From positions 1 through 55,885 of the forward strand of contig JAJEJD010000001.1 in the NCBI GenBank assembly GCA_022828125.1: 55,885 nucleotides of DNA. Direction: 5' to 3'. The stretch is from a bacterium. Its GTDB lineage: Bacteria > UBA8248. Position numbers and translations under genes: made by a program. This document shows, one piece after another, positions 1-55,885 of the stretch; positions within the stretch are counted from its first letter, which is position 1, and each line of letters opens with the position of its first letter. Under the pieces are notes generated by a model. That model saw nothing but the letters and a program-made list of their open reading frames with translations. It made no database searches and had not been told where the DNA came from.

Positions 1-244
1 GCGTGAGTTCGTGCGCGAAGTGAAGCGCGGGCGCATCCTGAAGACGGGCGACGTCATGTGGCCGCCCGACGCGGCGGCGACCGGGCCGGCCATCTCGCGC
101 GACGCCGTTCTGCAGGACGCGCTGCCCGTGTCCATGGAGAATGAATCCCCGCTGCGCGTGGTGGACGAGACGGGCGCGATGGTCGGCGTGCTCTCGCGCT
201 CGGCCCTGCTGCGCGGACTGACCGACCGTGGCGGGGCGGCGTAG
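1..244 (+). CDS. ABC transporter ATP-binding protein, C-terminal end (quaternary-amine type, CBS domain), partial
   Basis: The frame is open from the left edge, so this is the 3' end of a longer gene. The visible ~80 residues begin with a REFVREVKRGRILKTGDVM-type segment and end in a beta-alpha pattern (ESPLRVVDETGAMVGVLSRSALL) typical of half a CBS domain. That arrangement, a linker with VRxVxRxRxL then CBS repeats, is how ProV/OpuAA-type ATPases of glycine betaine/proline importers end, so I infer an inner-membrane-associated importer ATPase. The Walker motifs lie outside the window and cannot be checked. Another CBS-domain protein is possible. It is followed by a ~220-base gap before mnmE. 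Confidence 0.5.
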   Translation, partial: REFVREVKRGRILKTGDVMWPPDAAATGPAISRDAVLQDALPVSMENESPLRVVDETGAMVGVLSRSALLRGLTDRGGAA

Positions 245-463
245 GGCGGGCCTTTCCCAACCACCCTTTCTTGATTGAGGCAGGGCTTGCCAGGGACAGG
301 CCCCCGTGCCTGACTCTATGGACTCTTCCTGGTTGCCGGAAATTATCCGCATGGGCCAATGCCGGCCTGGTCTTGCAATCGAGCCGTAAATCCGCTTCAT
401 TACGGGCGAACGCGGTGCGCGATCGGGCGTGCGCATCCTGAAGAGACAGAAACGGTGGAGTTG

Positions 464-1888
464 ATGAGCGATTTTGCAAGGGAGACCATCGTCGCGCTGT
501 CCACCGCCCCCGGGCGCGGGGCCATTGCTATCGTCCGCCTGAGCGGGGCGAAGTCGCTCCCCATCCTCACGGGAATCTTCAGGCCCAGAAAAGAAAGAGA
601 CGCCTTTCCCAGAGGGCGGCCCGTGATCGGGCGCTTCGTGGATGGGCCCCAAGCCTTCGATGAGGGTCTCGCGCTCTATCATCAGGCGCCCGATTCCGTC
701 ACCGGCGAGGACGTGGTGGAAATGCACTGCCACGGCGGACCGGCGGTCGTGGGAACCATCCTGCGCCTCGCCCGCGAGATGGGCGCCAGGCCGGCCGCAG
801 AGGGCGAGTTCACCCGGCGCGCCTTCCTGGAGGGGAAGATCGACCTGGTCCAGGCCGAAGCCGTGGCCGACCTCGTGGCCGCGCAGACAGAAAAGGCGGC
901 GCGCGCCGCGCTCCATCACCTGGAAGGACGCCTCTCGAAGGCTCTCGAAGGCGTTTGGGAGAAAATCGTGGAGGCGGGCGCGCACATCGAGGCGGCGATT
1001 GATTTCCCCGACGAGTTCGAACCTGGCGCAGGCCCCTCGGTTTCAGGCGCTCCGATGGGAAGCGCGGAACTCGCACGCCTTTTCGCGGAAATAGAAGAAG
1101 CGCTCGGGAGGCTCGTCGAGAGCTACCGCTCCGGCCGGATCCTGAGAGAAGGCGCGCGCGCCGCCATCCTCGGCAGGCCCAACGCGGGGAAATCCACGCT
1201 TCTGAACGCGCTCCTGGGGGCGGACCGCGCGATCACGAGCGAGATTCCGGGCACCACGCGCGACACCGTGGAGGAGGTCTGCGACTTCGGCGGCGCGCCG
1301 GTGCGCCTCATCGACACGGCGGGGCTGCGCGACACGGGCGACTTGGTGGAACTCGAAGGAACCGAGCGCGCCCGCAAGGCGGCGGAAGAAGCGGATATCG
1401 GCCTGATGGTGATGGATCTGACGGCAGGGGATGGCGAAATCAGGTGGGCGGCGTGGGAGGCGAACGCACTCGATTGTCAAAACCTGTTTATTTTCAATAA
1501 GATGGATAAATCCACCCATGAGGCGATGGTGCGCGCACTTGCGCTTTTGAACGAGTCGGCGACGGATGCGCCGGAGCCGCTTTTCATCTCGGCGCTCACG
1601 GGCGAGGGAATTCCTGAGTTGCGCGAGGAGGTGGCGCGTGTTCTGATGGACGAGGACGGGCTTTCGGGCGCGGAGTCCGTGCTGACCCGCGAGCGCCACC
1701 ACGGCCAGATAGCGAAATGTCTCGAAGCCGTGAGGAGCGCGAGGACGGGAGCCGAGGGAGAACTTTCGCCCGAGCTGGTGGCGGTTCACCTGAACGAGGG
1801 GCAAACCGCGCTCGCGGAACTCCTGGGCAGGGATTACGGAGAAGCGCTTTTGGACAAGATTTTTTCGACATTTTGCATCGGAAAATGA
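464..1888 (+). CDS. mnmE: tRNA-5-carboxymethylaminomethyluridine synthesis GTPase MnmE (TrmE)
   Basis: 474 aa. With MnmG it modifies the wobble uridine (U34) of certain tRNAs in the cytoplasm. The N-terminus (DFARETIVALSTAPGRGAIA) is the family's tetrahydrofolate-binding domain start. A G domain is inserted in a helical domain, with G1 GRPNAGKS near residues 237-244 and a DTAGLRDT switch region. The last residues are FCIGK, which carries the invariant Cys. Length matches the family. I start at ATG 464, where homology begins and a GGTGGAG lies just upstream, although the frame is open from 359. It lies directly upstream of mnmG, as in many origin-proximal clusters. Confidence 0.97.
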   Translation: MSDFARETIVALSTAPGRGAIAIVRLSGAKSLPILTGIFRPRKERDAFPRGRPVIGRFVDGPQAFDEGLALYHQAPDSVTGEDVVEMHCHGGPAVVGTILRLAREMGARPAAEGEFTRRAFLEGKIDLVQAEAVADLVAAQTEKAARAALHHLEGRLSKALEGVWEKIVEAGAHIEAAIDFPDEFEPGAGPSVSGAPMGSAELARLFAEIEEALGRLVESYRSGRILREGARAAILGRPNAGKSTLLNALLGADRAITSEIPGTTRDTVEEVCDFGGAPVRLIDTAGLRDTGDLVELEGTERARKAAEEADIGLMVMDLTAGDGEIRWAAWEANALDCQNLFIFNKMDKSTHEAMVRALALLNESATDAPEPLFISALTGEGIPELREEVARVLMDEDGLSGAESVLTRERHHGQIAKCLEAVRSARTGAEGELSPELVAVHLNEGQTALAELLGRDYGEALLDKIFSTFCIGK

Positions 1889-1900
1889 AAATAATATAAT
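1873..1900 (+). promoter_or_regulatory. Candidate sigma70-type promoter for mnmG
   Basis: TTGCAT (1873-1878), a 16-base spacer and a perfect TATAAT (1895-1900) lie over the end of mnmE, at the start of an AT-rich stretch of about 90 bases upstream of the mnmG TTG start. The site suggests that mnmG can be transcribed independently of mnmE. This is a sequence match only. Confidence 0.45.
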
Positions 1901-1977
1901 TCTGTACAATTAGACGATAAATTTAGATAAATACAAGGCAATTTAATACCCTTTTGTGACTTTATGGAGGTTTTCCG

Positions 1978-3897
1978 TTGGCTGTTTCGTATGACGTCAT
2001 CGTCGTGGGCGGCGGGCACGCAGGCTGCGAGGCGGCGCTCGCCGCGGCGCGCATGGGCGCGCGCACCATGATGCTCACGATGAACCTCGACACCGTGGGC
2101 CTCATGTCGTGCAACCCGGCCATCGGCGGGCTGGCGAAGGGCGTCCTGGTGCGCGAGGTGGACGCCCTGGGCGGCGAGATGGCCCGCGCCATCGACGCCA
2201 CGGGTATTCAGTTCCGGATGCTCAACACGAAAAAAGGCCCCGCCGTCCAGGCCCTGCGCGCCCAGGCGGACAAGCAGCGCTACCGCGCGTATATGAAAAA
2301 CGCCGTGGAAAGCCAGGAAGGTCTCGATCTCAAGCAGGGGATGGTGCAAAGGCTTCTCGTCAAGAACGGCGCGATAGCGGGCCTTCAGGATCATTTCGGG
2401 GAAACCTGGGAGGCGCGGGCCGTCGTGCTGACGCCGGGCACCTTCACGCGCGGCCTTCTGCACTACGGCGACAAGAAGGTCGAGGGCGGACGCGCGGGCG
2501 AGGGTTCCGCGAACGAACTCACGCGGCAACTCGTCTCGTTCGGCTTCGCCATCGGGCGCATGAAGACGGGGACGCCGCCGCGTCTGGACGCGAAATCCAT
2601 TGATTTTCAAATACTTGACGTACAGCCCGGCGACGACCCTCCCCTTCCGTTCTCATACCGTACACCGGCCATCGAACAGGAACAGATGCCGTGCTGGATC
2701 ACCTACACGAACCCCGGGACGCACGAGGTCATCCGGCGGAACATCGAGCGCGCGCCGATGTACAACGGGCAGATCGACGCGATCGGCGTGCGCTACTGCC
2801 CGAGCATCGAGGACAAGATCATGCGCTTCGAGGGCAAGCAGGAGCACCAGATATTCCTGGAGCCCGAAGGACGCGAGACTTGCGAGATCTACGTGAACGG
2901 GCTTTCCACCAGCCTGCCGGTGGACGTGCAAATCCGTATGCTGAGAACAATCAAAGGTTTGGAGCGAGCCGAGATGATGCGCCCGGGCTACGCCGTCGAG
3001 TACGACCACGTGGAGCCGACAGAACTCGATGCCAGCCTGATGACGAAGAAGATGCCGGGCCTCTTCCACGCTGGCCAGATCAACGGGACGACCGGGTATG
3101 AGGAGGCCGCCGCCCAGGGGATCATGGCGGGGATCAACGCCACCCGCTACCTTCGCGGCGAGGAACCCGTCGTTTTGAGCCGTGAGGAGGCCTATATCGG
3201 CGTTCTGATAGACGATCTCATCACCAAGGGAACGGCCGAGCCCTACCGGATGTTCACCAGCCGGGCCGAGCACAGGCTCCTGCTCCGCCACGACAACGCG
3301 GATTTCAGGCTCATGGAGCTCGGCCGCAGGGTCGGTTCGCTGGATGAGGCCACCTGGCGCGCCTTCGAGGAGAAGGCGAAGCGGGCGCAGGAGGCCATCG
3401 AATACCTGGAAACCACTTCCGTGAACCCAAAACCGGAGGTGCGAAGCGCCATGGAGGCGGCGGGTTCCAGGCCGCTCAAGAAGCCGTCCGCGCTTGCCGA
3501 CATCCTGAGGCGCCCCGAAGCGGGGCCGGAGCTGGCGATTCGCGTCGATTCCATCGATAAGGGCCGTTTTGGGGAGATTTGGGAGGCGCTGGACCGCGAA
3601 TCGCGGCGCTACGTGCTGGCGGAGGTGAAATACAAGGAGTATTTCGAGCGGGAATACCAGCAGGTCCATCATCTGCGGATGGCCGACCGCGTGAAGATAC
3701 CCGAGAGCATTTCCTATTCGGAAGTCGGCCACCTGACGGCGGAAGTCCGCCAGCGGCTCGAGCAGATACGCCCTAAAACCCTCGGGCAGGCGAGCCGCAT
3801 CTCGGGCGTGACGCCCGCCGCCGTCGCCGTCCTTGAGGTATACATCCGCAAACAGAGCGGAAACTCGCGGGAGGAGGCCTCCTCGACGGTTTCGTGA
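1978..3897 (+). CDS. mnmG: tRNA uridine-5-carboxymethylaminomethyl modification enzyme MnmG (GidA)
   Basis: 639 aa, FAD-dependent partner of MnmE in wobble-uridine modification. The N-terminal dinucleotide-binding motif [10 protein letters not shown] is at residues 11-20, followed by the [11 protein letters not shown] signature and the later [17 protein letters not shown] signature. The C-terminal half is the helical MnmE/tRNA-binding domain. The start is TTG at 1978, seven bases after a GGAGG (1966-1970); the protein then begins right at the expected Rossmann strand. It is slightly longer than most homologues. The usual next gene, rsmG (gidB), is absent; instead repeats and parS sites follow. 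Confidence 0.97.
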
Positions 3898-3932
3898 GCG
3901 GTTTTCGAGCGAACCCCCGACCTCCTTTTTTG

Positions 3933-4076
3933 AAAGCAACCCCCCCTACCCCCCCTTGTCAGGGGGGTATAAAAAGACGACGCCCGCCGCCAATAAACGG
4001 GCTTTTTCTGCCCCCTGACAAAGGGGTTTTGCTTTTCTTGCCCCCCTGACAAGGGGGGGTAGGGGGGGTTGCTTTT
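3933..4076 (+). repeat. MITE-like inverted-repeat element, copy A (with nested half-copy)
   Basis: The left arm starts AAAGCAACCCCCCCTACC and runs into TTGTCAGGGGGGTATAAAAA. The right arm CCCCCTGACAAGGGGGGG...GGTTGCTTTT is its reverse complement over about 35 bases. Compared with copies B and C, the centre carries an extra CCCCCTGACAAAGGGG segment (about 4010-4026), which looks like a second partial right arm. It has no coding capacity. It lies right after mnmG and could form a very long hairpin. Confidence 0.8.
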
Positions 4077-4247
4077 AAGGAATTTCGCTTTCAAGGGGGT
4101 GGCCATTGCCCTCTCAAGGGCTTTTTCAACAACCCCTGCAATCCGGCGTATTTCTAAGCAAGTCTGTAGGGACAGGTCGCGACCTTGGCCCGTTCACAAG
4201 AACGGCCCACTACCAAAGAGCATTCCTCCCGTCGCTAACCCCCCCAT

Positions 4248-4263
4248 TGTTCCACGTGGAACA
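4248..4263. promoter_or_regulatory. parS centromere site 1
   Basis: TGTTCCACGTGGAACA is a perfect 16-base palindrome that differs from the widely conserved chromosomal parS consensus TGTTTCACGTGAAACA at one symmetric pair. It lies 120 bases upstream of parA and is expected to be bound and spread from by ParB, the product of the second gene downstream. Confidence 0.93.
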
Positions 4264-4290
4264 TTCTCTCCCTGGATTTGCCGGAAATTT

Positions 4291-4306
4291 TGTTCCACGT
4301 GAAACA
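4291..4306. promoter_or_regulatory. parS centromere site 2
   Basis: TGTTCCACGTGAAACA matches the parS consensus at 15 of 16 positions. It starts 43 bases after the start of site 1, about four helical turns, so both face the same side of the DNA. With parA and parB immediately downstream this forms a complete ParABS locus. The sites may also let ParB autoregulate the operon. Confidence 0.93.
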
Positions 4307-4382
4307 TCCGGTTGTGTTTTGTGGGGCGGTGTGAGAATCTTTGCTAATCGCAATCCGTTTTCACCCGCCCTGAAACAACAAT

Positions 4383-5228
4383 ATGGACATCACACCCGGA
4401 TCGACCATCTCCCCGAGCGTTCCCGACGCTGTCGCAAGCGAAGGCCCGTGCACGATCGTGGCCGTCGTGAACCAGAAAGGCGGTGTCGGCAAGACGACGA
4501 CGGCCGTCAACCTCGCGGCCTGCCTCGCCGTGGCGGATCAGCCGACGCTGTTGGTCGACATGGATCCGCAATCGAATGCGACGAGTAATTTCGGTTTATT
4601 TTCGCCATCTTCTTCACTCTACAGGGCGCTCGTTCTGGGCGATACGCTGAACGATGAATCCTTGTATGATACTGAAATTAAATGTTTAAGCGTTTTGCCC
4701 TCCTCCATCGACCTGGCGGGTGCGGAAGTGGAGATAGCCGATTTGCCGCAAAGAGAGAGCCGCTTGCGAAACGTTATCGAACCGCTCAGGAGCCGGTTCC
4801 GTTATATCCTCATCGACTGCCCGCCCTCTCTGGGTTTTCTCACCTTGAACGGCTTGCGGGCGGCGGACGAGGTGCTCATCCCCATTCAGGCGGAGTATTT
4901 CGCATTGGAGGGGCTGGCCCGGCTCATGAAAACGGTGGAGCGGATACGCGGGAGCGTTCATCCCGGTCTCAGAATAGGCGGAATCCTGCTCACCATGTAT
5001 GATTCGAGAACGAACCTCTCGCGTCAGGTGAACGAGGACTTGCGCTCCCATCTGCCGGATTTGACCTACAGGGCCGTGATTCCCAGGAACGTGCGCCTCG
5101 CCGAGGCGCCGAGCCACGGGAAGCCGGTGATCACCTACGACATCTCCTCGCCGGGCGCACAGGCGTATCTCGCGCTGGCGGGCGAGTTCATCACGCGCTC
5201 GAAGGAAAGGATGAAAAACCCGACATGA
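4383..5228 (+). CDS. parA: Chromosome-partitioning ATPase ParA (Soj)
   Basis: 281 aa. This is a ParA/MinD-superfamily ATPase that segregates ParB-parS complexes along the nucleoid. The deviant Walker A motif KGGVGKTT is at residues 32-39, followed by the LLVDMDPQ segment (A') and LIDCPPSLGFLT (Walker B region). About 22 extra residues precede the usual start and no strong ribosome-binding site stands before ATG 4383, so the true start is uncertain, but no later ATG is suitable. It overlaps parB by four bases (ATGA), indicating one operon. Confidence 0.95.
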   Translation: MDITPGSTISPSVPDAVASEGPCTIVAVVNQKGGVGKTTTAVNLAACLAVADQPTLLVDMDPQSNATSNFGLFSPSSSLYRALVLGDTLNDESLYDTEIKCLSVLPSSIDLAGAEVEIADLPQRESRLRNVIEPLRSRFRYILIDCPPSLGFLTLNGLRAADEVLIPIQAEYFALEGLARLMKTVERIRGSVHPGLRIGGILLTMYDSRTNLSRQVNEDLRSHLPDLTYRAVIPRNVRLAEAPSHGKPVITYDISSPGAQAYLALAGEFITRSKERMKNPT

Positions 5229-6151
5229 CGACCGTGAGGAAAAAAGTGCTCGGACGGGGCCTGGACGCGCTCCTGGCCTCCCATGATGCGCAAGAGCCCG
5301 CACCGGCGGCGCTGGGTGTTCCGGGAACCGCCGCCGAAGACGGGGGCATTCTGATGCGGCTTTCTCCTGACCGCCTCGCCCCCGGCGTTCATCAGCCGCG
5401 CGTCGATTTCGACGAGGAAGACCTGGCCGAACTGGCCGAATCCGTGAAGCGCCACGGGGTGATCCAGCCTCTTCTTATCCGGCGCGCCCCGGGCGGGGGG
5501 TATGAGATCGTGGCCGGGGAGCGGCGCTGGCGGGCCGCGCGCCTGGCGGAAGTCGATGAGGTTCCCGCCATCCTGGTCGACGCGGGCGGGGATGAGGCTT
5601 TGGAGCTCGCCATCGTCGAGAACGTGCAGCGCGCGGATTTGAATCCCATGGAAGAGGCGGCCGCGTACGCGAGCATGATGGAGCGCCTGGGCCTCACGCA
5701 GGAAGAGACGGCCTCCCGCGTGGGCAAGGAACGCTCCACGGTCGCGAACTACGTCCGCCTGCTCAACCTGCCCGCCTCGGTTCAGGAGAGCGTCGCCGCG
5801 GGACTCCTCTCCATGGGACACGCCAGGGCGCTTCTTTCCTTGCGCACCGAAGAAGAGATGGCGAGCCACGCCAGCGCCGCCGTCGAGAAGAGACTCTCCG
5901 TGCGCCAACTCGAGACGCGCGTGAGAAAAACGCTTGAGGGGAAAAACGAGGCGAAGGAAACCTTCCGCCGACCCGTTCCACAGAACGGGCCCTCGGGGCC
6001 GCAGGCGCTTTATCTCAGGGAAGCGGCGGAGCGGCTCAGAAGCGCGCTGGGAACGAAAGTCGCGATTTCAGGAGACGAGGAGAGCGGAAAGATAGAAATA
6101 GAGTATTATACGAGGGATACGCTCGAGGGGTTGCTCCAGCGGCTTTGTTAG
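5225..6151 (+). CDS. parB: Chromosome-partitioning protein ParB (Spo0J)
   Basis: 308 aa, binds parS and spreads along DNA. The family's N-terminal ParA-stimulating segment LGRGLDALL is at residues 9-17. The ParB/sulfiredoxin fold follows, with the GERRWRAA box of the CTP-binding site and ENVQRADLNPMEEA. A helix-turn-helix (QEETASRVGKERSTVANYVRLL) and a C-terminal dimerisation part complete it. The ATG overlaps the parA stop, so translation is probably coupled. The two parS sites upstream fit this function. Confidence 0.96.
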   Translation: MTTVRKKVLGRGLDALLASHDAQEPAPAALGVPGTAAEDGGILMRLSPDRLAPGVHQPRVDFDEEDLAELAESVKRHGVIQPLLIRRAPGGGYEIVAGERRWRAARLAEVDEVPAILVDAGGDEALELAIVENVQRADLNPMEEAAAYASMMERLGLTQEETASRVGKERSTVANYVRLLNLPASVQESVAAGLLSMGHARALLSLRTEEEMASHASAAVEKRLSVRQLETRVRKTLEGKNEAKETFRRPVPQNGPSGPQALYLREAAERLRSALGTKVAISGDEESGKIEIEYYTRDTLEGLLQRLC

Positions 6152-6190
6152 CCCTGGCTTTTCTATCGGGATTCATGCGAGGATCGATGA

Positions 6191-6631
6191 ATGGCGAAAA
6201 ACTACGAGAAAAGCATACGCGCTTTCCTGGGAGAGGGCACCGAGTTCAAGGGCGTCATTACCTTCGAGGGAACCGTGCGCGTGGATGGCGTCCTCGAAGG
6301 GGAGGTCATCACGGATGACACCTTCATCATCGGCACCGCGGCGAACGTGAAGGCCGAGGTCAAGGCCGGCGTCGTCATCGTGATGGGCCGGATGGAGGGC
6401 AAGATAGAGGCCAAGGAAAAGTGCGAGATCAGGGTCGGCTCCCGCGTGAGCGGGGAGGTTTTCACGCCGAGCATATACATCGAAGAAGGGGCGGTGTTCG
6501 AGGGGACCTGCCACATGACGGGCGACGGAGGGGGCTCGGTGACAAGCGCCGAGGAAGCGAAGGAGGCTCCTGGGGCCGGGGAGGATTCAGGCGAGAGCGA
6601 ACCCGCGGCATCCACTCCCGGGGCGGACTGA
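6191..6631 (+). CDS. Bactofilin (polymer-forming cytoskeletal protein)
   Basis: 146 aa. A central right-handed beta-helix of short repeats (FKGVITFEGTVRVDGVLEGEV, then ADVKAEV-like, GRMEGKI and GSRVSGEV turns, residues ~15-100) is typical of bactofilins (DUF583). An acidic, Gly/Ser/Glu-rich disordered tail follows. Bactofilins form nucleotide-independent filaments on the membrane. It starts 39 bases after parB. In Myxococcus bactofilins are known to position the ParABS machinery, so the neighbourhood may be functional; that link here is inference. Confidence 0.92.
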   Translation: MAKNYEKSIRAFLGEGTEFKGVITFEGTVRVDGVLEGEVITDDTFIIGTAANVKAEVKAGVVIVMGRMEGKIEAKEKCEIRVGSRVSGEVFTPSIYIEEGAVFEGTCHMTGDGGGSVTSAEEAKEAPGAGEDSGESEPAASTPGAD

Positions 6632-6669
6632 GCGCGCGCTTCGGGACGATTCGGGGAAGGCGGCCGGCT

Positions 6670-6939
6670 ATGGAGAATAATCGATCGGCTCTGGGCATAT
6701 TCGCCGGGTTCGTTTTCTGGCTGGGCATCGCCTACTACTTTTATCAACGCGATTTCACTGGAGCGCTCTGGTTCGTCGCGGCCTTCGGGTTGGTATACGG
6801 CGCCTATCGTTTGATCGCCCACCTTCTGGCCTCGAACCCGAAGCCCCGCCACATGCAGGATGAAGGCGTCGACCCGCCGCCCCGCTCGGATCTGCCCGAC
6901 TATGATTTCGAGGATGCGAAGCCGAAAGATTTCGAGTGA
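6670..6939 (+). CDS. Small inner-membrane protein, function unknown
   Basis: 89 aa. I do not recognise a named family. Two hydrophobic segments are visible, about residues 7-25 (LGIFAGFVFWLGIAYYFY) and 31-51 (ALWFVAAFGLVYGAYRLIAHLL), followed by a hydrophilic Pro/Asp/Lys tail predicted to be soluble. ATG 6670 is preceded by a GGGGAAGG stretch about 16 bases upstream, so the initiation site is weakly supported. It starts 38 bases after the bactofilin and may be the last gene of the parAB-bactofilin transcription unit. Confidence 0.65.
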   Translation: MENNRSALGIFAGFVFWLGIAYYFYQRDFTGALWFVAAFGLVYGAYRLIAHLLASNPKPRHMQDEGVDPPPRSDLPDYDFEDAKPKDFE

Positions 6940-7605
6940 TGTGGTTCGGGGTTCACTTTTCCTCGCACAAGCGGATCGGGCATTTGAGGAATTCTTCGAT
7001 CATCGGAAGAAAAGTTGTCGATGAAATCATTCCCCCTGAAGGGCTTGTTGAAAAACCCCCTGAGAGGGTGATGGCAACCCCCTTGAATGGGAAATCCCAT
7101 AAAACCAACCCCCCCTACCCCCCCTTGTCAGGGGGGTATAAAAAGGCGATGCGTTCCCGCCGGGCTGAGAGGGCTTTGCTTTTTCTTGCCCCCCTGACAT
7201 GGGGGGGTAGGGGGGGTTGGTTTTCGACGGGGGAGGTCGGGGGTTCGCGCGAAAGCGGCCTTCCCGCCAAAGGCAACATCCCCCGGGAAGGATTTTTTCA
7301 ACATCCCCCTCAAGGGAGTGTTGAAAAAGCCTGGTCTGCCCCTCCGCAAACCGCCAACGCCTTTTTCCTCACCCTGAGTAGCCGCCGAAGAGCCTGTCCT
7401 GAGCTTGTCGAAGGGCGGCGTATCGAAGGGCGCGGGGAGTCGAACGCCTCGCACCGGGCGAGAGGGCGTCCTTCGATACGCGGCTCCACCGCTACTCAGG
7501 ATGAGGCGGAGAAGATTTTTCAACAGGCCCCTCAAGAGGGGAGTAATATAAATTGCTATGGTGTTAGTCCTTCCCGGTTTTCCCGGCGTGATCATTAAGG
7601 CCCAA
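6940..7605. repeat. Repeat island between the par operon and the dsrE-like gene
   Basis: About 660 bases without a credible gene. In order: a TTGTTGAAAAACCCC motif (7046-), MITE-like copy B (7101-7224), a palindromic pair TTTTTTCAACATCCCCC...GGGAGTGTTGAAAAA (7292-7329), an inverted pair of CCTCA(C/T)CCTGAGTA repeats (7367-7506) that encloses the widespread CCTGAGCTTGTCGAAGG repeat (near 7398) and two CGTATCGAAGG/CCTTCGATACG arms, then TTTTTCAACAGGCCCCTC (7518-). An open frame spanning 6936-7598 consists of these repeats and I do not consider it a gene. Confidence 0.8.
7101..7224 (+). repeat. MITE-like inverted-repeat element, copy B (complete)
   Basis: The ends are AAAACCAACCCCCCCTACC and, as reverse complement, GGTAGGGGGGGTTGGTTTT. 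Inner arms are TTGTCAGGGGGG and CCCCCCTGACATGGGGGG. The core, starting TATAAAAAGGCGATGCG and ending GGGCTTTGCTTTTTCTTG, matches copy C closely. This is the clearest full-length example, 124 bp with arms of about 36 bp. No target-site duplication is obvious. Confidence 0.82.
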
Positions 7606-7980
7606 ATGTCCCAGTTCGTCATATACGCCCACAGCGGCGAGCCCGAACGCATCCACCAGATAGCCACCCTCGCGGCGAGCGCCGCCGCGAACGGGGATGA
7701 GGTGCACGTCATCCTCTTCTTTGGTGCGCTCAGGCGGTTCGTGGACGACGATCTCGATAAGGCGGCCCCGGCGGGGGAGGATGCGCGCGGTGCGCACTCG
7801 GCGGAGGAGCTCATCGAGGCCGCCAGAAGGCTCGGCAAGCTAAGGGTCTACGCCTGCGCCGCGCAGCCCAAGCTCCTGGGCCTGGCGCCCGAGGACGTGG
7901 CGGACGTCGTGGACGAGGTAATCAGCTTGCCTGAGTTCATGAGGAAAACCAAAGACGCGGAGACCAAGCTGTATATCTGA
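7606..7980 (+). CDS. DsrE/DsrF-like family protein
   Basis: 124 aa, small alpha/beta protein. The start SQFVIYAHSGEPERIHQIATLAASAAANGDEVHVILFF fits the DsrE-like fold (first strand, helix, second strand). A conserved-type Cys sits in the VYACAAQPKLLGL segment, the usual site of sulfur-relay chemistry in DsrE/TusD relatives. The frame is open upstream to 7558, but the fold begins at ATG 7606, with AAGG a few bases before it. It stands alone between a repeat island and the amidohydrolase gene, and no dsr or tus partners are present, so its role is unknown. Confidence 0.75.
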   Translation: MSQFVIYAHSGEPERIHQIATLAASAAANGDEVHVILFFGALRRFVDDDLDKAAPAGEDARGAHSAEELIEAARRLGKLRVYACAAQPKLLGLAPEDVADVVDEVISLPEFMRKTKDAETKLYI

Positions 7981-8116
7981 GTGACTCTTTGCGCTTTTCC
8001 CGCGCCGGTTTTCTCGAATCGCCCATAATGTGCTAGACAAAGGTGAGCGCGCGGCGTTTCGTGCCGCGGGCGCAGGACTTTATGTATTTCTCATTCGATC
8101 TCGACGGGAAGGCGAC

Positions 8117-8977
8117 ATGAAATTTCTGGCGGCGGCGGCCCAGATAGGGCCCAGGCTCGGCAATCTCGAAGCGAATCGCGAATTGCTGGCGGAGGAGGTG
8201 AGAAAGGCCGAAGCGGAGGGAGTCGATCTCCTCGTCTTTCCCGAACTCTCGCTCACGGGGTATTTTTTGAAGGACATGGTCCCCGAGGTGGCCATCCGGC
8301 GCAACACCGCGCCGATGAAGGAAATCGCCGCACTCAGCAAGAACCTCTCTCTCGTGGTGGGCTTCGTCGAGGAATCGCGCAGGCACGGGTTCTTCAATTC
8401 GGCCGCCTATTTCGAAAACGGCGAGCTTCTCCACGTGCACCGCAAGGTCTATCTGCCGACCTACGGATTATTCGATGAGAACCGCTACGTGGGCCGGGGG
8501 GACAAGGTGCGCGCTTTCGACACTCGCTTCGGGCGCGCGGCCATCCTCATCTGCGAGGACGCCTGGCACCCGAGCCTGGCGGGGGTCGCCTCGCTCGACG
8601 GCGCCGATTTGCTCATCGTTCCCTCGGCGAGTCCCGCGCGCGGCGTCAGCAAGGCGAACGGCGAGGGCGGCCTCGCGATACAGCGCGTCTGGCAGTCGCT
8701 CACGAGAACCTACGCCGCGGCCTACAACCAGCACGTGGTCTTCAGCAACCGGGTGGGATACGAGGACGGCATCAACTTCTGGGGGGGGTCCGAGATACTC
8801 GCGCCCAGCGGAGAGCCCCTCGCCCAGGCCGAGCGCGCCGGCGAGGAGTTGCTCATATCGGAAGTCGACACGGCGAACGTGCGCCGCGCACGCATCGCAT
8901 CCCCCACGCTCCGGGATGAGGACCTGCATCTCACCCTTCGCGAACTCCGCCGCATCCAGCGCTCGCGGGAGGCGTGA
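8117..8977 (+). CDS. Carbon-nitrogen hydrolase (nitrilase superfamily), possibly a glutaminase for NAD synthesis
   Basis: 286 aa. The full nitrilase triad is present: Glu43 in FPELSLTGY, Lys110 in HRKVYLPTYGLFDE, Cys146 in LICEDAWHP. The LPTYGLFDE wording after the Lys resembles the glutaminase half of glutamine-dependent NAD synthetases more than ureidopropionases. ATG 8117 has GGGAAGG four bases upstream; the frame is open earlier but without homology. A stand-alone NadE lacking this domain is encoded 3.2 kb downstream, so this protein may supply its ammonia. That pairing is inference; another amidase substrate is possible. Confidence 0.85.
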   Translation: MKFLAAAAQIGPRLGNLEANRELLAEEVRKAEAEGVDLLVFPELSLTGYFLKDMVPEVAIRRNTAPMKEIAALSKNLSLVVGFVEESRRHGFFNSAAYFENGELLHVHRKVYLPTYGLFDENRYVGRGDKVRAFDTRFGRAAILICEDAWHPSLAGVASLDGADLLIVPSASPARGVSKANGEGGLAIQRVWQSLTRTYAAAYNQHVVFSNRVGYEDGINFWGGSEILAPSGEPLAQAERAGEELLISEVDTANVRRARIASPTLRDEDLHLTLRELRRIQRSREA

Positions 8978-9047
8978 GTTTTTTTGGAGCGACGACTCGC
9001 CTGACACGCTTGGCCCCGATTTTTGTGTTTGATTGTTATTGCGGTTT

Positions 9048-9124
9048 TGTAGGGGCGGACCGATGTGTCCGCCCATGTAGAATCGGGAGGACACGCAGGT
9101 CAGACATATATGTCTGACCCTGCG
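9048..9124. repeat. Two palindromic repeats upstream of the metallo-hydrolase gene
   Basis: GTAGGGGCGGACCGATGTGT is followed by CCGCCC (inverted GGGCGGAC/GTCCGCCC), then CAGGTCAGACATATATGTC followed by TGACCCTG, a near-perfect palindrome centred near 9109. Both resemble the variable-core palindromes at 10160, 36407, 36717 and 48377. They could act as terminators after the amidohydrolase gene, but no T tract follows. Confidence 0.6.
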
Positions 9125-9188
9125 CAGAGGTCGTATCCCTGCAGCGAACGACAATTCCCATAGACTCCATCATCCACCGGAGGACGCC

Positions 9189-10082
9189 ATGAAGCCATTA
9201 TCCAGAACATCATGCCTCTTCACACTTGCCGCTTTCGTGTTCTTCCATCTGGCGCCCCTGCAAATCGCGCAAGCCGAGATCAAGACGACCCACGTCGCAG
9301 GCAACGTGCATATGCTGACAGGCCGTGGGGGGAACATCGGCGTATCCGCGGGTGAAGACGGCGTCTTGATGATCGACGACAAGTTCGCTCCCCTGGCGGA
9401 CGCCATTAAAGCGGCGCTTAGAGGCCTTAGCCCGAGGCCCCTCGCGTTCGTCGTGAACACGCACTGGCACGGCGATCATACGGGGGCGAACGAGATTTTC
9501 GGGGCGGATGCGCACATCATCTCGCACGCCAACGTCCGGAAGCGTCTCGCAGTCACGAGCTACGTGCTGGGCCGGGCCGTAAAGCCGAAGGCGAAGGTGG
9601 GCCTTCCCGTCATCACGTTCGATAATTCCATATCCGTTCATTTCAACGGCGAGGAGATTCGCATGGTCCACTACCCGAACGGCCATACGGACGGCGACAG
9701 CGTGATTTTCTTCCCGAAATCGAACGTCGTTCATACGGGCGACCTGCTCTTCTCGGGTATGTTTCCGTTCGTGGACCTGAAAAACGGAGGCGACGTGGAA
9801 AGCTTCACGAAAAACGTCGCCACGCTCATCAAGCAAATACCGAAAGACGCCAAAATCATCCCCGGCCACGGCCCGCTCTCGGGCATCGAGGAGCTCAAAG
9901 CCTCCCATTCGATGCTCGTGGAGACAACGCGGATCGTGCGCGACCGGATGAAGGCGGGAAAAACGCTCGCCCAGATTCAGGCGGCGGGATTACCCGGGAA
10001 GTACGCGGCCTGGAGCTGGCGCTTCATCTCGACGGAGCGCTGGATAGGGACGATCTTCGAGAGCCTGGGCGGAAAAAGATAG
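9189..10082 (+). CDS. Exported metallo-beta-lactamase-fold hydrolase
   Basis: 297 aa. An N-terminal signal peptide (Lys/Arg start, hydrophobic residues ~9-26, AQA cleavage site near 29) sends it to the periplasm. The zinc motif HxHxDH is HWHGDH at residues 92-97. Further metal ligands are likely in VHYPNGHTDGD, the TGDLLFSG Asp and IIPGHGPLSG. The overall pattern resembles secreted MBL hydrolases often annotated as beta-lactamase-like or SoxH/quinoprotein-relay-related proteins; the substrate is unknown. A GGAGG lies seven bases before the ATG. It is a single-gene unit flanked by palindromic repeats. Confidence 0.88.
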   Translation: MKPLSRTSCLFTLAAFVFFHLAPLQIAQAEIKTTHVAGNVHMLTGRGGNIGVSAGEDGVLMIDDKFAPLADAIKAALRGLSPRPLAFVVNTHWHGDHTGANEIFGADAHIISHANVRKRLAVTSYVLGRAVKPKAKVGLPVITFDNSISVHFNGEEIRMVHYPNGHTDGDSVIFFPKSNVVHTGDLLFSGMFPFVDLKNGGDVESFTKNVATLIKQIPKDAKIIPGHGPLSGIEELKASHSMLVETTRIVRDRMKAGKTLAQIQAAGLPGKYAAWSWRFISTERWIGTIFESLGGKR

Positions 10083-10268
10083 GGACAAACTCCCCGTGGT
10101 TGTACCTTGCCAGGACAGGCGCAGTGGTCTTTCCCTGCGGCCAGGGCGCGCCCTCCTCGTAGGGACCGTTCGCGAACGGCCCCTACAGGGATCCTGCGAA
10201 TCGAGATGGACGGACAAATAAGTCCGCCCCTGCGAAGGCGGAATCCCTCCCACCTCAGCCGGGTCTGA
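10083..10268. repeat. Repeat stretch downstream of the metallo-hydrolase gene
   Basis: It contains AGGGACAAACTCCCCGTGG...GTTGTACCTTGCCAGGACAG, GTAGGGACCGTTCGCGAACG followed by GCCCCTAC (10159-10188, a near-perfect palindrome), and GGCGGACAAATAAGTCCGCC (10211-10229, allowing one base). These are members of the GTAGGG...CCCTAC family with different cores. They lie between the 3' ends of two convergent genes, where they could serve as bidirectional terminators. Confidence 0.6.
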
Positions 10269-10751
10269 TTATCTGGTCCGCTCGATGAGTTCTCGCAAGG
10301 CCATGCGGCTTTCCGCCTGCCCCTCGATGAATTCACGGAAAGAGGCGCGGCTCTCGCCCTGCTCTTTGATGAGTTCGCGCAGGGAAGCGCGGTTCTCGGC
10401 GTTTTCGTTAATGAGTTCACGCAGGGAAGCCATCGACTCATCATGCTTGCGCTCGGAGTCGCTCGTGGATTCGTCGTGCCTGCGTTCTAAAGCGGTCATG
10501 AACTCATTATGCTTGCGTTCAGATTCTGTCATTACTTCGTTGTGCCTGCGTTCTAATGTGGCCATGAACTCATTATGCCTGCGCTCTGATTCGGTCGTGG
10601 CCTCTGCGTGCTTGCGCTCTGAATCCGCCGCGCGCATCTCCGCGCCCTTGGCCATCACGCGTATGCCGTGGTAGATGAGGCCCAGGCCGCCGAAGGCGGC
10701 GATGAGGTTCAGATATGCGGCGAGGAGACTCCATTGCTCAAAGGTCGTCAT
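10269..10751 (-). CDS. Membrane-anchored repeat protein with hendecad coiled coil
   Basis: 160 aa, no family recognised. One hydrophobic segment (residues ~8-32, LLAAYLNLIAAFGGLGLIYHGI) is followed by a charged rod. Residues 44-109 are six 11-residue repeats of the form (S/L)ER(K/R)H(N/D)E(F/S)M(T/A)x. Residues 110-151 are three 14-residue repeats of the form LRELIxExxExRAS, and a fourth begins. Eleven-residue periodicity is characteristic of right-handed coiled coils. The DNA repeats are 33 and 42 bases long, so copy number could vary. The N-terminus probably sits in the inner membrane with the rod in the cytoplasm or periplasm. Function unknown. Confidence 0.75.
   Translation of the reverse strand: MTTFEQWSLLAAYLNLIAAFGGLGLIYHGIRVMAKGAEMRAADSERKHAEATTESERRHNEFMATLERRHNEVMTESERKHNEFMTALERRHDESTSDSERKHDESMASLRELINENAENRASLRELIKEQGESRASFREFIEGQAESRMALRELIERTR
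10299..10622 (-). repeat. Tandem coding repeats (6 x 33 bp then 3 x 42 bp)
   Basis: Within the coiled-coil gene, 10425-10622 holds six 33-base units and 10299-10424 three 42-base units. Adjacent units share phrases such as TCATTATGCTTGCGTTC and TCGTTGTGCCTGCGTTC on the plus strand. The repeats are diverged by substitutions but not by indels, keeping the frame. Confidence 0.75.
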
Positions 10752-10864
10752 CTTTATTATCCTTTGAGTTGGGTCCCCAGGCGGTCTTGGTTCATGCCAT
10801 TATAGCCGAACGACAACCGTCCGCAATTACGGGGGGAGTTGTCCCTCCCCGGCCGGAACGGACC

Positions 10865-11644
10865 TCACGCATCCCGCCATTCTGTTTTTGAGGGCAGCGC
10901 GCCGCCGCGGAAGTTGAAGAGCACGGCGGGAGCGTCGCTCGCGTTGTGCACGGTGTGCCATGCGCCGCCCGGCGTGTGGACGAGATCGCCCGCCGACGCC
11001 TCGATGGTCTCGTCTTCGATGATGAAGTTCATGCGCCCTTCCAGCACGAGCGTCGCCTCGTCCATCGCGTTCAGATGCCGGTGGACGTGCGGCCTGCCGC
11101 CCGGCGGGAACGAGACGATCTGGCACTCGAGGTACTCGGTGGCGATGGCGCGCGCGAGGCCTTTCTCTTTTACGGAGCCTGCGTCGAACGGCCCCGTTAG
11201 CCCGGCGACGTCGCCCTTGATGTAGGGCACGGGAGGCGCCAGGGGATTTTCCACCGACTCAGGGTCGGGACTGGGGGGCGGGTCGCCTTCGGGCAGCAGG
11301 AAGCCGGAAGGCATCCGGCCGCCTCTGAAGTTGAACTCTATCAGTTCGTCGCCGCTTATGTTCTTCATGTTGTGCATCGAACCGCGCGGGTTCAGGAGAA
11401 CGTCGCCCTTCGCGACTTCGAAGGTCTGCCCGTTGTTGAGGATGAGCCCGCGACCGTTATAGATGAGGTAGCCCTCGTCCATCTCCTCGTGGTGCGCGTG
11501 ATAGGGCGGATAGGCGCCCGGCGGAAGGACGATGACCCGCACTTCCAGGTTCGGCGTGTTGACGAGGATGGGCGAGCCTTTCCGCAGCGCCTCCTCCTGG
11601 TCGTAGACCCATTTCAAGTCTTCGATGTTTCCCACGTACGGCAT
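10865..11644 (-). CDS. Bicupin domain protein
   Basis: 259 aa. There are two cupin folds. The first has HAHHEEMDEGYLIYNGRG (metal-binding His/His/Glu region, residues ~50-67) and a second motif PRGSMHNMKN. The second has PHVHRHLNAMDEATLVLEGR and PGGAWHTVHN. Both motif pairs retain the metal-binding His residues, so both halves may bind metal. Proteins of this sort are often dioxygenases or isomerases of small organic acids, but no substrate can be named. I use ATG 11644 because GGAG stands five bases upstream, although the frame is open to 11680. Confidence 0.82.
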   Translation of the reverse strand: MPYVGNIEDLKWVYDQEEALRKGSPILVNTPNLEVRVIVLPPGAYPPYHAHHEEMDEGYLIYNGRGLILNNGQTFEVAKGDVLLNPRGSMHNMKNISGDELIEFNFRGGRMPSGFLLPEGDPPPSPDPESVENPLAPPVPYIKGDVAGLTGPFDAGSVKEKGLARAIATEYLECQIVSFPPGGRPHVHRHLNAMDEATLVLEGRMNFIIEDETIEASAGDLVHTPGGAWHTVHNASDAPAVLFNFRGGALPSKTEWRDA

Positions 11645-12139
11645 AAGGACTCCAGATAAAGGGGTTGTTGAAAAAGTCATTCTTTCGAGATTCAGTGTAT
11701 ATTACCTGCCGGCGAGAGAGAAGAATCACCCCCCTTGATGGCTGTTGAAAAAGCCCTATCCACCTCATCCTGAGTAGGCGCGCAAGCGCCGTATCGAAGG
11801 ATGCCCTCTCGACTGGAAAGGCAACCCCCCCTACCCCCCCTTGTCAGGGGGGTATAAAAAGGCGATGCGCCTTCGCCGGGCTGAGGAGGTTTTGCTTTTT
11901 TTTGCCCCCTGACAAGGGGGGGTAGGGGGGGTTGCCTTTGTCCCCTGGCATTGCAGGCTTTTTCACCAGCCCCGTGAGCGGTGGATGGGGGAAGGGCATC
12001 CCCGGGCCTCGCGCGAGGTCAATGGGTTCCGGCCGTTGCGCGCCGCACAGGCGGGAGGCATGATAGGGGCGGAGTTTCACTGGAAGATTTCTCGCAGCGG
12101 AGAATCGGTTTGCTGGACGACGGCATCATAGAAGGCGCG
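11645..12139. repeat. Repeat island between divergent bicupin and nadE genes
   Basis: It contains GGGGTTGTTGAAAAAG (11662-), GGCTGTTGAAAAAGCC (11741-), a single CCTCATCCTGAGTAGGCG...GCCGTATCGAAGG repeat (11763-11800), MITE-like copy C (11818-11939) and GGCTTTTTCACCAGCCCC (11951-). The bicupin and nadE are divergent, so any promoters lie among these repeats, which makes the island potentially regulatory. I see no strong -35/-10 pair. Confidence 0.75.
11818..11939 (+). repeat. MITE-like inverted-repeat element, copy C (complete)
   Basis: The ends are AAGGCAACCCCCCCTACC and GGGTAGGGGGGGTTGCCTT. Inner arms are CCTTGTCAGGGGGG and CCCCTGACAAGGGGGG. The core begins TATAAAAAGGCGATGCGCC and contains GCCGGGCTGAGGAGG, nearly the same as copy B. 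Terminal bases differ between copies (GGCAACC here, ACCAACC in B, AGCAACC in A), with both ends of one copy changing together. Such paired change points to base-pairing constraint or gene conversion between arms. Confidence 0.82.
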
Positions 12140-12961
12140 ATGACGGAACTGGAGCTCGACGGCGACCTTGCCGTCGGCTTGCTCGCAGGCTTCATTCGCG
12201 ATGAGGTTTCGAAAGTGGGCGTGAAAAAGCTCGTCCTGGGCCTTTCGGGCGGGATCGACAGCGCGCTCTCCGCCTTTCTGGCCGCGCGCGCCATGGGGCC
12301 AGAGAACGTCACCGGCGTCATCATGCCCTACCGCCTCTCGAACCCCCAGAGCGAGGCCGATGCGCGCGCCGTGGCCGAGAAGAGCAACATCCATATCGAA
12401 GTGGTGGACATCTCCCCCCAGGTGGACGCCTATTACGAGCGCTTCCCGGACGCGGACAACCTCCGCCGGGGCAACAAGATGGCGCGCGAGCGGATGACGA
12501 TTCTCTATGATCACTCGGCCTTCCTCGGCGCGTTGGTGGTGGGCACGAGCAACAAGACCGAACTCCTGCTCGGCTACGGGACGCTGTTCGGGGACATGGC
12601 GAGCGCGGTAAACCCCATCGGCGATCTGTTCAAGACGCAGGTGCGCCAGCTCTCGCGCCACGTCGGCGTGCCCGCGCAGGTGGTGGAGAAGGCCCCGAGT
12701 GCTGATTTGTGGGTGGGCCAGACCGACGAGCAGGAACTCGGCTACACCTACGAGGTGGCCGACGCCGTCCTGTACCGGATGATCGACTGCCGCTACACGC
12801 GCGAGGAACTGCTCGGCGAGGGCTTCCCGCCAGAGCTCGTGGACGGCATCCAGCGGCTGGTGCAGCGCAGCCAGTACAAAAGACGCCTGCCGCTCATCGC
12901 CAAGCTCAGCCAGCGCACCATCGACCGCGATTTCCGCTACGCACGCGACTGGGGGCTGTAA
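12140..12961 (+). CDS. nadE: NAD+ synthetase, ammonia-type domain
   Basis: 273 aa. It adenylates and amidates nicotinic acid adenine dinucleotide to NAD+. The PP-loop SGGIDSA is at residues 36-42. [29 protein letters not shown] and [18 protein letters not shown] are family signatures. There is no glutaminase domain, so it uses free ammonia or a separate subunit; the nitrilase-type protein at 8117 is a candidate. Start choice is uncertain: ATG 12140 has GAAGG four bases upstream, whereas TTG 12110 has a better spaced CGGAGA and would add ten residues. Confidence 0.93.
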
Positions 12962-12973
12962 CGCCGGCCGCGC

Positions 12974-13005
12974 TTGAAGTCTTTTCTCACCTGTGGCATT
13001 ATAAT
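12974..13005 (+). promoter_or_regulatory. Possible promoter for the peroxiredoxin gene
   Basis: TTGAAG (12974) and a perfect TATAAT (13000-13005) lie about 100 bases upstream of the peroxiredoxin start, but the spacer is 20 bases, longer than ideal. The TATAAT stands out in GC-rich surroundings. Confidence 0.3.
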
Positions 13006-13102
13006 CACCCGAACGTCGATTACTCCTGCTTTATCTCAAACATGCGGCTCACAAGACGCGTGGTTTTTTTGAACTCTAGGACTGCAACGACAGGGGGGCG
13101 AA

Positions 13103-13561
13103 ATGGCAGCGCTAAAAGAAGGAGCGAAAGCCCCCGCCTTCGCCTTGAGGGATGAGAACGGCAAGGTGCACCGGCTCTCGAAATACAAGGGCCAGAAGGT
13201 TGTGCTCTACTTCTACCCCAAGGACAACACGCCCGGATGCACGGCGGAGGCGCGGGACTTCAACAAGCAACTGCAGAAGATACACAAGAAGAACGCGACC
13301 GTAATCGGCGTCAGCCCGGACAACGAGGTCAGCCACAAGAAGTTCTCGGAGCAACTGGAGCTCGACTTCACCCTGCTGGCCGACCCCGACGGCCTCATCT
13401 CGTCCAAGTACGGGGCTTACGGCGAGAAGACGCTGTTCGGCGAGAAGTTCAACGGCATCTATCGCACCACCTACATCATCGACGAGACGGGCGTCATCGA
13501 GAAGGTGTTCAAGGATGTGAAGGTGGCCGGCCATACGAAGGACGTGCTGAAGGCGCTATAG
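13103..13561 (+). CDS. bcp: Thioredoxin-dependent peroxiredoxin, Bcp/PrxQ type
   Basis: 152 aa cytoplasmic peroxidase reducing H2O2 and organic peroxides. The catalytic motif is YPKDNTPGCTAEA with peroxidatic Cys46. In many Bcp proteins a resolving Cys lies five residues later (TPGCTxEAC), but here that position is Arg51, so it is a one-Cys-type or differently resolved variant. Cys46 is the only Cys in the protein. A GGGGGG purine tract lies just upstream of the ATG. It is a monocistronic unit ended by a strong terminator. Confidence 0.93.
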   Translation: MAALKEGAKAPAFALRDENGKVHRLSKYKGQKVVLYFYPKDNTPGCTAEARDFNKQLQKIHKKNATVIGVSPDNEVSHKKFSEQLELDFTLLADPDGLISSKYGAYGEKTLFGEKFNGIYRTTYIIDETGVIEKVFKDVKVAGHTKDVLKAL

Positions 13562-13578
13562 GAAACCCTGCATCCTCT

Positions 13579-13612
13579 CGCCCCGCTCCTCCGGGAGCGG
13601 GGCGTTTTTTTT
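13579..13612 (+). terminator. Rho-independent terminator of bcp
   Basis: An 11-bp perfect stem CGCCCCGCTCC / GGAGCGGGGCG with a TCCG loop is followed by eight Ts. It starts 17 bases after the peroxiredoxin stop codon. Confidence 0.95.
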
Positions 13613-13960
13613 GTGGAACGGCCCTTGCCGGAGAACCGGGTGCTTCACAAAGTGCCCCTACAACACCCTTCCGGAGAGATTGCAGCACCGTCATTCCGGC
13701 GAAAGCCGGAATCCATTTGCGGATGCGGGTGAATATACGGTGGCGTTTCCTTCCCCGCCGATGCGCGGGAACCCTGAAGAAAGGCAAAAGGCGTAAAAAT
13801 GGATTCCGGCTTTCGCCGGAATGACGTCAAACTCTGGATCGGGCTTTTCAACAGCCCCGCCCAGGGGGCCGGTCTGCTCGCTCATCGGCCGCCGGACTTC
13901 GATATCCCGGCGCCCGACGGCATTTCCGGAAACAGCACCCCCCGATGGCGTTTCCACCAA
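13613..13960. repeat. REP-type inverted pair and TTTTCAACA motif
   Basis: GTCATTCCGGCGAAAGCCGG (13690-) and its reverse complement CCGGCTTTCGCCGGAATGAC (13806-13825) face each other across about 85 bases. Each unit is itself a hairpin (TTCCGGC-GAAA-GCCGGAA). This REP sequence is very common in unrelated bacterial genomes. A GGGCTTTTCAACAGCCCCGCC motif follows (13842-). No RAYT transposase is encoded in the window and no gene is credible here. Confidence 0.8.
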
Positions 13961-14965
13961 CTAGGGATTCGCCGCCCGGAAATCCTCGCTCAGGACGTTG
14001 AATATGCCTGAGATGATGGAAGCGCTGCCGTCTTCCTCATAAAAAAACACTCCGGCGAAGCCGCTCACCAGGCGCGGGTTTCCCGCGCTGTCCGGGCGAT
14101 TCGATAACCCCCCTCCCCAGTGTCCGCGGCGGACTCCTGCGATCGAACGCTCGGGATGCGTGACCGTTACACTTTCATGGTCTAAGTCTACGAAAGTGCC
14201 GTCGGGATTGAATTCCACGGGTGCGAAGCGCACCTCGTAGTCCTTGGGATGCGCCAGCAGTTCGACCGGTTCCGTCTCGAATCTATCGAACGCGCTCTTG
14301 AGGTGCAGCCGCTGCACCGTGAGGTCGCCCACGCACCCCAGGCAGCCTTCGAGGGTCCCGGCGGCGAAATCCGCCGTGATCGTCATGGTGCCCGCGAACT
14401 CCACGGAGGAAATCTCGCCCTGCACCTCTTCTCCATAATTATCCCCGTACTTGTAGAGATACTGGCCGCCCGCTCCGCCGATGTAGGACGCCGTGCCCGT
14501 TGCGGGCAAGGACGGCGGGAACGTCGGGTCGATTTCGGGGCCGTCGATGAACAGATAGGAAGCGGTGTCGTCATGATACGGGTCGACGTCCGGATAGCGC
14601 TGGCTCTTGAAATGAAACCACCAGCCAGCCGCGAGATAATCGCTCGGGTCGTCCTTGTTCCAGCTCACCACCGCGTAGCCCATGAAGGGGTCTTTTCCGT
14701 CCCCTCCCTCCTGCAGGAGCGTCCACGCGCGCGCCACATGACCGGGCATCTCCGTGGGAAAATCGTCGACCACGCTCTGCGCGTCGTCCCGCGTATTGAG
14801 CAACGCCCGGGTGCCGTCGAACTGCTCCGTGTCGATGGTCAGAACCCCGTCTTCGAACGAAGTCGTGCGCGAATGGTCGATCCGGGTGCCGCCGGTTCCG
14901 CCGCCACTAAAGGTGCATCCCATAACGAGAAATGCCGATAGAGTCAGAACGAAATGACGCACCAT
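13961..14965 (-). CDS. Surface lipoprotein with TbpB-like beta-barrel
   Basis: 334 aa. A lipoprotein signal peptide ends at FLVMGC (Cys 17 becomes the lipidated residue), then a Gly/Thr linker. The segment ATGTASYIGGAGGQYLYKYG followed by FAGTMTITADFAAGTLEGCLG is the strand pattern of the C-terminal barrel of transferrin-binding protein B and related surface lipoproteins. The C-terminal VSGFAGVFFYEE part fits the last strands. The start at ATG 14965 is set by GGAGG six bases upstream; earlier codons belong to the leader. Ligand unknown: the fold is shared by iron-protein, complement-factor and other receptors. Its 5' leader is duplicated next door. Confidence 0.72.
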   Translation of the reverse strand: MVRHFVLTLSAFLVMGCTFSGGGTGGTRIDHSRTTSFEDGVLTIDTEQFDGTRALLNTRDDAQSVVDDFPTEMPGHVARAWTLLQEGGDGKDPFMGYAVVSWNKDDPSDYLAAGWWFHFKSQRYPDVDPYHDDTASYLFIDGPEIDPTFPPSLPATGTASYIGGAGGQYLYKYGDNYGEEVQGEISSVEFAGTMTITADFAAGTLEGCLGCVGDLTVQRLHLKSAFDRFETEPVELLAHPKDYEVRFAPVEFNPDGTFVDLDHESVTVTHPERSIAGVRRGHWGGGLSNRPDSAGNPRLVSGFAGVFFYEEDGSASIISGIFNVLSEDFRAANP

Positions 14966-15060
14966 GCGGGGTCCTCCCTCGTGTATAACAAAATCCATGA
15001 ACCGACTATGAAATCGGCAGCCGGAAAGGCCGGGCCGAACCGTCCTTCCCCCGTCGTCGG
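14951..15060 (-). repeat. Leader duplication, copy 1 (in front of the TbpB-like lipoprotein)
   Basis: From GAAATGACGCACCATG to the GCCGGGCCGAACCGT block, this stretch covers the lipoprotein start codon, its ribosome-binding site and about 90 bases of upstream leader. It matches 15276-15375 with small gaps (shared phrases TCCTCCCTCGTG, ATCCATGAA, GGAAAG.CCGGGCCGAACCGT). Confidence 0.75.
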
Positions 15061-15134
15061 TAACGCTCGTCCTTTCTTGAAAACGGCTCTGAAATATCCC
15101 GTATTGCAACCAACTATACACAAGAAGTATGAGT

Positions 15135-15290
15135 TTATCGTGAAATATAGGGCTTAAAACGTGTTTTTATCGTGAGCAAATGCGCACGGATGTTTTTTCC
15201 GGTGCTGGCGACAGAGAGGTCGTCCGTTCCATCCATGCGGAATGTCGAAAGCGAGCAAGCGTGATTCGAGGATCTGAAATGACGCGCCAT
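15135..15290 (-). pseudogene. Decayed second copy of the lipoprotein gene start
   Basis: ATG at 15290 sits behind the second copy of the leader (same GAGGACTC ribosome-binding region). It begins MARHF, as the intact gene begins MVRHF, but then loses the lipoprotein signal: only 51 codons with no hydrophobic core and no lipobox. I read it as the remnant of a tandem paralogue that was deleted or diverged after its start. It could instead be a rearranged leader with a chance frame. Confidence 0.35.
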
Positions 15291-15375
15291 GTTGAGTCCT
15301 CCTCCCTCGTGCATGGAAACATCCATGAATCGACAGACGGAAAGCCGGGCCGAACCGTTCGTCCCCGTCACCGGT
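15276..15375 (-). repeat. Leader duplication, copy 2
   Basis: Second copy of the leader, with GAAATGACGCGCCATG, CCTCCCTCGTGCATGG, ATCCATGAATCGAC and GGAAAGCCGGGCCGAACCGT. It no longer precedes an intact gene. Confidence 0.7.
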
Positions 15376-15803
15376 TCGGGCAATTGCTGTCATTCGTACG
15401 GAACATATGCTATTCATGGATATGTCGAATTACGGTTCCATGCGCCGGGAGGCGCTGTGCCCGGTCGATGAACAGGTCGGCGATGTCGGCCGCGCGCCGC
15501 ATTTCTCCGCACTTGCGCGTATCGCGCCAGCCGGGCATTTCGCTGCCCTGGCGCCCGAGGCTCTCCACCGGGCCGGGCGTCCGCCTTGCGGGCGGAGGCG
15601 TTTCCGGGAGAGCGTCGAGACGGGAGCGGACGATGAGGCGCAGCGGCGTCGAACGAGGCTTTCCGGATGGACTCCGCGCGCGCTTTCGGAATTTCCGAAA
15701 AATTCGATAAAATCAGATAAATTCACGAGGTTTTACGATAAATAACTGAAATTTTTTTTGCGGCCTAAATGACTGAAATATAAAACGATAAGGGGTTTTG
15801 GCG
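15376..15803. other. Gap upstream of the monooxygenase, no confident gene
   Basis: A GC-rich block (about 15430-15690) lies between AT-rich flanks. Open frames of about 100 codons exist on both strands but none shows a recognised motif, start site or ribosome-binding site. One minus-strand frame without a start (about 15410-15700) has a coding-like stretch, EMRRAADIADLFIDRAQRL, and might be a gene relic. The last 90 bases (AT-rich, several ATAAA and GATAAA runs) probably hold the monooxygenase promoter. Confidence 0.5.
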
Positions 15804-17453
15804 TTGAACAGCGAGGCGAAAACGGACCTCGACGTCCTCATCGTCGGCGCGGGGGTCGCTGGTCTTTTCATGCTCTATCGGCTGCGCTCGCGCGGCTTCA
15901 AGGCGCGCGCCTACGAGGCGGGCGGCGACGTGGGCGGCACCTGGTACTGGAACCGCTACCCGGGTGCGCGATGCGACACGGAGAGCGTTCAGTATTCCTA
16001 TCAGTTCTCCGAAGAACTCCAACAAGATTGGGAGTGGAGTGAGCGCTACGCGAGCCAGCCGGAGATTCTGCGCTATGTCGAGCACGTGGCCGAGCGCTTC
16101 GATTTGAGAAGAGACATCGTGTTCAACACGCGAATCGTCTCCGCCGTTTTCAATGAGGAGGCGAGCCGCTGGATCGTCGAGACAGACGGCGGCGAGCGGA
16201 TTTCGGCCAGGTTTTGCGTGATGGCCACGGGGTGTCTCTCCTCGCCCAATATTCCCGCCTTTGATGGCTTGGACGATTTTGACGGCCCCGTTTTCCACAC
16301 AGGCCTCTGGCCGCACGAGAAGGTCGATTTCTCGGGAAAGAGAGTGGGCGTCATCGGCACGGGTTCATCCGCCATGCAGTCCATACCCATCATCGCGCGC
16401 GAGGCGGACGAAATTTTCGTTTTCCAGAGAACCGCGCACTACGCGGTGCCCGCGCACAACGGTCCCATCAGCGAGGAGCGGGTGCGCGAGGTGAAGGCGA
16501 ATTACCCGGAGATCAGGGCGAGAGCCAAGCGATCGGCCACGGGTTTCGATCAGACATTTGGAGAGAAGGCGGCTTTGAAGGTCGGCGAAGAAGAACGCGA
16601 GCGCGAATTCGAGAAGCGCTGGGCGCACGGGGGTCTGCCTTTCCTCTCCGCCTTCACGGATTTGCGCTACAGCGAGGAAGCGAACCAGACGGCGGGTGAA
16701 TTCGTGCGCAACAAGATTCGCTCGGTCGTGAAGGATCCGAAAACAGCGGAACTGCTTTGCCCGACGACGGTCATCGGCTGCAAGCGCCTCTGCGTGGTGA
16801 CGGAGTATTACGAGGTTTATAACCGCCCGAACGTCCACCTGATCGACGTGAGAGAATCGCCCATCGAGAAGATTACACCCGAGGGGATAATGACGGCGGG
16901 GCGTGTGTATGACATCGACATGCTCATTCTGGCCACGGGGTTCGACGCCATGACGGGGACCCTGCTCAGAATCGACATCCGTGGGTGCGGCGGACGCACC
17001 TTGCAGGATAAATGGAAAGAAGGCCCCCGCACATATCTCGGCCTCATGACGGCGGGTTTCCCGAACATGTTCACCATCACGGGCCCCGGGAGCCCTTCGG
17101 TTCTGACGAATATGCAGACTTCCATCGACCATCACGTCGAATGGATAGGCGCGTGCCTCGTGTATTTGCGCGAAAACGGGATGAAATCCATCGAGGCATC
17201 CGTGGAGGCGGAGGACGCCTGGGTGGCGCACAACAACGAGGAAACCGCCAAGACGATTCGCTACAAGTGCACCTCCTGGTATCTGGGCGCGAACATACCG
17301 GGCAAGCCGCGCGTGTTCATGCCCTACATTGCCGGGTTCGACGTGTATTCGAAAAAATGCGCAAAGATCGTGGAGGCGGGATACGAGGGGTTTCGTTTGG
17401 TTCCGTGCGAAACCGACCCTGCGGATGCTCTGGTTGGGCATTCCGGGAAATAA
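15804..17453 (+). CDS. Flavin-containing Baeyer-Villiger-type monooxygenase
   Basis: 549 aa. It would use FAD and NADPH to insert oxygen next to a ketone carbonyl, giving an ester or lactone. Two Rossmann motifs are visible: GAGVAG (residues 15-20) and GTGSSA (~185-190). Between them lies FDGPVFHTGLW (159-169), an exact fit to the BVMO fingerprint FxGxxxHxxxW. Length is typical for type I enzymes such as cyclohexanone or phenylacetone monooxygenase. Start is TTG 15804, eight bases after AAGGGG; TTG 15798 is too close. A dienelactone hydrolase and alcohol dehydrogenases elsewhere in the window could act around it. Confidence 0.88.
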   Translation: MNSEAKTDLDVLIVGAGVAGLFMLYRLRSRGFKARAYEAGGDVGGTWYWNRYPGARCDTESVQYSYQFSEELQQDWEWSERYASQPEILRYVEHVAERFDLRRDIVFNTRIVSAVFNEEASRWIVETDGGERISARFCVMATGCLSSPNIPAFDGLDDFDGPVFHTGLWPHEKVDFSGKRVGVIGTGSSAMQSIPIIAREADEIFVFQRTAHYAVPAHNGPISEERVREVKANYPEIRARAKRSATGFDQTFGEKAALKVGEEEREREFEKRWAHGGLPFLSAFTDLRYSEEANQTAGEFVRNKIRSVVKDPKTAELLCPTTVIGCKRLCVVTEYYEVYNRPNVHLIDVRESPIEKITPEGIMTAGRVYDIDMLILATGFDAMTGTLLRIDIRGCGGRTLQDKWKEGPRTYLGLMTAGFPNMFTITGPGSPSVLTNMQTSIDHHVEWIGACLVYLRENGMKSIEASVEAEDAWVAHNNEETAKTIRYKCTSWYLGANIPGKPRVFMPYIAGFDVYSKKCAKIVEAGYEGFRLVPCETDPADALVGHSGK

Positions 17454-17484
17454 GGACGTGCTTGATTTACTTGCGGCCCAGAAT

Positions 17485-17504
17485 TGGTATATGATTTAAT
17501 ACCA
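17485..17504. promoter_or_regulatory. Possible operator upstream of the ABC importer operon
   Basis: TGGTAT-N8-ATACCA is a perfect 6-bp inverted repeat in an AT-rich gap 38 bases before the ATPase start. This is where a regulator of the importer could bind. No regulator gene is adjacent. Confidence 0.3.
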
Positions 17505-17542
17505 TTCCATTTATAAGCGGCATTCATGAATAGGGTATTTGC

Positions 17543-18637
17543 ATGGCGGAAGTAGTCGTAAAGGATCTGGTGAAACGCTTCGGCTCGGAAACCCTGGCAG
17601 TGGATAACGTCAGTTTTACCGTGGGCGAAGGTGAATTCGTAACTTTGCTGGGCCCGAGCGGGTGCGGGAAGACGACGACGCTTCGCTGCATCGCAGGGCT
17701 TGAGACACCCGATGAGGGGGATATCCTCATCGCGGACGAGGTATTCACTTCGAGCCGCAACGGGGTCTGCCTGCCTCCGGAGAAGAGGCGGCTCGGCATG
17801 GTGTTTCAGTCTTATGCCATATGGCCCCACATGTCAGTTTCCGAGAACGTGGCTTATGGCATTCAAGCCCAAGGGGCAAGCCGCGCAGAGGTGAGCGAAA
17901 AGGTCGTTAAGGCCCTCGAACTCGTCGGCCTGAGCGGTCTGGGCGAGAGAAATGCCACCAAACTTTCCGGAGGCCAGCAGCAGCGGGTCTCTCTTGCCCG
18001 CGCATTGGCTTACAACCCCCGCGTCCTTCTTTTCGATGAACCTCTGAGCAACCTCGATGCGAAATTGCGCGAGCGCATGCGGGTAGAGTTGGCGAACCTG
18101 ATCAAAGAACTCAAATTGACCGCCATATACGTCACCCACGATCAGGCCGAAGCCATGGTCATGAGCGATCGGATCATTGTCATGAAAGATGGAAGGATAC
18201 AGCAGGAAGGAGATCCGCACGCTACCTACAACGAGCCGGTCAACAGTTTCGTCGCCGATTTCATCGGTGTGACGAACATTCTCGAAGGCAAAGCCGGCGA
18301 GAGAGAGAACGGCAAGGGCCTTTGGGTCGACGTGCCCTCTCTTCAGTCGAAAATCCTTTGCGCGAAGGGAATCGATCGCGATATCGCAGCTGGCTCAGAT
18401 TTGCTGGTCACCGTGCGGCCCGAATACATCGAACTCGGCGAAAGCGGATCGAACGTTCACAACGTCTTGGAGGGCCAGGTGAGTGACGCGGTCTATCTGG
18501 GACAATCTTGGGATTGCCTGATCCAATCGGGGAGTTTTGAATTGAGGGTGCAAGTTCGTGGAGACGCGGATATTCGGGCGGGCCAGTCCGTCACCATGAG
18601 CATATCCCCTTCAAGATGCGTGGTCTTGAGCGATTGA
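17543..18637 (+). CDS. ABC importer ATP-binding protein (Fbp/Pot-like, TOBE domain)
   Basis: 364 aa. Walker A GPSGCGKTT is at residues 37-45, the signature LSGGQQQRVSLARAL at about 144-158, Walker B VLLFDEPLSNLD follows, and the switch His is in YVTHDQAEA. The C-terminal ~120 residues fit a TOBE-type regulatory domain (VTVRPEYIEL). It energises uptake through the fused permease encoded two genes downstream. The order ATPase, binding protein, permease suggests one operon. The CUT2/Fe3+/polyamine importer family covers many substrates, and none can be chosen from sequence. Confidence 0.93.
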   Translation: MAEVVVKDLVKRFGSETLAVDNVSFTVGEGEFVTLLGPSGCGKTTTLRCIAGLETPDEGDILIADEVFTSSRNGVCLPPEKRRLGMVFQSYAIWPHMSVSENVAYGIQAQGASRAEVSEKVVKALELVGLSGLGERNATKLSGGQQQRVSLARALAYNPRVLLFDEPLSNLDAKLRERMRVELANLIKELKLTAIYVTHDQAEAMVMSDRIIVMKDGRIQQEGDPHATYNEPVNSFVADFIGVTNILEGKAGERENGKGLWVDVPSLQSKILCAKGIDRDIAAGSDLLVTVRPEYIELGESGSNVHNVLEGQVSDAVYLGQSWDCLIQSGSFELRVQVRGDADIRAGQSVTMSISPSRCVVLSD

Positions 18638-18710
18638 GTGGAAGGTGAGCTGAACAGCCCCCCTGTACGTAACCGGTATTTGCTTTACTTTTTCCTTGGG
18701 AGAAGATTCG

Positions 18711-19853
18711 ATGAAGAAAAGCTTGATTTATTCGGTAGGAATGGCGGTATTGCTGGCGGCTGTGTTCACGCTGGGCGGGACCGCCCGCGCTGCGGAAGCG
18801 CCTATTTTGAAAGAACTCAAGGGTGCGGAAAAAGCCCGCGTCGCAAAATTGATTGAAGGCGCCAGAAAAGAAGGCAATTTCTCCTGGGCCACGAACCTCG
18901 CTCCCGTGAAAGCGGCCAAAGCGATGGAGAAAGCCTTCAAAAAGCTCTATGGACTGCCGAATGTGAAATTCCGTTTCGCCAACCGACGCTCCGGCACGCT
19001 CATCAAGCGTTTCGAGCAGGAGATCAAGGCGGACAAGCTATCCGTCGACGTGGTCGTGCTCGCCGCGGCCTCCTGGCTGCACTCGATGAAACGCCGCGGG
19101 CATCTGATGAAATACGTCTCGCCGGAAGACAAGCATTACAATCTGGCTGAAAAAGCGAACATGAATGGCGACGGCTATTGGGTGTCCGATGGGCAAATCA
19201 ACACCATGGCGGTCAACCGGGATTTGGCGGGCAACGTCAAACTGACGAGTTGGTATGATTTGCTGAAGCCCGAGTTCAAGGGCAAGGTGCTGGTCGGCGA
19301 TGCGAGGCCCTCCGAGACGTATACCCTCTGGTACAAGGGACTCCGCGAGCGGCTTCCGAAGAGCTACTTCCAGAAATTGAGCGCTGCGGGCGCAGGCGTG
19401 ATGGCGAGAGGCTCGGCGCAGAGGCGCTCCCTCATGGCAGGTGAATACTGGCTCGGAACGACGATCATGGCCAGGCATAACTGGATTGCGAAGAAAGCCG
19501 GCGTCAACATGGACCCCATCTACCCCAAAGAAGGCGTGGTGGCGCTTCCCATCGGTTCCGTGATCATGGCGAAGGCGAAGAACCCCAACATGGCGAAGCT
19601 GTTCGTCGATTACTGGCGGAGCGTGAGGGGCCACCACATGCTCCTCAATTATAACCCGCTCAATTCCGGCAGGCCGCTTCCTCCGCACAAGGATGAGAAG
19701 ATCAACAAAATCATCCTGGCGAAAGACGGCATTGCGCCGCCCATCGACAAGATCAATGTCATCCCGACCGACTGGAGCAAAGTCACGCCGGAGGACGTGA
19801 AGAAATGGAAGGCGGAATTCATCGAAGTGTTCGGTTCCGGGACGAAGAAATAA
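18711..19853 (+). CDS. Periplasmic solute-binding protein of the ABC importer
   Basis: 380 aa. It has a clear signal peptide (MKKSLIYSVGMAVLLAAVFTL..., cleavage after ARA near residue 28). The mature protein is of the extracellular solute-binding family 1/Fe3+-type (FbpA/IdiA-like) with segments such as TSWYDLLKPEFKGKVLVGD and KEGVVALPIGSVIMAKAKNPN that are typical of this class. I do not see the paired Tyr ligands that would prove iron binding, so an organic solute is as likely. GGGAGAAG precedes ATG 18711. It lies 73 bases after the ATPase gene. Confidence 0.9.
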   Translation: MKKSLIYSVGMAVLLAAVFTLGGTARAAEAPILKELKGAEKARVAKLIEGARKEGNFSWATNLAPVKAAKAMEKAFKKLYGLPNVKFRFANRRSGTLIKRFEQEIKADKLSVDVVVLAAASWLHSMKRRGHLMKYVSPEDKHYNLAEKANMNGDGYWVSDGQINTMAVNRDLAGNVKLTSWYDLLKPEFKGKVLVGDARPSETYTLWYKGLRERLPKSYFQKLSAAGAGVMARGSAQRRSLMAGEYWLGTTIMARHNWIAKKAGVNMDPIYPKEGVVALPIGSVIMAKAKNPNMAKLFVDYWRSVRGHHMLLNYNPLNSGRPLPPHKDEKINKIILAKDGIAPPIDKINVIPTDWSKVTPEDVKKWKAEFIEVFGSGTKK

Positions 19854-19880
19854 CGATGTGAAATACTTGAGGGTCGAGCA

Positions 19881-21641
19881 TTGAGCAGCGCATCGAAATC
19901 GGAACTGGAGGCCGGTGGCGGCGGGGCGGGACCCGCCGCTGCGGCCTCCTCGCTTGCGGGGCGGTTCTTCAATTCTGAAAATTCGCTGAAAATCGGTTCG
20001 CTGGGACTGCTCACGATTCTGGCCATCCTGCCCGTATCGGTGTTCATATACAGCGCGTTCGTGACCCACCCCGAAGCCGGGAAATCCATATTCACGTTCA
20101 CGAACTTCACGAAGACGTTTTCCACCTCCGAAGTGTTGGACGCTTCGCTGAACACCCTGATCATTGCGCTGGGAACATCGGTTTTTTCCTGCCTAGTGGG
20201 CGTTTCACTCGCCTGGTTCCATGCACGCACCGACATGCCTTTTCGGAGGACTCTGGAGGCGTTGACCCTGATACCCTTCTTTCTGTCTTCCTTCCTGGGG
20301 GCAGTTGCCTGGTGGGCGCTGGCCGCCCCGAGGACGGGCATACTGAACCGCTGGATGATCGATCTCTTCGGGTTGTCGGCCCCGCCGTTCAACATCTATT
20401 CGATGACCGGAATCGTCATGGTGATGGCGCTGTTTTATACGCCCTACATGTATCTGTTCACGATAGGCTCCCTGAACCGGATGGACCCCGCTCTCGAAGA
20501 ATCCGCGCGGGTTTGCGGAACCGGTGTCTTGCGCACGGCCCTGAGGGTAACGATTCCACTCTCCACGCCCGCCATGCTCTCCGGCGCGGTCATCATTTTC
20601 GTGGTGAGCATGGGTGTTTTCGGCGTGCCCAGTCTTCTGGGGCCAATCGCGAGGATATCGACGCTCTCGACGATCATTTATACGAAGATGGAGGAATATC
20701 CGCTGGACATCGGCGGGGCGGCCGCACTGGGAAGCGTCCTGATGGTGTTCACCGCGCTGGGCCTCTTCATCCAGAGAAAGATTATCGCGCCGAGAAGTTA
20801 CGTGACCGTGACGGGCAAGGGTTACCGCCCCAGCCGCGTTTCTTTGGGACCCTGGAAATACGTTGCGCTCGCCATCAATTGTTTTTACGTTCTACTGGCA
20901 GTCATCCTCCCGCTGGGAGCGCTCCTGCTGGCGTCGTTCAACCGCGCCTGGCTGGGCGGGTTCCGCTGGAGCCAGCTTTCCATCTACAACTGGGCCTATG
21001 TCCTGTTCGAATACGAATACGCCGTTCGCGCCACCAAGAACAGTCTCATCCTGGGGCTTGTGGGCGGACTCATCACGGTGGTCCTGTGTACGTTCCTCTC
21101 CATGGTGATTCTCAGGGGCAGGAACAAGAAGCTCAGCGGCGCAGTCGATTACCTGAGCACCCTGCCCATCGGTGTGCCGGGCCTCATCATGGGCATGGCT
21201 TTCCTGATCACATGGATCAAAACGCCGCTCTATGCGTTGCCCATGCTCCTGCTCATGATGGCGTATATGACGCGCTACCTTCCCTATGGACTCAGAACCA
21301 TATCTTCGGTGCTTCAGTCGCTAAGTTCCGAGCTCGAGGAAAGCGCCAGGATCTGCGGCTCCTCGTTCGTCTCGACGATAAGGAAGATCACGGTGCCGCT
21401 CTTGAGGCCGGGCATATTCGCGGCTTATCTTATGCTGTTTATCATGTTCATCAGGGAATTGCCGGTGTCCGTTCTCCTGGCGACGGAAGACAGCGCTCCC
21501 ATGGCGGTGGCCCTGTACATCTTGCAGGAAAACGAGGCCTTGGGCGTCGTGGCGGCATTCGCTCTCGTTCAGACCGCGCTCCTCCTGCTGGGAACGATTG
21601 TCTTCAGAAAACTCGGGAGCTTGGAAGAGCTCTCGGTCTAG
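19881..21641 (+). CDS. ABC importer fused double permease (FbpB-like)
   Basis: 586 aa with about 12 membrane segments, formed by two BPD-transport domains in tandem. The two EAA coupling loops are visible as EESARVCGTGVLRTALRVTIPL and EESARICGSSFVSTIRKITVPL; each contacts the ATPase. Fused permeases are typical of Fe3+/FbpB-type systems. It begins at TTG 19881, seven bases after GAGGG, 27 bases after the binding-protein stop. The N-terminal Ser/Gly/Ala-rich 25 residues are cytoplasmic. The DapA-family gene that follows starts 82 bases later and may belong to the same unit. Confidence 0.93.
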   Translation: MSSASKSELEAGGGGAGPAAAASSLAGRFFNSENSLKIGSLGLLTILAILPVSVFIYSAFVTHPEAGKSIFTFTNFTKTFSTSEVLDASLNTLIIALGTSVFSCLVGVSLAWFHARTDMPFRRTLEALTLIPFFLSSFLGAVAWWALAAPRTGILNRWMIDLFGLSAPPFNIYSMTGIVMVMALFYTPYMYLFTIGSLNRMDPALEESARVCGTGVLRTALRVTIPLSTPAMLSGAVIIFVVSMGVFGVPSLLGPIARISTLSTIIYTKMEEYPLDIGGAAALGSVLMVFTALGLFIQRKIIAPRSYVTVTGKGYRPSRVSLGPWKYVALAINCFYVLLAVILPLGALLLASFNRAWLGGFRWSQLSIYNWAYVLFEYEYAVRATKNSLILGLVGGLITVVLCTFLSMVILRGRNKKLSGAVDYLSTLPIGVPGLIMGMAFLITWIKTPLYALPMLLLMMAYMTRYLPYGLRTISSVLQSLSSELEESARICGSSFVSTIRKITVPLLRPGIFAAYLMLFIMFIRELPVSVLLATEDSAPMAVALYILQENEALGVVAAFALVQTALLLLGTIVFRKLGSLEELSV

Positions 21642-21723
21642 CGAAGAGAACGAGACTTTATTCAGGCAGGCGTTTGGAGCGCATGAGTTTCGGAATCCAG
21701 CATCCCAAGGGGAGGGAGTCCGA

Positions 21724-22626
21724 GTGAAGCTCAAAGGCATCATGGGAGCACCCACGACGGCGTTCAAGCCCGACGGCGTCGTCGATTACGACACCTTCGC
21801 AAACCAGGTCGATTTCCTGATCGAACAGGGCTTTCCCTTCATCGCCCATCCCATGCACATCGGCGAATCCATCAACCTGAGTGAGTACGAACGCAAGGAA
21901 CTGGCTCGTATTCTGGTGGGCACGGTGGCGGGCCGCGTTCCCACCTTCGTGAACGTGACCGCCTCAGGGCCGGATATTTCCATCGACTTGGCGAGGCATT
22001 CCGAGGCGGCAGGGGCGACGGGAATCGTCGTGCTCTCGCCCTATCATTGGAAGCCCGGGCACGAAGCCCACCTGGATTATTTTCTGACGATGGGGGGGTG
22101 CGTGGAGGTCGCTATGATCGCCTACAACAACCCGAGTCTCCAGGTGACCATCTCCCACGACATGCTCGAAGAGATGCTCGAAAAACTCCCGAACTTACAC
22201 GCGCTCAAAGACGCGAGCTTCGACATGAACTATTTTACCGGTGCGTGCCGCATCGCCTCGGCCGCTCGATCAGATTTTTCCGTATTCACCGGGATCGAGT
22301 GGCTCCTAACGTCGATTCCCGTCGGCGGGTCGGGGTCGTTCTCCAATTGCGGGGAGGTCGCTCCCCGGCTGGTTCTCTCCCTGTTCGATGCCTGCGCCTC
22401 GGGAGATTATGACAAAGCGCGCGCCCTGCAATATAAAATGGACATACTCTTGCACTTGCTGCAGACGAACTACCCGGCGACGGTGAAATACGCGATGGAG
22501 CTCATGGGCCGGCCCGTCGGCGAGACGCGAAAACCCATCCTACCGCTGGACGACGACGCCAAGGCCCACACGCGCAAGACGCTGGAGTCGCTCGGTATTT
22601 TCGAAAACGAGCCGCTAGGCTGGTAG
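21724..22626 (+). CDS. DapA-family lyase/aldolase, canonical active site
   Basis: 300 aa TIM-barrel protein of the dihydrodipicolinate synthase/N-acetylneuraminate lyase family. Schiff-base Lys162 lies in HALKDAS and the proton-relay Tyr134 in IAYNNP, the same spacing as Y133/K161 of E. coli DapA. The GxxGE loop reads MHIGES. Start is GTG 21724 behind GGGGAGGGAG. Its place after a solute importer suggests a catabolic aldolase or lyase acting on the imported 2-oxo acid rather than lysine synthesis; this is inference. Its end overlaps the convergent TRAP permease gene by 12 bases. Confidence 0.9.
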   Translation: MKLKGIMGAPTTAFKPDGVVDYDTFANQVDFLIEQGFPFIAHPMHIGESINLSEYERKELARILVGTVAGRVPTFVNVTASGPDISIDLARHSEAAGATGIVVLSPYHWKPGHEAHLDYFLTMGGCVEVAMIAYNNPSLQVTISHDMLEEMLEKLPNLHALKDASFDMNYFTGACRIASAARSDFSVFTGIEWLLTSIPVGGSGSFSNCGEVAPRLVLSLFDACASGDYDKARALQYKMDILLHLLQTNYPATVKYAMELMGRPVGETRKPILPLDDDAKAHTRKTLESLGIFENEPLGW

Positions 22627-24759
22627 TGTGGGCGTTTCCGATTTATCCGATACTCCTTTTTGCCAGGCATAGATCGAAAGCAGGAGAGCCGCTCCCGCTG
22701 CGTTGGCGATGTAAGCGGAGATACCCCCGGGCAGTAGGAATTTCCCCGGAAGAAAACAAAACAATGAGGCAACGCCCAGCAGCAGCCATTCGAGGATAGA
22801 AGTCTTTCTCCTGAAATGGCCCACCGTCCAGGCGGAAAATGCGATGGTGCCGAACAGCGCCGCTCCCATCGTCCAGAGCGTGAGTCGCGTCGACCCGCTC
22901 AGGAGAATGGGCGTGTAGGCGAAGAGAAGCGGCATGACGTAGAGCATTTTGGCGAACCGGAAACTCGCCCAGCCCGTTCTCCATGGGTCTGCCGTGGCGA
23001 TGGAAGCGGCGACGTATGCGCCAAGGCACACCGGCGGCGTGATGTTCGAATCCTGGCTCAGCCAGAAGACGATCATGTGCGCGGCGATGAGGGGAACACC
23101 CAGGTTCTCGAGAGCGGGGCCGGCGAGGACGGCCAGGACGAGATATGAGGCGGTTATGGGCAGCGCCATGCCCAGGACGAGAGACGCCACCGCCACCAGA
23201 AACAGGGCGAACAACAGGCTCCCGCCCGAGAGCGCCACGAGCAGATAGCTCATCTTGAGGCCGAGACCCGTCAAGGCAACCATCCCGACGATGATTCCGA
23301 CTGCTGCTGCGGCCGAGCCGACGACTAACGAATTTTGCGTTCCTTCCACCATGGCGTCGAAGACGCCTCGTATATTCAACTGTTCCTGCGGGGTTTGAAA
23401 TTGATCAGGAAAGAGCCGCGCCAGGGCCATGCGAATCCAGTTGATCGCCAGGATGGAGAAGATGGCCATGACGGCGCACCAGTCCGGCGAGTAACCGGCG
23501 ACGAGGAAAGCCAGTAGAATCGCGAGCGGCAGGAGGTGGAACCAGCCCGCTGTGAAAACTACTTTGGGACGCGGGAGGTCGTCTCCGGCGATTCCCTGAA
23601 TGCCTTGTCGTTTCGCCTCGAAGTGAACGATGGCGCTGATCGACAGCAGGTAGAGTAATGCGGGCACCGCGGCAATGGCCATGATGCGCACGTAGGGCAC
23701 CCCCGTTATCTCCGCCATGACGAATGCGCCCGAGCCCATGACGGGTGGCAGGAGTTGACCGCCCAGAGACGCGCTGTTTTCCACTGCACCCGCCACATGG
23801 GGCCGGAAGCCGACCTTTTTCATGAGCGGGATGGTGAAGGTGCCCGTCGAGACGACGTTCGCGATGCTGCTGCCCGAAATCGAGCCGAATATGGCCGAGG
23901 CGATGACCGCCACCTTGGCGGGTCCGCCCACCGTTCGGCCGGCAAGCGCCATGGGCATTTCGATGAAAAACCTGCCCATTCCCGATTGATTCATGAACGC
24001 GCCAAGATAGATGAATATCAAGACGTAGCTGGCCATGACGGAGGTCATGACGCCGAAGATGCCCTCCTGGGAATAAAAGGTATAGTTGACGATCTGGTGA
24101 ACCGTGGAACCCCGGTGAGCGAGTTGTCCGGGAGCGTAAGCGCCGAAATGGGCAAACAATAGCGCGACCACGGCAAGGGCCGGTATCCATAGTCCCAGCC
24201 CGCGCCTCGCCGCCTCCAGGGCGAGTGCGATGGCCACGAAGGCCATCCAGAAGTCCGTCTGATGCCAGGCGCCGGGCCTTTCCTGGAGTTCGAGGTAGTT
24301 GGATACGAAATAGTTCAGACAAAGGCAGGCCAGACCCATGAGGGCGAGATTCAACGCTCGTGGGCGCGCGAGCGCAACCGCTCCCAGTAAAATGCACCCG
24401 ATCCACACCGCCCAGTCCGACGCCAGCGCGCCTTCTTCCGAGACGTCTTCCGCCCGATATATCGCAGCGGCGAGCAGCGCCACGAGGAGGAGGGCAACGC
24501 CCCAATCAAGGATTTCCGGCTGTTCCCAGGTTGCTCCCTTGCGGCCGGGGTAGACGAGGAAGCTCATGACCCACATGACGAGGGTGAAAATGCCCAGGTG
24601 CAGATTGTCCTCGGGGATGCCGGGTCCAGCCGCCCACAGGGCGAAAAGCGCGAAGGCGACGCAGATGGCCTGGTGAAAATACTTCCAGGCGCCGCTCAGG
24701 TCCGAAGCGTGGCTGCCGCTCGCGTCATGCGCGATTTGGAATTCATCGCTTGTGGTCAT
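22615..24759 (-). CDS. TRAP transporter fused permease (4TM/12TM, TAXI type)
   Basis: 714 aa, strongly hydrophobic. The N-terminal ~200 residues resemble the small 4-TM (DctQ-like) unit and the rest the 12-TM DctM-like unit, with signatures such as GRTVGGPAKVAVIASAIFGSISGSSIANVVSTGTF and ENSASLGGQLLPPVMG typical of the DctM family. These use a Na+ or proton gradient to take up organic acids delivered by a TAXI binding protein, encoded immediately upstream (78 bases away). The pair is transcribed opposite to the ABC operon and converges on the DapA-family gene. Confidence 0.94.
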   Translation of the reverse strand: MTTSDEFQIAHDASGSHASDLSGAWKYFHQAICVAFALFALWAAGPGIPEDNLHLGIFTLVMWVMSFLVYPGRKGATWEQPEILDWGVALLLVALLAAAIYRAEDVSEEGALASDWAVWIGCILLGAVALARPRALNLALMGLACLCLNYFVSNYLELQERPGAWHQTDFWMAFVAIALALEAARRGLGLWIPALAVVALLFAHFGAYAPGQLAHRGSTVHQIVNYTFYSQEGIFGVMTSVMASYVLIFIYLGAFMNQSGMGRFFIEMPMALAGRTVGGPAKVAVIASAIFGSISGSSIANVVSTGTFTIPLMKKVGFRPHVAGAVENSASLGGQLLPPVMGSGAFVMAEITGVPYVRIMAIAAVPALLYLLSISAIVHFEAKRQGIQGIAGDDLPRPKVVFTAGWFHLLPLAILLAFLVAGYSPDWCAVMAIFSILAINWIRMALARLFPDQFQTPQEQLNIRGVFDAMVEGTQNSLVVGSAAAAVGIIVGMVALTGLGLKMSYLLVALSGGSLLFALFLVAVASLVLGMALPITASYLVLAVLAGPALENLGVPLIAAHMIVFWLSQDSNITPPVCLGAYVAASIATADPWRTGWASFRFAKMLYVMPLLFAYTPILLSGSTRLTLWTMGAALFGTIAFSAWTVGHFRRKTSILEWLLLGVASLFCFLPGKFLLPGGISAYIANAAGAALLLSIYAWQKGVSDKSETPTLPA

Positions 24760-24836
24760 GGCGGCCCCCGAAATCTCCCCGCGCGGATGAGCAGGCCCGC
24801 GCGGAGAGGTTCGTGCGTGTCACCGGGATGTGGGGA

Positions 24837-25826
24837 CTACATGAGTTCTTTCGGAATCTTTTTTCCGGCTTCTTTCCAGAACCGGACAGCCCCTTTGTGA
24901 AGCGGCGCGTTGATGAGCTTGAGGCCGTTTTTGAGCGAGAGTTCCTTCGCCACCTTGCCTGCTGCGGAGAGGATGTATTTGCGTCCTTTCTCGGAGTACA
25001 TGGCTTTCATGATGTTGTAGATCAGATCGGCGGAAACCTGGCTCCCCGCGATCATGACGGTGCCCGTGCCGAAGGTCGGGGTATCCACGTTCACGTTCGG
25101 GTAGACGCCCGCGGGAATCATGGTGGGTCCGAAGAAGGGAAATTTCTTGTAGAAGCCTGACTTGCGAGCCGGGGCGTCCATGTTGATGAAGCGGATTTTC
25201 ATCATGGTGGCCGTATCGCGGATCATGGCATTGCCGAGACCGGGATGCCAGTTGTAACCGGCGATCTTGCCGTTTCGCATGGCCTCGGGGCTTTTACGGC
25301 CCAGATACACGGGCTTGAACGTGCCCCAGATGCCCAGGTGCTTGAGGAGCGCTGTGAGGTTCTTCGCCGAGCCGGAACCCGGACCGCCCATCGAGATGGT
25401 CTTTCCCTTCAGGTCTTCGATGTTCTTGATGTCGCTGTTCGCCGGCACCAGCAGATGGCCCACTGAACCGAAAAGGTACGTCATGGTTCGCATATTCTTC
25501 TGGGGTTTCTTGAAATGCGCCTTGCCCCGGTAGCCCAAAAAGGAATCACTCGAGAACGTCAGGGCGATTTCCACGGAGCCCGAGTTGACCGCCCGCACGT
25601 TTTCCGAAGAGCCGGTGGAGGACTCGGAGGAAACCTGAACTCCCTTCAACTCTTTCGTCAGATAGACGGCGTATGCGCTGGTCCATCGGTTGTAGGCGCC
25701 GCGAATCTGGCCGCCTTTCATGGTGATGCGTTGCTGGGCTGAGGCGTCCGGCGGGACTGCACCGAAATGTGCGGCGAGCAGGATTGCGGCTGCGGTCAGA
25801 AATGATGCCCATCGTGTTCTGGTCAT
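24837..25826 (-). CDS. TAXI-family TRAP solute-binding protein
   Basis: 329 aa. Signal peptide: TRTRW start, hydrophobic core AAAILLAAHFGAV, cleavage after ASA near residue 30. The mature part has the TAXI-family layout: ITMKGGQIRGAYNRW near the start, VSSESSTGSSENVRAVNSGSVEIAL, and GKTISMGGPGSGSAKN. It captures a small carboxylate for the fused permease downstream. I take ATG 25826, preceded by AAAAGGAGAG; the frame is open to 25886 without a second site. The TAXI family has no membrane homologue confusion, so the class assignment is firm though the ligand is not. Confidence 0.92.
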   Translation of the reverse strand: MTRTRWASFLTAAAILLAAHFGAVPPDASAQQRITMKGGQIRGAYNRWTSAYAVYLTKELKGVQVSSESSTGSSENVRAVNSGSVEIALTFSSDSFLGYRGKAHFKKPQKNMRTMTYLFGSVGHLLVPANSDIKNIEDLKGKTISMGGPGSGSAKNLTALLKHLGIWGTFKPVYLGRKSPEAMRNGKIAGYNWHPGLGNAMIRDTATMMKIRFINMDAPARKSGFYKKFPFFGPTMIPAGVYPNVNVDTPTFGTGTVMIAGSQVSADLIYNIMKAMYSEKGRKYILSAAGKVAKELSLKNGLKLINAPLHKGAVRFWKEAGKKIPKELM

Positions 25827-25960
25827 GGTTTCGCTCTCCTTTTGAAGGATGAATGGGATGAAAACTCCTGTTGCCGAAAACAACACACACTCGAACGCCG
25901 GGCGCTCGAGAAACTAATATCAAGCCATAAGACACTTGTACGCAGGGCGCGCCTGCTAAA

Positions 25961-26002
25961 TTGACAGGGTTCTCATGAGTTCCTAAAGTCTCATCCTATA
26001 AT
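25961..26002 (+). promoter_or_regulatory. Promoter candidates for the TPP-enzyme gene
   Basis: A perfect TTGACA (25961-25966) is followed after 17 bases by TAAAGT (25984-25989, four of six matches). A perfect TATAAT (25997-26002) lies a little further on. They stand in the divergent gap between the TAXI gene and the TPP enzyme, 31-70 bases before its start. Confidence 0.5.
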
Positions 26003-26032
26003 CCACTACCTTATCTTACAAGGAGCCATATT

Positions 26033-27820
26033 TTGACCCGCATGAATGGTGGCCAGATCATCGTCGATTATCTCATTCAAGAGGATGTTCCCTACGTCTT
26101 CGGCCTGTGCGGCCACGGGAACATCAGCTTTCTGGACGCGCTCCATGAGCGCGCCGGCGAGATCAAGACGCTCTCGGTTCGCCACGAATCGCTCTCGGGC
26201 TTCATGGCGGACGTCTATTACCGGGTGGCGGGAAAACCGGTGGCGACGTTCACCTCCTGCGGGCCGGGCTCGGCGAACATGCCGATTTCGCTGGCCAACG
26301 CCTTTTTCGATTCCGTCCCCTTCCTGGCCGTGACGGGCAACATTCCCACCAACCAGTTCAACCGGGGCGCGTTCCAGGAGACCTACCGCCACTACCAGGC
26401 GGATTTTCCCTCCACCGTGCAGGCCTACTGCAAGCGGGTGTACCAGCCCACGCGGGCGGAGATGGTGTCGCAGTTCACGCGCCAGGCGTGGAAGACGATG
26501 ATGACGGGCAGGCGGGGTCCCGTCGTGCTCGACGTACCTTTCGACATCTTCAAGGAAGAGGCCGAAGTCGATATGCCGCAGGCTTCTGAGTGGAACGCGA
26601 ACATCTCCTGCCGCTGCGGGGCAGACCCCGAGGGCGTGAAAAAGGCTGTCGAAATGCTTTCCTCCGCCGAGCGGCCCGTAATTCTGGTGGGCCAGGGCGT
26701 GAAGTACGCGGGCGCCGCCGCGAAGATGGTGGCGCTCGCCGAGAAGCTGAAAATCCCCGTGGCTTGCTCCTCGAGCGGGATGGGCGCGGTCGACGCACAG
26801 CATCCCCTGGCCCTGGGTCTCATCGCCAGAAACGGGACCTACCCGGCGAACCACGCCGCGCGCCAGGCCGACGTTCTGCTCGCGCTCGGTGTGCGCTTCG
26901 ACGATCGCACCTCGAGCAGCTGGCTGCCCGGCTATTCGTTCAACATCCCGCCGACCAAACTGATTCACGTGGATATCGATCCCGAAGAGATCGCGCGCAA
27001 CTACCCCGTGGCTTTGGGCCTCATGGCAGACGTGGACGTCTTTCTCGATCAGGTGAATGAGGGGCTCGGCGCGGGGGATGACGTGGAAATCCCCGAGGCG
27101 CGGGAGGCGTGGCTTCGCCGGATTGACGGCTGGCGCAACGAGTGGGAGGAGTTCACGGCTCCCGGCTACCGGGAGGACACCGAGCCCATCCACCCCCAGC
27201 GGGCTGCGCATGAGATCGACAAGGCTCTGCCCGATGACGCCATCATCGTCAGCGACGTCGGCATCCACCACAACTGGCTGATTCAGTATTGCCGCCCCAC
27301 GGGGCCGCAATCGCTCATCGGCTCGATGGGCTTCGGCGCCATGGGCTTCGGCGTGGCGGGGGTGCTCGGGGCCAAGCTGGCCGCGCCGGAGAGGCCCTGC
27401 GTCTCGGTATGCGGCGACGGCGCTTTCGCCATGCACCTGAGCGCCATCACCACGGCGGTGGAATACGATATCCCAGCCGTCTGGGTCGTCTGGAACAATT
27501 ACGCCTTCGCCTCCATACGCGGACTTCAGCGCGGCTATCTGGGGGGCCGTGAACTCGCCACCGACTTTCAGGAGCACGCCTCCGCCGAGCCCTATAATCC
27601 CGATTTCGCCGCCATGGCGGAATCCGCCGGCATCACGGGCATCCGGGTGGACAAGGCGGCGGATCTAAGCGAGGCGGTGGATGCGGCGGTGAAGGCCGGG
27701 CGCCCCTATGTGATCGATGCGAACATCCAGGGAGAGGGGAACCCCGTGGGCGCGGGCGTCTGGGAGTTGCCCGGTTTGGGACACGGGGAGCCTGCAATCG
27801 GCTCGCGAACCGTTTTATAA
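26033..27820 (+). CDS. Thiamine-pyrophosphate-dependent enzyme, acetolactate-synthase-like
   Basis: 595 aa with the three-domain layout of the ALS/pyruvate oxidase/benzoylformate decarboxylase family. The TPP-activating Glu52 is in VRHESLSGFMADVYYR. The TPP-Mg motif begins CGDGAFAM and ends near WNNYAF, as the family requires. The central domain reads GVKYAGAAAKMVALAEKL. Start is TTG 26033, seven bases after AAGGAG; ATG 26042 is an alternative. It is probably catabolic, since no regulatory ilvN subunit or ilvC lies nearby. A second, only distantly similar TPP enzyme is encoded at 48746. The substrate is unknown. Confidence 0.92.
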   Translation: MTRMNGGQIIVDYLIQEDVPYVFGLCGHGNISFLDALHERAGEIKTLSVRHESLSGFMADVYYRVAGKPVATFTSCGPGSANMPISLANAFFDSVPFLAVTGNIPTNQFNRGAFQETYRHYQADFPSTVQAYCKRVYQPTRAEMVSQFTRQAWKTMMTGRRGPVVLDVPFDIFKEEAEVDMPQASEWNANISCRCGADPEGVKKAVEMLSSAERPVILVGQGVKYAGAAAKMVALAEKLKIPVACSSSGMGAVDAQHPLALGLIARNGTYPANHAARQADVLLALGVRFDDRTSSSWLPGYSFNIPPTKLIHVDIDPEEIARNYPVALGLMADVDVFLDQVNEGLGAGDDVEIPEAREAWLRRIDGWRNEWEEFTAPGYREDTEPIHPQRAAHEIDKALPDDAIIVSDVGIHHNWLIQYCRPTGPQSLIGSMGFGAMGFGVAGVLGAKLAAPERPCVSVCGDGAFAMHLSAITTAVEYDIPAVWVVWNNYAFASIRGLQRGYLGGRELATDFQEHASAEPYNPDFAAMAESAGITGIRVDKAADLSEAVDAAVKAGRPYVIDANIQGEGNPVGAGVWELPGLGHGEPAIGSRTVL

Positions 27821-27881
27821 CCGCGGTACATAGACGGAAAGACGAACTGCGGGCGTGGGCTCGCGAGAGGAGACGGATGAA

Positions 27882-28502
27882 ATGAGTGATGAAGCGAGGC
27901 TGCGCGCGGCGGCGGACAAGCTGGAGATGATGGAGGTCTCCATGTTCTCGCACGACTGCCGGGATTCGGGCGACTGGGATGGCCTGCTGGATTGTTTCCA
28001 CCCGGATGCGGACATCACCACCTCGTGGTTCATGGGCAACGCGCATGCGTTCATCACCGAATCGCGTGACATGATGCAGGGCCACCACCCCGACGACACC
28101 CAGAAACACATCGCGGGCAACGTGCGTGTCCGCGTAAGCGGCGAGCGCGGCGTCTGCGAGTATTACCTCACCCTCCACCAGAGGCGGACGATGGACGGGT
28201 ATGATTTCGACTTCTCGACCTGGAGCAGCGTGGTGGATCTGTTCGAGCGCAGGGACGGGCGGTGGCGCGTCATCAAGCGCACGATGATTTACGAGAAAGA
28301 CAGGATGGACCCCCACAAGCCGGGCGAGGTGCCGGCGTCCTACTTCGAGGCGATGGACCTGACGCCTTATCCTAAGGCGCTTCGCTACCATTGCTGGCGC
28401 AACGAGAAATTCAGCGGCAGCCCGCCGTCTGCGAATCTGGTGATGGAAGGAACCGAAAAGTCGCGGGCGATCCGGGAAGAAGCGCGCCAGTGGGTGCCAT
28501 GA
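27882..28502 (+). CDS. SnoaL-like (NTF2-fold) protein
   Basis: 206 aa. The pattern LRAAADKLEMMEVSMFSHDCRDSGDWDGLLDCFHPDADI, then GRWRVIKRTMIYEKDRMDP, is that of SnoaL-like polyketide cyclase/dehydratase-type NTF2 domains (SnoaL_4 group), often found beside aromatic or ring-opening catabolic genes. The ~60-residue C-terminal tail beyond the usual domain has no motif I know. ATG 27882 lies about nine bases after AGAGGAG. It starts 62 bases after the TPP enzyme and may share its transcript. Enzymatic activity cannot be claimed; the family also includes binding proteins. Confidence 0.8.
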   Translation: MSDEARLRAAADKLEMMEVSMFSHDCRDSGDWDGLLDCFHPDADITTSWFMGNAHAFITESRDMMQGHHPDDTQKHIAGNVRVRVSGERGVCEYYLTLHQRRTMDGYDFDFSTWSSVVDLFERRDGRWRVIKRTMIYEKDRMDPHKPGEVPASYFEAMDLTPYPKALRYHCWRNEKFSGSPPSANLVMEGTEKSRAIREEARQWVP

Positions 28503-28587
28503 GCGAAGCGAAATTTTCTTGATGATGGGATGGGCGTCGGGTATATATTTCCGAAACCCGAAATGACAATGCCGGAAAGGAGAACGA

Positions 28588-29763
28588 ATGAATTTCAAAG
28601 TTTATGGGCCGTATGACATTGGGGTCGATGAAGGCTATTCCAATTGGATCGATAAAAAAGACACGGATAGTTTGTGGGAAAAAATCCGCCGGAATGGTGT
28701 CAAGGATGAATATGATTTGCCGGATGCTTGCGGCGTTTATATCTTTGCGATGAACGGCGGAGAAGGAAAGAAAGGAACGGCTGGAAAGACGTTGCCATGG
28801 TATGTAGGAAAAGCTGAAAGGCAGAGTTTTAATAAAGAATGTTTTACCTTTAAGAATCTATACTACTTCAACAGTGTTTTGATCAACGAATATAGAGGCT
28901 ACGGAGTTCCAGTTTTGTTTTTGTTGGCACGGGTTGGGGAGAATGGCAAGCCTTCTCCCCCAGCGAAAGATGAACAATACCTGGGAGTGAGATTAGTCGA
29001 AGAAATGTTTATTCAAATGGCGCTTTCGGCAAACAGTGATCTTTTGAATAAAGCCATGACGAAAATGATCAAGGAAACTTCCATACAAGGTTTGTTGAAT
29101 ACGAGAAAATATAAATCGGAGAGCGTAGACAAACTCAAAGGCGTATTCGGAATAAAGCATGAACCCGCCGAGGTAACTGGATACGGAGCAGTGAAAATTA
29201 GGTACGATGTCCATGGTCCGCATGACGTTCCGATGAAAAATCCCAACAAGGTCAAAGTAAGGACTATCGGTGCCGAACAAGTCGAAGAGATGTGGAGTAA
29301 TGTTCTGAGGAAGGAGCAAAAGTCGTTGAGCACCACTTGTGGCGTATATGTGATCGGAATGCGGAATAAAAGCAACACGACCCCTTGGTATGTCGGTACG
29401 GCTCATCATAGGAGTTTTGAAGAAATATGTTTCAAGTCGGATATTGAAAAATTGAAGAAGATTATCAATAGTGGAAAAGGAACACCGGTTATCTACTTTC
29501 TGCCGCGATGGGCAAGAAAGAAGGGAGATTTTGAACCGGCGAAACCGATGAAAAATAAACCGGCCGACATGGATTACGTCAAGAGGTTTTTGCTTGAGTA
29601 TGGCGTTCAAGCCAACGATGATATTTTGTTCGAGGATTCACCCGAAACGGAAATTTTACGGGATCTGTATGTGGAAGGTTTTGTGAAATCCAAGGCGGTG
29701 AAATCCAAGACGGGAAAACCGTCCAAGGCAGTGAGTGAATTGAAGTTGCGCCTTGGGCTATAG
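28588..29763 (+). CDS. Protein with tandem GIY-YIG-like domains
   Basis: 391 aa built of two repeats of about 195 residues. Repeat 1: VYGPYD (5-10), CGVYIF (48-53), PWYVGKA (70-76). Repeat 2: VHGPHD (208-213), CGVYVI (251-256), PWYVGTA (266-272). GVY...YVG matches the GIY-YIG nuclease core. The candidate metal-binding Glu (E138/E139 in LVEEMFIQMAL) is replaced by Lys-Arg (332-333) in repeat 2, so only repeat 1 may be catalytic. The gene is clearly more AT-rich than its neighbours and uses many AAA/GAA codons, suggesting recent acquisition. GGAGAACGA precedes the ATG. Nuclease activity is inference. Confidence 0.7.
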   Translation: MNFKVYGPYDIGVDEGYSNWIDKKDTDSLWEKIRRNGVKDEYDLPDACGVYIFAMNGGEGKKGTAGKTLPWYVGKAERQSFNKECFTFKNLYYFNSVLINEYRGYGVPVLFLLARVGENGKPSPPAKDEQYLGVRLVEEMFIQMALSANSDLLNKAMTKMIKETSIQGLLNTRKYKSESVDKLKGVFGIKHEPAEVTGYGAVKIRYDVHGPHDVPMKNPNKVKVRTIGAEQVEEMWSNVLRKEQKSLSTTCGVYVIGMRNKSNTTPWYVGTAHHRSFEEICFKSDIEKLKKIINSGKGTPVIYFLPRWARKKGDFEPAKPMKNKPADMDYVKRFLLEYGVQANDDILFEDSPETEILRDLYVEGFVKSKAVKSKTGKPSKAVSELKLRLGL

Positions 29764-29785
29764 CGACGTCAACTGTTTCTCCCCA

Positions 29786-30940
29786 TCACATCAACTCCAG
29801 ATAAATCCGCTTCATATCCTCAGCATCTGCGGGTACGGGGTTCGTCGCCACCGTGGTGCTGGCGGCCGCCTCGTGCGCCATGCGATCGAGATACTCCCTC
29901 TCTGCGCCGAAGGCCGCGAGCGATTCCGGTATGTCGATGTCGTCCGCCAGGGCGCGGACGCGCTCGACCGCAAGTTCCGCGTCCTGCCTATCGTCCGATT
30001 CTTCGTCGGGGTTCGCGAGAAGCGGGGCCAGCCGGGCGTAGGTCTCGCGCATGGCGGGCAGGTTGAAGCGCATCACGGGGGCCAGGAGTATTCCGTTGGT
30101 GGTGCCGTGGTGTCCGCCGAAGAAGTTGAAGACCGGGTGCGTGAGTCCGTGCACGATGCCGAGTCCGGTGTTCGTGAAAGAAGCGCCCGCGAGGCAGGCC
30201 GCGAGCGCCAGGGGGTCGGCGGCGTCGGGGTCCGCTGGATCGGCGACGAAGCGCCGCGCGTTCTGTCCGATCAGGCCGATTGCCTGGAAGCAGAGCGCCT
30301 GCGACCAGGGGTTCGCGCGTGGGGAGCCGAGCGATTCCACCGCGTGGGTCAGGGCGTCCATGAGCGCGCCCGCGGCGAAGAATTTTGGCAGCGTGGCGAG
30401 GAGGGAGGAATCCACCACCGCCACGTCGGCGTATAGCGCATCTGAGTGGATGCTCGATTTGGTGCCGCGCTCGATGTCGGTGATGATGGAGGCGCGCGTC
30501 ACCTCGCTGCCCGTGCCCGCCGTGGTCGGGGCCGTGATGAAGGGCGGAATGGATTTTTCCACCATGTCCGCGCCGTAGTAATCGCTAATCTTCCCGCCGT
30601 TCGCGAGGAGCGCCCCCATCGCCTTGGCGGTGTCGATGGCGCTGCCCCCGCCCACGGCGATGATTCCGGAACATTCGTTCGCCTCATAAAACGCCTGCGC
30701 GCGCGTGATGCTCGGGTCCGAAGGGTTGGGCTCCACGTCTTCATACAGGTGGTATGGGACGCCCGCCGCATCAAGGCCCTCCGTGACGGAGTCCAGCACG
30801 CCGGCCGCAGAAAGCCCCGGGTCCGCGAGCAGCATGGGGCGCGTCATGTTCAGATGCTTCGCTTCGGCGCCGATGGAAGCGGCCTCGCCTCTGCCGAAGC
30901 GCACGCGCGGCACGGCGGACATGCGGAAAGGATCGATCAT
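29786..30940 (-). CDS. Iron-containing alcohol dehydrogenase
   Basis: 384 aa, group III (Fe-ADH) family. The NAD(P)-binding GGGSAIDTAKA lies near residues 96-106. Metal ligands fit ALMDALTHAVES and GLGIVHGLTHPVFNFFGGHHGTTNG (the repeated His residues). The EPNPSDPSI phrase before it is typical. It would reduce an aldehyde or ketone or oxidise an alcohol or hydroxy acid; maleylacetate reductases belong to the same fold, which is notable given ring-cleavage genes in this window. GGGGGAG precedes the ATG. It is the last gene of a minus-strand run starting at 34733. Confidence 0.93.
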   Translation of the reverse strand: MIDPFRMSAVPRVRFGRGEAASIGAEAKHLNMTRPMLLADPGLSAAGVLDSVTEGLDAAGVPYHLYEDVEPNPSDPSITRAQAFYEANECSGIIAVGGGSAIDTAKAMGALLANGGKISDYYGADMVEKSIPPFITAPTTAGTGSEVTRASIITDIERGTKSSIHSDALYADVAVVDSSLLATLPKFFAAGALMDALTHAVESLGSPRANPWSQALCFQAIGLIGQNARRFVADPADPDAADPLALAACLAGASFTNTGLGIVHGLTHPVFNFFGGHHGTTNGILLAPVMRFNLPAMRETYARLAPLLANPDEESDDRQDAELAVERVRALADDIDIPESLAAFGAEREYLDRMAHEAAASTTVATNPVPADAEDMKRIYLELM

Positions 30941-30986
30941 GGCTGTTTTCTCCCCCAGGAAATTTTATTCGGGCCGGCTCTGCGAA

Positions 30987-31352
30987 TCATTCTTCAACCG
31001 CTTTGCTAGCGAGCGCTTCTCGCGGCGGCCAGTCTTCGGATCTGTTCTTGAAAGAAAGATAGACGAGAACGTCTCGACCAGGGTTTTTGAGTTCATGCTC
31101 CACGCCCAGGGGGATATGGACCACCTCGCCTGCGCCCAGGGTCTTCTCCTCCTCGCCGACGCGGAACCGGCCGACGCCCTCCAGGATGTGGATGATTTGC
31201 TCGCAGCCGTGGCTGTGCGGGCGGGTCGCCTTACCGGGCGGCTGCTCCTGGCGCGTCAGGGTGGTGAACGCGCCGAGAACCATGCTGCCCTTCGAATCCG
31301 TGGTGGAGACGATGCTGCGCTTATTCATGTCGTCCCAGCGGTAGAAGGGCAT
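30987..31352 (-). CDS. Small cupin protein
   Basis: 121 aa, single cupin domain. Motif 1 is RPHSHGCEQIIHILEGVGRF and motif 2 LGAGEVVHIPLGVEHEL, both with the metal-binding His/Glu set. Such proteins are often metal-dependent isomerases, dioxygenases or sensors; the function here is unknown. I start at ATG 31352 (MPFYRWDD), nine bases after GAGG; the ATG at 31361 lies directly against it. Its stop is 46 bases before the Fe-ADH gene and 31 bases separate it from the reductase gene upstream, so an operon is likely. Confidence 0.8.
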   Translation of the reverse strand: MPFYRWDDMNKRSIVSTTDSKGSMVLGAFTTLTRQEQPPGKATRPHSHGCEQIIHILEGVGRFRVGEEEKTLGAGEVVHIPLGVEHELKNPGRDVLVYLSFKNRSEDWPPREALASKAVEE

Positions 31353-31383
31353 GGCGCGCATCCTCTTATTTCAGGCGACAGAC

Positions 31384-32421
31384 CTAGACCAGTTCGGCGA
31401 TTTTCGCCTGGAGAAGCTCGTAGTTCGGGCGGCCCATCTCGATTTCGCCGTCGTCTATCATCCGCGCGATCTCTGTCACCGCGTCGTTGTAGGGGGTGGG
31501 GATGCCGAGTTCCCTGGCCCTGCGCGAGACGAGGCCGTTGATGTATTCCATCTCGCTCTTCCGGCCCTTGATGTGGTCCTGAATCGGGGCGGTGCGCGAA
31601 CGGGGCCCCACGTGTTCGAGCAGCGTCTTCATGGCCGTGACGAGCACTTGATCGTCAGAACCCGCGAAATCATCCGAAGAGAGGCCGAACACGGGTTCCA
31701 CCCCGTAGCCCAGGGCTTCGCCCACCGCCATCGCCTCTTTTCCGAGCCCGACAGAAAGCTCGATGACGCCCGGCAGCTTCTTCGTCTCGGCGTTCTTGAG
31801 CCCCAGCAGGCCGAAGGGCCCCATCGTCATGCAGTTGGCGATGAGCTTCGTCCACTTGGTGCCCTCGATGTTGGGAGTGACTTCGGTGACGGCGACGTGA
31901 GCGAAGATGTCGCGAACCTCCTCCGCGCGCGGGGTGACCGAACCGTCCAGCTCCCCCACCGCGAACCAGGTGCCCTTGCGGGGCGTGTTCCGCTGGATGA
32001 TGCCGGGCGTGAAAATCTCCGCCGACAGTTCCACGCAGCAGCCCACCACGCGCTCGCGCCCGATGATAGAGGCGATCATGTCGTTGTTCATGCTGTTCTG
32101 CGCCCCGACGAATATGCCGTCGCTCTTCAGGTAAGGCTTGATGAGTTCGCACATCCAGCGGGTGTCGTAGGATTTGACGATGAGCAGGACGATGTCGAAG
32201 GTCGTCCGGAGCGAGGCCAGCTCGCACAGATGGTGCGCGCGCAATGGCGGCGTTTTGAGGTCCAGGTCCGGCATCTGGACGTGGAGGCCCTTCTCACGCA
32301 TCACCTCCACGTGCTCGGGCCATTGGTCGATGACGGTGACGTCGAGGCCGGCGTCGGTCAGGTCGGCGGACACGCTGCCGCCGATGGCGCCTGCGCCCAG
32401 GACGGCGATCTTCTTGTTCAT
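31384..32421 (-). CDS. Ketopantoate reductase family (PanE/ApbA) NAD(P)-dependent dehydrogenase
   Basis: 345 aa. The N-terminal Rossmann motif GAGAIGG is at residues 9-15, and the family signature EGTKWTKLIANC carries the catalytic-type Lys followed by N. The C-terminal helical domain contains KGRKSEMEYINGLV, another family signature. It is some 40 residues longer than biosynthetic PanE. No panB or panC lies nearby, so I infer a reductase for another 2-oxo acid in this catabolic cluster. The family is well known to include such promiscuous members. Confidence 0.88.
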   Translation of the reverse strand: MNKKIAVLGAGAIGGSVSADLTDAGLDVTVIDQWPEHVEVMREKGLHVQMPDLDLKTPPLRAHHLCELASLRTTFDIVLLIVKSYDTRWMCELIKPYLKSDGIFVGAQNSMNNDMIASIIGRERVVGCCVELSAEIFTPGIIQRNTPRKGTWFAVGELDGSVTPRAEEVRDIFAHVAVTEVTPNIEGTKWTKLIANCMTMGPFGLLGLKNAETKKLPGVIELSVGLGKEAMAVGEALGYGVEPVFGLSSDDFAGSDDQVLVTAMKTLLEHVGPRSRTAPIQDHIKGRKSEMEYINGLVSRRARELGIPTPYNDAVTEIARMIDDGEIEMGRPNYELLQAKIAELV

Positions 32422-32492
32422 GCGGCACCTTGCCTTTCGGGGCTTTCGCCCTCAAGAGAATGAGAATGACGATGCAAAATGGCGTTGCCTGG

Positions 32493-33668
32493 TTATAGAT
32501 ACTTCATGGCGCGGATCCGCTGCGCCTGGTTGGTGCCGGCCGAGTGGAGGAAGCTGATGACGTCGCGCAGGTATTTCTCCATCGGCGCTTCCGTCATGTA
32601 GCCTGTCCCGCCCCAGACCTCAAGCGCGCGCGTGGCGATGCGGAAACCGGCTTCTGAAGTGTAGGCCTTGGCCATGTAGCCGAGCTTGGGATCGTAGTTA
32701 TCGCGCATCGCCCGCCAGGCGGCGTAATGGAGCATCTGCCGCGAAGCCTCGTACTCGACGAAGCAATCCGCCAGCATGAACCCCACGCCCTGGTGCTCGA
32801 TGATGGGTTTTCCGCCCTGGATTCTCGTCTTGGCGAATTCGAGCGCGTCCTCATAGGCGGCGCGGGCGGGCCCCAAGTTCGTGGCGGCGGATTCGATGAC
32901 CGAGCCTCGCGAAAACGGGCCCGAGCGGGCCGCCACGCCCCCGCCGACCGCCGTGACGCGGTAATCGTCCGGGACGCGGCAGTTCTCGAAAATGAGTTCC
33001 GCATTCTGGGAGAGCTGCTGGCCCATCTTCTCGTGGATCTTGCCGATGGAAAAGCCTTCCATATCGGGCGTCACCATGAAGTAGGTGACGCCCTGCGATA
33101 CGCCGACGGTGGGGTCCGTGCGGCAGACGAGCACGTAGAGCTTGGCGATGCCGCCGTTGCTGATGTAGTGCTTCTTGCCGTTGATGATCCAGTCCTCCCC
33201 GTCCCGCACCGCGCTCGTGCGGACGCCGAGTTCCGGGCCTTCTTCGGGGATGAAGTTCTCGGAACCCACTTCGGGCTCCGTCATCCCGACGGCGAGGTGG
33301 AAGTGGTGATCCTCTAAGAACGCGGGCAGGAACTTTGCGCGCTGCGCCTCGTTCCAGACGATGTCGAGGAAATGGATGATCTTCCAGGTCTGATCGAAGG
33401 TGACGGCCACGCCCAGATCCCCCCAGCCGATCTCCTCGCCCACGATGCAAAGCGTCAGTATGTCGGCCCCTCCGCCGCCTATCTCCTCGGGGATGGAAAG
33501 CGTCCTCAAGCCGAGCCTGCTCCCGGTCTCGAGAATATCCCAGGGGAACCGCTCTGCGGGGTCAGTGATCCGCTCGCGCTCGCGCACGTATGGTTTCAGC
33601 TCATTTTTGGCGTAGTCGTGCGCCAGTTTCTGCAGTTCCAGCTGTCTTTCGGTGAGGGTGAAATCCAT
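32493..33668 (-). CDS. Acyl-CoA-dehydrogenase-like flavoprotein (1 of 3)
   Basis: 391 aa with the complete ACAD fold: N-terminal helices, VGMTEPEVGSE (flavin/substrate loop), KKHYISNGGIAKLYVLVCRT, and the C-terminal EVWGGTGYMTEAPMEKYLRD. Where medium-chain-type enzymes have the catalytic Glu (YEGT), this one has SAGT. By hand alignment the alternative position used by isovaleryl-CoA dehydrogenase is Ser rather than Glu. It may therefore not be a simple dehydrogenase. Two paralogues follow upstream (37764 and 39971). It lies 72 bases upstream of the ketopantoate-reductase-like gene and 30 bases after the MDR gene, suggesting one transcript. Confidence 0.9.
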   Translation of the reverse strand: MDFTLTERQLELQKLAHDYAKNELKPYVRERERITDPAERFPWDILETGSRLGLRTLSIPEEIGGGGADILTLCIVGEEIGWGDLGVAVTFDQTWKIIHFLDIVWNEAQRAKFLPAFLEDHHFHLAVGMTEPEVGSENFIPEEGPELGVRTSAVRDGEDWIINGKKHYISNGGIAKLYVLVCRTDPTVGVSQGVTYFMVTPDMEGFSIGKIHEKMGQQLSQNAELIFENCRVPDDYRVTAVGGGVAARSGPFSRGSVIESAATNLGPARAAYEDALEFAKTRIQGGKPIIEHQGVGFMLADCFVEYEASRQMLHYAAWRAMRDNYDPKLGYMAKAYTSEAGFRIATRALEVWGGTGYMTEAPMEKYLRDVISFLHSAGTNQAQRIRAMKYL

Positions 33669-33698
33669 TGCTCGCCTTTAAGGTTAAAGTGAAACGGC

Positions 33699-34733
33699 TC
33701 AGTCCATCACGATCGCCGCGCGGCCCGTAATCGCGCCCGCCTCCAGGCGTTCGTGCACTTTTTCGGCCTCTTCGAGCCGGTAGGTTTCCGTGACGAGGGG
33801 CCAGACTTCTCCGCGAGCGCAAAGCTCAAGTGATTCAATGATCTCCTGCTTGGTGAACGAGCGGCTGCCCATGACTTCGAGTTCCCCGTTCAGGAGGCTC
33901 CCCGCGGAGAGGCGAAACGGCTTGGGGGTGAAGCCGCCCAGCGTCACCAGGCGGCCGCCCTTGTCGAGTGCTTCGGCCGCGGCTTCGAGCGTCGTGTCCT
34001 GGGAGACGAAATCAATCGCCACGTTCACGCCCAGGCCGCCCGTAAGTTCGAGCAGCGCCTCCTTCACGTCGTCCTTCGAGGCGTCGACGGTGGCCTCCGC
34101 CCCGAGTTCTTTGCACTGGGCTAGTTTTTGCTCGGAAATGTCCACGGCGATGACGCGCGCGTTCGCCCACCGGGCGAGCATGACCATGTGAATCCCCACG
34201 CCTCCGCCCGCCCCGATGACGGCGACGGTCTCCATCGGCTCGATCCTCGCGCGGCGCACCACCTTGTAGGGGGTGACGATGGCGTCGCAGATGACGGCCA
34301 CCTCGGCGGGATGTGACTTGTAGTCCAGCCCCTCGGGAATTTGGACGTAATTCCGCGTGGGCAGGTTGATGTATTCCGCATAACCACCGTCGCGGTGCCT
34401 GCCGATGAAGCCGGCCATGTTGTCGCATATGGGTTCCCTGTTCACCCGGCACCAGCGGCAGTGGCCGCACGTGAGGTAGCAGTGGAAGGTGACGATGTCG
34501 CCCGCCTTCACGTTCGATACCCCGCCGCCCGTCTCGACGATCTCGCCCACCACCTCGTGGCCGATGATCATGGGGTAGTCGATCTCCGCGCGGCCCGCGC
34601 GCGCATGATGGATCGTGAGGCCCGAGCCGCAGGCGATGACGCGCGCGACGGCTTCGCCTTCTCCGGGCGCGGGGTCGGGCACGTCTTCAAAAGAAAATGG
34701 AGCTCCTTTTTCCCTCAATACCATGGCCTTCAT
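33699..34733 (-). CDS. Zinc-dependent MDR alcohol dehydrogenase
   Basis: 344 aa. The structural-zinc Cys set is present as CGHCRWCRVNREPIC, and the GHEVVGEIVETG segment is a classical catalytic-zinc neighbourhood. The coenzyme domain has GAGGGVGIH. Unusually, the expected CxxD/CGT loop reads ACGSGLTIHHARAG, so the first catalytic Cys is in IACGSG. GGGAGG lies before ATG 34733. The product would oxidise an alcohol or 2-hydroxyacyl compound with NAD(P). It is the first gene of the minus-strand run 34733-29786, so the promoter should lie in the 225-base divergent gap to the metalloprotease gene. Confidence 0.92.
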   Translation of the reverse strand: MKAMVLREKGAPFSFEDVPDPAPGEGEAVARVIACGSGLTIHHARAGRAEIDYPMIIGHEVVGEIVETGGGVSNVKAGDIVTFHCYLTCGHCRWCRVNREPICDNMAGFIGRHRDGGYAEYINLPTRNYVQIPEGLDYKSHPAEVAVICDAIVTPYKVVRRARIEPMETVAVIGAGGGVGIHMVMLARWANARVIAVDISEQKLAQCKELGAEATVDASKDDVKEALLELTGGLGVNVAIDFVSQDTTLEAAAEALDKGGRLVTLGGFTPKPFRLSAGSLLNGELEVMGSRSFTKQEIIESLELCARGEVWPLVTETYRLEEAEKVHERLEAGAITGRAAIVMD

Positions 34734-34958
34734 GAGAGTTTCCTCCCGAGAGGATCTTCGCGCGCGATGCAAAGACGCGAACATTTGTGATTGATGGTGA
34801 GCAATATAGCGGGAATGTCGGGAAATGACTATAGGAAGGAGCGGGAATAACGTGCAATGGAAACACGTGAAAACGCGCTGTATACTCCCTGCGTTGTTCG
34901 CCGCCTGCCCGGTCTTATCCGAAGGCCGGGAATCTTTTTCGAACGGGGAATCATAAAG

Positions 34959-36383
34959 ATGAAACTATCGGGGTGCCTCTGCGCGGCCATTTTCATCGTT
35001 GCGCCGCTGTTTGGCTGCGGCGGTGGAGGAAGCGGCGCTCCTGCCGTGCCTCCCACCCCACCTGCCCCGCCGACGGTGATGCCCGCCCCGCCAGCAGTGA
35101 TGCCGAAAGCTCCATTGCCGTCCTCCGAACGGGCGGCGCAGGCGCCTCTTTTCGATTCCGGCGGATCGCTCCATATCGGGCTGGTGGATGCGCCTCCATC
35201 CGCGCGGCTTCAAAAGACGGGCGAGCGCAATGGTGTGGAAGTCTCGCAGGGGCCGGTGCGGGACGGCTCGGGAGCTGCCGACGTCCTGGAATATCTACGG
35301 CCTGCGACGGTACATCCCGAGGTCACGGGACTCGCCACGTTTCCGCGTCCGCCGACCGTCCGCGTCGTCGAGGGCACGAGCGGGAAATACACCGGCTATG
35401 CAGTGCGCGCCGTTCAGATTATCAACGCCGCCTTGCCTCACGATGCGCGCATTGCGTTTGGTGATGCTCCAGCTCCGGACCCGGTGGACGTCGCGGACGT
35501 ACCGCGCGGGAGCATCCATATCGAATTCATACCGCAGGCGCAGTGGCCGGGGGAGGCTGATTTGGGTCGGAGAGCGGTCGGCCACACGCAATCCCGAATA
35601 ATTTACACTCCCCGTGCGCAACGGAACGAAGTCGTGGACGCCGACGCTTCTCATATATTGATCGACAGCGGGGAAGTCCGGCATTTCTCCGAAGAAAAAA
35701 CCGTCTACGTCATCGTTCACGAACTGCTCCACGCCCTGGGGTTCTCCGGCCATACCGACCCGGCGCGCTTCCCGGACGCCACCCTGAATCCGAATGTACC
35801 CAGGAACCTGCCCCCGTTCCTCCTTTCCCTGATAGATCGGGACGCGTTGTTGGCGGCGTACGAAAGATTCAGGCCCGGCGCTTTGCCGGAAGAGATAACG
35901 GCAGGGAATCTCGGGCCCTGGGATGAGACGTCGCTTCACGTCCGGGGGGATTTGGAGATTCCGGGCGGGGCGGTTTCCTTCGGCGCCGCTGTCAGGAACG
36001 GCCTGGCGCAACCCTGGGCTTCGGGGCCGGAGCCGCCGAGGGAGCTGGCGCAAAACCCGGAATTGTCGGGGAGCGCCGCCTGGAGCGGTGCATTGTTGGG
36101 GATGACGCCCTCGGGGCAGGCGGTCGTCGGCGATGCCGGCCTCACCGTCAACCTGGATGACCTGGACGGACAACTCGACTTCACCGACATGCAGTTCGAC
36201 GACGGCGGGATGTGGAGGGACGGCGACCTCGGCTACTCGGTCGAGGTGCGCGGCAACGTCTTCACTCGCTCGGGAGGCGATGCCGGGGAGGTCACGGGCG
36301 CTTTCTTCGGGTCCCGGCACGAGGGAATGGGCGGCGTTCTCGAACGCAGTGATCTCTCCGCCGGTTTCGGCGGGAAGCGGTAA
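34959..36383 (+). CDS. Lipoprotein: matrixin-like metalloprotease fused to TbpB-like barrel
   Basis: 474 aa. The lipoprotein signal ends at APLFGC (Cys20). A Pro/Ala-rich linker (~28-58) follows, then a protease domain with the metzincin zinc motif HELLHALGFSGH (H254, H258, H264; HExxHxxGxxH). A later LIDRDALLAAYERF segment resembles the region after the zinc motif in matrixin-like bacterial proteins; I did not find a classical Met-turn. From about residue 375 a TbpB-like barrel half follows, with DFTDMQF, VEVRGNVF, GEVTGAFFGSRHEGMGGVLE and the terminal AGFGGKR typical of these barrels. It is probably anchored in the outer membrane and surface-exposed. Substrate unknown. Confidence 0.8.
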   Translation: MKLSGCLCAAIFIVAPLFGCGGGGSGAPAVPPTPPAPPTVMPAPPAVMPKAPLPSSERAAQAPLFDSGGSLHIGLVDAPPSARLQKTGERNGVEVSQGPVRDGSGAADVLEYLRPATVHPEVTGLATFPRPPTVRVVEGTSGKYTGYAVRAVQIINAALPHDARIAFGDAPAPDPVDVADVPRGSIHIEFIPQAQWPGEADLGRRAVGHTQSRIIYTPRAQRNEVVDADASHILIDSGEVRHFSEEKTVYVIVHELLHALGFSGHTDPARFPDATLNPNVPRNLPPFLLSLIDRDALLAAYERFRPGALPEEITAGNLGPWDETSLHVRGDLEIPGGAVSFGAAVRNGLAQPWASGPEPPRELAQNPELSGSAAWSGALLGMTPSGQAVVGDAGLTVNLDDLDGQLDFTDMQFDDGGMWRDGDLGYSVEVRGNVFTRSGGDAGEVTGAFFGSRHEGMGGVLERSDLSAGFGGKR

Positions 36384-36803
36384 CTCCTCCTTGAAGGGAG
36401 GCCGTAGGGGCGGCCCCCCGTGGCCGCCCTTGTCATCTGGAAAACCACCCCCTACCTCCCTTGTCGGGGTTGTTGAAAAACCTCTCCCCCTCACCCTGAG
36501 TAGCGGCGAAGCCGCGTATCGAAGGGCGCATGTCCGTCCCTCGATACGGCGCGCAGGCGCGCCTACTCGGGATGAAGGAGAGTTTGTGGTTTGATGTAGT
36601 GTAGGGACAACCCTCCGTGGTTGTCCTTTGTCGGTTGTGGGACAGGCCCCCGTGCCTGTCCGTCTTGGACAATTACCGAATCCATCACCACGATTTCAAG
36701 CGGAGACATCGCATCGGGCGGGCACAGAGGCCCGCCCCTACGATAACGAAACCCGCAATCGCTCCTTCATTGGACGAGTAAGGTTCTCGCTAATCAGGGT
36801 TTT
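36384..36803. repeat. Repeat island downstream of the metalloprotease gene
   Basis: In order: GTAGGGGCGGCCCCCCGTGG...CCGCCC (36407-), a MITE fragment AACCACCCCCTACCTCCC (36441-36461), GGGGTTGTTGAAAAACC (36466-), an inverted pair of CCTGAGTAG/CGTATCGAAGG repeats (36488-36577), GTAGGGACAACCCTCCGTGG with GTTGTCC then GGGACAGGCCCCCGTGCCTG (36602-36660), a GGCGGGCACAGAGGCCCGCC palindrome (36717-36737) and TTTTTCAACAATCC (36798-). It separates two convergent genes. No gene is credible in it. Confidence 0.75.
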
Positions 36804-37730
36804 TCAACAATCCTCGATGGCGGCCAGGGATTTCGCCGCCCAGTCGCAGCCCACCTGGCTCGCCCACAGGTCCATGAGGCGCTTGGTGACGGGGCCGGGC
36901 GCGCCGTGCGTCATCGGGGTTCCGTCGATGGAGGAGACCGGGAGGATGCAGATGCTGTTCCCGGTGTGGAAGGCCTCATCCGCGATCAACAGGTCGTAGC
37001 GCGTCAAGTTGGTTTCCCGCACCGGGATGCCGAGTTCTTTCGCCATGTCGATGACGTGGGTGCGCGTGACGCCGACCAGGCAGTTGTAGTCCGTCGGGGT
37101 GAGGATTTCGCCGTCCCTCACGAAAAAGCAGTTGTAGCTCGACCCCTCGGCCACGAAGCCGTTGATGTCGAGCATGATGGGCCAGGCGCCCGCCTCGGCG
37201 GCCTGGAAGTCGGCTTGGACGTGGTTCATCTTGTTGCCCACCTTGGCGCGCGGTTCGATGCACTCCGGCGGTATGCGGCGCACGCCGGTGACGACCGAGG
37301 GCACGCCCTCCCTGTAGCCGTGGGCGTAGCGCGTATAGTCCATCGGCAGGGTGAAGATGACCACCGTGTGCGCCCCGTGCGTGTGGGTGGCTGCGGAGCT
37401 GACGCCGCCGCCCCGCGTCACCCAGTGGTTGATGCGGAACTCCTCCCCCTCGTCGTAAACGCCGCGGTTCCGTTCGATGAGTTCCATCGTGAGGGCTTCC
37501 ATCTCGTCCGCGTCCATGCCGGGGTCGAGCCGCGCGTAGCGGCACGAAAGATAGAGCCTGTCGATGTGCGCCCTCAGGTGCCAGGGCTGGCCGCCGAAGG
37601 TGCGCGATGCGTCGTACACGCCGTCGCCGTAGAGGAAGCCGCGATCCAGAATAGACACGGTCGCTTCGGATTCCGGCACGAACCGGCCCTTGACGTAAGC
37701 GATTCTCTCACTCAATTCCACATCCTCCAT
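36804..37730 (-). CDS. Class IV PLP aminotransferase (branched-chain/D-amino-acid type)
   Basis: 308 aa. The fold-type IV pattern is complete: FLYGDGVYDASRTFGG, the PLP Lys in PRAKVGNKMN (about K163), MLDINGFVAEGSSYNCFFV, and the phosphate-binding GVTRTHVIDMAKELGI. Such enzymes transaminate branched-chain amino acids, D-amino acids or release pyruvate (aminodeoxychorismate lyase); the sequence does not decide. The stop codon TGA lies inside a TTGTTGAAAAA repeat, so the last residues (EDC) are encoded by repeat sequence; the gene may have been slightly shortened or extended by repeat insertion. Confidence 0.88.
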   Translation of the reverse strand: MEDVELSERIAYVKGRFVPESEATVSILDRGFLYGDGVYDASRTFGGQPWHLRAHIDRLYLSCRYARLDPGMDADEMEALTMELIERNRGVYDEGEEFRINHWVTRGGGVSSAATHTHGAHTVVIFTLPMDYTRYAHGYREGVPSVVTGVRRIPPECIEPRAKVGNKMNHVQADFQAAEAGAWPIMLDINGFVAEGSSYNCFFVRDGEILTPTDYNCLVGVTRTHVIDMAKELGIPVRETNLTRYDLLIADEAFHTGNSICILPVSSIDGTPMTHGAPGPVTKRLMDLWASQVGCDWAAKSLAAIEDC

Positions 37731-37763
37731 GTATTCGCGTAACCGTCTCGCTCACGAATTATT

Positions 37764-38912
37764 CTATAGCAGGCCCATCGCGGCGGAACGCGCGGCGTGG
37801 CCCACCCCAAAGGCGTGGGAGAAAGCCACAATGTCGCGCGTCAGCCGCTCCATCGGCGCTTCGGTCATGTAGCCGGCGCCGCCCCATACCTCCATCGAAC
37901 GCCGCGCGACGCGCTCGCAAGATTCCGTAGCGAAGGCCTTTGCGAGAAAACTACGCCAGGGTTCCGCGTCCCCGCCTTGTTCCGCCGCCCAGGCCGACGC
38001 CTGGAGGCTCCTCCTGGCGGCGTCGAGTTCCATGAGGTTATCACAAAGCATGTAGCCCACCGTCTGGTGCTCGATGATGGGTTTCCCCCCCTGCACACGC
38101 TCGCGCGCATGCTCATGCGCGTGCTCATGCGATTTTCTCGACGTACCGACCGCCGCCGCCGCCGGGAGGATGCGGACGGCGTGCGTAGCGTCGTTCCACT
38201 TCCCTTCCGCGCAATCGAGCGAACAGCCGAGCTTCGCATTATCGAAGCGCAGGTCGACATCCTGGCAGGCGCGCATCCCGATGGGATCATGGTAACGGTC
38301 AATTTCGATTCCTGCGCCGTCGCGGTTTTCCAGGAGAAATATACGTCGCTCGTTCTCATTCGTAGAATCCGATTCGAGGAGAAAAATACCGGCGGCCGCG
38401 CCGTTCAGCACGCGCCGCGCGCCGCCGTTAAGACGCAGGCCCTCGCCGTCGCGCGCGATAGACGCGCCCTGGAGCGCATCGGACGGATACGGGCTCTTAT
38501 CCTCGGACGCGGGCGTGTCGCCGATTTTCAGGTGGGCAAGGTGCGACGCGCTTGAGCTGGTGAAATTTTCCGCGAACGCCGCAAATCCCGACTCGTCCCA
38601 CAGGCGGGATACGGCGTCTGCGAGCGCCCAGTCCTGCGCGTAGATGACGCCGACGCCCAAATCCCCCCAGCCGAGTTCCTCCGCCACGAAGCACAGGCTC
38701 AAAAGATCGGCGCCCCCTCCGCCCCGGGCTTCCGGGATGGGCAGGGTGCGCAGGCCCAGGGCGTCGCCTTTTTCCAGGATTTCACCAGGAAAGCGGTTTT
38801 CCGGACTTTTTTCCTGATCGAGCGCATCCGTGCGCGGGGCGATTTCCTGACGCGCGAAATCACGCGCCAGACCCTGAAGCGCGATAGTAGCCTCTGAGGG
38901 AGCGAAATCCAT
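37764..38912 (-). CDS. Acyl-CoA-dehydrogenase-like flavoprotein (2 of 3), divergent
   Basis: 382 aa. ACAD layout is retained at both ends (LPIPEARGGGGADLLSLCFVAEELGWGDLGVG; EHQTVGYMLCDNLMELDAARR; MEVWGGAGYMTEAPMERLTRD). The middle is eroded: the substrate loop that should read xTEPxxGSD is replaced by KIGDTPASEDKSP, and a His-rich HEHAHEHAR stretch occurs near residue 260. The YEGT site reads AFGV, so the catalytic Glu is missing. It may be an inactive or structural partner, as in heteromeric ACADs. It is 33 bases upstream of the aminotransferase gene and its stop precedes the latter's start. Confidence 0.82.
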   Translation of the reverse strand: MDFAPSEATIALQGLARDFARQEIAPRTDALDQEKSPENRFPGEILEKGDALGLRTLPIPEARGGGGADLLSLCFVAEELGWGDLGVGVIYAQDWALADAVSRLWDESGFAAFAENFTSSSASHLAHLKIGDTPASEDKSPYPSDALQGASIARDGEGLRLNGGARRVLNGAAAGIFLLESDSTNENERRIFLLENRDGAGIEIDRYHDPIGMRACQDVDLRFDNAKLGCSLDCAEGKWNDATHAVRILPAAAAVGTSRKSHEHAHEHARERVQGGKPIIEHQTVGYMLCDNLMELDAARRSLQASAWAAEQGGDAEPWRSFLAKAFATESCERVARRSMEVWGGAGYMTEAPMERLTRDIVAFSHAFGVGHAARSAAMGLL

Positions 38913-38949
38913 GCGTCGAACCCTTGTGAACGCGGGAGCGGCCCGGGGG

Positions 38950-39918
38950 CTAGTCGATGAGGCCCACGCTCTTCAAGTCCGAGGTCAGTTCCGCTTTCTC
39001 GTCCGCCCTCAGGGGGATCATCGGCGCGCGCGAGGGTCCGCCGTGCATGCCCATCAGGTCCATCCAGTCCTTGAGCGCGGCGATGGGGAACGCGCCCCGC
39101 GCCCAGGGCTCCCACAGCCATTTGTCGGCCACGCGGCGAATCGGGTTCATGGACTCGCGCGCGGTCCAGGCTTCCTCGAGGTTCCCCTCGTCGATCAGGT
39201 CAGTGTATTTCTGCATGCACAGGTTGCCGGTGCGCTGCAGGAGGAACGGGTCGGGGCCGCTCATGTAGGTCTGCTGCTTGTGGTAGGCGCGGTTGAAGAA
39301 CCACTGGGTCTCCATCGGGTCGCTCACGACGATGTCCTCTCCGACGGCTTCGCGCACCTCGTCGCAGTGATACTTGGGCTGCGCGTTCTTGATGCAGCAG
39401 AGGTTCTCGTTATCGTCGACGATCTGGCGGACCAGCGTCGGCGAGAGGGAATAGCCCGCACCCGCCGTGTTGAACAGGGACACGCCGATATCCACGTTGC
39501 TGCAGAATTCCTTGAAAAACGCGCGGACGCGCTCGGGAATCCCCTGCGCGCCGAGGTATGGGTTCGCGAGAATTGCGTAAGTCGCGCCCGCCTCAATCGC
39601 CGCGTTGGTGAGTTCGATGGCTTCTTTGGCCGAGGTGTGGCCGGTGTGCGCGATGATGGGCACGTCTCCCGCCTCGTCGCAGGCGATCTCCTGGCCGCGC
39701 AGGCGTTCTTCTTTCGTTAAACACCAGAATTCGCCGATCATCCCGCCGACGAAAAACCCCTTGATATCCAGGTCGTCGATGTAGTGGCGGATGTCGGCCC
39801 GCAGGCCCGCCTCGTCGATGTTGTCGTTCTCATCGAAGGGGTATGGGATAGCGGCCCAGATTCCCTGCATGTTCTCCTTGCAGTAGGCGCGTGAGTCCGA
39901 TTTCTTGTATGCGGGCAT
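38950..39918 (-). CDS. DapA-family protein with altered active site
   Basis: 322 aa TIM barrel of the DapA/NAL family. The Schiff-base Lys177 is present in CCIKNAQ, but the Tyr of the YNxP motif is Phe149 (SLFNTAG), and the GTTGE loop reads GGMIGEFW. Loss of that Tyr hydroxyl removes the usual proton relay, so the reaction is probably not DHDPS itself; hydratases, aldolases and decarboxylases in the family show such changes. ATG 39918 follows AAGGAG by six bases. It lies between two ACAD-like genes on the same strand, 37 and 52 bases from them, so an operon is likely. Confidence 0.87.
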   Translation of the reverse strand: MPAYKKSDSRAYCKENMQGIWAAIPYPFDENDNIDEAGLRADIRHYIDDLDIKGFFVGGMIGEFWCLTKEERLRGQEIACDEAGDVPIIAHTGHTSAKEAIELTNAAIEAGATYAILANPYLGAQGIPERVRAFFKEFCSNVDIGVSLFNTAGAGYSLSPTLVRQIVDDNENLCCIKNAQPKYHCDEVREAVGEDIVVSDPMETQWFFNRAYHKQQTYMSGPDPFLLQRTGNLCMQKYTDLIDEGNLEEAWTARESMNPIRRVADKWLWEPWARGAFPIAALKDWMDLMGMHGGPSRAPMIPLRADEKAELTSDLKSVGLID

Positions 39919-39970
39919 TGAATTCTCCTTTTCCTTCTCGGGTTTAGACAAGAATGTCATCGGTTTCAGT

Positions 39971-41149
39971 TTACCATTCATCCACGCCGGCGGGGGCGAG
40001 CAGCGGCGCGGCCTTGAGCTTGACCGCCTCGTTCGTACCGAAGCCGTGCAGGTAGCTCAGCACGTCGCGCCAGCACTTCTCGGGCGTCGGCCTGTCGTCG
40101 TGCCATGTCGCGCCCGTCCTCCCCCAGATCTCCATCGCGGTGCGGCAGACCTTGATGCCGGCTTCGGAGGCGAACACCTTGGACATCAGGCGGCGCTTCG
40201 AATCGTCCGTCGGCTTCTCCGCATGCCATGCCGCAGAATACAGGTAGGTTCGCGCCGCTTCAATCAGCATATACATTTCCGTGAGCGCCATCTGCGCCCA
40301 CTGCTCGTCCGCGGCGCCGTTCTCCTGCGCCGCCGTCCGCGCGAGATCGTACGCGAGGCGCGAGGGGCCCATCACCGGGATGAGCGCGCCGCTCACCATG
40401 CGCTTCAGGATGGAGAGGCCGCCGTTCCACTCGCCGAAGAGGTTGTGCGCGGGCACGCGGCAGTTCCTGAGCACGAGTTCGCCGTTTTGGAGGAGCCGCC
40501 TGCCGAGTTTCGAGTGGGCCTCACCGATCTCGAAACCCTCCGTGTCGCGCGGCACGAGGAAGCAGGTGAGTCCCTCGCTCATCTTCTTGTCCGGCGCGGT
40601 GCGCGCGAAGATGAAGTAATACTTGGCAAGGCCGCCGTTCGAGATATAGTGCTTCGTGCCGTTCAGGATGTAGAAATCGCCCTCCCGCTTCGCCGTCATG
40701 CGCGGGCCTGCGCCCGGTTCGTCGTGCATGAGGAAGGTGTCGGTCCCGCTCTGGGGCTCCGTGGTGGCGAGGGCGAGCAATGCCCTCGGGTCGTTCATGA
40801 AGTCTTCCAGGTACAAGTCACGCTGGGTCTGTGTGGTCTCGACCGTGAGTAGTTGCGTGAACTTGTAGGTCTGATCCATCGAGACGGCGACGCCCAGATC
40901 GCCGTAGGCGATCTCTTCGGCCACCATGGCCTGCACGAGATGGCGCGCGCCGAAGCCGCCGAATTTCCCGGGCACGGTGAGCGTTCTGAGACCTGCGGCG
41001 TCCAATTTGTCCGCGATATGCCAGGGATAGGCCTCGCCGGGCGCGTAGTTCCTGTCCCTCGCCGCGGCGATAGGGAGGATGTCCTCACGGGCGATTTTGC
41101 GCGCGCGGCGCACCATCTCTGATTCTTCGGGGGTCAGGTCCGGCATCAT
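39971..41149 (-). CDS. Acyl-CoA-dehydrogenase-like flavoprotein (3 of 3)
   Basis: 392 aa from ATG 41149; the frame opens at TTG 41182 without a ribosome-binding site, while an AGAAGGA stands before 41149. The ACAD motifs are LATTEPQSGTDTF, NGTKHYISNGGLAKYYFI and MEIWGRTGATWHDDRPTPEKCWRD. The catalytic site region reads GFGTNEA instead of YEGTSE, so the usual Glu is Phe; the alternative position is Met by hand alignment. The insertion WHDDRPT near residue 360 sets it apart from the other two. First gene of the minus-strand run 41149-36804. Confidence 0.88.
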   Translation of the reverse strand: MMPDLTPEESEMVRRARKIAREDILPIAAARDRNYAPGEAYPWHIADKLDAAGLRTLTVPGKFGGFGARHLVQAMVAEEIAYGDLGVAVSMDQTYKFTQLLTVETTQTQRDLYLEDFMNDPRALLALATTEPQSGTDTFLMHDEPGAGPRMTAKREGDFYILNGTKHYISNGGLAKYYFIFARTAPDKKMSEGLTCFLVPRDTEGFEIGEAHSKLGRRLLQNGELVLRNCRVPAHNLFGEWNGGLSILKRMVSGALIPVMGPSRLAYDLARTAAQENGAADEQWAQMALTEMYMLIEAARTYLYSAAWHAEKPTDDSKRRLMSKVFASEAGIKVCRTAMEIWGRTGATWHDDRPTPEKCWRDVLSYLHGFGTNEAVKLKAAPLLAPAGVDEW

Positions 41150-41317
41150 GGCGGAGAAGGCATCCTTCTGGAAGCGAGGCAAGTCGATAGTGATTTACCC
41201 GATTCCATAGCACTACTTGAGACGCTATGTTCTGTCAATCATATTGGGGTATACCGTGAGGGGAGAAACCCCGAATCCAGGAGGCTTTGCGGACTTAAGC
41301 GAGCGGAGCGTGTGCGC

Positions 41318-42280
41318 ATGAAAATCGTGATTCCGGATGACTACGAGGGCAACTTCACGGACTCGACCCAGCTCGCGCGCTTGGAGAATCTGGGCGAGGT
41401 GGCCCATTTCACCGAACGGCCTGCGAATGAAGAGGAGATGGCCGATCGTATCGCCGATGCGGAGGTCATCCTCACCGTGCGCTACCAGACGGACTTCAAG
41501 ACCACCGCCCTGCTCGATGCCGTCTCTAAGCTGCGTTTCATTTCCGTATGGGGCACGCGCCCCCGAGCGGTGGACATGAAGCGCGCGCGTGAGCGGGGCG
41601 TATCCGTATCCGTGACGCCGGGCGCGGGGAGCCCCTCGGTGGCCGAGCACACGATGATGATGGTATTGGCCCTGGCGAAGCGGCTGCCCTATCAGGGATC
41701 CGCCATGCGGTCGGGGGCGTGGGAGCGCGTGCAGGGCGTGGAGCTTCTCGGCAAGACGCTCTCCGTCATCGGCTTCGGGCACATCGGGAGCAAGGTCGTC
41801 CCCATGGCGCGGGGCTTCGGGATGGAGGTGCTCGCGTGGTCCAGGCACATGACGCCCGAGCGCGCGGCTGGCGTCGGTGCGCGGGCGGCGACGCTCGATG
41901 ATTGCATGCGCGCAGATTTCGTGACGATTCAGCTTCACGTGACGCCCGAGACGAGGGGAATCATCTCGCGCGAGCGCATCGCGGGGATGAAGTCCACCGC
42001 GTTCTTGATAAACACCTCGCGCGCTGCGCTTGTAGACATGGGGGCGCTGCTCGAAGCGCTGCGGGAAAAGAGGATCGCGGGCGCCGGCCTCGACGTGTTC
42101 GAGCCCGAAGAGCCATTGCCAGGGGATTCGCCGTTCCGAACGCTCGACAACGTGATCCTCACCCCCCACGTCGCCGCGCACACCGAAGGAGCCGTGGAGC
42201 GCGAGGCGCGCATAGCGGTGGACAACGTGGAGGCTTATCTACGGGGAAACCCGCAGAACCTGGTGTTCGAGGACGCCTAG
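41318..42280 (+). CDS. D-isomer-specific 2-hydroxyacid dehydrogenase (1 of 2)
   Basis: 320 aa. The NAD-binding GFGHIGSK is near residue 155 and the catalytic trio is visible: Arg in NTSRAALVD, Glu in FEPEEP, His in TPHVAAHT. It reduces a 2-oxo acid to a D-2-hydroxy acid or the reverse. GTG 41312 would add two residues, but ATG 41318 has GGAG at a better distance. A second member of the family at 51428 shares little beyond the motifs. It diverges from the ACAD operon. Confidence 0.92.
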   Translation: MKIVIPDDYEGNFTDSTQLARLENLGEVAHFTERPANEEEMADRIADAEVILTVRYQTDFKTTALLDAVSKLRFISVWGTRPRAVDMKRARERGVSVSVTPGAGSPSVAEHTMMMVLALAKRLPYQGSAMRSGAWERVQGVELLGKTLSVIGFGHIGSKVVPMARGFGMEVLAWSRHMTPERAAGVGARAATLDDCMRADFVTIQLHVTPETRGIISRERIAGMKSTAFLINTSRAALVDMGALLEALREKRIAGAGLDVFEPEEPLPGDSPFRTLDNVILTPHVAAHTEGAVEREARIAVDNVEAYLRGNPQNLVFEDA

Positions 42281-42387
42281 ATATTCACGGGAGAGGTATT
42301 TTCAGTCATACGCAGAAATTAGAATGACTTATCGTAACGTGAAGAAAACTTAAGGTTTCATACTTTTATCCAAAGAGAGGGAAAAAG

Positions 42388-43107
42388 ATGAGCTATCGAA
42401 TCGAGACGACGCAGGTCCAGGGCAGTGAGATGGAGATTTTCCTGTATGAGCCCGAGGGTGCAGGCCCCCATCCGGGGCTGGTGCTCTGCCAGCACATACC
42501 GGGGCATCAGGGGATCGAAGGCGATCCCTTCACGCTGAAAACGGCTGCGCGCTACCGGGAGAACGGCTACGCGGTGTCGGTTCCGTTTCTCTACCACTGG
42601 TGGTCGAAGAGTGACGACATGCAGATAAAGCGCGATGAGTTCAACGACGCGCAGACGGCGCTGGACTTGAAAGCGGGCTTTGACGCTCTGGCGACGCTTA
42701 CGAGCGTGGACGCGGCCCGTATCGGAATCGTCGGCCACTGCTGGGGCGGGCGCGTGAGCTGGCTGGGCGCGTGCACGGATTCGCGCTACGCCGCGTGCGC
42801 GGTCTTCTACGGCGGCGGCGTGAAGGAGGTGCGCGGCGCAGGCAACCCGCCCGCCATCGAGCTGACGGGCGACATCGCGTGCCCCGTCATCGGCATATTC
42901 GGCAACGAGGATCAGAACCCCTCGCCCGAAGACGTGGACGATTACGAGGCGGCGCTCAAGAGCGCGGGCGCGGAATACGTCTTCCACCGCTACGACGGCG
43001 CGGGCCACGCCTTTCAGTGGGAGGACAACCCCGAGCGCTTCCGGGCCGAACAGAGCGAGGATTCCTGGGAGAAGACGCTGGCGTTTTTCGGCGAGAAGCT
43101 GGGGTGA
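42388..43107 (+). CDS. Dienelactone hydrolase family protein
   Basis: 239 aa alpha/beta hydrolase. The DLH triad is complete: Cys118 in GHCWGG, Asp175 in GNEDQNPS, His207 in GAGHAF. Classical DLH opens dienelactone to maleylacetate in chloroaromatic breakdown; related proteins act on other lactones and esters. In this window a BVMO (making lactones or esters), LigAB and an Fe-ADH of the maleylacetate-reductase fold are encoded, which fits but does not prove such a route. GAGAGGG precedes the ATG; it starts 107 bases after the hydroxyacid dehydrogenase. Confidence 0.92.
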   Translation: MSYRIETTQVQGSEMEIFLYEPEGAGPHPGLVLCQHIPGHQGIEGDPFTLKTAARYRENGYAVSVPFLYHWWSKSDDMQIKRDEFNDAQTALDLKAGFDALATLTSVDAARIGIVGHCWGGRVSWLGACTDSRYAACAVFYGGGVKEVRGAGNPPAIELTGDIACPVIGIFGNEDQNPSPEDVDDYEAALKSAGAEYVFHRYDGAGHAFQWEDNPERFRAEQSEDSWEKTLAFFGEKLG

Positions 43108-43180
43108 GGGGGGATTTACTTAAGAAAAGCGTATGGCGGGGGAGCCATATTTTGGTCATTTTCAATCCAGAATCGGTTTC

Positions 43181-43624
43181 TTAGGTGTGTCTTTGGGTGG
43201 ATGGGCAGATTTCATGATTCGGATCCCACCATAGAATCTTCATGATGTTCGCTTCCTGTATACACCAGACTCGATTCTTGCCGGTCAGCCGAAAGGACAT
43301 GAGTTCATCGGTGTCATCTTTGTGGATCTTTTCGAGACGGTCCCGCGCAGGTTTCACGATATTAACAATCTGGATCGGGTGACTCCCGCTTTGTATGATT
43401 TGGCTCCAGTTTTTCTTTTCGAATTCCTGGAGTTTCTCCATCACGTTCTTGTAAAGGTTCGGATCCGACAGATTCGTCCACGCCCAATCGCCGCCGCGGT
43501 CGCTTTCGCTGAATCTCCATGTGAGAGGAGCGCCGTGGACGTTAGGTTGCTGCGCTTTTGACTGCTTTTTGGGTTGAGGTTCTTGAGCGAGTTTTGATTT
43601 CTTTCGACTTGATTTCCTGGCCAA
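43181..43624 (-). CDS. Putative toxin of a Panacea-type toxin-antitoxin pair
   Basis: 147 aa. A basic, Lys/Gln-rich N-terminal ~28 residues precedes a small domain with SFRLTGKNRVWCIQEANIMKILWWDPNHEICPS. That ending (FRLxGKxRxWxI...WWDPxHxxxP) resembles a small toxin-like family found beside Panacea antitoxins; I recognise the pattern but cannot name its biochemical activity. The gene starts seven bases after the antitoxin gene and ends near 43181. Its AT content and the Lys-rich N-terminus differ from the surrounding catabolic genes, consistent with a mobile cargo gene. Confidence 0.6.
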   Translation of the reverse strand: MARKSSRKKSKLAQEPQPKKQSKAQQPNVHGAPLTWRFSESDRGGDWAWTNLSDPNLYKNVMEKLQEFEKKNWSQIIQSGSHPIQIVNIVKPARDRLEKIHKDDTDELMSFRLTGKNRVWCIQEANIMKILWWDPNHEICPSTQRHT

Positions 43625-43630
43625 CGGAAT

Positions 43631-44071
43631 TCAGAGGCTGGAGTAGTATTCAGCCATGGATGCGTTTGAAATACGCGCCTTTCCGCGTTGTCCGCTGAGA
43701 AGCCCTGATTCTTCCCGAGCATCCCGCCAGGGGGCCTCCATATGGGTCAGCGCACTTAACCAAAGAGATGTCTTGTCTCCATAAAAATCAAGAACGGCAT
43801 CGACGGTTTCACGTTGCACGGCATCCAATTTTTCCGGGTCGCCACCCGGAATACCTGACAAGAGGTATTGTCCCCGGTGCGCCTTGTAGAGATTTCGAAT
43901 GACCGGACCGTTCGCCCATGCCTCGATGCGGTCGCGGAAGAGTGATTTATCATCCCAGACCAGAGACCAGGCCTGGGCGTAATAAACCAGCTTCTGGAGT
44001 TTCATGGCCGGCATCTTGCCCTGCTTTCGCAGGATGTAAGCGGCCACGTCGATGGCGCGGACAGTCATCAT
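43631..44071 (-). CDS. Panacea (DUF4065/SocA-like) antitoxin-type protein
   Basis: 146 aa. The Panacea signature is clear: AAYILRKQGKMPAMKLQKLVYYAQAWSLVWDDKSLFRDRIEAWANGPVIRNLYKAHRG. The domain is established as a widespread antitoxin or proteolytic-adaptor module that neutralises varied toxins. Three start codons lie in a row (TTG 44074, ATG 44071, ATG 44068); AGGG stands about ten bases before 44071. The partner gene follows seven bases downstream, so they are co-transcribed with the antitoxin first, the usual order. It sits between the dienelactone hydrolase and LVIVD genes, transcribed from its own putative promoter. Confidence 0.88.
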   Translation of the reverse strand: MMTVRAIDVAAYILRKQGKMPAMKLQKLVYYAQAWSLVWDDKSLFRDRIEAWANGPVIRNLYKAHRGQYLLSGIPGGDPEKLDAVQRETVDAVLDFYGDKTSLWLSALTHMEAPWRDAREESGLLSGQRGKARISNASMAEYYSSL

Positions 44072-44182
44072 CAAAATCTATCCCTGTTTTGATTCCAGGC
44101 GCGTCAAGCAGCACTTGCGTAGATAATTCGAAATTTTTGCATGGGTCTGAACGACTGTGGATAGCTTTGCCTCGTGACAATC

Positions 44183-44210
44183 ATTCTGGCATAAAAATAA
44201 CAAAAGTCAA
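44183..44210 (-). promoter_or_regulatory. Possible promoter of the Panacea toxin-antitoxin operon
   Basis: On the minus strand, TTGACT (44210-44205), a 16-base AT-rich spacer and CAGAAT (44188-44183) precede the antitoxin gene by about 110 bases. The match is partial. Confidence 0.3.
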
Positions 44211-44248
44211 TCACAATCGAGATTCACTCGACGCTATAGAAGCACCCC

Positions 44249-45571
44249 CTAAAAATCGGACTCCAGTATCCACACGCCCGCGCCCAGGCGTTCGCTGATG
44301 TAGGCCCTGCCGTCCGCGGCCATATAGACGTCGTCCACCTGGACCTGGAGGAGTTCGTAGTCTCTCCCCCAGAGGGGGCGGATGGGGTCGCGTTTGGGCG
44401 TTTCGGGCACGTAGTGGGCGACTTCCTTCGGATTCAGCGGGTCTTCGATGTCGAACACGCGCAAGCCCCCGTTGAACCACGTCATGTAGACTTTGGTTTG
44501 GTCGATGAGGGAATCCGGGCGGTTCTCGTGCAGGTTGTGCGGGCCGGAGCGTCCGCCGCGCTCGGCGTAATCGCCCTCGGGATGCGGGAAGGTGGACAAG
44601 ACTTTCGGGTTTTTCTCATCCGAAATGTCCATCACGCGGATCTGCTTTTCGATGTCCTCCATATCCTCCGCCGTGCATTCATCCGACACGATGCAGATGT
44701 TTCTGTCCAAAAGGGGCAGCACGGAGTGCGTGGCCGAACTCTCCTCGGGCGGCCACTGGGTGTGGCTGATGAGAGTCGGGTTCGTGATGTCGGCGATGTC
44801 CAGGATGATGAAGCCCGAATCCCACCACGCGCCGTAGCACCTCTCGCCCACGTTCATGGACATGTGCACGCAGGCGCGTTTTTTCTTCACGCTCTCGGGC
44901 ACCTCGCCGCCCAGGGGGATGTATTCGCCTTTTCTATTTTTCTTGAAGCGGAACTGGCCCATCTGGTACCAGTCGCGCTCCTCGTCGTTCCGCATGCCCG
45001 GCATCGCCCAGCGGCCGACTTCCCTGGGGCGGGTAGGGTCTTCCAGATCGATGATCTTCAGGAACTGATCGATGTATTCATCGTCCCCGGCCGTCAGGAA
45101 GGCGTAGCGTCCGTCGCCGAACCAGAACCGGTGCACCCCGCGCCCGCCCGTGTGGAAATACCCCAGCGGGCGGAGTTCGGGCAGGTTCGATACGTCGTAG
45201 ATGTCGATTCCCGCCTTGAAGGGCTCGAAATCGGGGCCGCGTCCGCCGAACTGCTCGTTGTTCACGACCATGATGTCGCCCACGATCTGGAGCTTGTTGT
45301 TGTGCGTGTTGCGCGGGGCGGGAATCTGGTTCACGACCTTTGGTTTCCGGGGATTCGAGGCGTCGATGACGCTCGTGCCCGCCCCCGACATGCCCACGTG
45401 GCCGCAGAGTATGAAGTCGTCCTTCACGAGAAGCTGCATGACGTCGCCCTTGTTGCGGCCGCCGAAATCGCAATGGCCCAGGAGCTTGAAGCCGTTCGCC
45501 TCCTCGGGGGTCATCTCCTTGCCCGGTTTTCCGCGTCCCGGCGGAATGGCCGGGTCCGGCGTGCATTCCAT
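44249..45571 (-). CDS. LVIVD-repeat beta-propeller-like protein
   Basis: 440 aa, cytoplasmic or uncertain location (no signal peptide visible). Repeated blades of the LVIVD type are visible: GTSVIDASNPRKPKVVNQIP, GIDIYDVSNLPELRPLGYF, LKIIDLEDPTRPREVGRW, FIILDIADITNPTLISHT, IRVMDISDEKNPKVLSTF and LRVFDIEDPLNPKEVAHY, giving at least six. Such proteins are often listed as choice-of-anchor or LVIVD proteins with no known reaction; a binding or scaffold role is plausible. ATG 45571 has AAGGAG six bases upstream; the frame's first ATG at 45589 overlaps that site. The N-terminal CTPDPAIPPGRGKPGKEMTP is Pro-rich. Confidence 0.85.
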   Translation of the reverse strand: MECTPDPAIPPGRGKPGKEMTPEEANGFKLLGHCDFGGRNKGDVMQLLVKDDFILCGHVGMSGAGTSVIDASNPRKPKVVNQIPAPRNTHNNKLQIVGDIMVVNNEQFGGRGPDFEPFKAGIDIYDVSNLPELRPLGYFHTGGRGVHRFWFGDGRYAFLTAGDDEYIDQFLKIIDLEDPTRPREVGRWAMPGMRNDEERDWYQMGQFRFKKNRKGEYIPLGGEVPESVKKKRACVHMSMNVGERCYGAWWDSGFIILDIADITNPTLISHTQWPPEESSATHSVLPLLDRNICIVSDECTAEDMEDIEKQIRVMDISDEKNPKVLSTFPHPEGDYAERGGRSGPHNLHENRPDSLIDQTKVYMTWFNGGLRVFDIEDPLNPKEVAHYVPETPKRDPIRPLWGRDYELLQVQVDDVYMAADGRAYISERLGAGVWILESDF

Positions 45572-45963
45572 GTCGGACTCCTTGTTCATTGAGATGGCGG
45601 GATTATAGACGCACGGGGGGCGAACCGAACAGCGGCGGGCGATTTCCTTTCACAGGCTCCTCATGTAGGGCTGTTGAAAAAGGCCCCTTGTCAGAGGACA
45701 AAGGCAACCCCCCCTACCCCCCCCTTGTCAGGGGGGTAAGAAAAAACAAAAGCCACTCTGCCGTCGGCGGGCGTCGCCTTTTTATACCCCCCTGACAAGG
45801 GGGGGTTGGTTTTCAAGCCGAGAGGGGCGTCCCCTCTATCCCCTGAAAGGAGGCTTTTTCAACAGACCTCAAGGAGAGAGCCATTTCAAAAGCCTGTGTC
45901 GAATGAGAAATCCATTTCCTGTTTGCGGGTGACTTTACCAACGGCCCCATGTAGGCTTTCTCC
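45572..45963. repeat. Repeat island in the divergent gap upstream of ligA
   Basis: It holds GGGCTGTTGAAAAAGGCCCC (45669-), MITE-like copy D (45700-45813) and AGGCTTTTTCAACAGACC (45852-). The LVIVD gene (minus) and ligA (plus) diverge from here, so promoters must lie among the repeats or in the remaining ~90 bases before 45964. I see no convincing hexamer pair. Confidence 0.7.
45700..45813 (-). repeat. MITE-like inverted-repeat element, copy D (inverted orientation)
   Basis: The arms are AAAGGCAACCCCCCCTACC with TTGTCAGGGGGGTAAGAAAA on the left and CCCCCCTGACAAGGGGGGG then TTGGTTTT on the right. The TATAAAAAGGCGACGCC core motif is on the right here, as its reverse complement, so the element is flipped relative to A-C and E. 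The right arm lacks the TAGGGGGG segment that the complete copies have. Confidence 0.78.
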
Positions 45964-46242
45964 ATGTCGAAATTATCCCTGAACCGCTTGATCCACGACA
46001 TCCAGCCTTTGGAGAAACGCGAGGCGTTCCTGCGCGACCCGCTCGAATTCGCGCGCGGCTATGACGTAACCGACGCGGAGCTTGCGGCGGTACGCGATTC
46101 CGACGTGCGTGCCTTGTGGAACTTCGGCGCGAACCCCTACCTGCTGCGGGTGCTGCAGTTTCGCGCAGGGATATCGGATGAAGATTTCCGGGCGGCGCTT
46201 GTAGGCTTTTCCTATCCACGCCCCGACGAGGGGGAGATATAA
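45964..46242 (+). CDS. Extradiol dioxygenase LigAB, LigA-type subunit
   Basis: 92 aa. The small helical LigA fold is suggested by LNRLIHDIQPLEKREAFLRDPLEFARGYDVTDAELAAVRDSDVRALWNFGANPYLLRVLQ, a pattern shared by LigA of protocatechuate 4,5-dioxygenase and related subunits. It forms the active site lid over the LigB subunit encoded one base downstream. No convincing ribosome-binding site precedes ATG 45964, so the first residues may differ. Together the two would cleave a catechol or gallate-like ring next to a hydroxyl (meta cleavage); exact substrate unknown. Confidence 0.85.
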   Translation: MSKLSLNRLIHDIQPLEKREAFLRDPLEFARGYDVTDAELAAVRDSDVRALWNFGANPYLLRVLQFRAGISDEDFRAALVGFSYPRPDEGEI

Positions 46243-46243
46243 G

Positions 46244-47071
46244 GTGGCGGAGATCGTCGGGGCCTTCGCGGCGAGTCACACGCCTCTTTTTATCCTGAGG
46301 CACGACGCGCCCGCAGAAGATGTGAGGGAAGAGGTGTTCTCTTCTTATCGCAGGATGGCGCGCGAGATCGTGGAGCGCGGCGCCGAGGCAATGGTCCTGC
46401 TGGGGAACGATCACTTGCACGCCTTCTCGATGGACAGATACCCCGCGCTGGCTATCGGCGCGGGTCCCCGCTTCGGCCCGGTGGAGACCGAGCCTTTCCT
46501 GCCGGGCGACGTTTACGAAGGCGCAGAGGGGCTGGCATCCCACCTTACGCGCGGGCTGCTGGCGAGCGGTTTCGACCCCTTGCTGTGCCGCGAACTGGCG
46601 CTCGATCATTCCTTCGTTTCGCCCCTGGCGCTCATGGGTGATACGGGTCTGCCCATCGTGCCGATCCTGCAAAACACGGTGGCGCCGCCCCTGCCGCCCG
46701 CTTCTCGATCATATAGTCTCGGCGTCTCGCTCAGGCGATTGCTGGAGGACTACACAGGCTTCGAGCGCGTGGCCGTGGTGGCGACAGGCGCGCCCTCGCA
46801 CTGGATCGGCACCCCCGAGCAGGGTGATATCGACGAGGCGTGGGACCGCGAGGTCATCGACTTGCTTTGCCGCGCCGACGCGAAAGGTCTCTCCTCGTGG
46901 CCGCAGGCCAGAATCGATGAGGGCGGAAACGGGGGTAACGAGATCAGAACCTGGATATCCGCCGCGGCTCTGAGCGGAGACACCGAAGCGAATCTGTGGA
47001 CTTACCGGATAGAACCCCTGTGGTTCCTGGGGGTGACGGTTATCGAGTGGCCCATCGGGCCTGCTCTTTGA
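46244..47071 (+). CDS. Extradiol dioxygenase LigAB, LigB-type catalytic subunit
   Basis: 275 aa, class III extradiol dioxygenase. By position the metal ligands are His12 (ASHTP), His59 (NDHLH) and Glu233 (GNEIRTW), with catalytic His186 (GAPSHW); in Sphingobium LigB these are H12, H61, E242 and H195, a good fit. The start is GTG 46244, one base after the ligA stop and preceded by GGGGGAGATATAAG, so the genes are translationally linked. Next gene is a quinone-oxidoreductase-like MDR 24 bases later, probably in the same operon. Confidence 0.92.
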   Translation: MAEIVGAFAASHTPLFILRHDAPAEDVREEVFSSYRRMAREIVERGAEAMVLLGNDHLHAFSMDRYPALAIGAGPRFGPVETEPFLPGDVYEGAEGLASHLTRGLLASGFDPLLCRELALDHSFVSPLALMGDTGLPIVPILQNTVAPPLPPASRSYSLGVSLRRLLEDYTGFERVAVVATGAPSHWIGTPEQGDIDEAWDREVIDLLCRADAKGLSSWPQARIDEGGNGGNEIRTWISAAALSGDTEANLWTYRIEPLWFLGVTVIEWPIGPAL

Positions 47072-47095
47072 GCGATTACGAAGGAGGATGAAGGA

Positions 47096-48085
47096 ATGCC
47101 GAAAGCGGTTCTTTTCGATGAGTTGGGCGGCGCGGACGTGCTCCGCGTGGCGGAAGTTCCTGATCTGGAGCCGGGGGAGGGCGAGGTGCGGGTCGCCGTG
47201 GAGACGATAGGGCTCAACCGGGCGGAGGTTCTCTTCCGTGAGGGCCGCTACCATGACAAGCCCGAGTTTCCTTCCCGCATCGGCTACGAGGCCTGCGGGG
47301 CGATAGACGCCGTGGGTCCGGGCGTGGAGGACCTTGCGGTGGGCGACCGCGTGAGCACGATTCCCTGCTTCTCGATGGTGGAGCACGGCGTGTGCGGCGA
47401 GCAGGCGGTCGTGCCCGCGTTCGCCGCCGCCCGCTATCCCGATAACCTCTCGCCCGCCGAGGGTGCTTCCATCTGGATGCAGTATTTCACCGCATACGGC
47501 GCGCTCATCGAATTCGGGGGCGTGAAGGAGGGAGACACCGTCCTGCTCACGGCGGCGAGCAGCAGCGTGGGCGTCGCGGCGATACAGATTGCCAAATCGG
47601 TCGGCGCGCGGGTGATCGCCACGACGCGCGGGGCGGGCAAGAAGGATTTTCTCCTGAACATCGGCGCGAACCGGGTCGTCGTGACGGACGAGGAGGATCT
47701 GGCGGAGTCGGTGATGGATATCACGGGAGGCGCGGGCGCCGACATCGTCTTCGACCCCGTCGTCGGGTCGACGCTGCCGAAGGTCGCCGATGCGACCGCG
47801 TACCAGGGCTCGATTTTCCTCTACGGTCGCCTCTCGCCTGAGGATGCGGTGATACCCCTGTTCCCGGCTCTCCGGAAAGGGCTGACCTTCCGGTGCTACA
47901 CGATCATGGAGATCACGAAATTCCCGGAAAAAAGGGAGAAGGGGAAGAAATTCATCTACGAGGGCCTCGAATCGGGCGCGCTCAAGCCCATCATCGCCAG
48001 GACGTTTCCGCTCGACGACACGTTGGGCGCGTACAAGTACATGGAATCGAACCAGCAGATGGGCAAGATCGTCGTCGAGGCGTAG
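47096..48085 (+). CDS. Zinc-free MDR quinone oxidoreductase-like enzyme
   Basis: 329 aa. The MDR fold is without the zinc-binding Cys set: RIGYEACGAIDAVGPGVEDLAVGDRV corresponds to the GxExxGxV(D/x) loop, and the coenzyme domain has LLTAASSSVGVAAIQIAKSVGARVIATTR, in which the usual GxxGxxG is AASSSVG. Members reduce quinones or enones with NADPH. Strong AAGGAGG lies before the ATG. Downstream of ligAB, it could act on a ring-cleavage or aromatic intermediate; this is inference. It ends where a large repeat island begins. Confidence 0.9.
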   Translation: MPKAVLFDELGGADVLRVAEVPDLEPGEGEVRVAVETIGLNRAEVLFREGRYHDKPEFPSRIGYEACGAIDAVGPGVEDLAVGDRVSTIPCFSMVEHGVCGEQAVVPAFAAARYPDNLSPAEGASIWMQYFTAYGALIEFGGVKEGDTVLLTAASSSVGVAAIQIAKSVGARVIATTRGAGKKDFLLNIGANRVVVTDEEDLAESVMDITGGAGADIVFDPVVGSTLPKVADATAYQGSIFLYGRLSPEDAVIPLFPALRKGLTFRCYTIMEITKFPEKREKGKKFIYEGLESGALKPIIARTFPLDDTLGAYKYMESNQQMGKIVVEA

Positions 48086-48745
48086 GCCGCGGGCCCATGA
48101 AAGACCCCGCACCGGGGGCATCGTCTTGCCCCCCTTGTCAGGAGAGCTTTCTTTTGTCTCTCTCGTCGGGGAGGCTTTCCGCGAAGGCGGAACCTTTGCG
48201 CAAGCACCCAACCCCCTCATCCTGAGTAGGCGCGTCAGCGCCGTATCGAAGGAGGGGGGAACGAACATCTCCCGACCGGTGCGGGGCCTCGCCCTTCGAT
48301 ACGCGGCTTCGCCGCTACTCAGGGTGAGGTCAATATGGCGGCTGCGGGTTTCGTCCTTGCCCCGCCGCACCGGAGTGTGTAGGGGTCGCATATATGCGAC
48401 CCGACCTTTTTGCCTTCCAACGACGGGCCGCATATATGCGGCCCCTACACTCCCTTCGCCAAGGCGGAATCCCATTGCCGTCATTCCGGTATTGCATGGC
48501 TTTTTCAACAACCCCGGCAAAGGGGGGAGGGGGGGGGTCGGCAGGGAGACGTGTTTTCCCGTAGGGACAACCCTCTGTGGTTGTCCTTCGTTAGGACAGG
48601 CACGGAGGCCTGTCCCTACGGTGAATAATTCGATGATCGGGGTTACCTCCCTCCCCAGGGGGACTTTTTCAACAACCCCCTCAAGGGGGGAGTGAAATCC
48701 AATATGCTCCTTCTGTAGGCTTTTTCAACACGCGCCGCGCCGGAG
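48086..48745. repeat. Large repeat island between convergent MDR and TPP-enzyme genes
   Basis: It contains a MITE arm fragment GCCCCCCTTGTCAGGAG (48127-), a CCTGAGTAG/CGTATCGAAGG inverted pair (48215-48329), GTAGGGGTCGCATATATGCG with GACC (48377-48401) facing GGGCCGCATATATGCGGCC (48425-48443), TCATTCCGG (48481-), GGCTTTTTCAACAACCCCGG (48498-), GTAGGGACAACCCTCTGTGG / GGACAGGCACGGAGGCCTG (48561-48620), GGACTTTTTCAACAACCCCC (48660-) and GGCTTTTTCAACACG (48718-). No gene is credible. It has the greatest density of repeats in the window. Confidence 0.8.
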
Positions 48746-50401
48746 CTAGCCGAACGGGCGGGCGTGGGAGTAGCCCATCTCCTCGCTCGTGATGAACTCG
48801 AGCAGCGCGGGCGTTCCTTCTTCAGTCACACGCCTGGCTTCCAGGAAGGCGGGGCCGACCTCATTCGGGTCCTCCACGCGCTTCGCCCAGCCGCCCAGCG
48901 CTCTGGCGATGTCGGCGTATTCGCCGCCCACGTCGCGCGTGCCGTATTTCTCGTGGGAGAGCGCCATGTGATTGGTCTCCACCGCCATGGTGGAGTTCTT
49001 GAGCACCACGGTGCAGATGGGCAGGTTCTCGCGCACGGCGGTCTCGAAATCGAGCCCCGTCATGCCGAACGCCGCATCGCCCATGAAGTTCACGCAGAAC
49101 TTATCGGGCGCGGCGAGCTTGGCGCCCATCGCGAGGCCGAGCCCCGTGCCGAGCTGGTGCGATTTCCCCCAGCCGAGGTAAGACCTGGGCGTGTCGCAAA
49201 GGTACATGGGCAGCATCTCGTACCGCGGGTTCCCCGAATCGTGCGTGGCGATGGCCTCCGCCGCAGGGATGTTCCGCATCAGCTCCCCGATGACGCGATA
49301 GGGGTTGATGGGTTTTTCATCGGATTCGAGCTTGGGCGCCCACTCATCGAGCCAGGTCTTCCACGCCTCCGCCACCTGCGCCTGCACCCCCTCGCGCCCG
49401 CTTCTGTCCGCGCCCTTCACCCGCTCGGCGCAGCAGTCGATGAACTGGCGCAGCACGAGCTTCGCGTCGCCGAGCACGGGGTGGTCGGCGGCGTAATTCT
49501 TGTTGATGTCGACCGGATCGTTCGTCGCGTGGACGATGGTCTTTCCGCCGGGCACGCGCGTGGCGAGGCCGTGGTCGGTGAGGCTCGTGCCGACGGCGAA
49601 CACGAGGTCCGCGTCTCTTAAGAAAAGATAGGCGGGACCCGCCATGACGCTCGAGCCGACGCCCAAGGCGAGGGGATGGTTCGCTTCCGAGATCGCGCTC
49701 TTGCCTTCCATGGTGGTCAACACGGGAACCTGGAGGAGTTCCGCCAGCTCGCGCAACTCATCCGTAGCCTCGGCGTAGAGCACGCCCGCGCCCGCGAGGA
49801 TCACCGGGCGCTTCGCTTCGACCAGCGCGCCTGCGGCGTTCTCAACGTCCTTGGGGTCCGCCTGGGCGCGCGTTCGCTTCACGGGCGTGTAGCTTTCGAG
49901 CATATCCTCACTGACTTCCGCCCCCGCCACGTCTTCGGGCAGTTCGACGAGCACGGGGCCGGGGCGTCCGTTCCGCATCGCGTGAAAGGCGCGGCGCATG
50001 GCGTCCGCCGCCCGTTCGGGCACGTTGATCTGCTCGGCCGATTTCGTCACCGAGGCGTAAGAGTCGACGGAGCTGAACATGGGGAAGACGCGGTCGCGCC
50101 CCCTGGCGTGGCCGAGAGGGAGCAGCAGCATGGGCGTGGAATCCGAATATGCGGTCGAGATGCCCGGAAAGGCGTTTTCCGCCCCCGGCCCGTACTGCAT
50201 GGTGAAAACAGAAGGTGCTGCGCCGTTGGTGACGCGGGCGAAGCCGTCCGCGATGCCCACCCCCACGCGCTCCTGGCGGCAGACGATGGGCCGGATGCCG
50301 ATGGCGGCGGCCGCTTCGATCTGGACGGTGGTGGGATAACACTTTAAGTGTGTCACCCCTTCGCGCTTCAGGATTCCGGCGATGACGTCGACGACGCGCA
50401 T
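48746..50401 (-). CDS. Thiamine-pyrophosphate-dependent enzyme, acetolactate-synthase-like (2 of 2)
   Basis: 551 aa. The family's three domains are present: activating Glu in CRQERVGVGIADGFARV, the TPP-binding MGDAAFGMTGLDFETAVRENLPICTVVLKN with GDA rather than GDG, and the middle domain VILAGAGVLYAEATDEL. The final residue of the TPP motif is KNS where many have NN. ATG 50401 lies seven bases after AGGAG; the longer frame to 50458 has no support. It is not adjacent to ilvC or ilvN, so a catabolic decarboxylase or carboligase is more likely. Diverges from the crotonase gene. Confidence 0.92.
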   Translation of the reverse strand: MRVVDVIAGILKREGVTHLKCYPTTVQIEAAAAIGIRPIVCRQERVGVGIADGFARVTNGAAPSVFTMQYGPGAENAFPGISTAYSDSTPMLLLPLGHARGRDRVFPMFSSVDSYASVTKSAEQINVPERAADAMRRAFHAMRNGRPGPVLVELPEDVAGAEVSEDMLESYTPVKRTRAQADPKDVENAAGALVEAKRPVILAGAGVLYAEATDELRELAELLQVPVLTTMEGKSAISEANHPLALGVGSSVMAGPAYLFLRDADLVFAVGTSLTDHGLATRVPGGKTIVHATNDPVDINKNYAADHPVLGDAKLVLRQFIDCCAERVKGADRSGREGVQAQVAEAWKTWLDEWAPKLESDEKPINPYRVIGELMRNIPAAEAIATHDSGNPRYEMLPMYLCDTPRSYLGWGKSHQLGTGLGLAMGAKLAAPDKFCVNFMGDAAFGMTGLDFETAVRENLPICTVVLKNSTMAVETNHMALSHEKYGTRDVGGEYADIARALGGWAKRVEDPNEVGPAFLEARRVTEEGTPALLEFITSEEMGYSHARPFG

Positions 50402-50597
50402 GTGGCTTCTCCTATCGATTCGGTGGATTTGCTGTTTCCGGTGGGTGGAGTCTCTCATAAGTTTCCGAATAAGGAAATTTCCGCGTACACGAGCGCGCTC
50501 GGGCGGTTTTCGCTACAATGGCTGCCTTCGACCCGACAATGATTTCAAGGAGCGATGGAGCCGCTCCCGCACCTTTTCAGAAAAAGGAAGCCCGGCC

Positions 50598-51365
50598 ATG
50601 GCGAACCGAGAAGCAACCACGTATGAAGTCAAGAACCACGTCGCGTATCTCACCCTGAACCGGCCCGAGAAGAAAAACGCCATCAACTACGCCATGCGCA
50701 AGGAGGTGCAGGACGCCTACGTCGACATCAAGCACAACCCGGACGTCTGGGTGGCCGTCATCACGGCGGCGGGGGACGTTTTCTGCTCGGGCAAGGACAT
50801 CGTGGAGAAGATGCCCGAGGACGACGGGCAGGTGATGTCGAACGACGAACTTTATCTGTATCTGCGTTATCTCTACAAGCCCGTCATCTGCGCCATCAAC
50901 GGCCCCTGCCTCGCCCAGGGGGCGGGCTTTGCGCTGAACTCCGACATCCTCATCTTCTCGGAGCACGGCTCCATGGGCTGGCCGCAGGTGCTCCGGGGCA
51001 TCTCCTCGGTGAGCGGCCCCGCCATGTGCGCGCACGCGATTCCCTGGACGCAGGCGATGAGCTACCTCATGCGCGGGAAGTTCATCCCCGCCGATGAGTG
51101 CCTGCGTTTGGGCATCGCCACCGAGGTGGTGCCGCACGAGGAACTCCTCCCGACGGCTGTGCGCTACGCGCACGAAATCCTGGAAGCCGCGCCCATGGCG
51201 GTCTGCGCCATCAAGGAGGCGGCGCGCCGGGGCGAGGACCTGGGCTACCGCGACAGGGTCTACATGTCGCGCGATGTGGCGGACCGTATCCTGCACACGG
51301 AGGATTCCAAGGAGGGGATCCTCGCCTTCCGCGAGAAGAGAAAGCCCGAGTGGCGGGGCAGATAG
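50598..51365 (+). CDS. Enoyl-CoA hydratase/isomerase (crotonase) family protein
   Basis: 255 aa. The crotonase fold signatures are clear: VAYLTLNRPEKKNAINYAMR, DVFCSGKDI (oxyanion-hole strand) and AINGPCLAQGAGFALNSDILI. At the first catalytic Glu position the sequence reads MGWPQVLRG; many hydratases have xxPExxxG there, so this member has Gln in place of Glu and may be an isomerase, hydrolase or other crotonase. ATG 50598 follows AAAAAGGAAG by eight bases. A D-2-hydroxyacid dehydrogenase follows 62 bases downstream. Confidence 0.9.
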   Translation: MANREATTYEVKNHVAYLTLNRPEKKNAINYAMRKEVQDAYVDIKHNPDVWVAVITAAGDVFCSGKDIVEKMPEDDGQVMSNDELYLYLRYLYKPVICAINGPCLAQGAGFALNSDILIFSEHGSMGWPQVLRGISSVSGPAMCAHAIPWTQAMSYLMRGKFIPADECLRLGIATEVVPHEELLPTAVRYAHEILEAAPMAVCAIKEAARRGEDLGYRDRVYMSRDVADRILHTEDSKEGILAFREKRKPEWRGR

Positions 51366-51427
51366 GCTGTAGTTTCCCTTGTTTTTCTCAATACATGCAA
51401 GAACGAATGAAATGGAGATGAAAGCGA

Positions 51428-52435
51428 ATGAGCGATAAACCCGTCGTCTGGGTGGGAACCCCCTTTATCCTGAATTTCGATGACCCGATGGAGATGTTCC
51501 AGCCCCTGGTGGACGAGGGGCTTGAGGTGCGCCTCGACGAGTGCCGGGGCTACATGCCCGAGGAAGACGTCATCGCGGCCCTGCCGGGCGTCACCGCCGT
51601 CATCGCGGGGGCGGAACCTTATACGGCAGGCGTGATGGATGGCGCGCCCGGGGTGAAAATCATCGTGCGCGCCGGCGTGGGCCTGAACAACGTCGACATA
51701 CCGGCGGCCACCGAGCGCGGCATACTGGTCGCGAACTCGGCGGGACAGAACTCCCAATCCGTGGCGGAGCATCTCTTTGGCCTCTTGCTCTGCGCCGTCC
51801 GGCGCATCGGCTGGCTGGACACGGAAATCAGAAAGGGCCTCTGGCGGGAGATTCAGCCGCCCATGCGTCCGCTCAACGGGATGACGATGGGGATACTGGG
51901 ATTCGGGAACATCGGCAAGCAGGTGGCGAAACGGGCCGTCGCCTTCGACATGAAGGTGATCGCCCACGACATCGTGCAAGACGAGGAGACGGCGAATGCG
52001 CTGGGCGTGCGCTTCGTGAGCCTGGAAGAGCTTGCGAGGGAATCGGACTACCTGACCTGCCATGTGCCGCTGACGCCCGAGACGACGCACATCATAGGCC
52101 GCGAGATTTTAAGCCTCATGAAGCCCGACGCCTACGTCTTCAACACCTCGCGGGGTCCCGTATTCGATTTGGATGCTGTTACGGAGGCTCTCCAAAACGG
52201 CGTCATCCGCGGCGCGGGAATCGACGTGTTCCCCGAGGAGCCGCCCGATTACGCGCACCCCATATTCACGCTCGAGAACGCCGTGCTCGCCCCCCACCTC
52301 GGCGGCCGCGGCGAGGATGCGATTCGCAACACGCTGCGCCACACGACCGAGTGCGTCCTCGCCTACTTCCGGGGCGAGCGGCCGTCCACCCTCGTGAACC
52401 CCGAAGCATATGAGGTGCTGGCAAGGGGGAGGTGA
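51428..52435 (+). CDS. D-isomer-specific 2-hydroxyacid dehydrogenase (2 of 2)
   Basis: 335 aa. The NAD-binding GFGNIGKQ lies near residue 158, catalytic Arg in NTSRGPVFDLD, Glu in VFPEEPPD and His in APHLGGRGED. The N-terminal domain has the early GVGLNNVDIPAATERGI signature of phosphoglycerate-dehydrogenase-like members. It may reduce a 2-oxo acid produced by the neighbouring TPP or aldolase enzymes. GGAGATGAAAGCG precedes the ATG. Its end lies just before a MITE-like element (copy E). Confidence 0.93.
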   Translation: MSDKPVVWVGTPFILNFDDPMEMFQPLVDEGLEVRLDECRGYMPEEDVIAALPGVTAVIAGAEPYTAGVMDGAPGVKIIVRAGVGLNNVDIPAATERGILVANSAGQNSQSVAEHLFGLLLCAVRRIGWLDTEIRKGLWREIQPPMRPLNGMTMGILGFGNIGKQVAKRAVAFDMKVIAHDIVQDEETANALGVRFVSLEELARESDYLTCHVPLTPETTHIIGREILSLMKPDAYVFNTSRGPVFDLDAVTEALQNGVIRGAGIDVFPEEPPDYAHPIFTLENAVLAPHLGGRGEDAIRNTLRHTTECVLAYFRGERPSTLVNPEAYEVLARGR

Positions 52436-52726
52436 GTTTGAATGCAGGGGACTCATACGGGGTTGTTGAATCAGCCCCCCTTGTCAGGGGGGTATAAAAA
52501 GGCGACGCGCCCCCTCCGAGTCGAGGGGGTTTTGCTTTTTCTTACCCCCCTGACAAGGGGGGTAGGGGGGGTTGGTTTTCAAGACGACAGCCTGCGCCTC
52601 CGCCCGGGTTCGGGTTTTGGCCGTCATTACGACCAAGGATGACTTTTGCAACAATCCCCTCAAGGGGGGGAGTGTTTTTCTTCTCCTTGGTCGAGCAGGA
52701 CCCTTGAGGAGTTTTTCAGCAACCCG
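52436..52726. repeat. Repeat island between convergent dehydrogenase and ytoQ genes
   Basis: GGGGTTGTTGAATCAGCCCC (52459-), MITE-like copy E (52472-52579), GGGCCTTTTGCAACAATCCCC-like motif (52639-) followed by CTCAAGGGGGGGAG, and TTTTTCAGCAACCCGC (52711-) lie here. The genes converge, so no promoters are expected. Confidence 0.7.
52472..52579 (+). repeat. MITE-like inverted-repeat element, copy E (5'-truncated)
   Basis: It starts directly with CAGCCCCCCTTGTCAGGGGG and lacks the outer AACCCCCCCTACC of the left arm. The core TATAAAAAGGCGACGCG and GGGGGTTTTGCTTTTTCTTA and the right arm CCCCCCTGACAAGGGGGG-TAGGGGGG-GTTGGTTTT are intact. A TTGTTGAATCAG sequence abuts the truncated end. Confidence 0.8.
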
Positions 52727-53185
52727 CTACAACGTCCCGTTGATGGCGTAATTGAGGATCCGCACCACCTGCTCGGGTTCCTCGGCCACGGCCATGGCGG
52801 CGGCGTCGACTTCCTTGAGGGCGTGTGTGTGGCCCGCGTCGTGCAGGGTGATGAGGGCTTTCCCCAGAGCCGCCGCGTAGCCCGCGTCGAACGCGGCGTT
52901 CCACTGCCTGTATTTCTCCCCGAAGCGGACGACCACCACGTCCGCCTTCTCGATGAGCGTGCGGGTCCTGATGGCGTTCACGCCCGCGCCCTTGCGGTCT
53001 TTCCAGAACGGCTTTTCCTCACCGCCGAGAATCGACACGCCGCAATCGTCGCTCGCGTCGTGGTCCGTGACGGGCGCGAGGAAGGTGATCGGCAGGCCCG
53101 CCCTCTCCGCGCCCTCGGTAATCCGCTCGCGCCAGTCGGTGTGCACTTCTCCTGAAAGATAGACCGTCCAACTCGTCTGCGGCAT
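52727..53185 (-). CDS. ytoQ: YtoQ-family protein (nucleoside 2-deoxyribosyltransferase-like fold)
   Basis: 152 aa. The N-terminal WTVYLSGEVHTDWRERI, the DHDASDDCGV stretch and RTRTLIEKADVVVVRFGEKYRQWNAAFDAGYAAALGKALITLHD are characteristic of YtoQ proteins; I infer the nucleotide-binding Rossmann-like fold of that superfamily, with an unknown reaction. ATG 53185 follows AAGGAG by nine bases. It lies downstream of a structured leader region on the same strand (53254-53418) that contains a short upstream frame and a terminator-like hairpin, so expression may be controlled there. Gene symbol follows the family name. Confidence 0.9.
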   Translation of the reverse strand: MPQTSWTVYLSGEVHTDWRERITEGAERAGLPITFLAPVTDHDASDDCGVSILGGEEKPFWKDRKGAGVNAIRTRTLIEKADVVVVRFGEKYRQWNAAFDAGYAAALGKALITLHDAGHTHALKEVDAAAMAVAEEPEQVVRILNYAINGTL

Positions 53186-53258
53186 CGAATCCTGCTCCTT
53201 ATGCTTTGAGGATAAATTGCGTGAAAGATGAAAGTTTTCATATGGCGCGACGTGAAAA

Positions 53259-53282
53259 ACCCCGGCCCTTCCGGACCGGGGT
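53259..53282 (-). terminator. Terminator or attenuator hairpin upstream of ytoQ
   Basis: On the minus strand a 10-bp stem ACCCCGGTCC / GGGCCGGGGT with a GGAA loop (one internal mismatch) ends in five Ts (53255-53259, the last inside the stem). It lies 70 bases upstream of the ytoQ start. On the plus strand the T tract is weaker (GTCTTT), so the minus strand is the more likely direction. Confidence 0.6.
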
Positions 53283-53359
53283 CTTTCATCGTTCGGTGAC
53301 CTGGTGGGGATTCGCCTGGGCGAAGATAAACCCGTGGGAATCTCCCGAGGGCTTCTCCC

Positions 53360-53398
53360 CTAGGCGCCGGTCACCTCGTCCCTACAGTGTATTTTCAT
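53360..53398 (-). CDS. Possible 12-residue leader peptide upstream of ytoQ
   Basis: ATG with 12 codons (MKIHCRDEVTGA) then TAG. An exceptionally long match to the anti-Shine-Dalgarno (AGAAAGGAGGTGATCC) precedes it, with 11 bases between AGGAGG and ATG. The peptide matches nothing I know. It overlaps one arm of the P1 stem, so it could be an attenuator peptide. It may equally be a chance frame. Confidence 0.35.
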   Translation of the reverse strand: MKIHCRDEVTGA

Positions 53399-53546
53399 AT
53401 TAGGATCACCTCCTTTCTGACGTACTTGGAATCATCGGGAAAGCGAGCCGAAAAGTCAAGGCGCAATATGCAGGGCCGACTGACAGCACGGCGCCCTCCG
53501 TGATATACAAATCCCCGCGTGATTCGCGCGGCGGCCCCACTCCCGC

Positions 53547-53639
53547 GGAGAGGTGTCCGAGAGGCCGAAGGAGTACGACTGGAAATCGTATAGGTGCCCA
53601 CAAGGTGCCTCGAGGGTTCGAATCCCTCCCTCTCCGCCA
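53547..53639 (+). tRNA. tRNA-Ser (anticodon GGA)
   Basis: 93 bases with encoded CCA. Acceptor stem GGAGAGG pairs with CCTCTCC followed by G and CCA; anticodon stem TACGA/TCGTA with loop CTGGAAA gives anticodon GGA; the long variable arm AGGTGCCCACAAGGTGCCT is of the serine type; T arm GAGGG-TTCGAAT-CCCTC. Reads UCC and UCU. The gene looks intact. Antisense frames crossing it (e.g. MAEREGFEPSR) are artefacts. Confidence 0.97.
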
Positions 53640-53951
53640 CGCGATGTTTCCAACCTGTCTCGCGAACGAAAATACATTATATCATATTGATAAATAACTA
53701 GTTATTTTATTGTTGCATACTGCGTAAAATTTACTTGTTGATGTCCGTAATCAAAACGAAAGCGGATTCGTTATAATTTCCAGGCATCCGGACGCGTTCC
53801 TGTCCGTGTATCCGTTGTCGTGGGGTGATGGCGGTCAGAAAAGTAGCGGTCTCGACCGACTACGCCGCACTATTTCAATAATTACCTTCAGCATTAGCGA
53901 CGACATCACCTCATGACTGAATTCTTACCTGTGTCGGAAAAACGATGGGAT
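53640..53951. other. AT-rich gap between tRNA-Ser and the intron, 5' exon region
   Basis: The first 150 bases are strongly AT-rich (TTGATAAATAACTAGTTATT and similar) and might hold a promoter; the region after 53820 is more GC-rich. No ORF of size is present. A frame ATGACTGAATTC... begins at 53913 and stays open for exactly 13 codons to the intron boundary, so it may be the interrupted gene's start. There is no clear ribosome-binding site for it. Confidence 0.45.
53913..53951 (+). other. Possible interrupted-gene 5' exon (13 codons)
   Basis: ATG-MTEFLPVSEKRWD ends precisely at the putative intron 5' splice site, in phase 0. If splicing occurs, the reading frame continues into the 3' exon beyond the window, of which only GGA is visible. 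The frame may be chance: 13 codons is short and no ribosome-binding site is seen. Confidence 0.25.
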
Positions 53952-54308
53952 GTGCGCCAGGCTAACTGGTGCCAGTGCAGCCGGTGGAAGTCCGGCGGGA
54001 GGGAGAAGGCTAGCCACCACCTCCACCCCGAGTCATGGGCCGCTACCCGCGAGGGTGGGGGTTAAGCGTTGACAGGGGCGCGTGCGGGCGGGGCTAACGA
54101 GCACCGAAAGAGTTATAGTCCGGGATGTCGAGGCCTTATCCCATGGCCGAAGACAGCATCCGGCCCGCCGATATGGCAAGGGGGGCCGGAATCCCGCGGT
54201 GTCCAAGAACCCACGCACGTACGTACGCACTGCACCGGGACCTGGGAGGTCTCCATGTCATCCCGCCGTCGTGGCGGGGCCGCAGAGGGAAGGAGGAATC
54301 CGTAGCCG
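53952..54308 (+). ncRNA. Group II intron ribozyme, domains I to IV 5' part
   Basis: About 357 bases of GC-rich structured RNA before the ORF, with motifs typical of a group II ribozyme: CCGGTGGAAGTCCGGCGGGA and GGGAGAAGGCTAGCCACCACC near the 5' end, and the GAGCACCGAAAGAGTTATAGTCC stretch (around 54099-54122) leading into EBS1. The ORF begins at 54309 in the domain IV region. Confidence 0.7.
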
Positions 54309-55826
54309 ATGACGAACGGCATGGAGAAGTCAGACCCGGCCATAGTAGCCGTGAAGCCGACGAACAAGGGGACGCGAGTCCCGGCGGAGTCGGTGGAGCC
54401 AAGGGCCGGGCCCGAGGGGAATCCGGGAAGCCAAAGCACGCGCCGGACACAGGGCCGGGGGAGCGTGTCACAGGCGGCAGACCGGATACGGCAATTCGTT
54501 GTACGGGAGCCACGGGAGCGTCTGACGGCGCTCCTCCACCACGTCACGCCCGATGCGCTGCGCCGGGCGTTCTTCGAGTTGAAGAGGGACGCTGCGGCAG
54601 GCGCGGACGGGGTGACGTGGCGGATGTACGCGGAAGGGCTGGAAGGCCGACTGGCCGACCTGCACGAGCGCGTGCACTCGGGAGCGTACCGGGCGACGCC
54701 GTCACGGCGGGTGAACATCCCCAAGCCCGACGGCGGGACACGACCGCTTGGCGTCGCGGCCATCGAGGACAAGATAGTCCAGAAGACCGTGACGGAGACA
54801 ATCCTGACGCCGATTTACGAGGCGGAGTTCCTGGGGTTCAGCTACGGGTTCCGGCCCGGGCGCGGGGCGCACGACGCGCTCGACGCGCTTGCGGTCGGGA
54901 TAAAACGGCGCAAAATCAACTGGGTGGTAGACATCGACATCCGCGCATTCTTCGACACGGTATCAAGGGAATGGCTGGTGCGCTTCTGTGAGCACCGCAT
55001 CGGGGACAAGCGGGTTATCAGGCTCATCATCAAGTGGTTGAACGCCGGCGTCATGGAGGCTGGAGAGTGGCGGGACGACCTGCGGGGGACGCCGCAAGGC
55101 TCGGTGGCATCGCCGATGCTGGCGAACGTCTACCTGCACTATGTCCTCGACTTGTGGTTCCAGAAGAAGTGGCGCAGCCGTGAGGTCGAAGGCGACGCAA
55201 TCATCGTTCGCTACGCCGACGACTTCGTGGTGGGCTTCCAGCACAAGCAGGACGCGGAGAGGTTCCTGAACGCCGTGAAGGAGCGGTTCAGAAGCTTCGG
55301 ACTGGAGATACACCCCGACAAGACCCGGCTTATCGAGTTCGGGCGGTATGCCAGGAAGAATCGGAAACGATGTGGACTGGGCAGACCGGAGACCTTCGAC
55401 TTCCTGGGCTTCACGCACTACTGCACGGAGACCAGGGAACAAGGCAAATTCCAGTTGGGGCGCAAGCCGGTGGCGAAGCGGATGGCTCGCACCTTAAAAC
55501 GGATAAAGGAGGCGCTGCGCAGACGGATGCACGAGAGTGTCAGGGACACGGCGCAATGGCTGGGAATGGTGGTTGACGGATGGCTGAACTACTTCGCCGT
55601 TCCAACGGCCTACCGGTATCTGGAACGCTTTGTCACCCGTCTGAAGCGAATGTGGCTCCTTGTCCTGAGGCGAAGGTCGCAGAAGGATCACTCCACATGG
55701 GCCGACATCGCGCGATTAACAGCGCAACACTGGCCCAGGCTGGAAATCAGACATCCGTGGCCGGATCGACGATTTGCCGTCAGCGCTGGCGTGGGCGCAA
55801 CCCAAGGGAGGAGCCGGATGCCTTAG
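54309..55826 (+). CDS. Group II intron-encoded reverse transcriptase/maturase
   Basis: 505 aa. It has an extended N-terminus with an RIRQFVVREP stretch, then RT motifs: NIPKPDGGTRPLGV, YGFRPGRGAHDAL, DIDIRAFFDTV, GTPQGSVASPMLANVYLHYVLD and the catalytic YADD at residues 302-305. The maturase (X) domain reads WLNYFAVPTAYRYLERF. After it comes HPWPDRRFAV; no HNH endonuclease is present, as expected for ORFs of its class. It aids splicing and retrohoming of the intron. Starts at ATG 54309 (ATG 54321 also possible); GGAGG is 12-15 bases upstream. Its TAG stop (55824-55826) lies inside domain V, so the last residues are coded by ribozyme sequence. Confidence 0.93.
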   Translation: MTNGMEKSDPAIVAVKPTNKGTRVPAESVEPRAGPEGNPGSQSTRRTQGRGSVSQAADRIRQFVVREPRERLTALLHHVTPDALRRAFFELKRDAAAGADGVTWRMYAEGLEGRLADLHERVHSGAYRATPSRRVNIPKPDGGTRPLGVAAIEDKIVQKTVTETILTPIYEAEFLGFSYGFRPGRGAHDALDALAVGIKRRKINWVVDIDIRAFFDTVSREWLVRFCEHRIGDKRVIRLIIKWLNAGVMEAGEWRDDLRGTPQGSVASPMLANVYLHYVLDLWFQKKWRSREVEGDAIIVRYADDFVVGFQHKQDAERFLNAVKERFRSFGLEIHPDKTRLIEFGRYARKNRKRCGLGRPETFDFLGFTHYCTETREQGKFQLGRKPVAKRMARTLKRIKEALRRRMHESVRDTAQWLGMVVDGWLNYFAVPTAYRYLERFVTRLKRMWLLVLRRRSQKDHSTWADIARLTAQHWPRLEIRHPWPDRRFAVSAGVGATQGRSRMP

Positions 55827-55885
55827 CGGGCACGTCCGGATCTGTGCGGGGGGCGCCGGGTAACCGGCGTCCCTACCGCAATGGA

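Follow-up and report, generated by a model that had tools for sequence, protein, structure and literature searches.

The window, a stretch of 55,885 nt, is the entire contig C12 of a genome of 3.92 Mb in 32 contigs (G000). It carries five copies (A to E) of a hairpin, at the places where the sequence-only reading had located them, with arms of 52, 47, 45, 38 and 27 nt and a complementarity of 82-93% (Table 1). Matches to CCCCCCCTTGTCAGGGGGG with up to three mismatches number 11 in the window, compared to a mean of 0.01 in 100 shuffles, and folding as DNA gave z values of -5.2 to -10.8 for all five hairpins, none of the 200 shuffles per copy folding as well. The alignment of the copies bears out that copy D is inverted, that copy E is truncated on its left side and that copy A contains a nested extra piece. 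Judged by Pfam matches of the neighbouring genes, copies C and D are the two that lie in divergent gaps, as had been proposed, while copy E lies in a convergent gap and copy A between co-directional genes. The context of copy B looks co-directional, its nearest downstream open reading frame having only a sub-threshold DsrE-like match. At gathering scores, the comparison of the window with Rfam yielded tRNA and a group II intron only, and no known RNA at the hairpins.

The hairpin is only the core (H, about 115 bp) of a larger unit with interchangeable arm modules. The outer ends of this unit (T) read GGGGNTGTTGAAAAAG...CTTTTTCAACANCCCC and are present in many H copies, not in all. Two solo arm fragments had been noted as well. 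The one near 36441 (36441-36465) is confirmed as part of an H arm, which a T end interrupts at TTGTC; the other half of this broken arm was not found past 36814, where the next right T end lies. The second, at 48128, is a degraded piece of an arm only.

Table 1. Repeat features in the window. T, terminal repeat; H, hairpin core; M1-M5, arm modules.
Feature	Position	Strand	Remarks
Copy A, core H with extra inner palindromic piece	3933-4076	+	M2 on the right as far as a T end at 4136; left side without a visible T end
Left 5 bp CTGAA adjoining block B	7036-7040		right counterpart CTCAA at 7309-7313, 4/5 match
Copy B, whole unit T - M2 - H - M5 - T	7041-7308	+	
Copy B, hairpin core H	7101-7224	+	
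Second T-bracketed block, without H	7314-7530		flanked by CTCAA left and right; lies within a CCCCCTCAA/CTCAAGAGGGGAG palindrome
Copy C, T-bracketed block	11661-11973	+	G002 and G005 lack the whole block at their orthologous sites
Copy C, hairpin core H	11817-11939	+	
H arm broken at TTGTC by T end	36441-36466	+	T end starts at 36466
Copy D, block T - M1 - H (inverted core) - M4 - T	45667-45869	-	
Copy D, hairpin core H	45700-45813	-	core sequence on the minus strand
Degraded arm fragment	48128-48146	+	3 mismatches; inside repeat cluster 48090-48738
Copy E, block	52459-52726	+	variant T end GGGGTTGTTGAATCA joined directly to truncated H (52475-52579), then M3; T-like ends on the right side at 52658 and 52726

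Family size, modules and arm bases

With up to three mismatches allowed, the core pattern detected 212 core-arm sites in G000, compared to zero in the reversed control. As an element may be hit twice, once per arm, there are fewer than 212 elements; at least 40 were scored in this genome. With a stricter pattern the core was found in seven of 98 genomes, which are all seven searched members of the window's genus, and in none of 11 genomes from other genera of the family. Exact T ends number 108, 134, 81 and 160 in G000, G001, G002 and G003, respectively, and zero across eight genomes of other genera. By a pattern scan of named genomes the element was detected in MAG records of at least six assemblies; among the matches listed are four assemblies titled Nitrospinota or Nitrospinae, one titled Candidatus Binatia, and JAJDYR01. 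Also among the matches listed, JAJDYR01 and the Nitrospinota record set WTGD01 both belong to the window's genus. The elements are a family without protein, restricted to this genus among the genomes searched.

Outside the GGTTG of the core, the sequence is often repeated and not unique. It consists of recurrent modules, many of them ending in T (CTTTTTCAACANCCCC), which we labelled M1 to M9 for this analysis. Left and right modules occur in many combinations in the 149 distinct H copies, with a tendency to pair one side of the M1, M2 or M6 type with one of the M3, M4, M5, M8 or M9 type; 34 left and 22 right flanks fit none of the nine. A left T lies within 150 bp of H in 85 of these copies and a right T in 88, and 50 copies have both.

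Paired changes of the outer arm bases had been proposed to reflect constraint or conversion between the arms. Our counts contradict this pairing. In 135 of the 149 elements, the bases adjoining GGTTG externally are CC, GT or CT in both arms; the arms agree in 38 of these, compared to about 47 expected under independence, and the commonest combination is the unpaired GT/CC (62 elements). In 104 aligned elements, matches in the two columns just outside CAACC numbered 41 and 46, likewise below the shuffled values of 50.7 and 55.8. Outer-base covariation was rejected, as cross-arm matches are less frequent than expected and the bases belong to the flanking modules, which they track across the 149 H copies. 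At the stem centre, the middle base of TTG[T/A]C does covary (80 of 104 elements vs 63.9 expected, p_more 0.0005) and is paired in 103 of 127 (Fisher p 1.9e-8); subfamilies, conversion or constraint could each be the source. Paired-looking arm changes in such repeats should be read with caution, as they can reflect the flanking module rather than a constraint on the stem.

Unit ends, target sites and a candidate parent element

At orthologous sites in sister genomes (about 82-93% identity), whole T-bracketed blocks are present or absent. The copy C site of G004 holds a different T block, block E is missing in G002, where 1 bp is left between the anchors, and the cluster 48090-48738 is missing in G002, too. 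The comparison of G000 with G003 covered 200 kb, of which 161 kb aligned at a mean identity of 91%. Here, G003 has an insert of about 295 bp, composed of T-M1-H-M4-T and a short further piece with a second T-like end at its terminus. The corresponding sequence in G000 is GCGTAAGGCTATT, and in this occupied/empty pair AAGG stands on both sides. Two more blocks of the same comparison are found in G003 only, with four of five border bases matching as read by eye. Occupied and empty sites between relatives, by which MITEs are recognised, were found for copies C and E and for one G003 block. The mobile unit ends at T, not at H.

Target-site duplications were sought in 97 T-bracketed blocks, 64 of them with H-type arms. 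Exact duplications of at least 4 bp flank 11 of the 97 (shuffled mean 1.6, max 6), and duplications of exactly 5 bp flank nine. With an offset of one base allowed, 14 blocks were duplicated vs a shuffled mean of 3.5 (max 10). The other 86 of the 97 are without an exact duplication of at least 4 bp, and no clear target duplication was seen for blocks C and D. The MITE-like mobile origin put forward in the sequence-only reading is upheld by copies throughout the genome, empty sites, duplicated targets and an autonomous IS whose ends match; it needs correction in that the unit exceeds the hairpin and ends at T.

A transposase with matching terminal ends was found in the sister genome G002, as an IS of the IS1182 family. 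A profile search with PF01609 in four genomes gave six matches, three in G002 and three in G003, and no match in G000 and G001. L161, together with the partial copies L160 and L162, belongs to the T-ended IS; L157, L158 and L159 showed no T ends. The complete IS in G002 (L161/L163) spans 1514 bp, has the ends GGGGCTGTTGAAAAACCC and contains an open frame of 485 aa. Its transposase scores 355 bits against NCBIfam IS1182 (NF033551, cut-off 270), and DUF772, DDE_Tnp_1 and DDE_Tnp_1_6 all exceed their cut-offs. The insertion site, CCCCCCTGACAA|IS|GACAAGGGGGGG, is the centre of an H arm with a 5-bp duplication, GACAA. When this protein was searched in 18 genomes, matches occurred in seven of seven genomes of the genus, many of them fragments or located at contig ends, and the same search outside the genus gave one weak match among 11 genomes. 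A copy in G005 (57% identity, one internal TAG) has T ends and ATCGT on both sides. Both IS copies with two ends show 5-bp duplications, the length seen in the nine T blocks. T agrees with the IS ends of the G002, G003 and G005 copies over the first ~15 bp only; beyond this, T usually has G where the IS ends have C. The G000 assembly has no intact transposase of this type and two IS fragments only. Long T-bracketed open reading frames (29 intervals) resembled host genes or repeat translations by eye, and no transposase was recognised among them.

The IS ends also point to a preferred target. Of 24 matches, 21 loci were inspected (not L168, L173 and L181); L166 and L177 are without a T end and L169/L175 are one end, which leaves 18 distinct ends or sites. 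Fourteen of these 18 T ends beside transposase matches lie, by eye, in C-run/G-run palindromes, either H arms or a ACTCCCCCCTTGAGGGGGGAGT-like repeat, and four lie outside palindromes (L164, L167, L174 and L180). T blocks border a C-run palindrome in 36 of 98 cases, compared to 49 of 17,075 random positions, by a one-sided border motif that was chosen after seeing the data. A symmetric-palindrome test on the T blocks was not significant (7 vs 4.9 in shuffled pairs, max 10), so palindrome targeting rests on the one-sided borders and the IS ends. That most of the inspected IS ends and part of the T blocks border such palindromes explains the nested and broken copies. Under the model set out below, the CCCCCCTTGTCAGGGGGG palindrome would serve as a target.

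Several known systems resemble these elements in part. In Methanosarcina acetivorans, MITEs of 160 and 169 bp with ISMac2 partners (IS1182 family) are present in 14 and 7 copies, with inverted repeats of 25-26 bp and, as the table columns read, duplications of 4 and 0 bp (PMC3852290). Common to both cases are MITEs with an IS1182-family partner; in contrast to that account, the present elements have far more arm sites, mosaic units, exchangeable arms, a long hairpin core and duplications of mostly 5 bp. IS1272/TnSha1, also of the IS1182 family, is reported to insert into inverted-repeat hairpins without target duplication and with loss of part of the target, and palindrome targeting by further family members is cited in the same paper (PMC4923244). 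The hairpin targeting is alike, whereas here 5-bp duplications occur at the palindrome centre. This length differs from that of the IS1182 members in print (4 bp in ISPse1, PMC3281130; none in IS1272); because the printed members differ among themselves, duplication length was not taken as defining for the family.

Neisserial intergenic mosaic elements have dRS3 repeats (consensus ATTCCC(N8)GGGAAT), the target of a filamentous phage integrase (PMC3898611). As described there, they share with our elements the arrangement of short inverted-ended repeats among varied repeat modules in arrays between genes, and integration is directed to these repeats, too. T differs from dRS3 in sequence and in being the end of an IS with target duplications, and a common hairpin core is found here. 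The Chunjie MITE of Geobacter uraniireducens is intergenic, 178-235 bp long and has many partial copies (reviewed in PMC10969869); it was compared by description only, and the description in that review is without module exchange or palindrome nesting. BIME and REPIN-RAYT systems are mosaic intergenic palindromes, too, and can be IS targets (PMC3733652), but here DDE-type ends and target duplications are present and no matching HUH transposase was found. A literature search on IS1182 MITEs and on palindrome or hairpin targets, with subscription papers mostly outside its coverage, gave no description of this family. Where the sequence-only reading knew of no named family of this sort, the elements can now be assigned to a known kind, IS1182-derived MITEs.

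Probable turnover in place and competing explanations

For the comparison of orthologous sites, 55 G000 H copies with enough flank were queried and 17 were paired with a G003 interval. Two pairs were dropped, L132.11117 with a G003 interval that holds the neighbour's H only and L133.8889 with several H copies and unsure pairing. Copy D was added by eye because the finder misses its shortened right arm, giving 16 sites. At about 91% identity between G000 and G003, seven of the 16 keep both 60-bp flanks and the core orientation. The other nine differ, eight in a flank and six in core orientation; C15.174501, with an ambiguous orientation, was not counted as flipped. The lowest flank identity counted as kept was 0.77, compared to a background with a median of 0.45, a 95th percentile of 0.70 and a 99th percentile of 0.82. 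At the copy D site, G003 has a T end at the same left place, followed by another left module and a core in opposite orientation. In one further site (L132 vs L079) the entire interior between the T-like ends differs. Both module swaps and core inversion could be mimicked by misjoining of repeats in short-read MAGs.

We consider these elements, with a probability of about 0.8, to be IS1182-derived MITEs with T ends and an H core that target palindromes and exchange their modules in place. The unit would be non-autonomous and consist of the terminal repeat T (GGGGNTGTTGAAAAAG), an arm module, H, a second arm module and T. An IS1182-family DDE transposase would recognise T and, as we infer, move the units in trans, generating a target duplication of 4-5 bp. 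The preferred insertion point of the IS and of T-ended units would be the middle of a C-run/G-run palindrome, and as each H has two such palindromes in its arms, landings would leave copies nested, split or truncated. The modules and the orientation of the core would change in place afterwards, most likely by recombination or conversion between the many copies via T and H.

Exchange by recombination through the shared T and H sequences is most likely the source of the differing interiors. Alternatively, different units may have inserted independently into the same palindromic hot spot. Palindromes are preferred sites, and the other T block of G004 at the copy C site would fit; but at several sites a module has been retained together with its T end, and the difference lies in the opposite side or in the direction of the core, and we regard independent insertion as unlikely, if not strongly so. 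More tentatively, T-bracketed islands might act as cassette-exchange sites, where the elements build their own landing pads in the form of hairpin arms, and recurrent recombination via T and H exchanges modules and inverts the core at set places between genes; we consider this somewhat doubtful.

An effect of the hairpins on transcription had been proposed, and it is only weakly indicated. Hairpins with a T-run and a fold of -8 kcal/mol or below were predicted for 95 of 105 cores in forward direction (71 in shuffled controls) and for 50 of 105 in reverse (20), and a scan of positions 3601-12200 only found terminator-like sites in copies A, B and C. A terminator effect of the H cores is possible on the basis of these predicted folds. 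A strong terminator claim was rejected, as the enrichment exceeds the control only modestly. The elements might even be exapted bidirectional terminators under selection, with mobility belonging to the past. The excess of folds in both directions and the sites in copies A to C would agree with this, whereas copies are missing or exchanged at orthologous sites, two of the five window copies lie in divergent gaps and the enrichment is modest; we judge this improbable.

The mobile unit might also be H itself (CAACCCCCCC...GGGGGGGTTG), inserted secondarily into older T-ended elements, the flanking modules being the two halves of the target. It would account for left and right modules that differ and for the outer bases that go with them, and G004 has a T element, in place of the usual core, between a pair of H-type arms. 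However, the joined flanks of the 149 H copies gave 12 junction-spanning matches (from seven copies), none of which is a clean H-less site by eye, and independent insertion of H was rejected for this reason. In addition, clean empty/occupied pairs end at or near T rather than H, and a transposase with H ends was not found, which leaves a mobile H quite improbable. Repeats of the REP, BIME or REPIN type moved by a RAYT (Y1 HUH) transposase would fit intergenic palindromes beside GTAG/CTAC, inverted pairs and a high copy number, but are very improbable and were rejected, as a search of four genomes did not yield a proper Y1 transposase. Y1_Tnp (PF01797) gave a single weak, partial match in G000 and another in G002, and G001 and G003 were without a match, although G003 has the most cores of the seven genomes. 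Target duplications and DDE-type ends also speak against this reading. In REP sequences, tetranucleotide and hairpin also stand in the opposite order to that in these elements.

With the reading as IS1182-derived MITEs that are unusually mosaic and self-targeting, a hairpin family that looked like an orphan is now linked to a specific transposase family and a target rule, and its orthologous sites are natural replicates in which the formation of bacterial intergenic mosaics can be measured. Provided that modules are truly swapped and cores flipped, turnover between genes is much faster here than nucleotide divergence suggests. Should the more tentative cassette exchange prove true, intergenic sequence, including terminator-like hairpins, would be rewired far faster than the surrounding genes by a self-targeting, combinatorial repeat system.

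Element copies beyond the window

At locus L089 in the sister genome G003, about 2 kb of additional sequence adjoins the element. One further copy lies within 24001-26770 of JAJDXX010000119.1, on a contig titled Candidatus Binatia, and may represent either horizontal transfer or binning contamination.

Features in the window and at one site in G003
Feature	Position	Basis
Site in G003	L089 2340-4700	orthologous to position ~105.8 kb on contig C5 of G000
Separate family of ~138-bp inverted repeats, CGTCATTCCGGCGAAAGCCGGAATCC	window 13689-13826	
Third repeat, CCTGAGTAG...CGTATCGAAGG	window 11757-11800, 7330-7530, 48180-48330	
Additional palindromes, GGGGTCGCATATATGCGACC; GTAGGGACAGGTCGCGACCTGTCCCTAC	window 48377-48450 and elsewhere	
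Pair of parS-like palindromes, TGTTCCACGTGGAACA / TGTTCCACGTGAAACA	window 4240-4315	
Group II intron domain match and RT/maturase ORF	window 53987-55826	Rfam RF02005

Other repeats and the group II intron

The separate inverted repeat occurs in many copies in sister genomes, mostly at 86-95% identity. The third repeat fills the interior of blocks bracketed by the element's terminal repeats, either alone or beside the hairpin core, and the additional palindromes are recurrent and intergenic in several of the genomes read. At the contig end, a reverse transcriptase/maturase ORF follows the RF02005 match, and a tRNA-Ser at 53547 adjoins this intron region.

Likely partition region beside copy A

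The two palindromes, parS-like in motif, are flanked by copy A (hairpin 3933..4076) on one side and by parA/parB on the other; mnmE/mnmG adjoin this region, which is likely the origin-proximal partition region.

Follow-up and report, generated by a model that had tools for sequence, protein, structure and literature searches.

A tandem GIY-YIG-like protein with one degenerate repeat, encoded by a single-gene insert between catabolic genes

Why does an AT-rich gene encoding two GIY-YIG-like repeats stand among the catabolic genes of a bacterium, and is one of its repeats inactive? The gene lies in the window, i.e., the whole stretch of 55,885 nucleotides that was analyzed, and its host is named a Nitrospinota bacterium in this study. 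The open reading frame has exactly the position and the length given by a first-pass annotation made from the sequence. The gene and its parts are listed below; residue numbers of the family follow repeat 1, and all conservation counts refer to 31 intact single-domain members.

28588..29763, + strand: tandem GIY-YIG-like gene, 391 amino acids
28588..29163, + strand: repeat 1 (residues 1-192), with 10 of 10 near-invariant family residues
29200..29760, + strand: repeat 2 (residues 205-391), in which the equivalents of F53, E84, E138, and N154 are gone

Each repeat opens with (Y/H)GP(Y/H)D, and the GVY and WYVG motifs are found at the places where they had been claimed, at residues 49-51 and 71-74 of repeat 1 and at residues 252-254 and 267-270 of repeat 2. 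The claimed two-repeat structure is borne out, as the halves align over ~190 residues with 25-27% identity, and the BLASTP E value of 5e-18 between them places the duplication far above chance. A recent duplication within the lineage was considered and rejected, since repeat 1 shares 33-34% identity with single-domain members and only 26-27% with repeat 2, and the repeats are not joined in the family tree. The reported AT-richness is also evident: the GC content falls to a trough of ~0.42 at the tandem gene versus ~0.62-0.67 on either side, and the GC at the three codon positions is 0.46/0.35/0.48 versus about 0.65/0.45/0.83 in every confident neighbor.

The segment that carries the gene is bounded by two conserved genes and contains, besides the tandem gene, a candidate promoter and a candidate ribosome-binding site, with no other gene.

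28505..29787, no strand assigned: inserted segment of 1,283 bp, GC 0.44, missing at the same site in five same-genus genomes
27855..28502, + strand: left flank, SnoaL-like protein gene, conserved in siblings
29786..30940, - strand: right flank, iron-containing alcohol dehydrogenase gene, convergent; also the right neighbor of the site in siblings
28542-28549, + strand: candidate -10 promoter element of the gene's own (tatatatt), read from the sequence, inside the insert
28576-28582, + strand: candidate ribosome-binding site (aaaggag), read from the sequence, inside the insert

In the five same-genus genomes (G001, G002, G003, G005, and G006), the site between the flanking genes is empty, and the SnoaL-like and iron alcohol dehydrogenase genes are convergent and 14-20 bp apart. 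The window is collinear with G003 at 92-93% identity up to position 28504 and again from position 29788, and the same gap is seen against G002. The empty site in the sibling genomes supports the proposed recent acquisition, and the isolation of the gene among catabolic genes corresponds to a single-gene insert between the two flanking genes. Transposon-like ends were rejected for this insert because no inverted repeats and no target-site repeats or duplication were found. Elsewhere in the window, a lower-GC pair of 147-amino-acid genes at 43181-44074 (- strand), the upstream one of which matches the SocA_Panacea antitoxin (PF13274, E 6e-16), is likely a toxin-antitoxin pair; it is present in G003 and missing at that site in G002. 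A match to group II intron RNA (RF02005) and, after it, an RT/maturase open reading frame are located at 53987-55826 (+ strand), both downstream of tRNA-Ser.

Scans of the whole protein and of either half against Pfam, NCBIfam, PADLOC, and PHROGs gave no match; judged by their sequences, both repeats belong to one unnamed family that has no entry in these four collections. The other members are sporadic single-domain proteins of ~180 amino acids. Two of them (L006 and L005, labeled Nitrospinota) come from the same genus, lie at other genomic places, and are ~33% identical to repeat 1; further members occur in alphaproteobacterial, acidobacterial, Myxococcota, and Lindowbacteria genomes, on two viral contigs (L012 and L071), and on one plasmid. 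Roughly 1% of the genomes in most groups searched carry the family, and 15 of 168 genomes carry it in the phylum reached from genome G1255, whose genome content suggests Fibrobacterota. A second tandem protein was not found among ~1,650 whole genomes, the GTDB contigs (in a pattern-based, non-exhaustive scan), IMG/VR, phages, and plasmids. Broken copies with an in-frame stop or a frame shift were observed at L132 7890-8276 and L131 7582-8090, which points to turnover of family genes.

The GIY-YIG core that had been claimed for the protein is supported by the motifs and by profile comparison, but not by PF01541, the Pfam GIY-YIG model, which at E ≤ 1 matched 0 of 30 family rows, nor by a Foldseek search. 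One member matches DUF123, which we take to be the COG1833-type GIY-YIG family, at an E value of only 0.17. When the family was compared by hhalign with UvrC-type GIY-YIG domains taken from genomes, it gave P = 1.6e-4 with a probability of 50% and a score of 28.5, which none of 150 column shuffles reached (11.0 ± 2.4); the probability with a deeper profile was 56%. Against a broader GIY-YIG set, the local score was reached by 1 of 150 shuffles and the global score by 0 of 150. The alignment pairs GxY, YVG, and VExxLI (which contains E138) with their UvrC equivalents, the last with LLENNLI, and a search of all PDB sequences with the 30-row profile returned only UvrC GIY-YIG domains, at E values of about 0.15.

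Modeling of each half had been proposed as a check of the fold. The AlphaFold2 model of repeat 1, obtained with 11 sequences (pLDDT 77, pTM 0.74), shows the GIY-YIG order of elements (β-β-α-β-α); the strands that bear GVY and YVG are adjacent, and E138 lies within the helix following the third strand. The model of repeat 2 is of low confidence and has the same order of helices and strands. The row from a plasmid record was left out of the alignments for structure prediction. The modeling thus agrees with a GIY-YIG fold in the order of its elements, whereas Foldseek against the PDB and viral models gave no significant match (1yd3 at E 0.26). The kinship is drawn from the motifs and the profile comparison and not from the fold search; we regard it, remote and nearest to UvrC as it would be, as quite probable. 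The UvrC GIY-YIG domain (1YCZ/1YD3; PF01541) shares with the family the GxY and YVG half-motifs, the register of E138 with the catalytic Glu, and the order of strands and helices. On the other hand, the family falls below every HMMER cutoff, its domain of ~180 amino acids has an extra N-terminal strand and helix, the helix Arg appears to be replaced by Glu, and the window protein is a tandem fusion with one degenerate copy.

The positions on which the two repeats can be compared are as follows.

28738..28740, + strand: Y51 of GVY in repeat 1, conserved in 31/31; counterpart in repeat 2, Y254, at 29347-29349
28801..28803, + strand: Y72 of YVG in repeat 1, conserved in 31/31; counterpart in repeat 2, Y268, at 29389-29391
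28837..28839, + strand: E84 in repeat 1, conserved in 30/31, with Arg in the remaining member; in repeat 2, I280, at 29425-29427
28999..29001, + strand: E138 in repeat 1, conserved in 31/31; profile-aligned with the UvrC catalytic Glu (LLENNLI)
29581..29583, + strand: K332 in repeat 2, which occupies the E138 position
29047..29049, + strand: N154 in repeat 1, conserved in 30/31; in repeat 2, D350, at 29635-29637

Six residues (G49, Y51, P70, Y72, G74, and E138) are present in all 31 single-domain members, and four more (F53, F81, E84, and N154) in 30 of them. Repeat 1 possesses all ten, and repeat 2 possesses six, with I256, I280, K332, and D350 replacing F53, E84, E138, and N154. Compared with these four losses, no intact single-domain member lacks more than two of the ten. 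Both tyrosines are present in both repeats. Most of the conserved polar residues, the invariant Glu among them, are gone from repeat 2, but the tyrosines and the glycine/proline/tryptophan framework are retained. Its E279 sits one residue ahead of I280 and could partly stand in for E84. The first-pass annotation had opposed a metal-binding Glu pair, E138/E139, to K332/R333. The positions are right, and the degeneracy of one repeat at the putative active site is supported, but the pair is not a conserved unit: only E138 is invariant, E139 varies among the 31 relatives (T, S, K, Q, D, and others), and the second conserved acid is E84.

Alternatively, repeat 2 or even the entire gene could be decaying into a pseudogene, in line with the end branch of repeat 2 (1.58), which is among the three longest in the family tree, and with the existence of broken family members (L132 and L131). 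However, the 391-amino-acid frame is intact despite the deep divergence of the repeats, the gene has its own candidate ribosome-binding site, and repeat 2 retains the G, W, GxY, PxYVG, F, G, and N149-type residues; we regard decay as very improbable.

In GIY-YIG nucleases, the helix that follows YIG bears an Arg, which in the UvrC sequences compared stands in an L-x-x-R context. A conserved Arg on the first helix is absent among the 31 family members. The column of the family that reads F-x-x-E has Glu in 30 of 31 members and Arg in L027, and we infer that it corresponds to the Arg column of GIY-YIG proteins, a region in which hhalign is not confident. Among the basic candidates in the core, position 90 is the best conserved (Lys in 26/31), but repeat 1 has Asn there, with Lys at 89; the column before G106, a candidate Arg substitute as in Hpy188I, is Lys or Arg in only 20/31. 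As the canonical Arg is missing from the family, repeat 1, too, may be something other than an orthodox nuclease.

Alternatively, the family may have the GIY-YIG fold, with Glu in place of the helix Arg, and no nuclease activity. Its ligand would then be DNA, a nucleotide, or a metal, it would serve restriction systems in regulation, in sensing, or as a partner for specificity, and the tandem protein would be a double binder. The missing Arg and the Glu of F-x-x-E argue for this, as do the small size of the members, which have no extra domains, and the occurrence of one as the third gene of a restriction-modification (R-M) operon with a nuclease of its own (L119). Against it stand both tyrosines and E138, whose conservation in 31/31 is the pattern expected of catalysis, and the homologues of Hpy188I, an example of GIY-YIG enzymes in which the Arg has changed position (PMC2630997). 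On balance, we consider a purely binding role somewhat unlikely. The R.Hpy188I family of Type II GIY-YIG restriction enzymes, which has an unusual active site (PMC2630997), resembles the present family in departing from the consensus, including the displaced Arg. The present family is set apart, by description, in having Glu at the place of the Arg with both tyrosines kept, and the window gene has no adjoining methyltransferase of its own; none of the searches run matched the R.Hpy188I family.

The defense role that had been suggested finds support in relatives that lie in restriction operons, but not in the window copy, which has catabolic neighbors and no defense gene next to it; against the PADLOC models, the tandem protein matched 0 families at E ≤ 10. 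In L119, the member lies directly beside a Type III Mod-Res pair. A Type IIG enzyme and an AAA_13 protein (PADLOC class PDC-S06) adjoin the members in L131 and L042, AbiH-like and TmtA-like proteins the member in L127, and PDC-S56 that in L130. In L122, HsdM is divergent from the member and PDC-M62A is in line with it, and in L133 a Type I HsdR is one gene away, with a TniQ-type transposition gene nearby. The neighbors in all of these loci match PADLOC models. Restriction and other defense neighbors in the phylum reached from G1255 are mostly in the same orientation as the member; such placement is seen at several loci there, but ordinary or unrecognized neighbors flank the member at about half of that phylum's loci. 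By raw locus tally, the family is mobile and repeatedly, not exclusively, near defense genes.

Several of these loci have further features. In L119 (2826-9729), Mod, Res, and the single-domain member, 44 bp downstream, form a compact cluster on one strand throughout. L133 (1280-13551), in which the member adjoins a Type I R-M set and a gene with a TniQ domain is found about 4 kb off, is possibly a Tn7-like element with defense cargo. A subgroup of members (L123, L125, L126, L128, L129, and L132) repeatedly adjoins genes whose protein products carry a motif like FTDPRDGQxYKTIKIGxQVWMAENL. An HNH partner beside L037, suspected by eye, was rejected for want of Pfam support.

Two copies in Myxococcota are located on the opposite strand inside tail-like gene clusters (recognized by eye; Pfam gave no support). 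This placement in Myxococcus, together with the members on viral contigs and on a plasmid and the mobility as single genes, would suit a gene for anti-restriction or a phage/plasmid accessory (moron) better than a host defense gene. Yet the co-oriented placement in R-M and other defense clusters at several loci fits defense at least as well, and 50,697 phage records contained no family match; we consider an anti-restriction or accessory gene improbable.

The reading that we prefer, with a probability of roughly 0.55, is that the tandem protein is an accessory defense nuclease-like protein, with one potentially catalytic half and one scaffold half, from a horizontally moving family of remote GIY-YIG relatives. 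Repeat 1 would be the metal-dependent phosphodiesterase/nuclease half, using Y51, Y72, and E138, and E84 and N149/N154 would share the pocket with these residues. Repeat 2 would be a pseudo-enzyme with its fold intact, offering a second surface for contact with DNA or a partner. GIY-YIG restriction enzymes such as Eco29kI and Hpy188I form dimers, which the single chain may imitate as a pseudo-dimer; with one active site, it would be expected to nick one strand. Its biological role would be that of an accessory in defense against foreign DNA. CMoRE/PD-T4-3, a single-component GIY-YIG Type IV defense (PMC12923530), is likewise a stand-alone single gene for a two-domain protein with one GIY-YIG half. 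However, the second domain of CMoRE is an unrelated modification sensor, whereas that of the window protein is a degenerate copy of the first, and the catalytic Arg is conserved in CMoRE.

More tentatively, the sequences may represent a new family of defense-associated nucleases with Glu at the place of the canonical GIY-YIG Arg, and the tandem protein a natural single-chain pseudo-dimer with one active site removed, possibly a nickase or a nuclease with a built-in noncatalytic recognition half. The family, which is unannotated, travels as single genes, recurs inside R-M operons, and spans several phyla, and its active-site pattern departs from those of the GIY-YIG enzymes compared. The tandem copy is a natural experiment: within a single protein, one repeat carries the complete signature of the family and the other lacks the putative catalytic acids, which makes the roles of the residues and the pairing of the halves directly testable.
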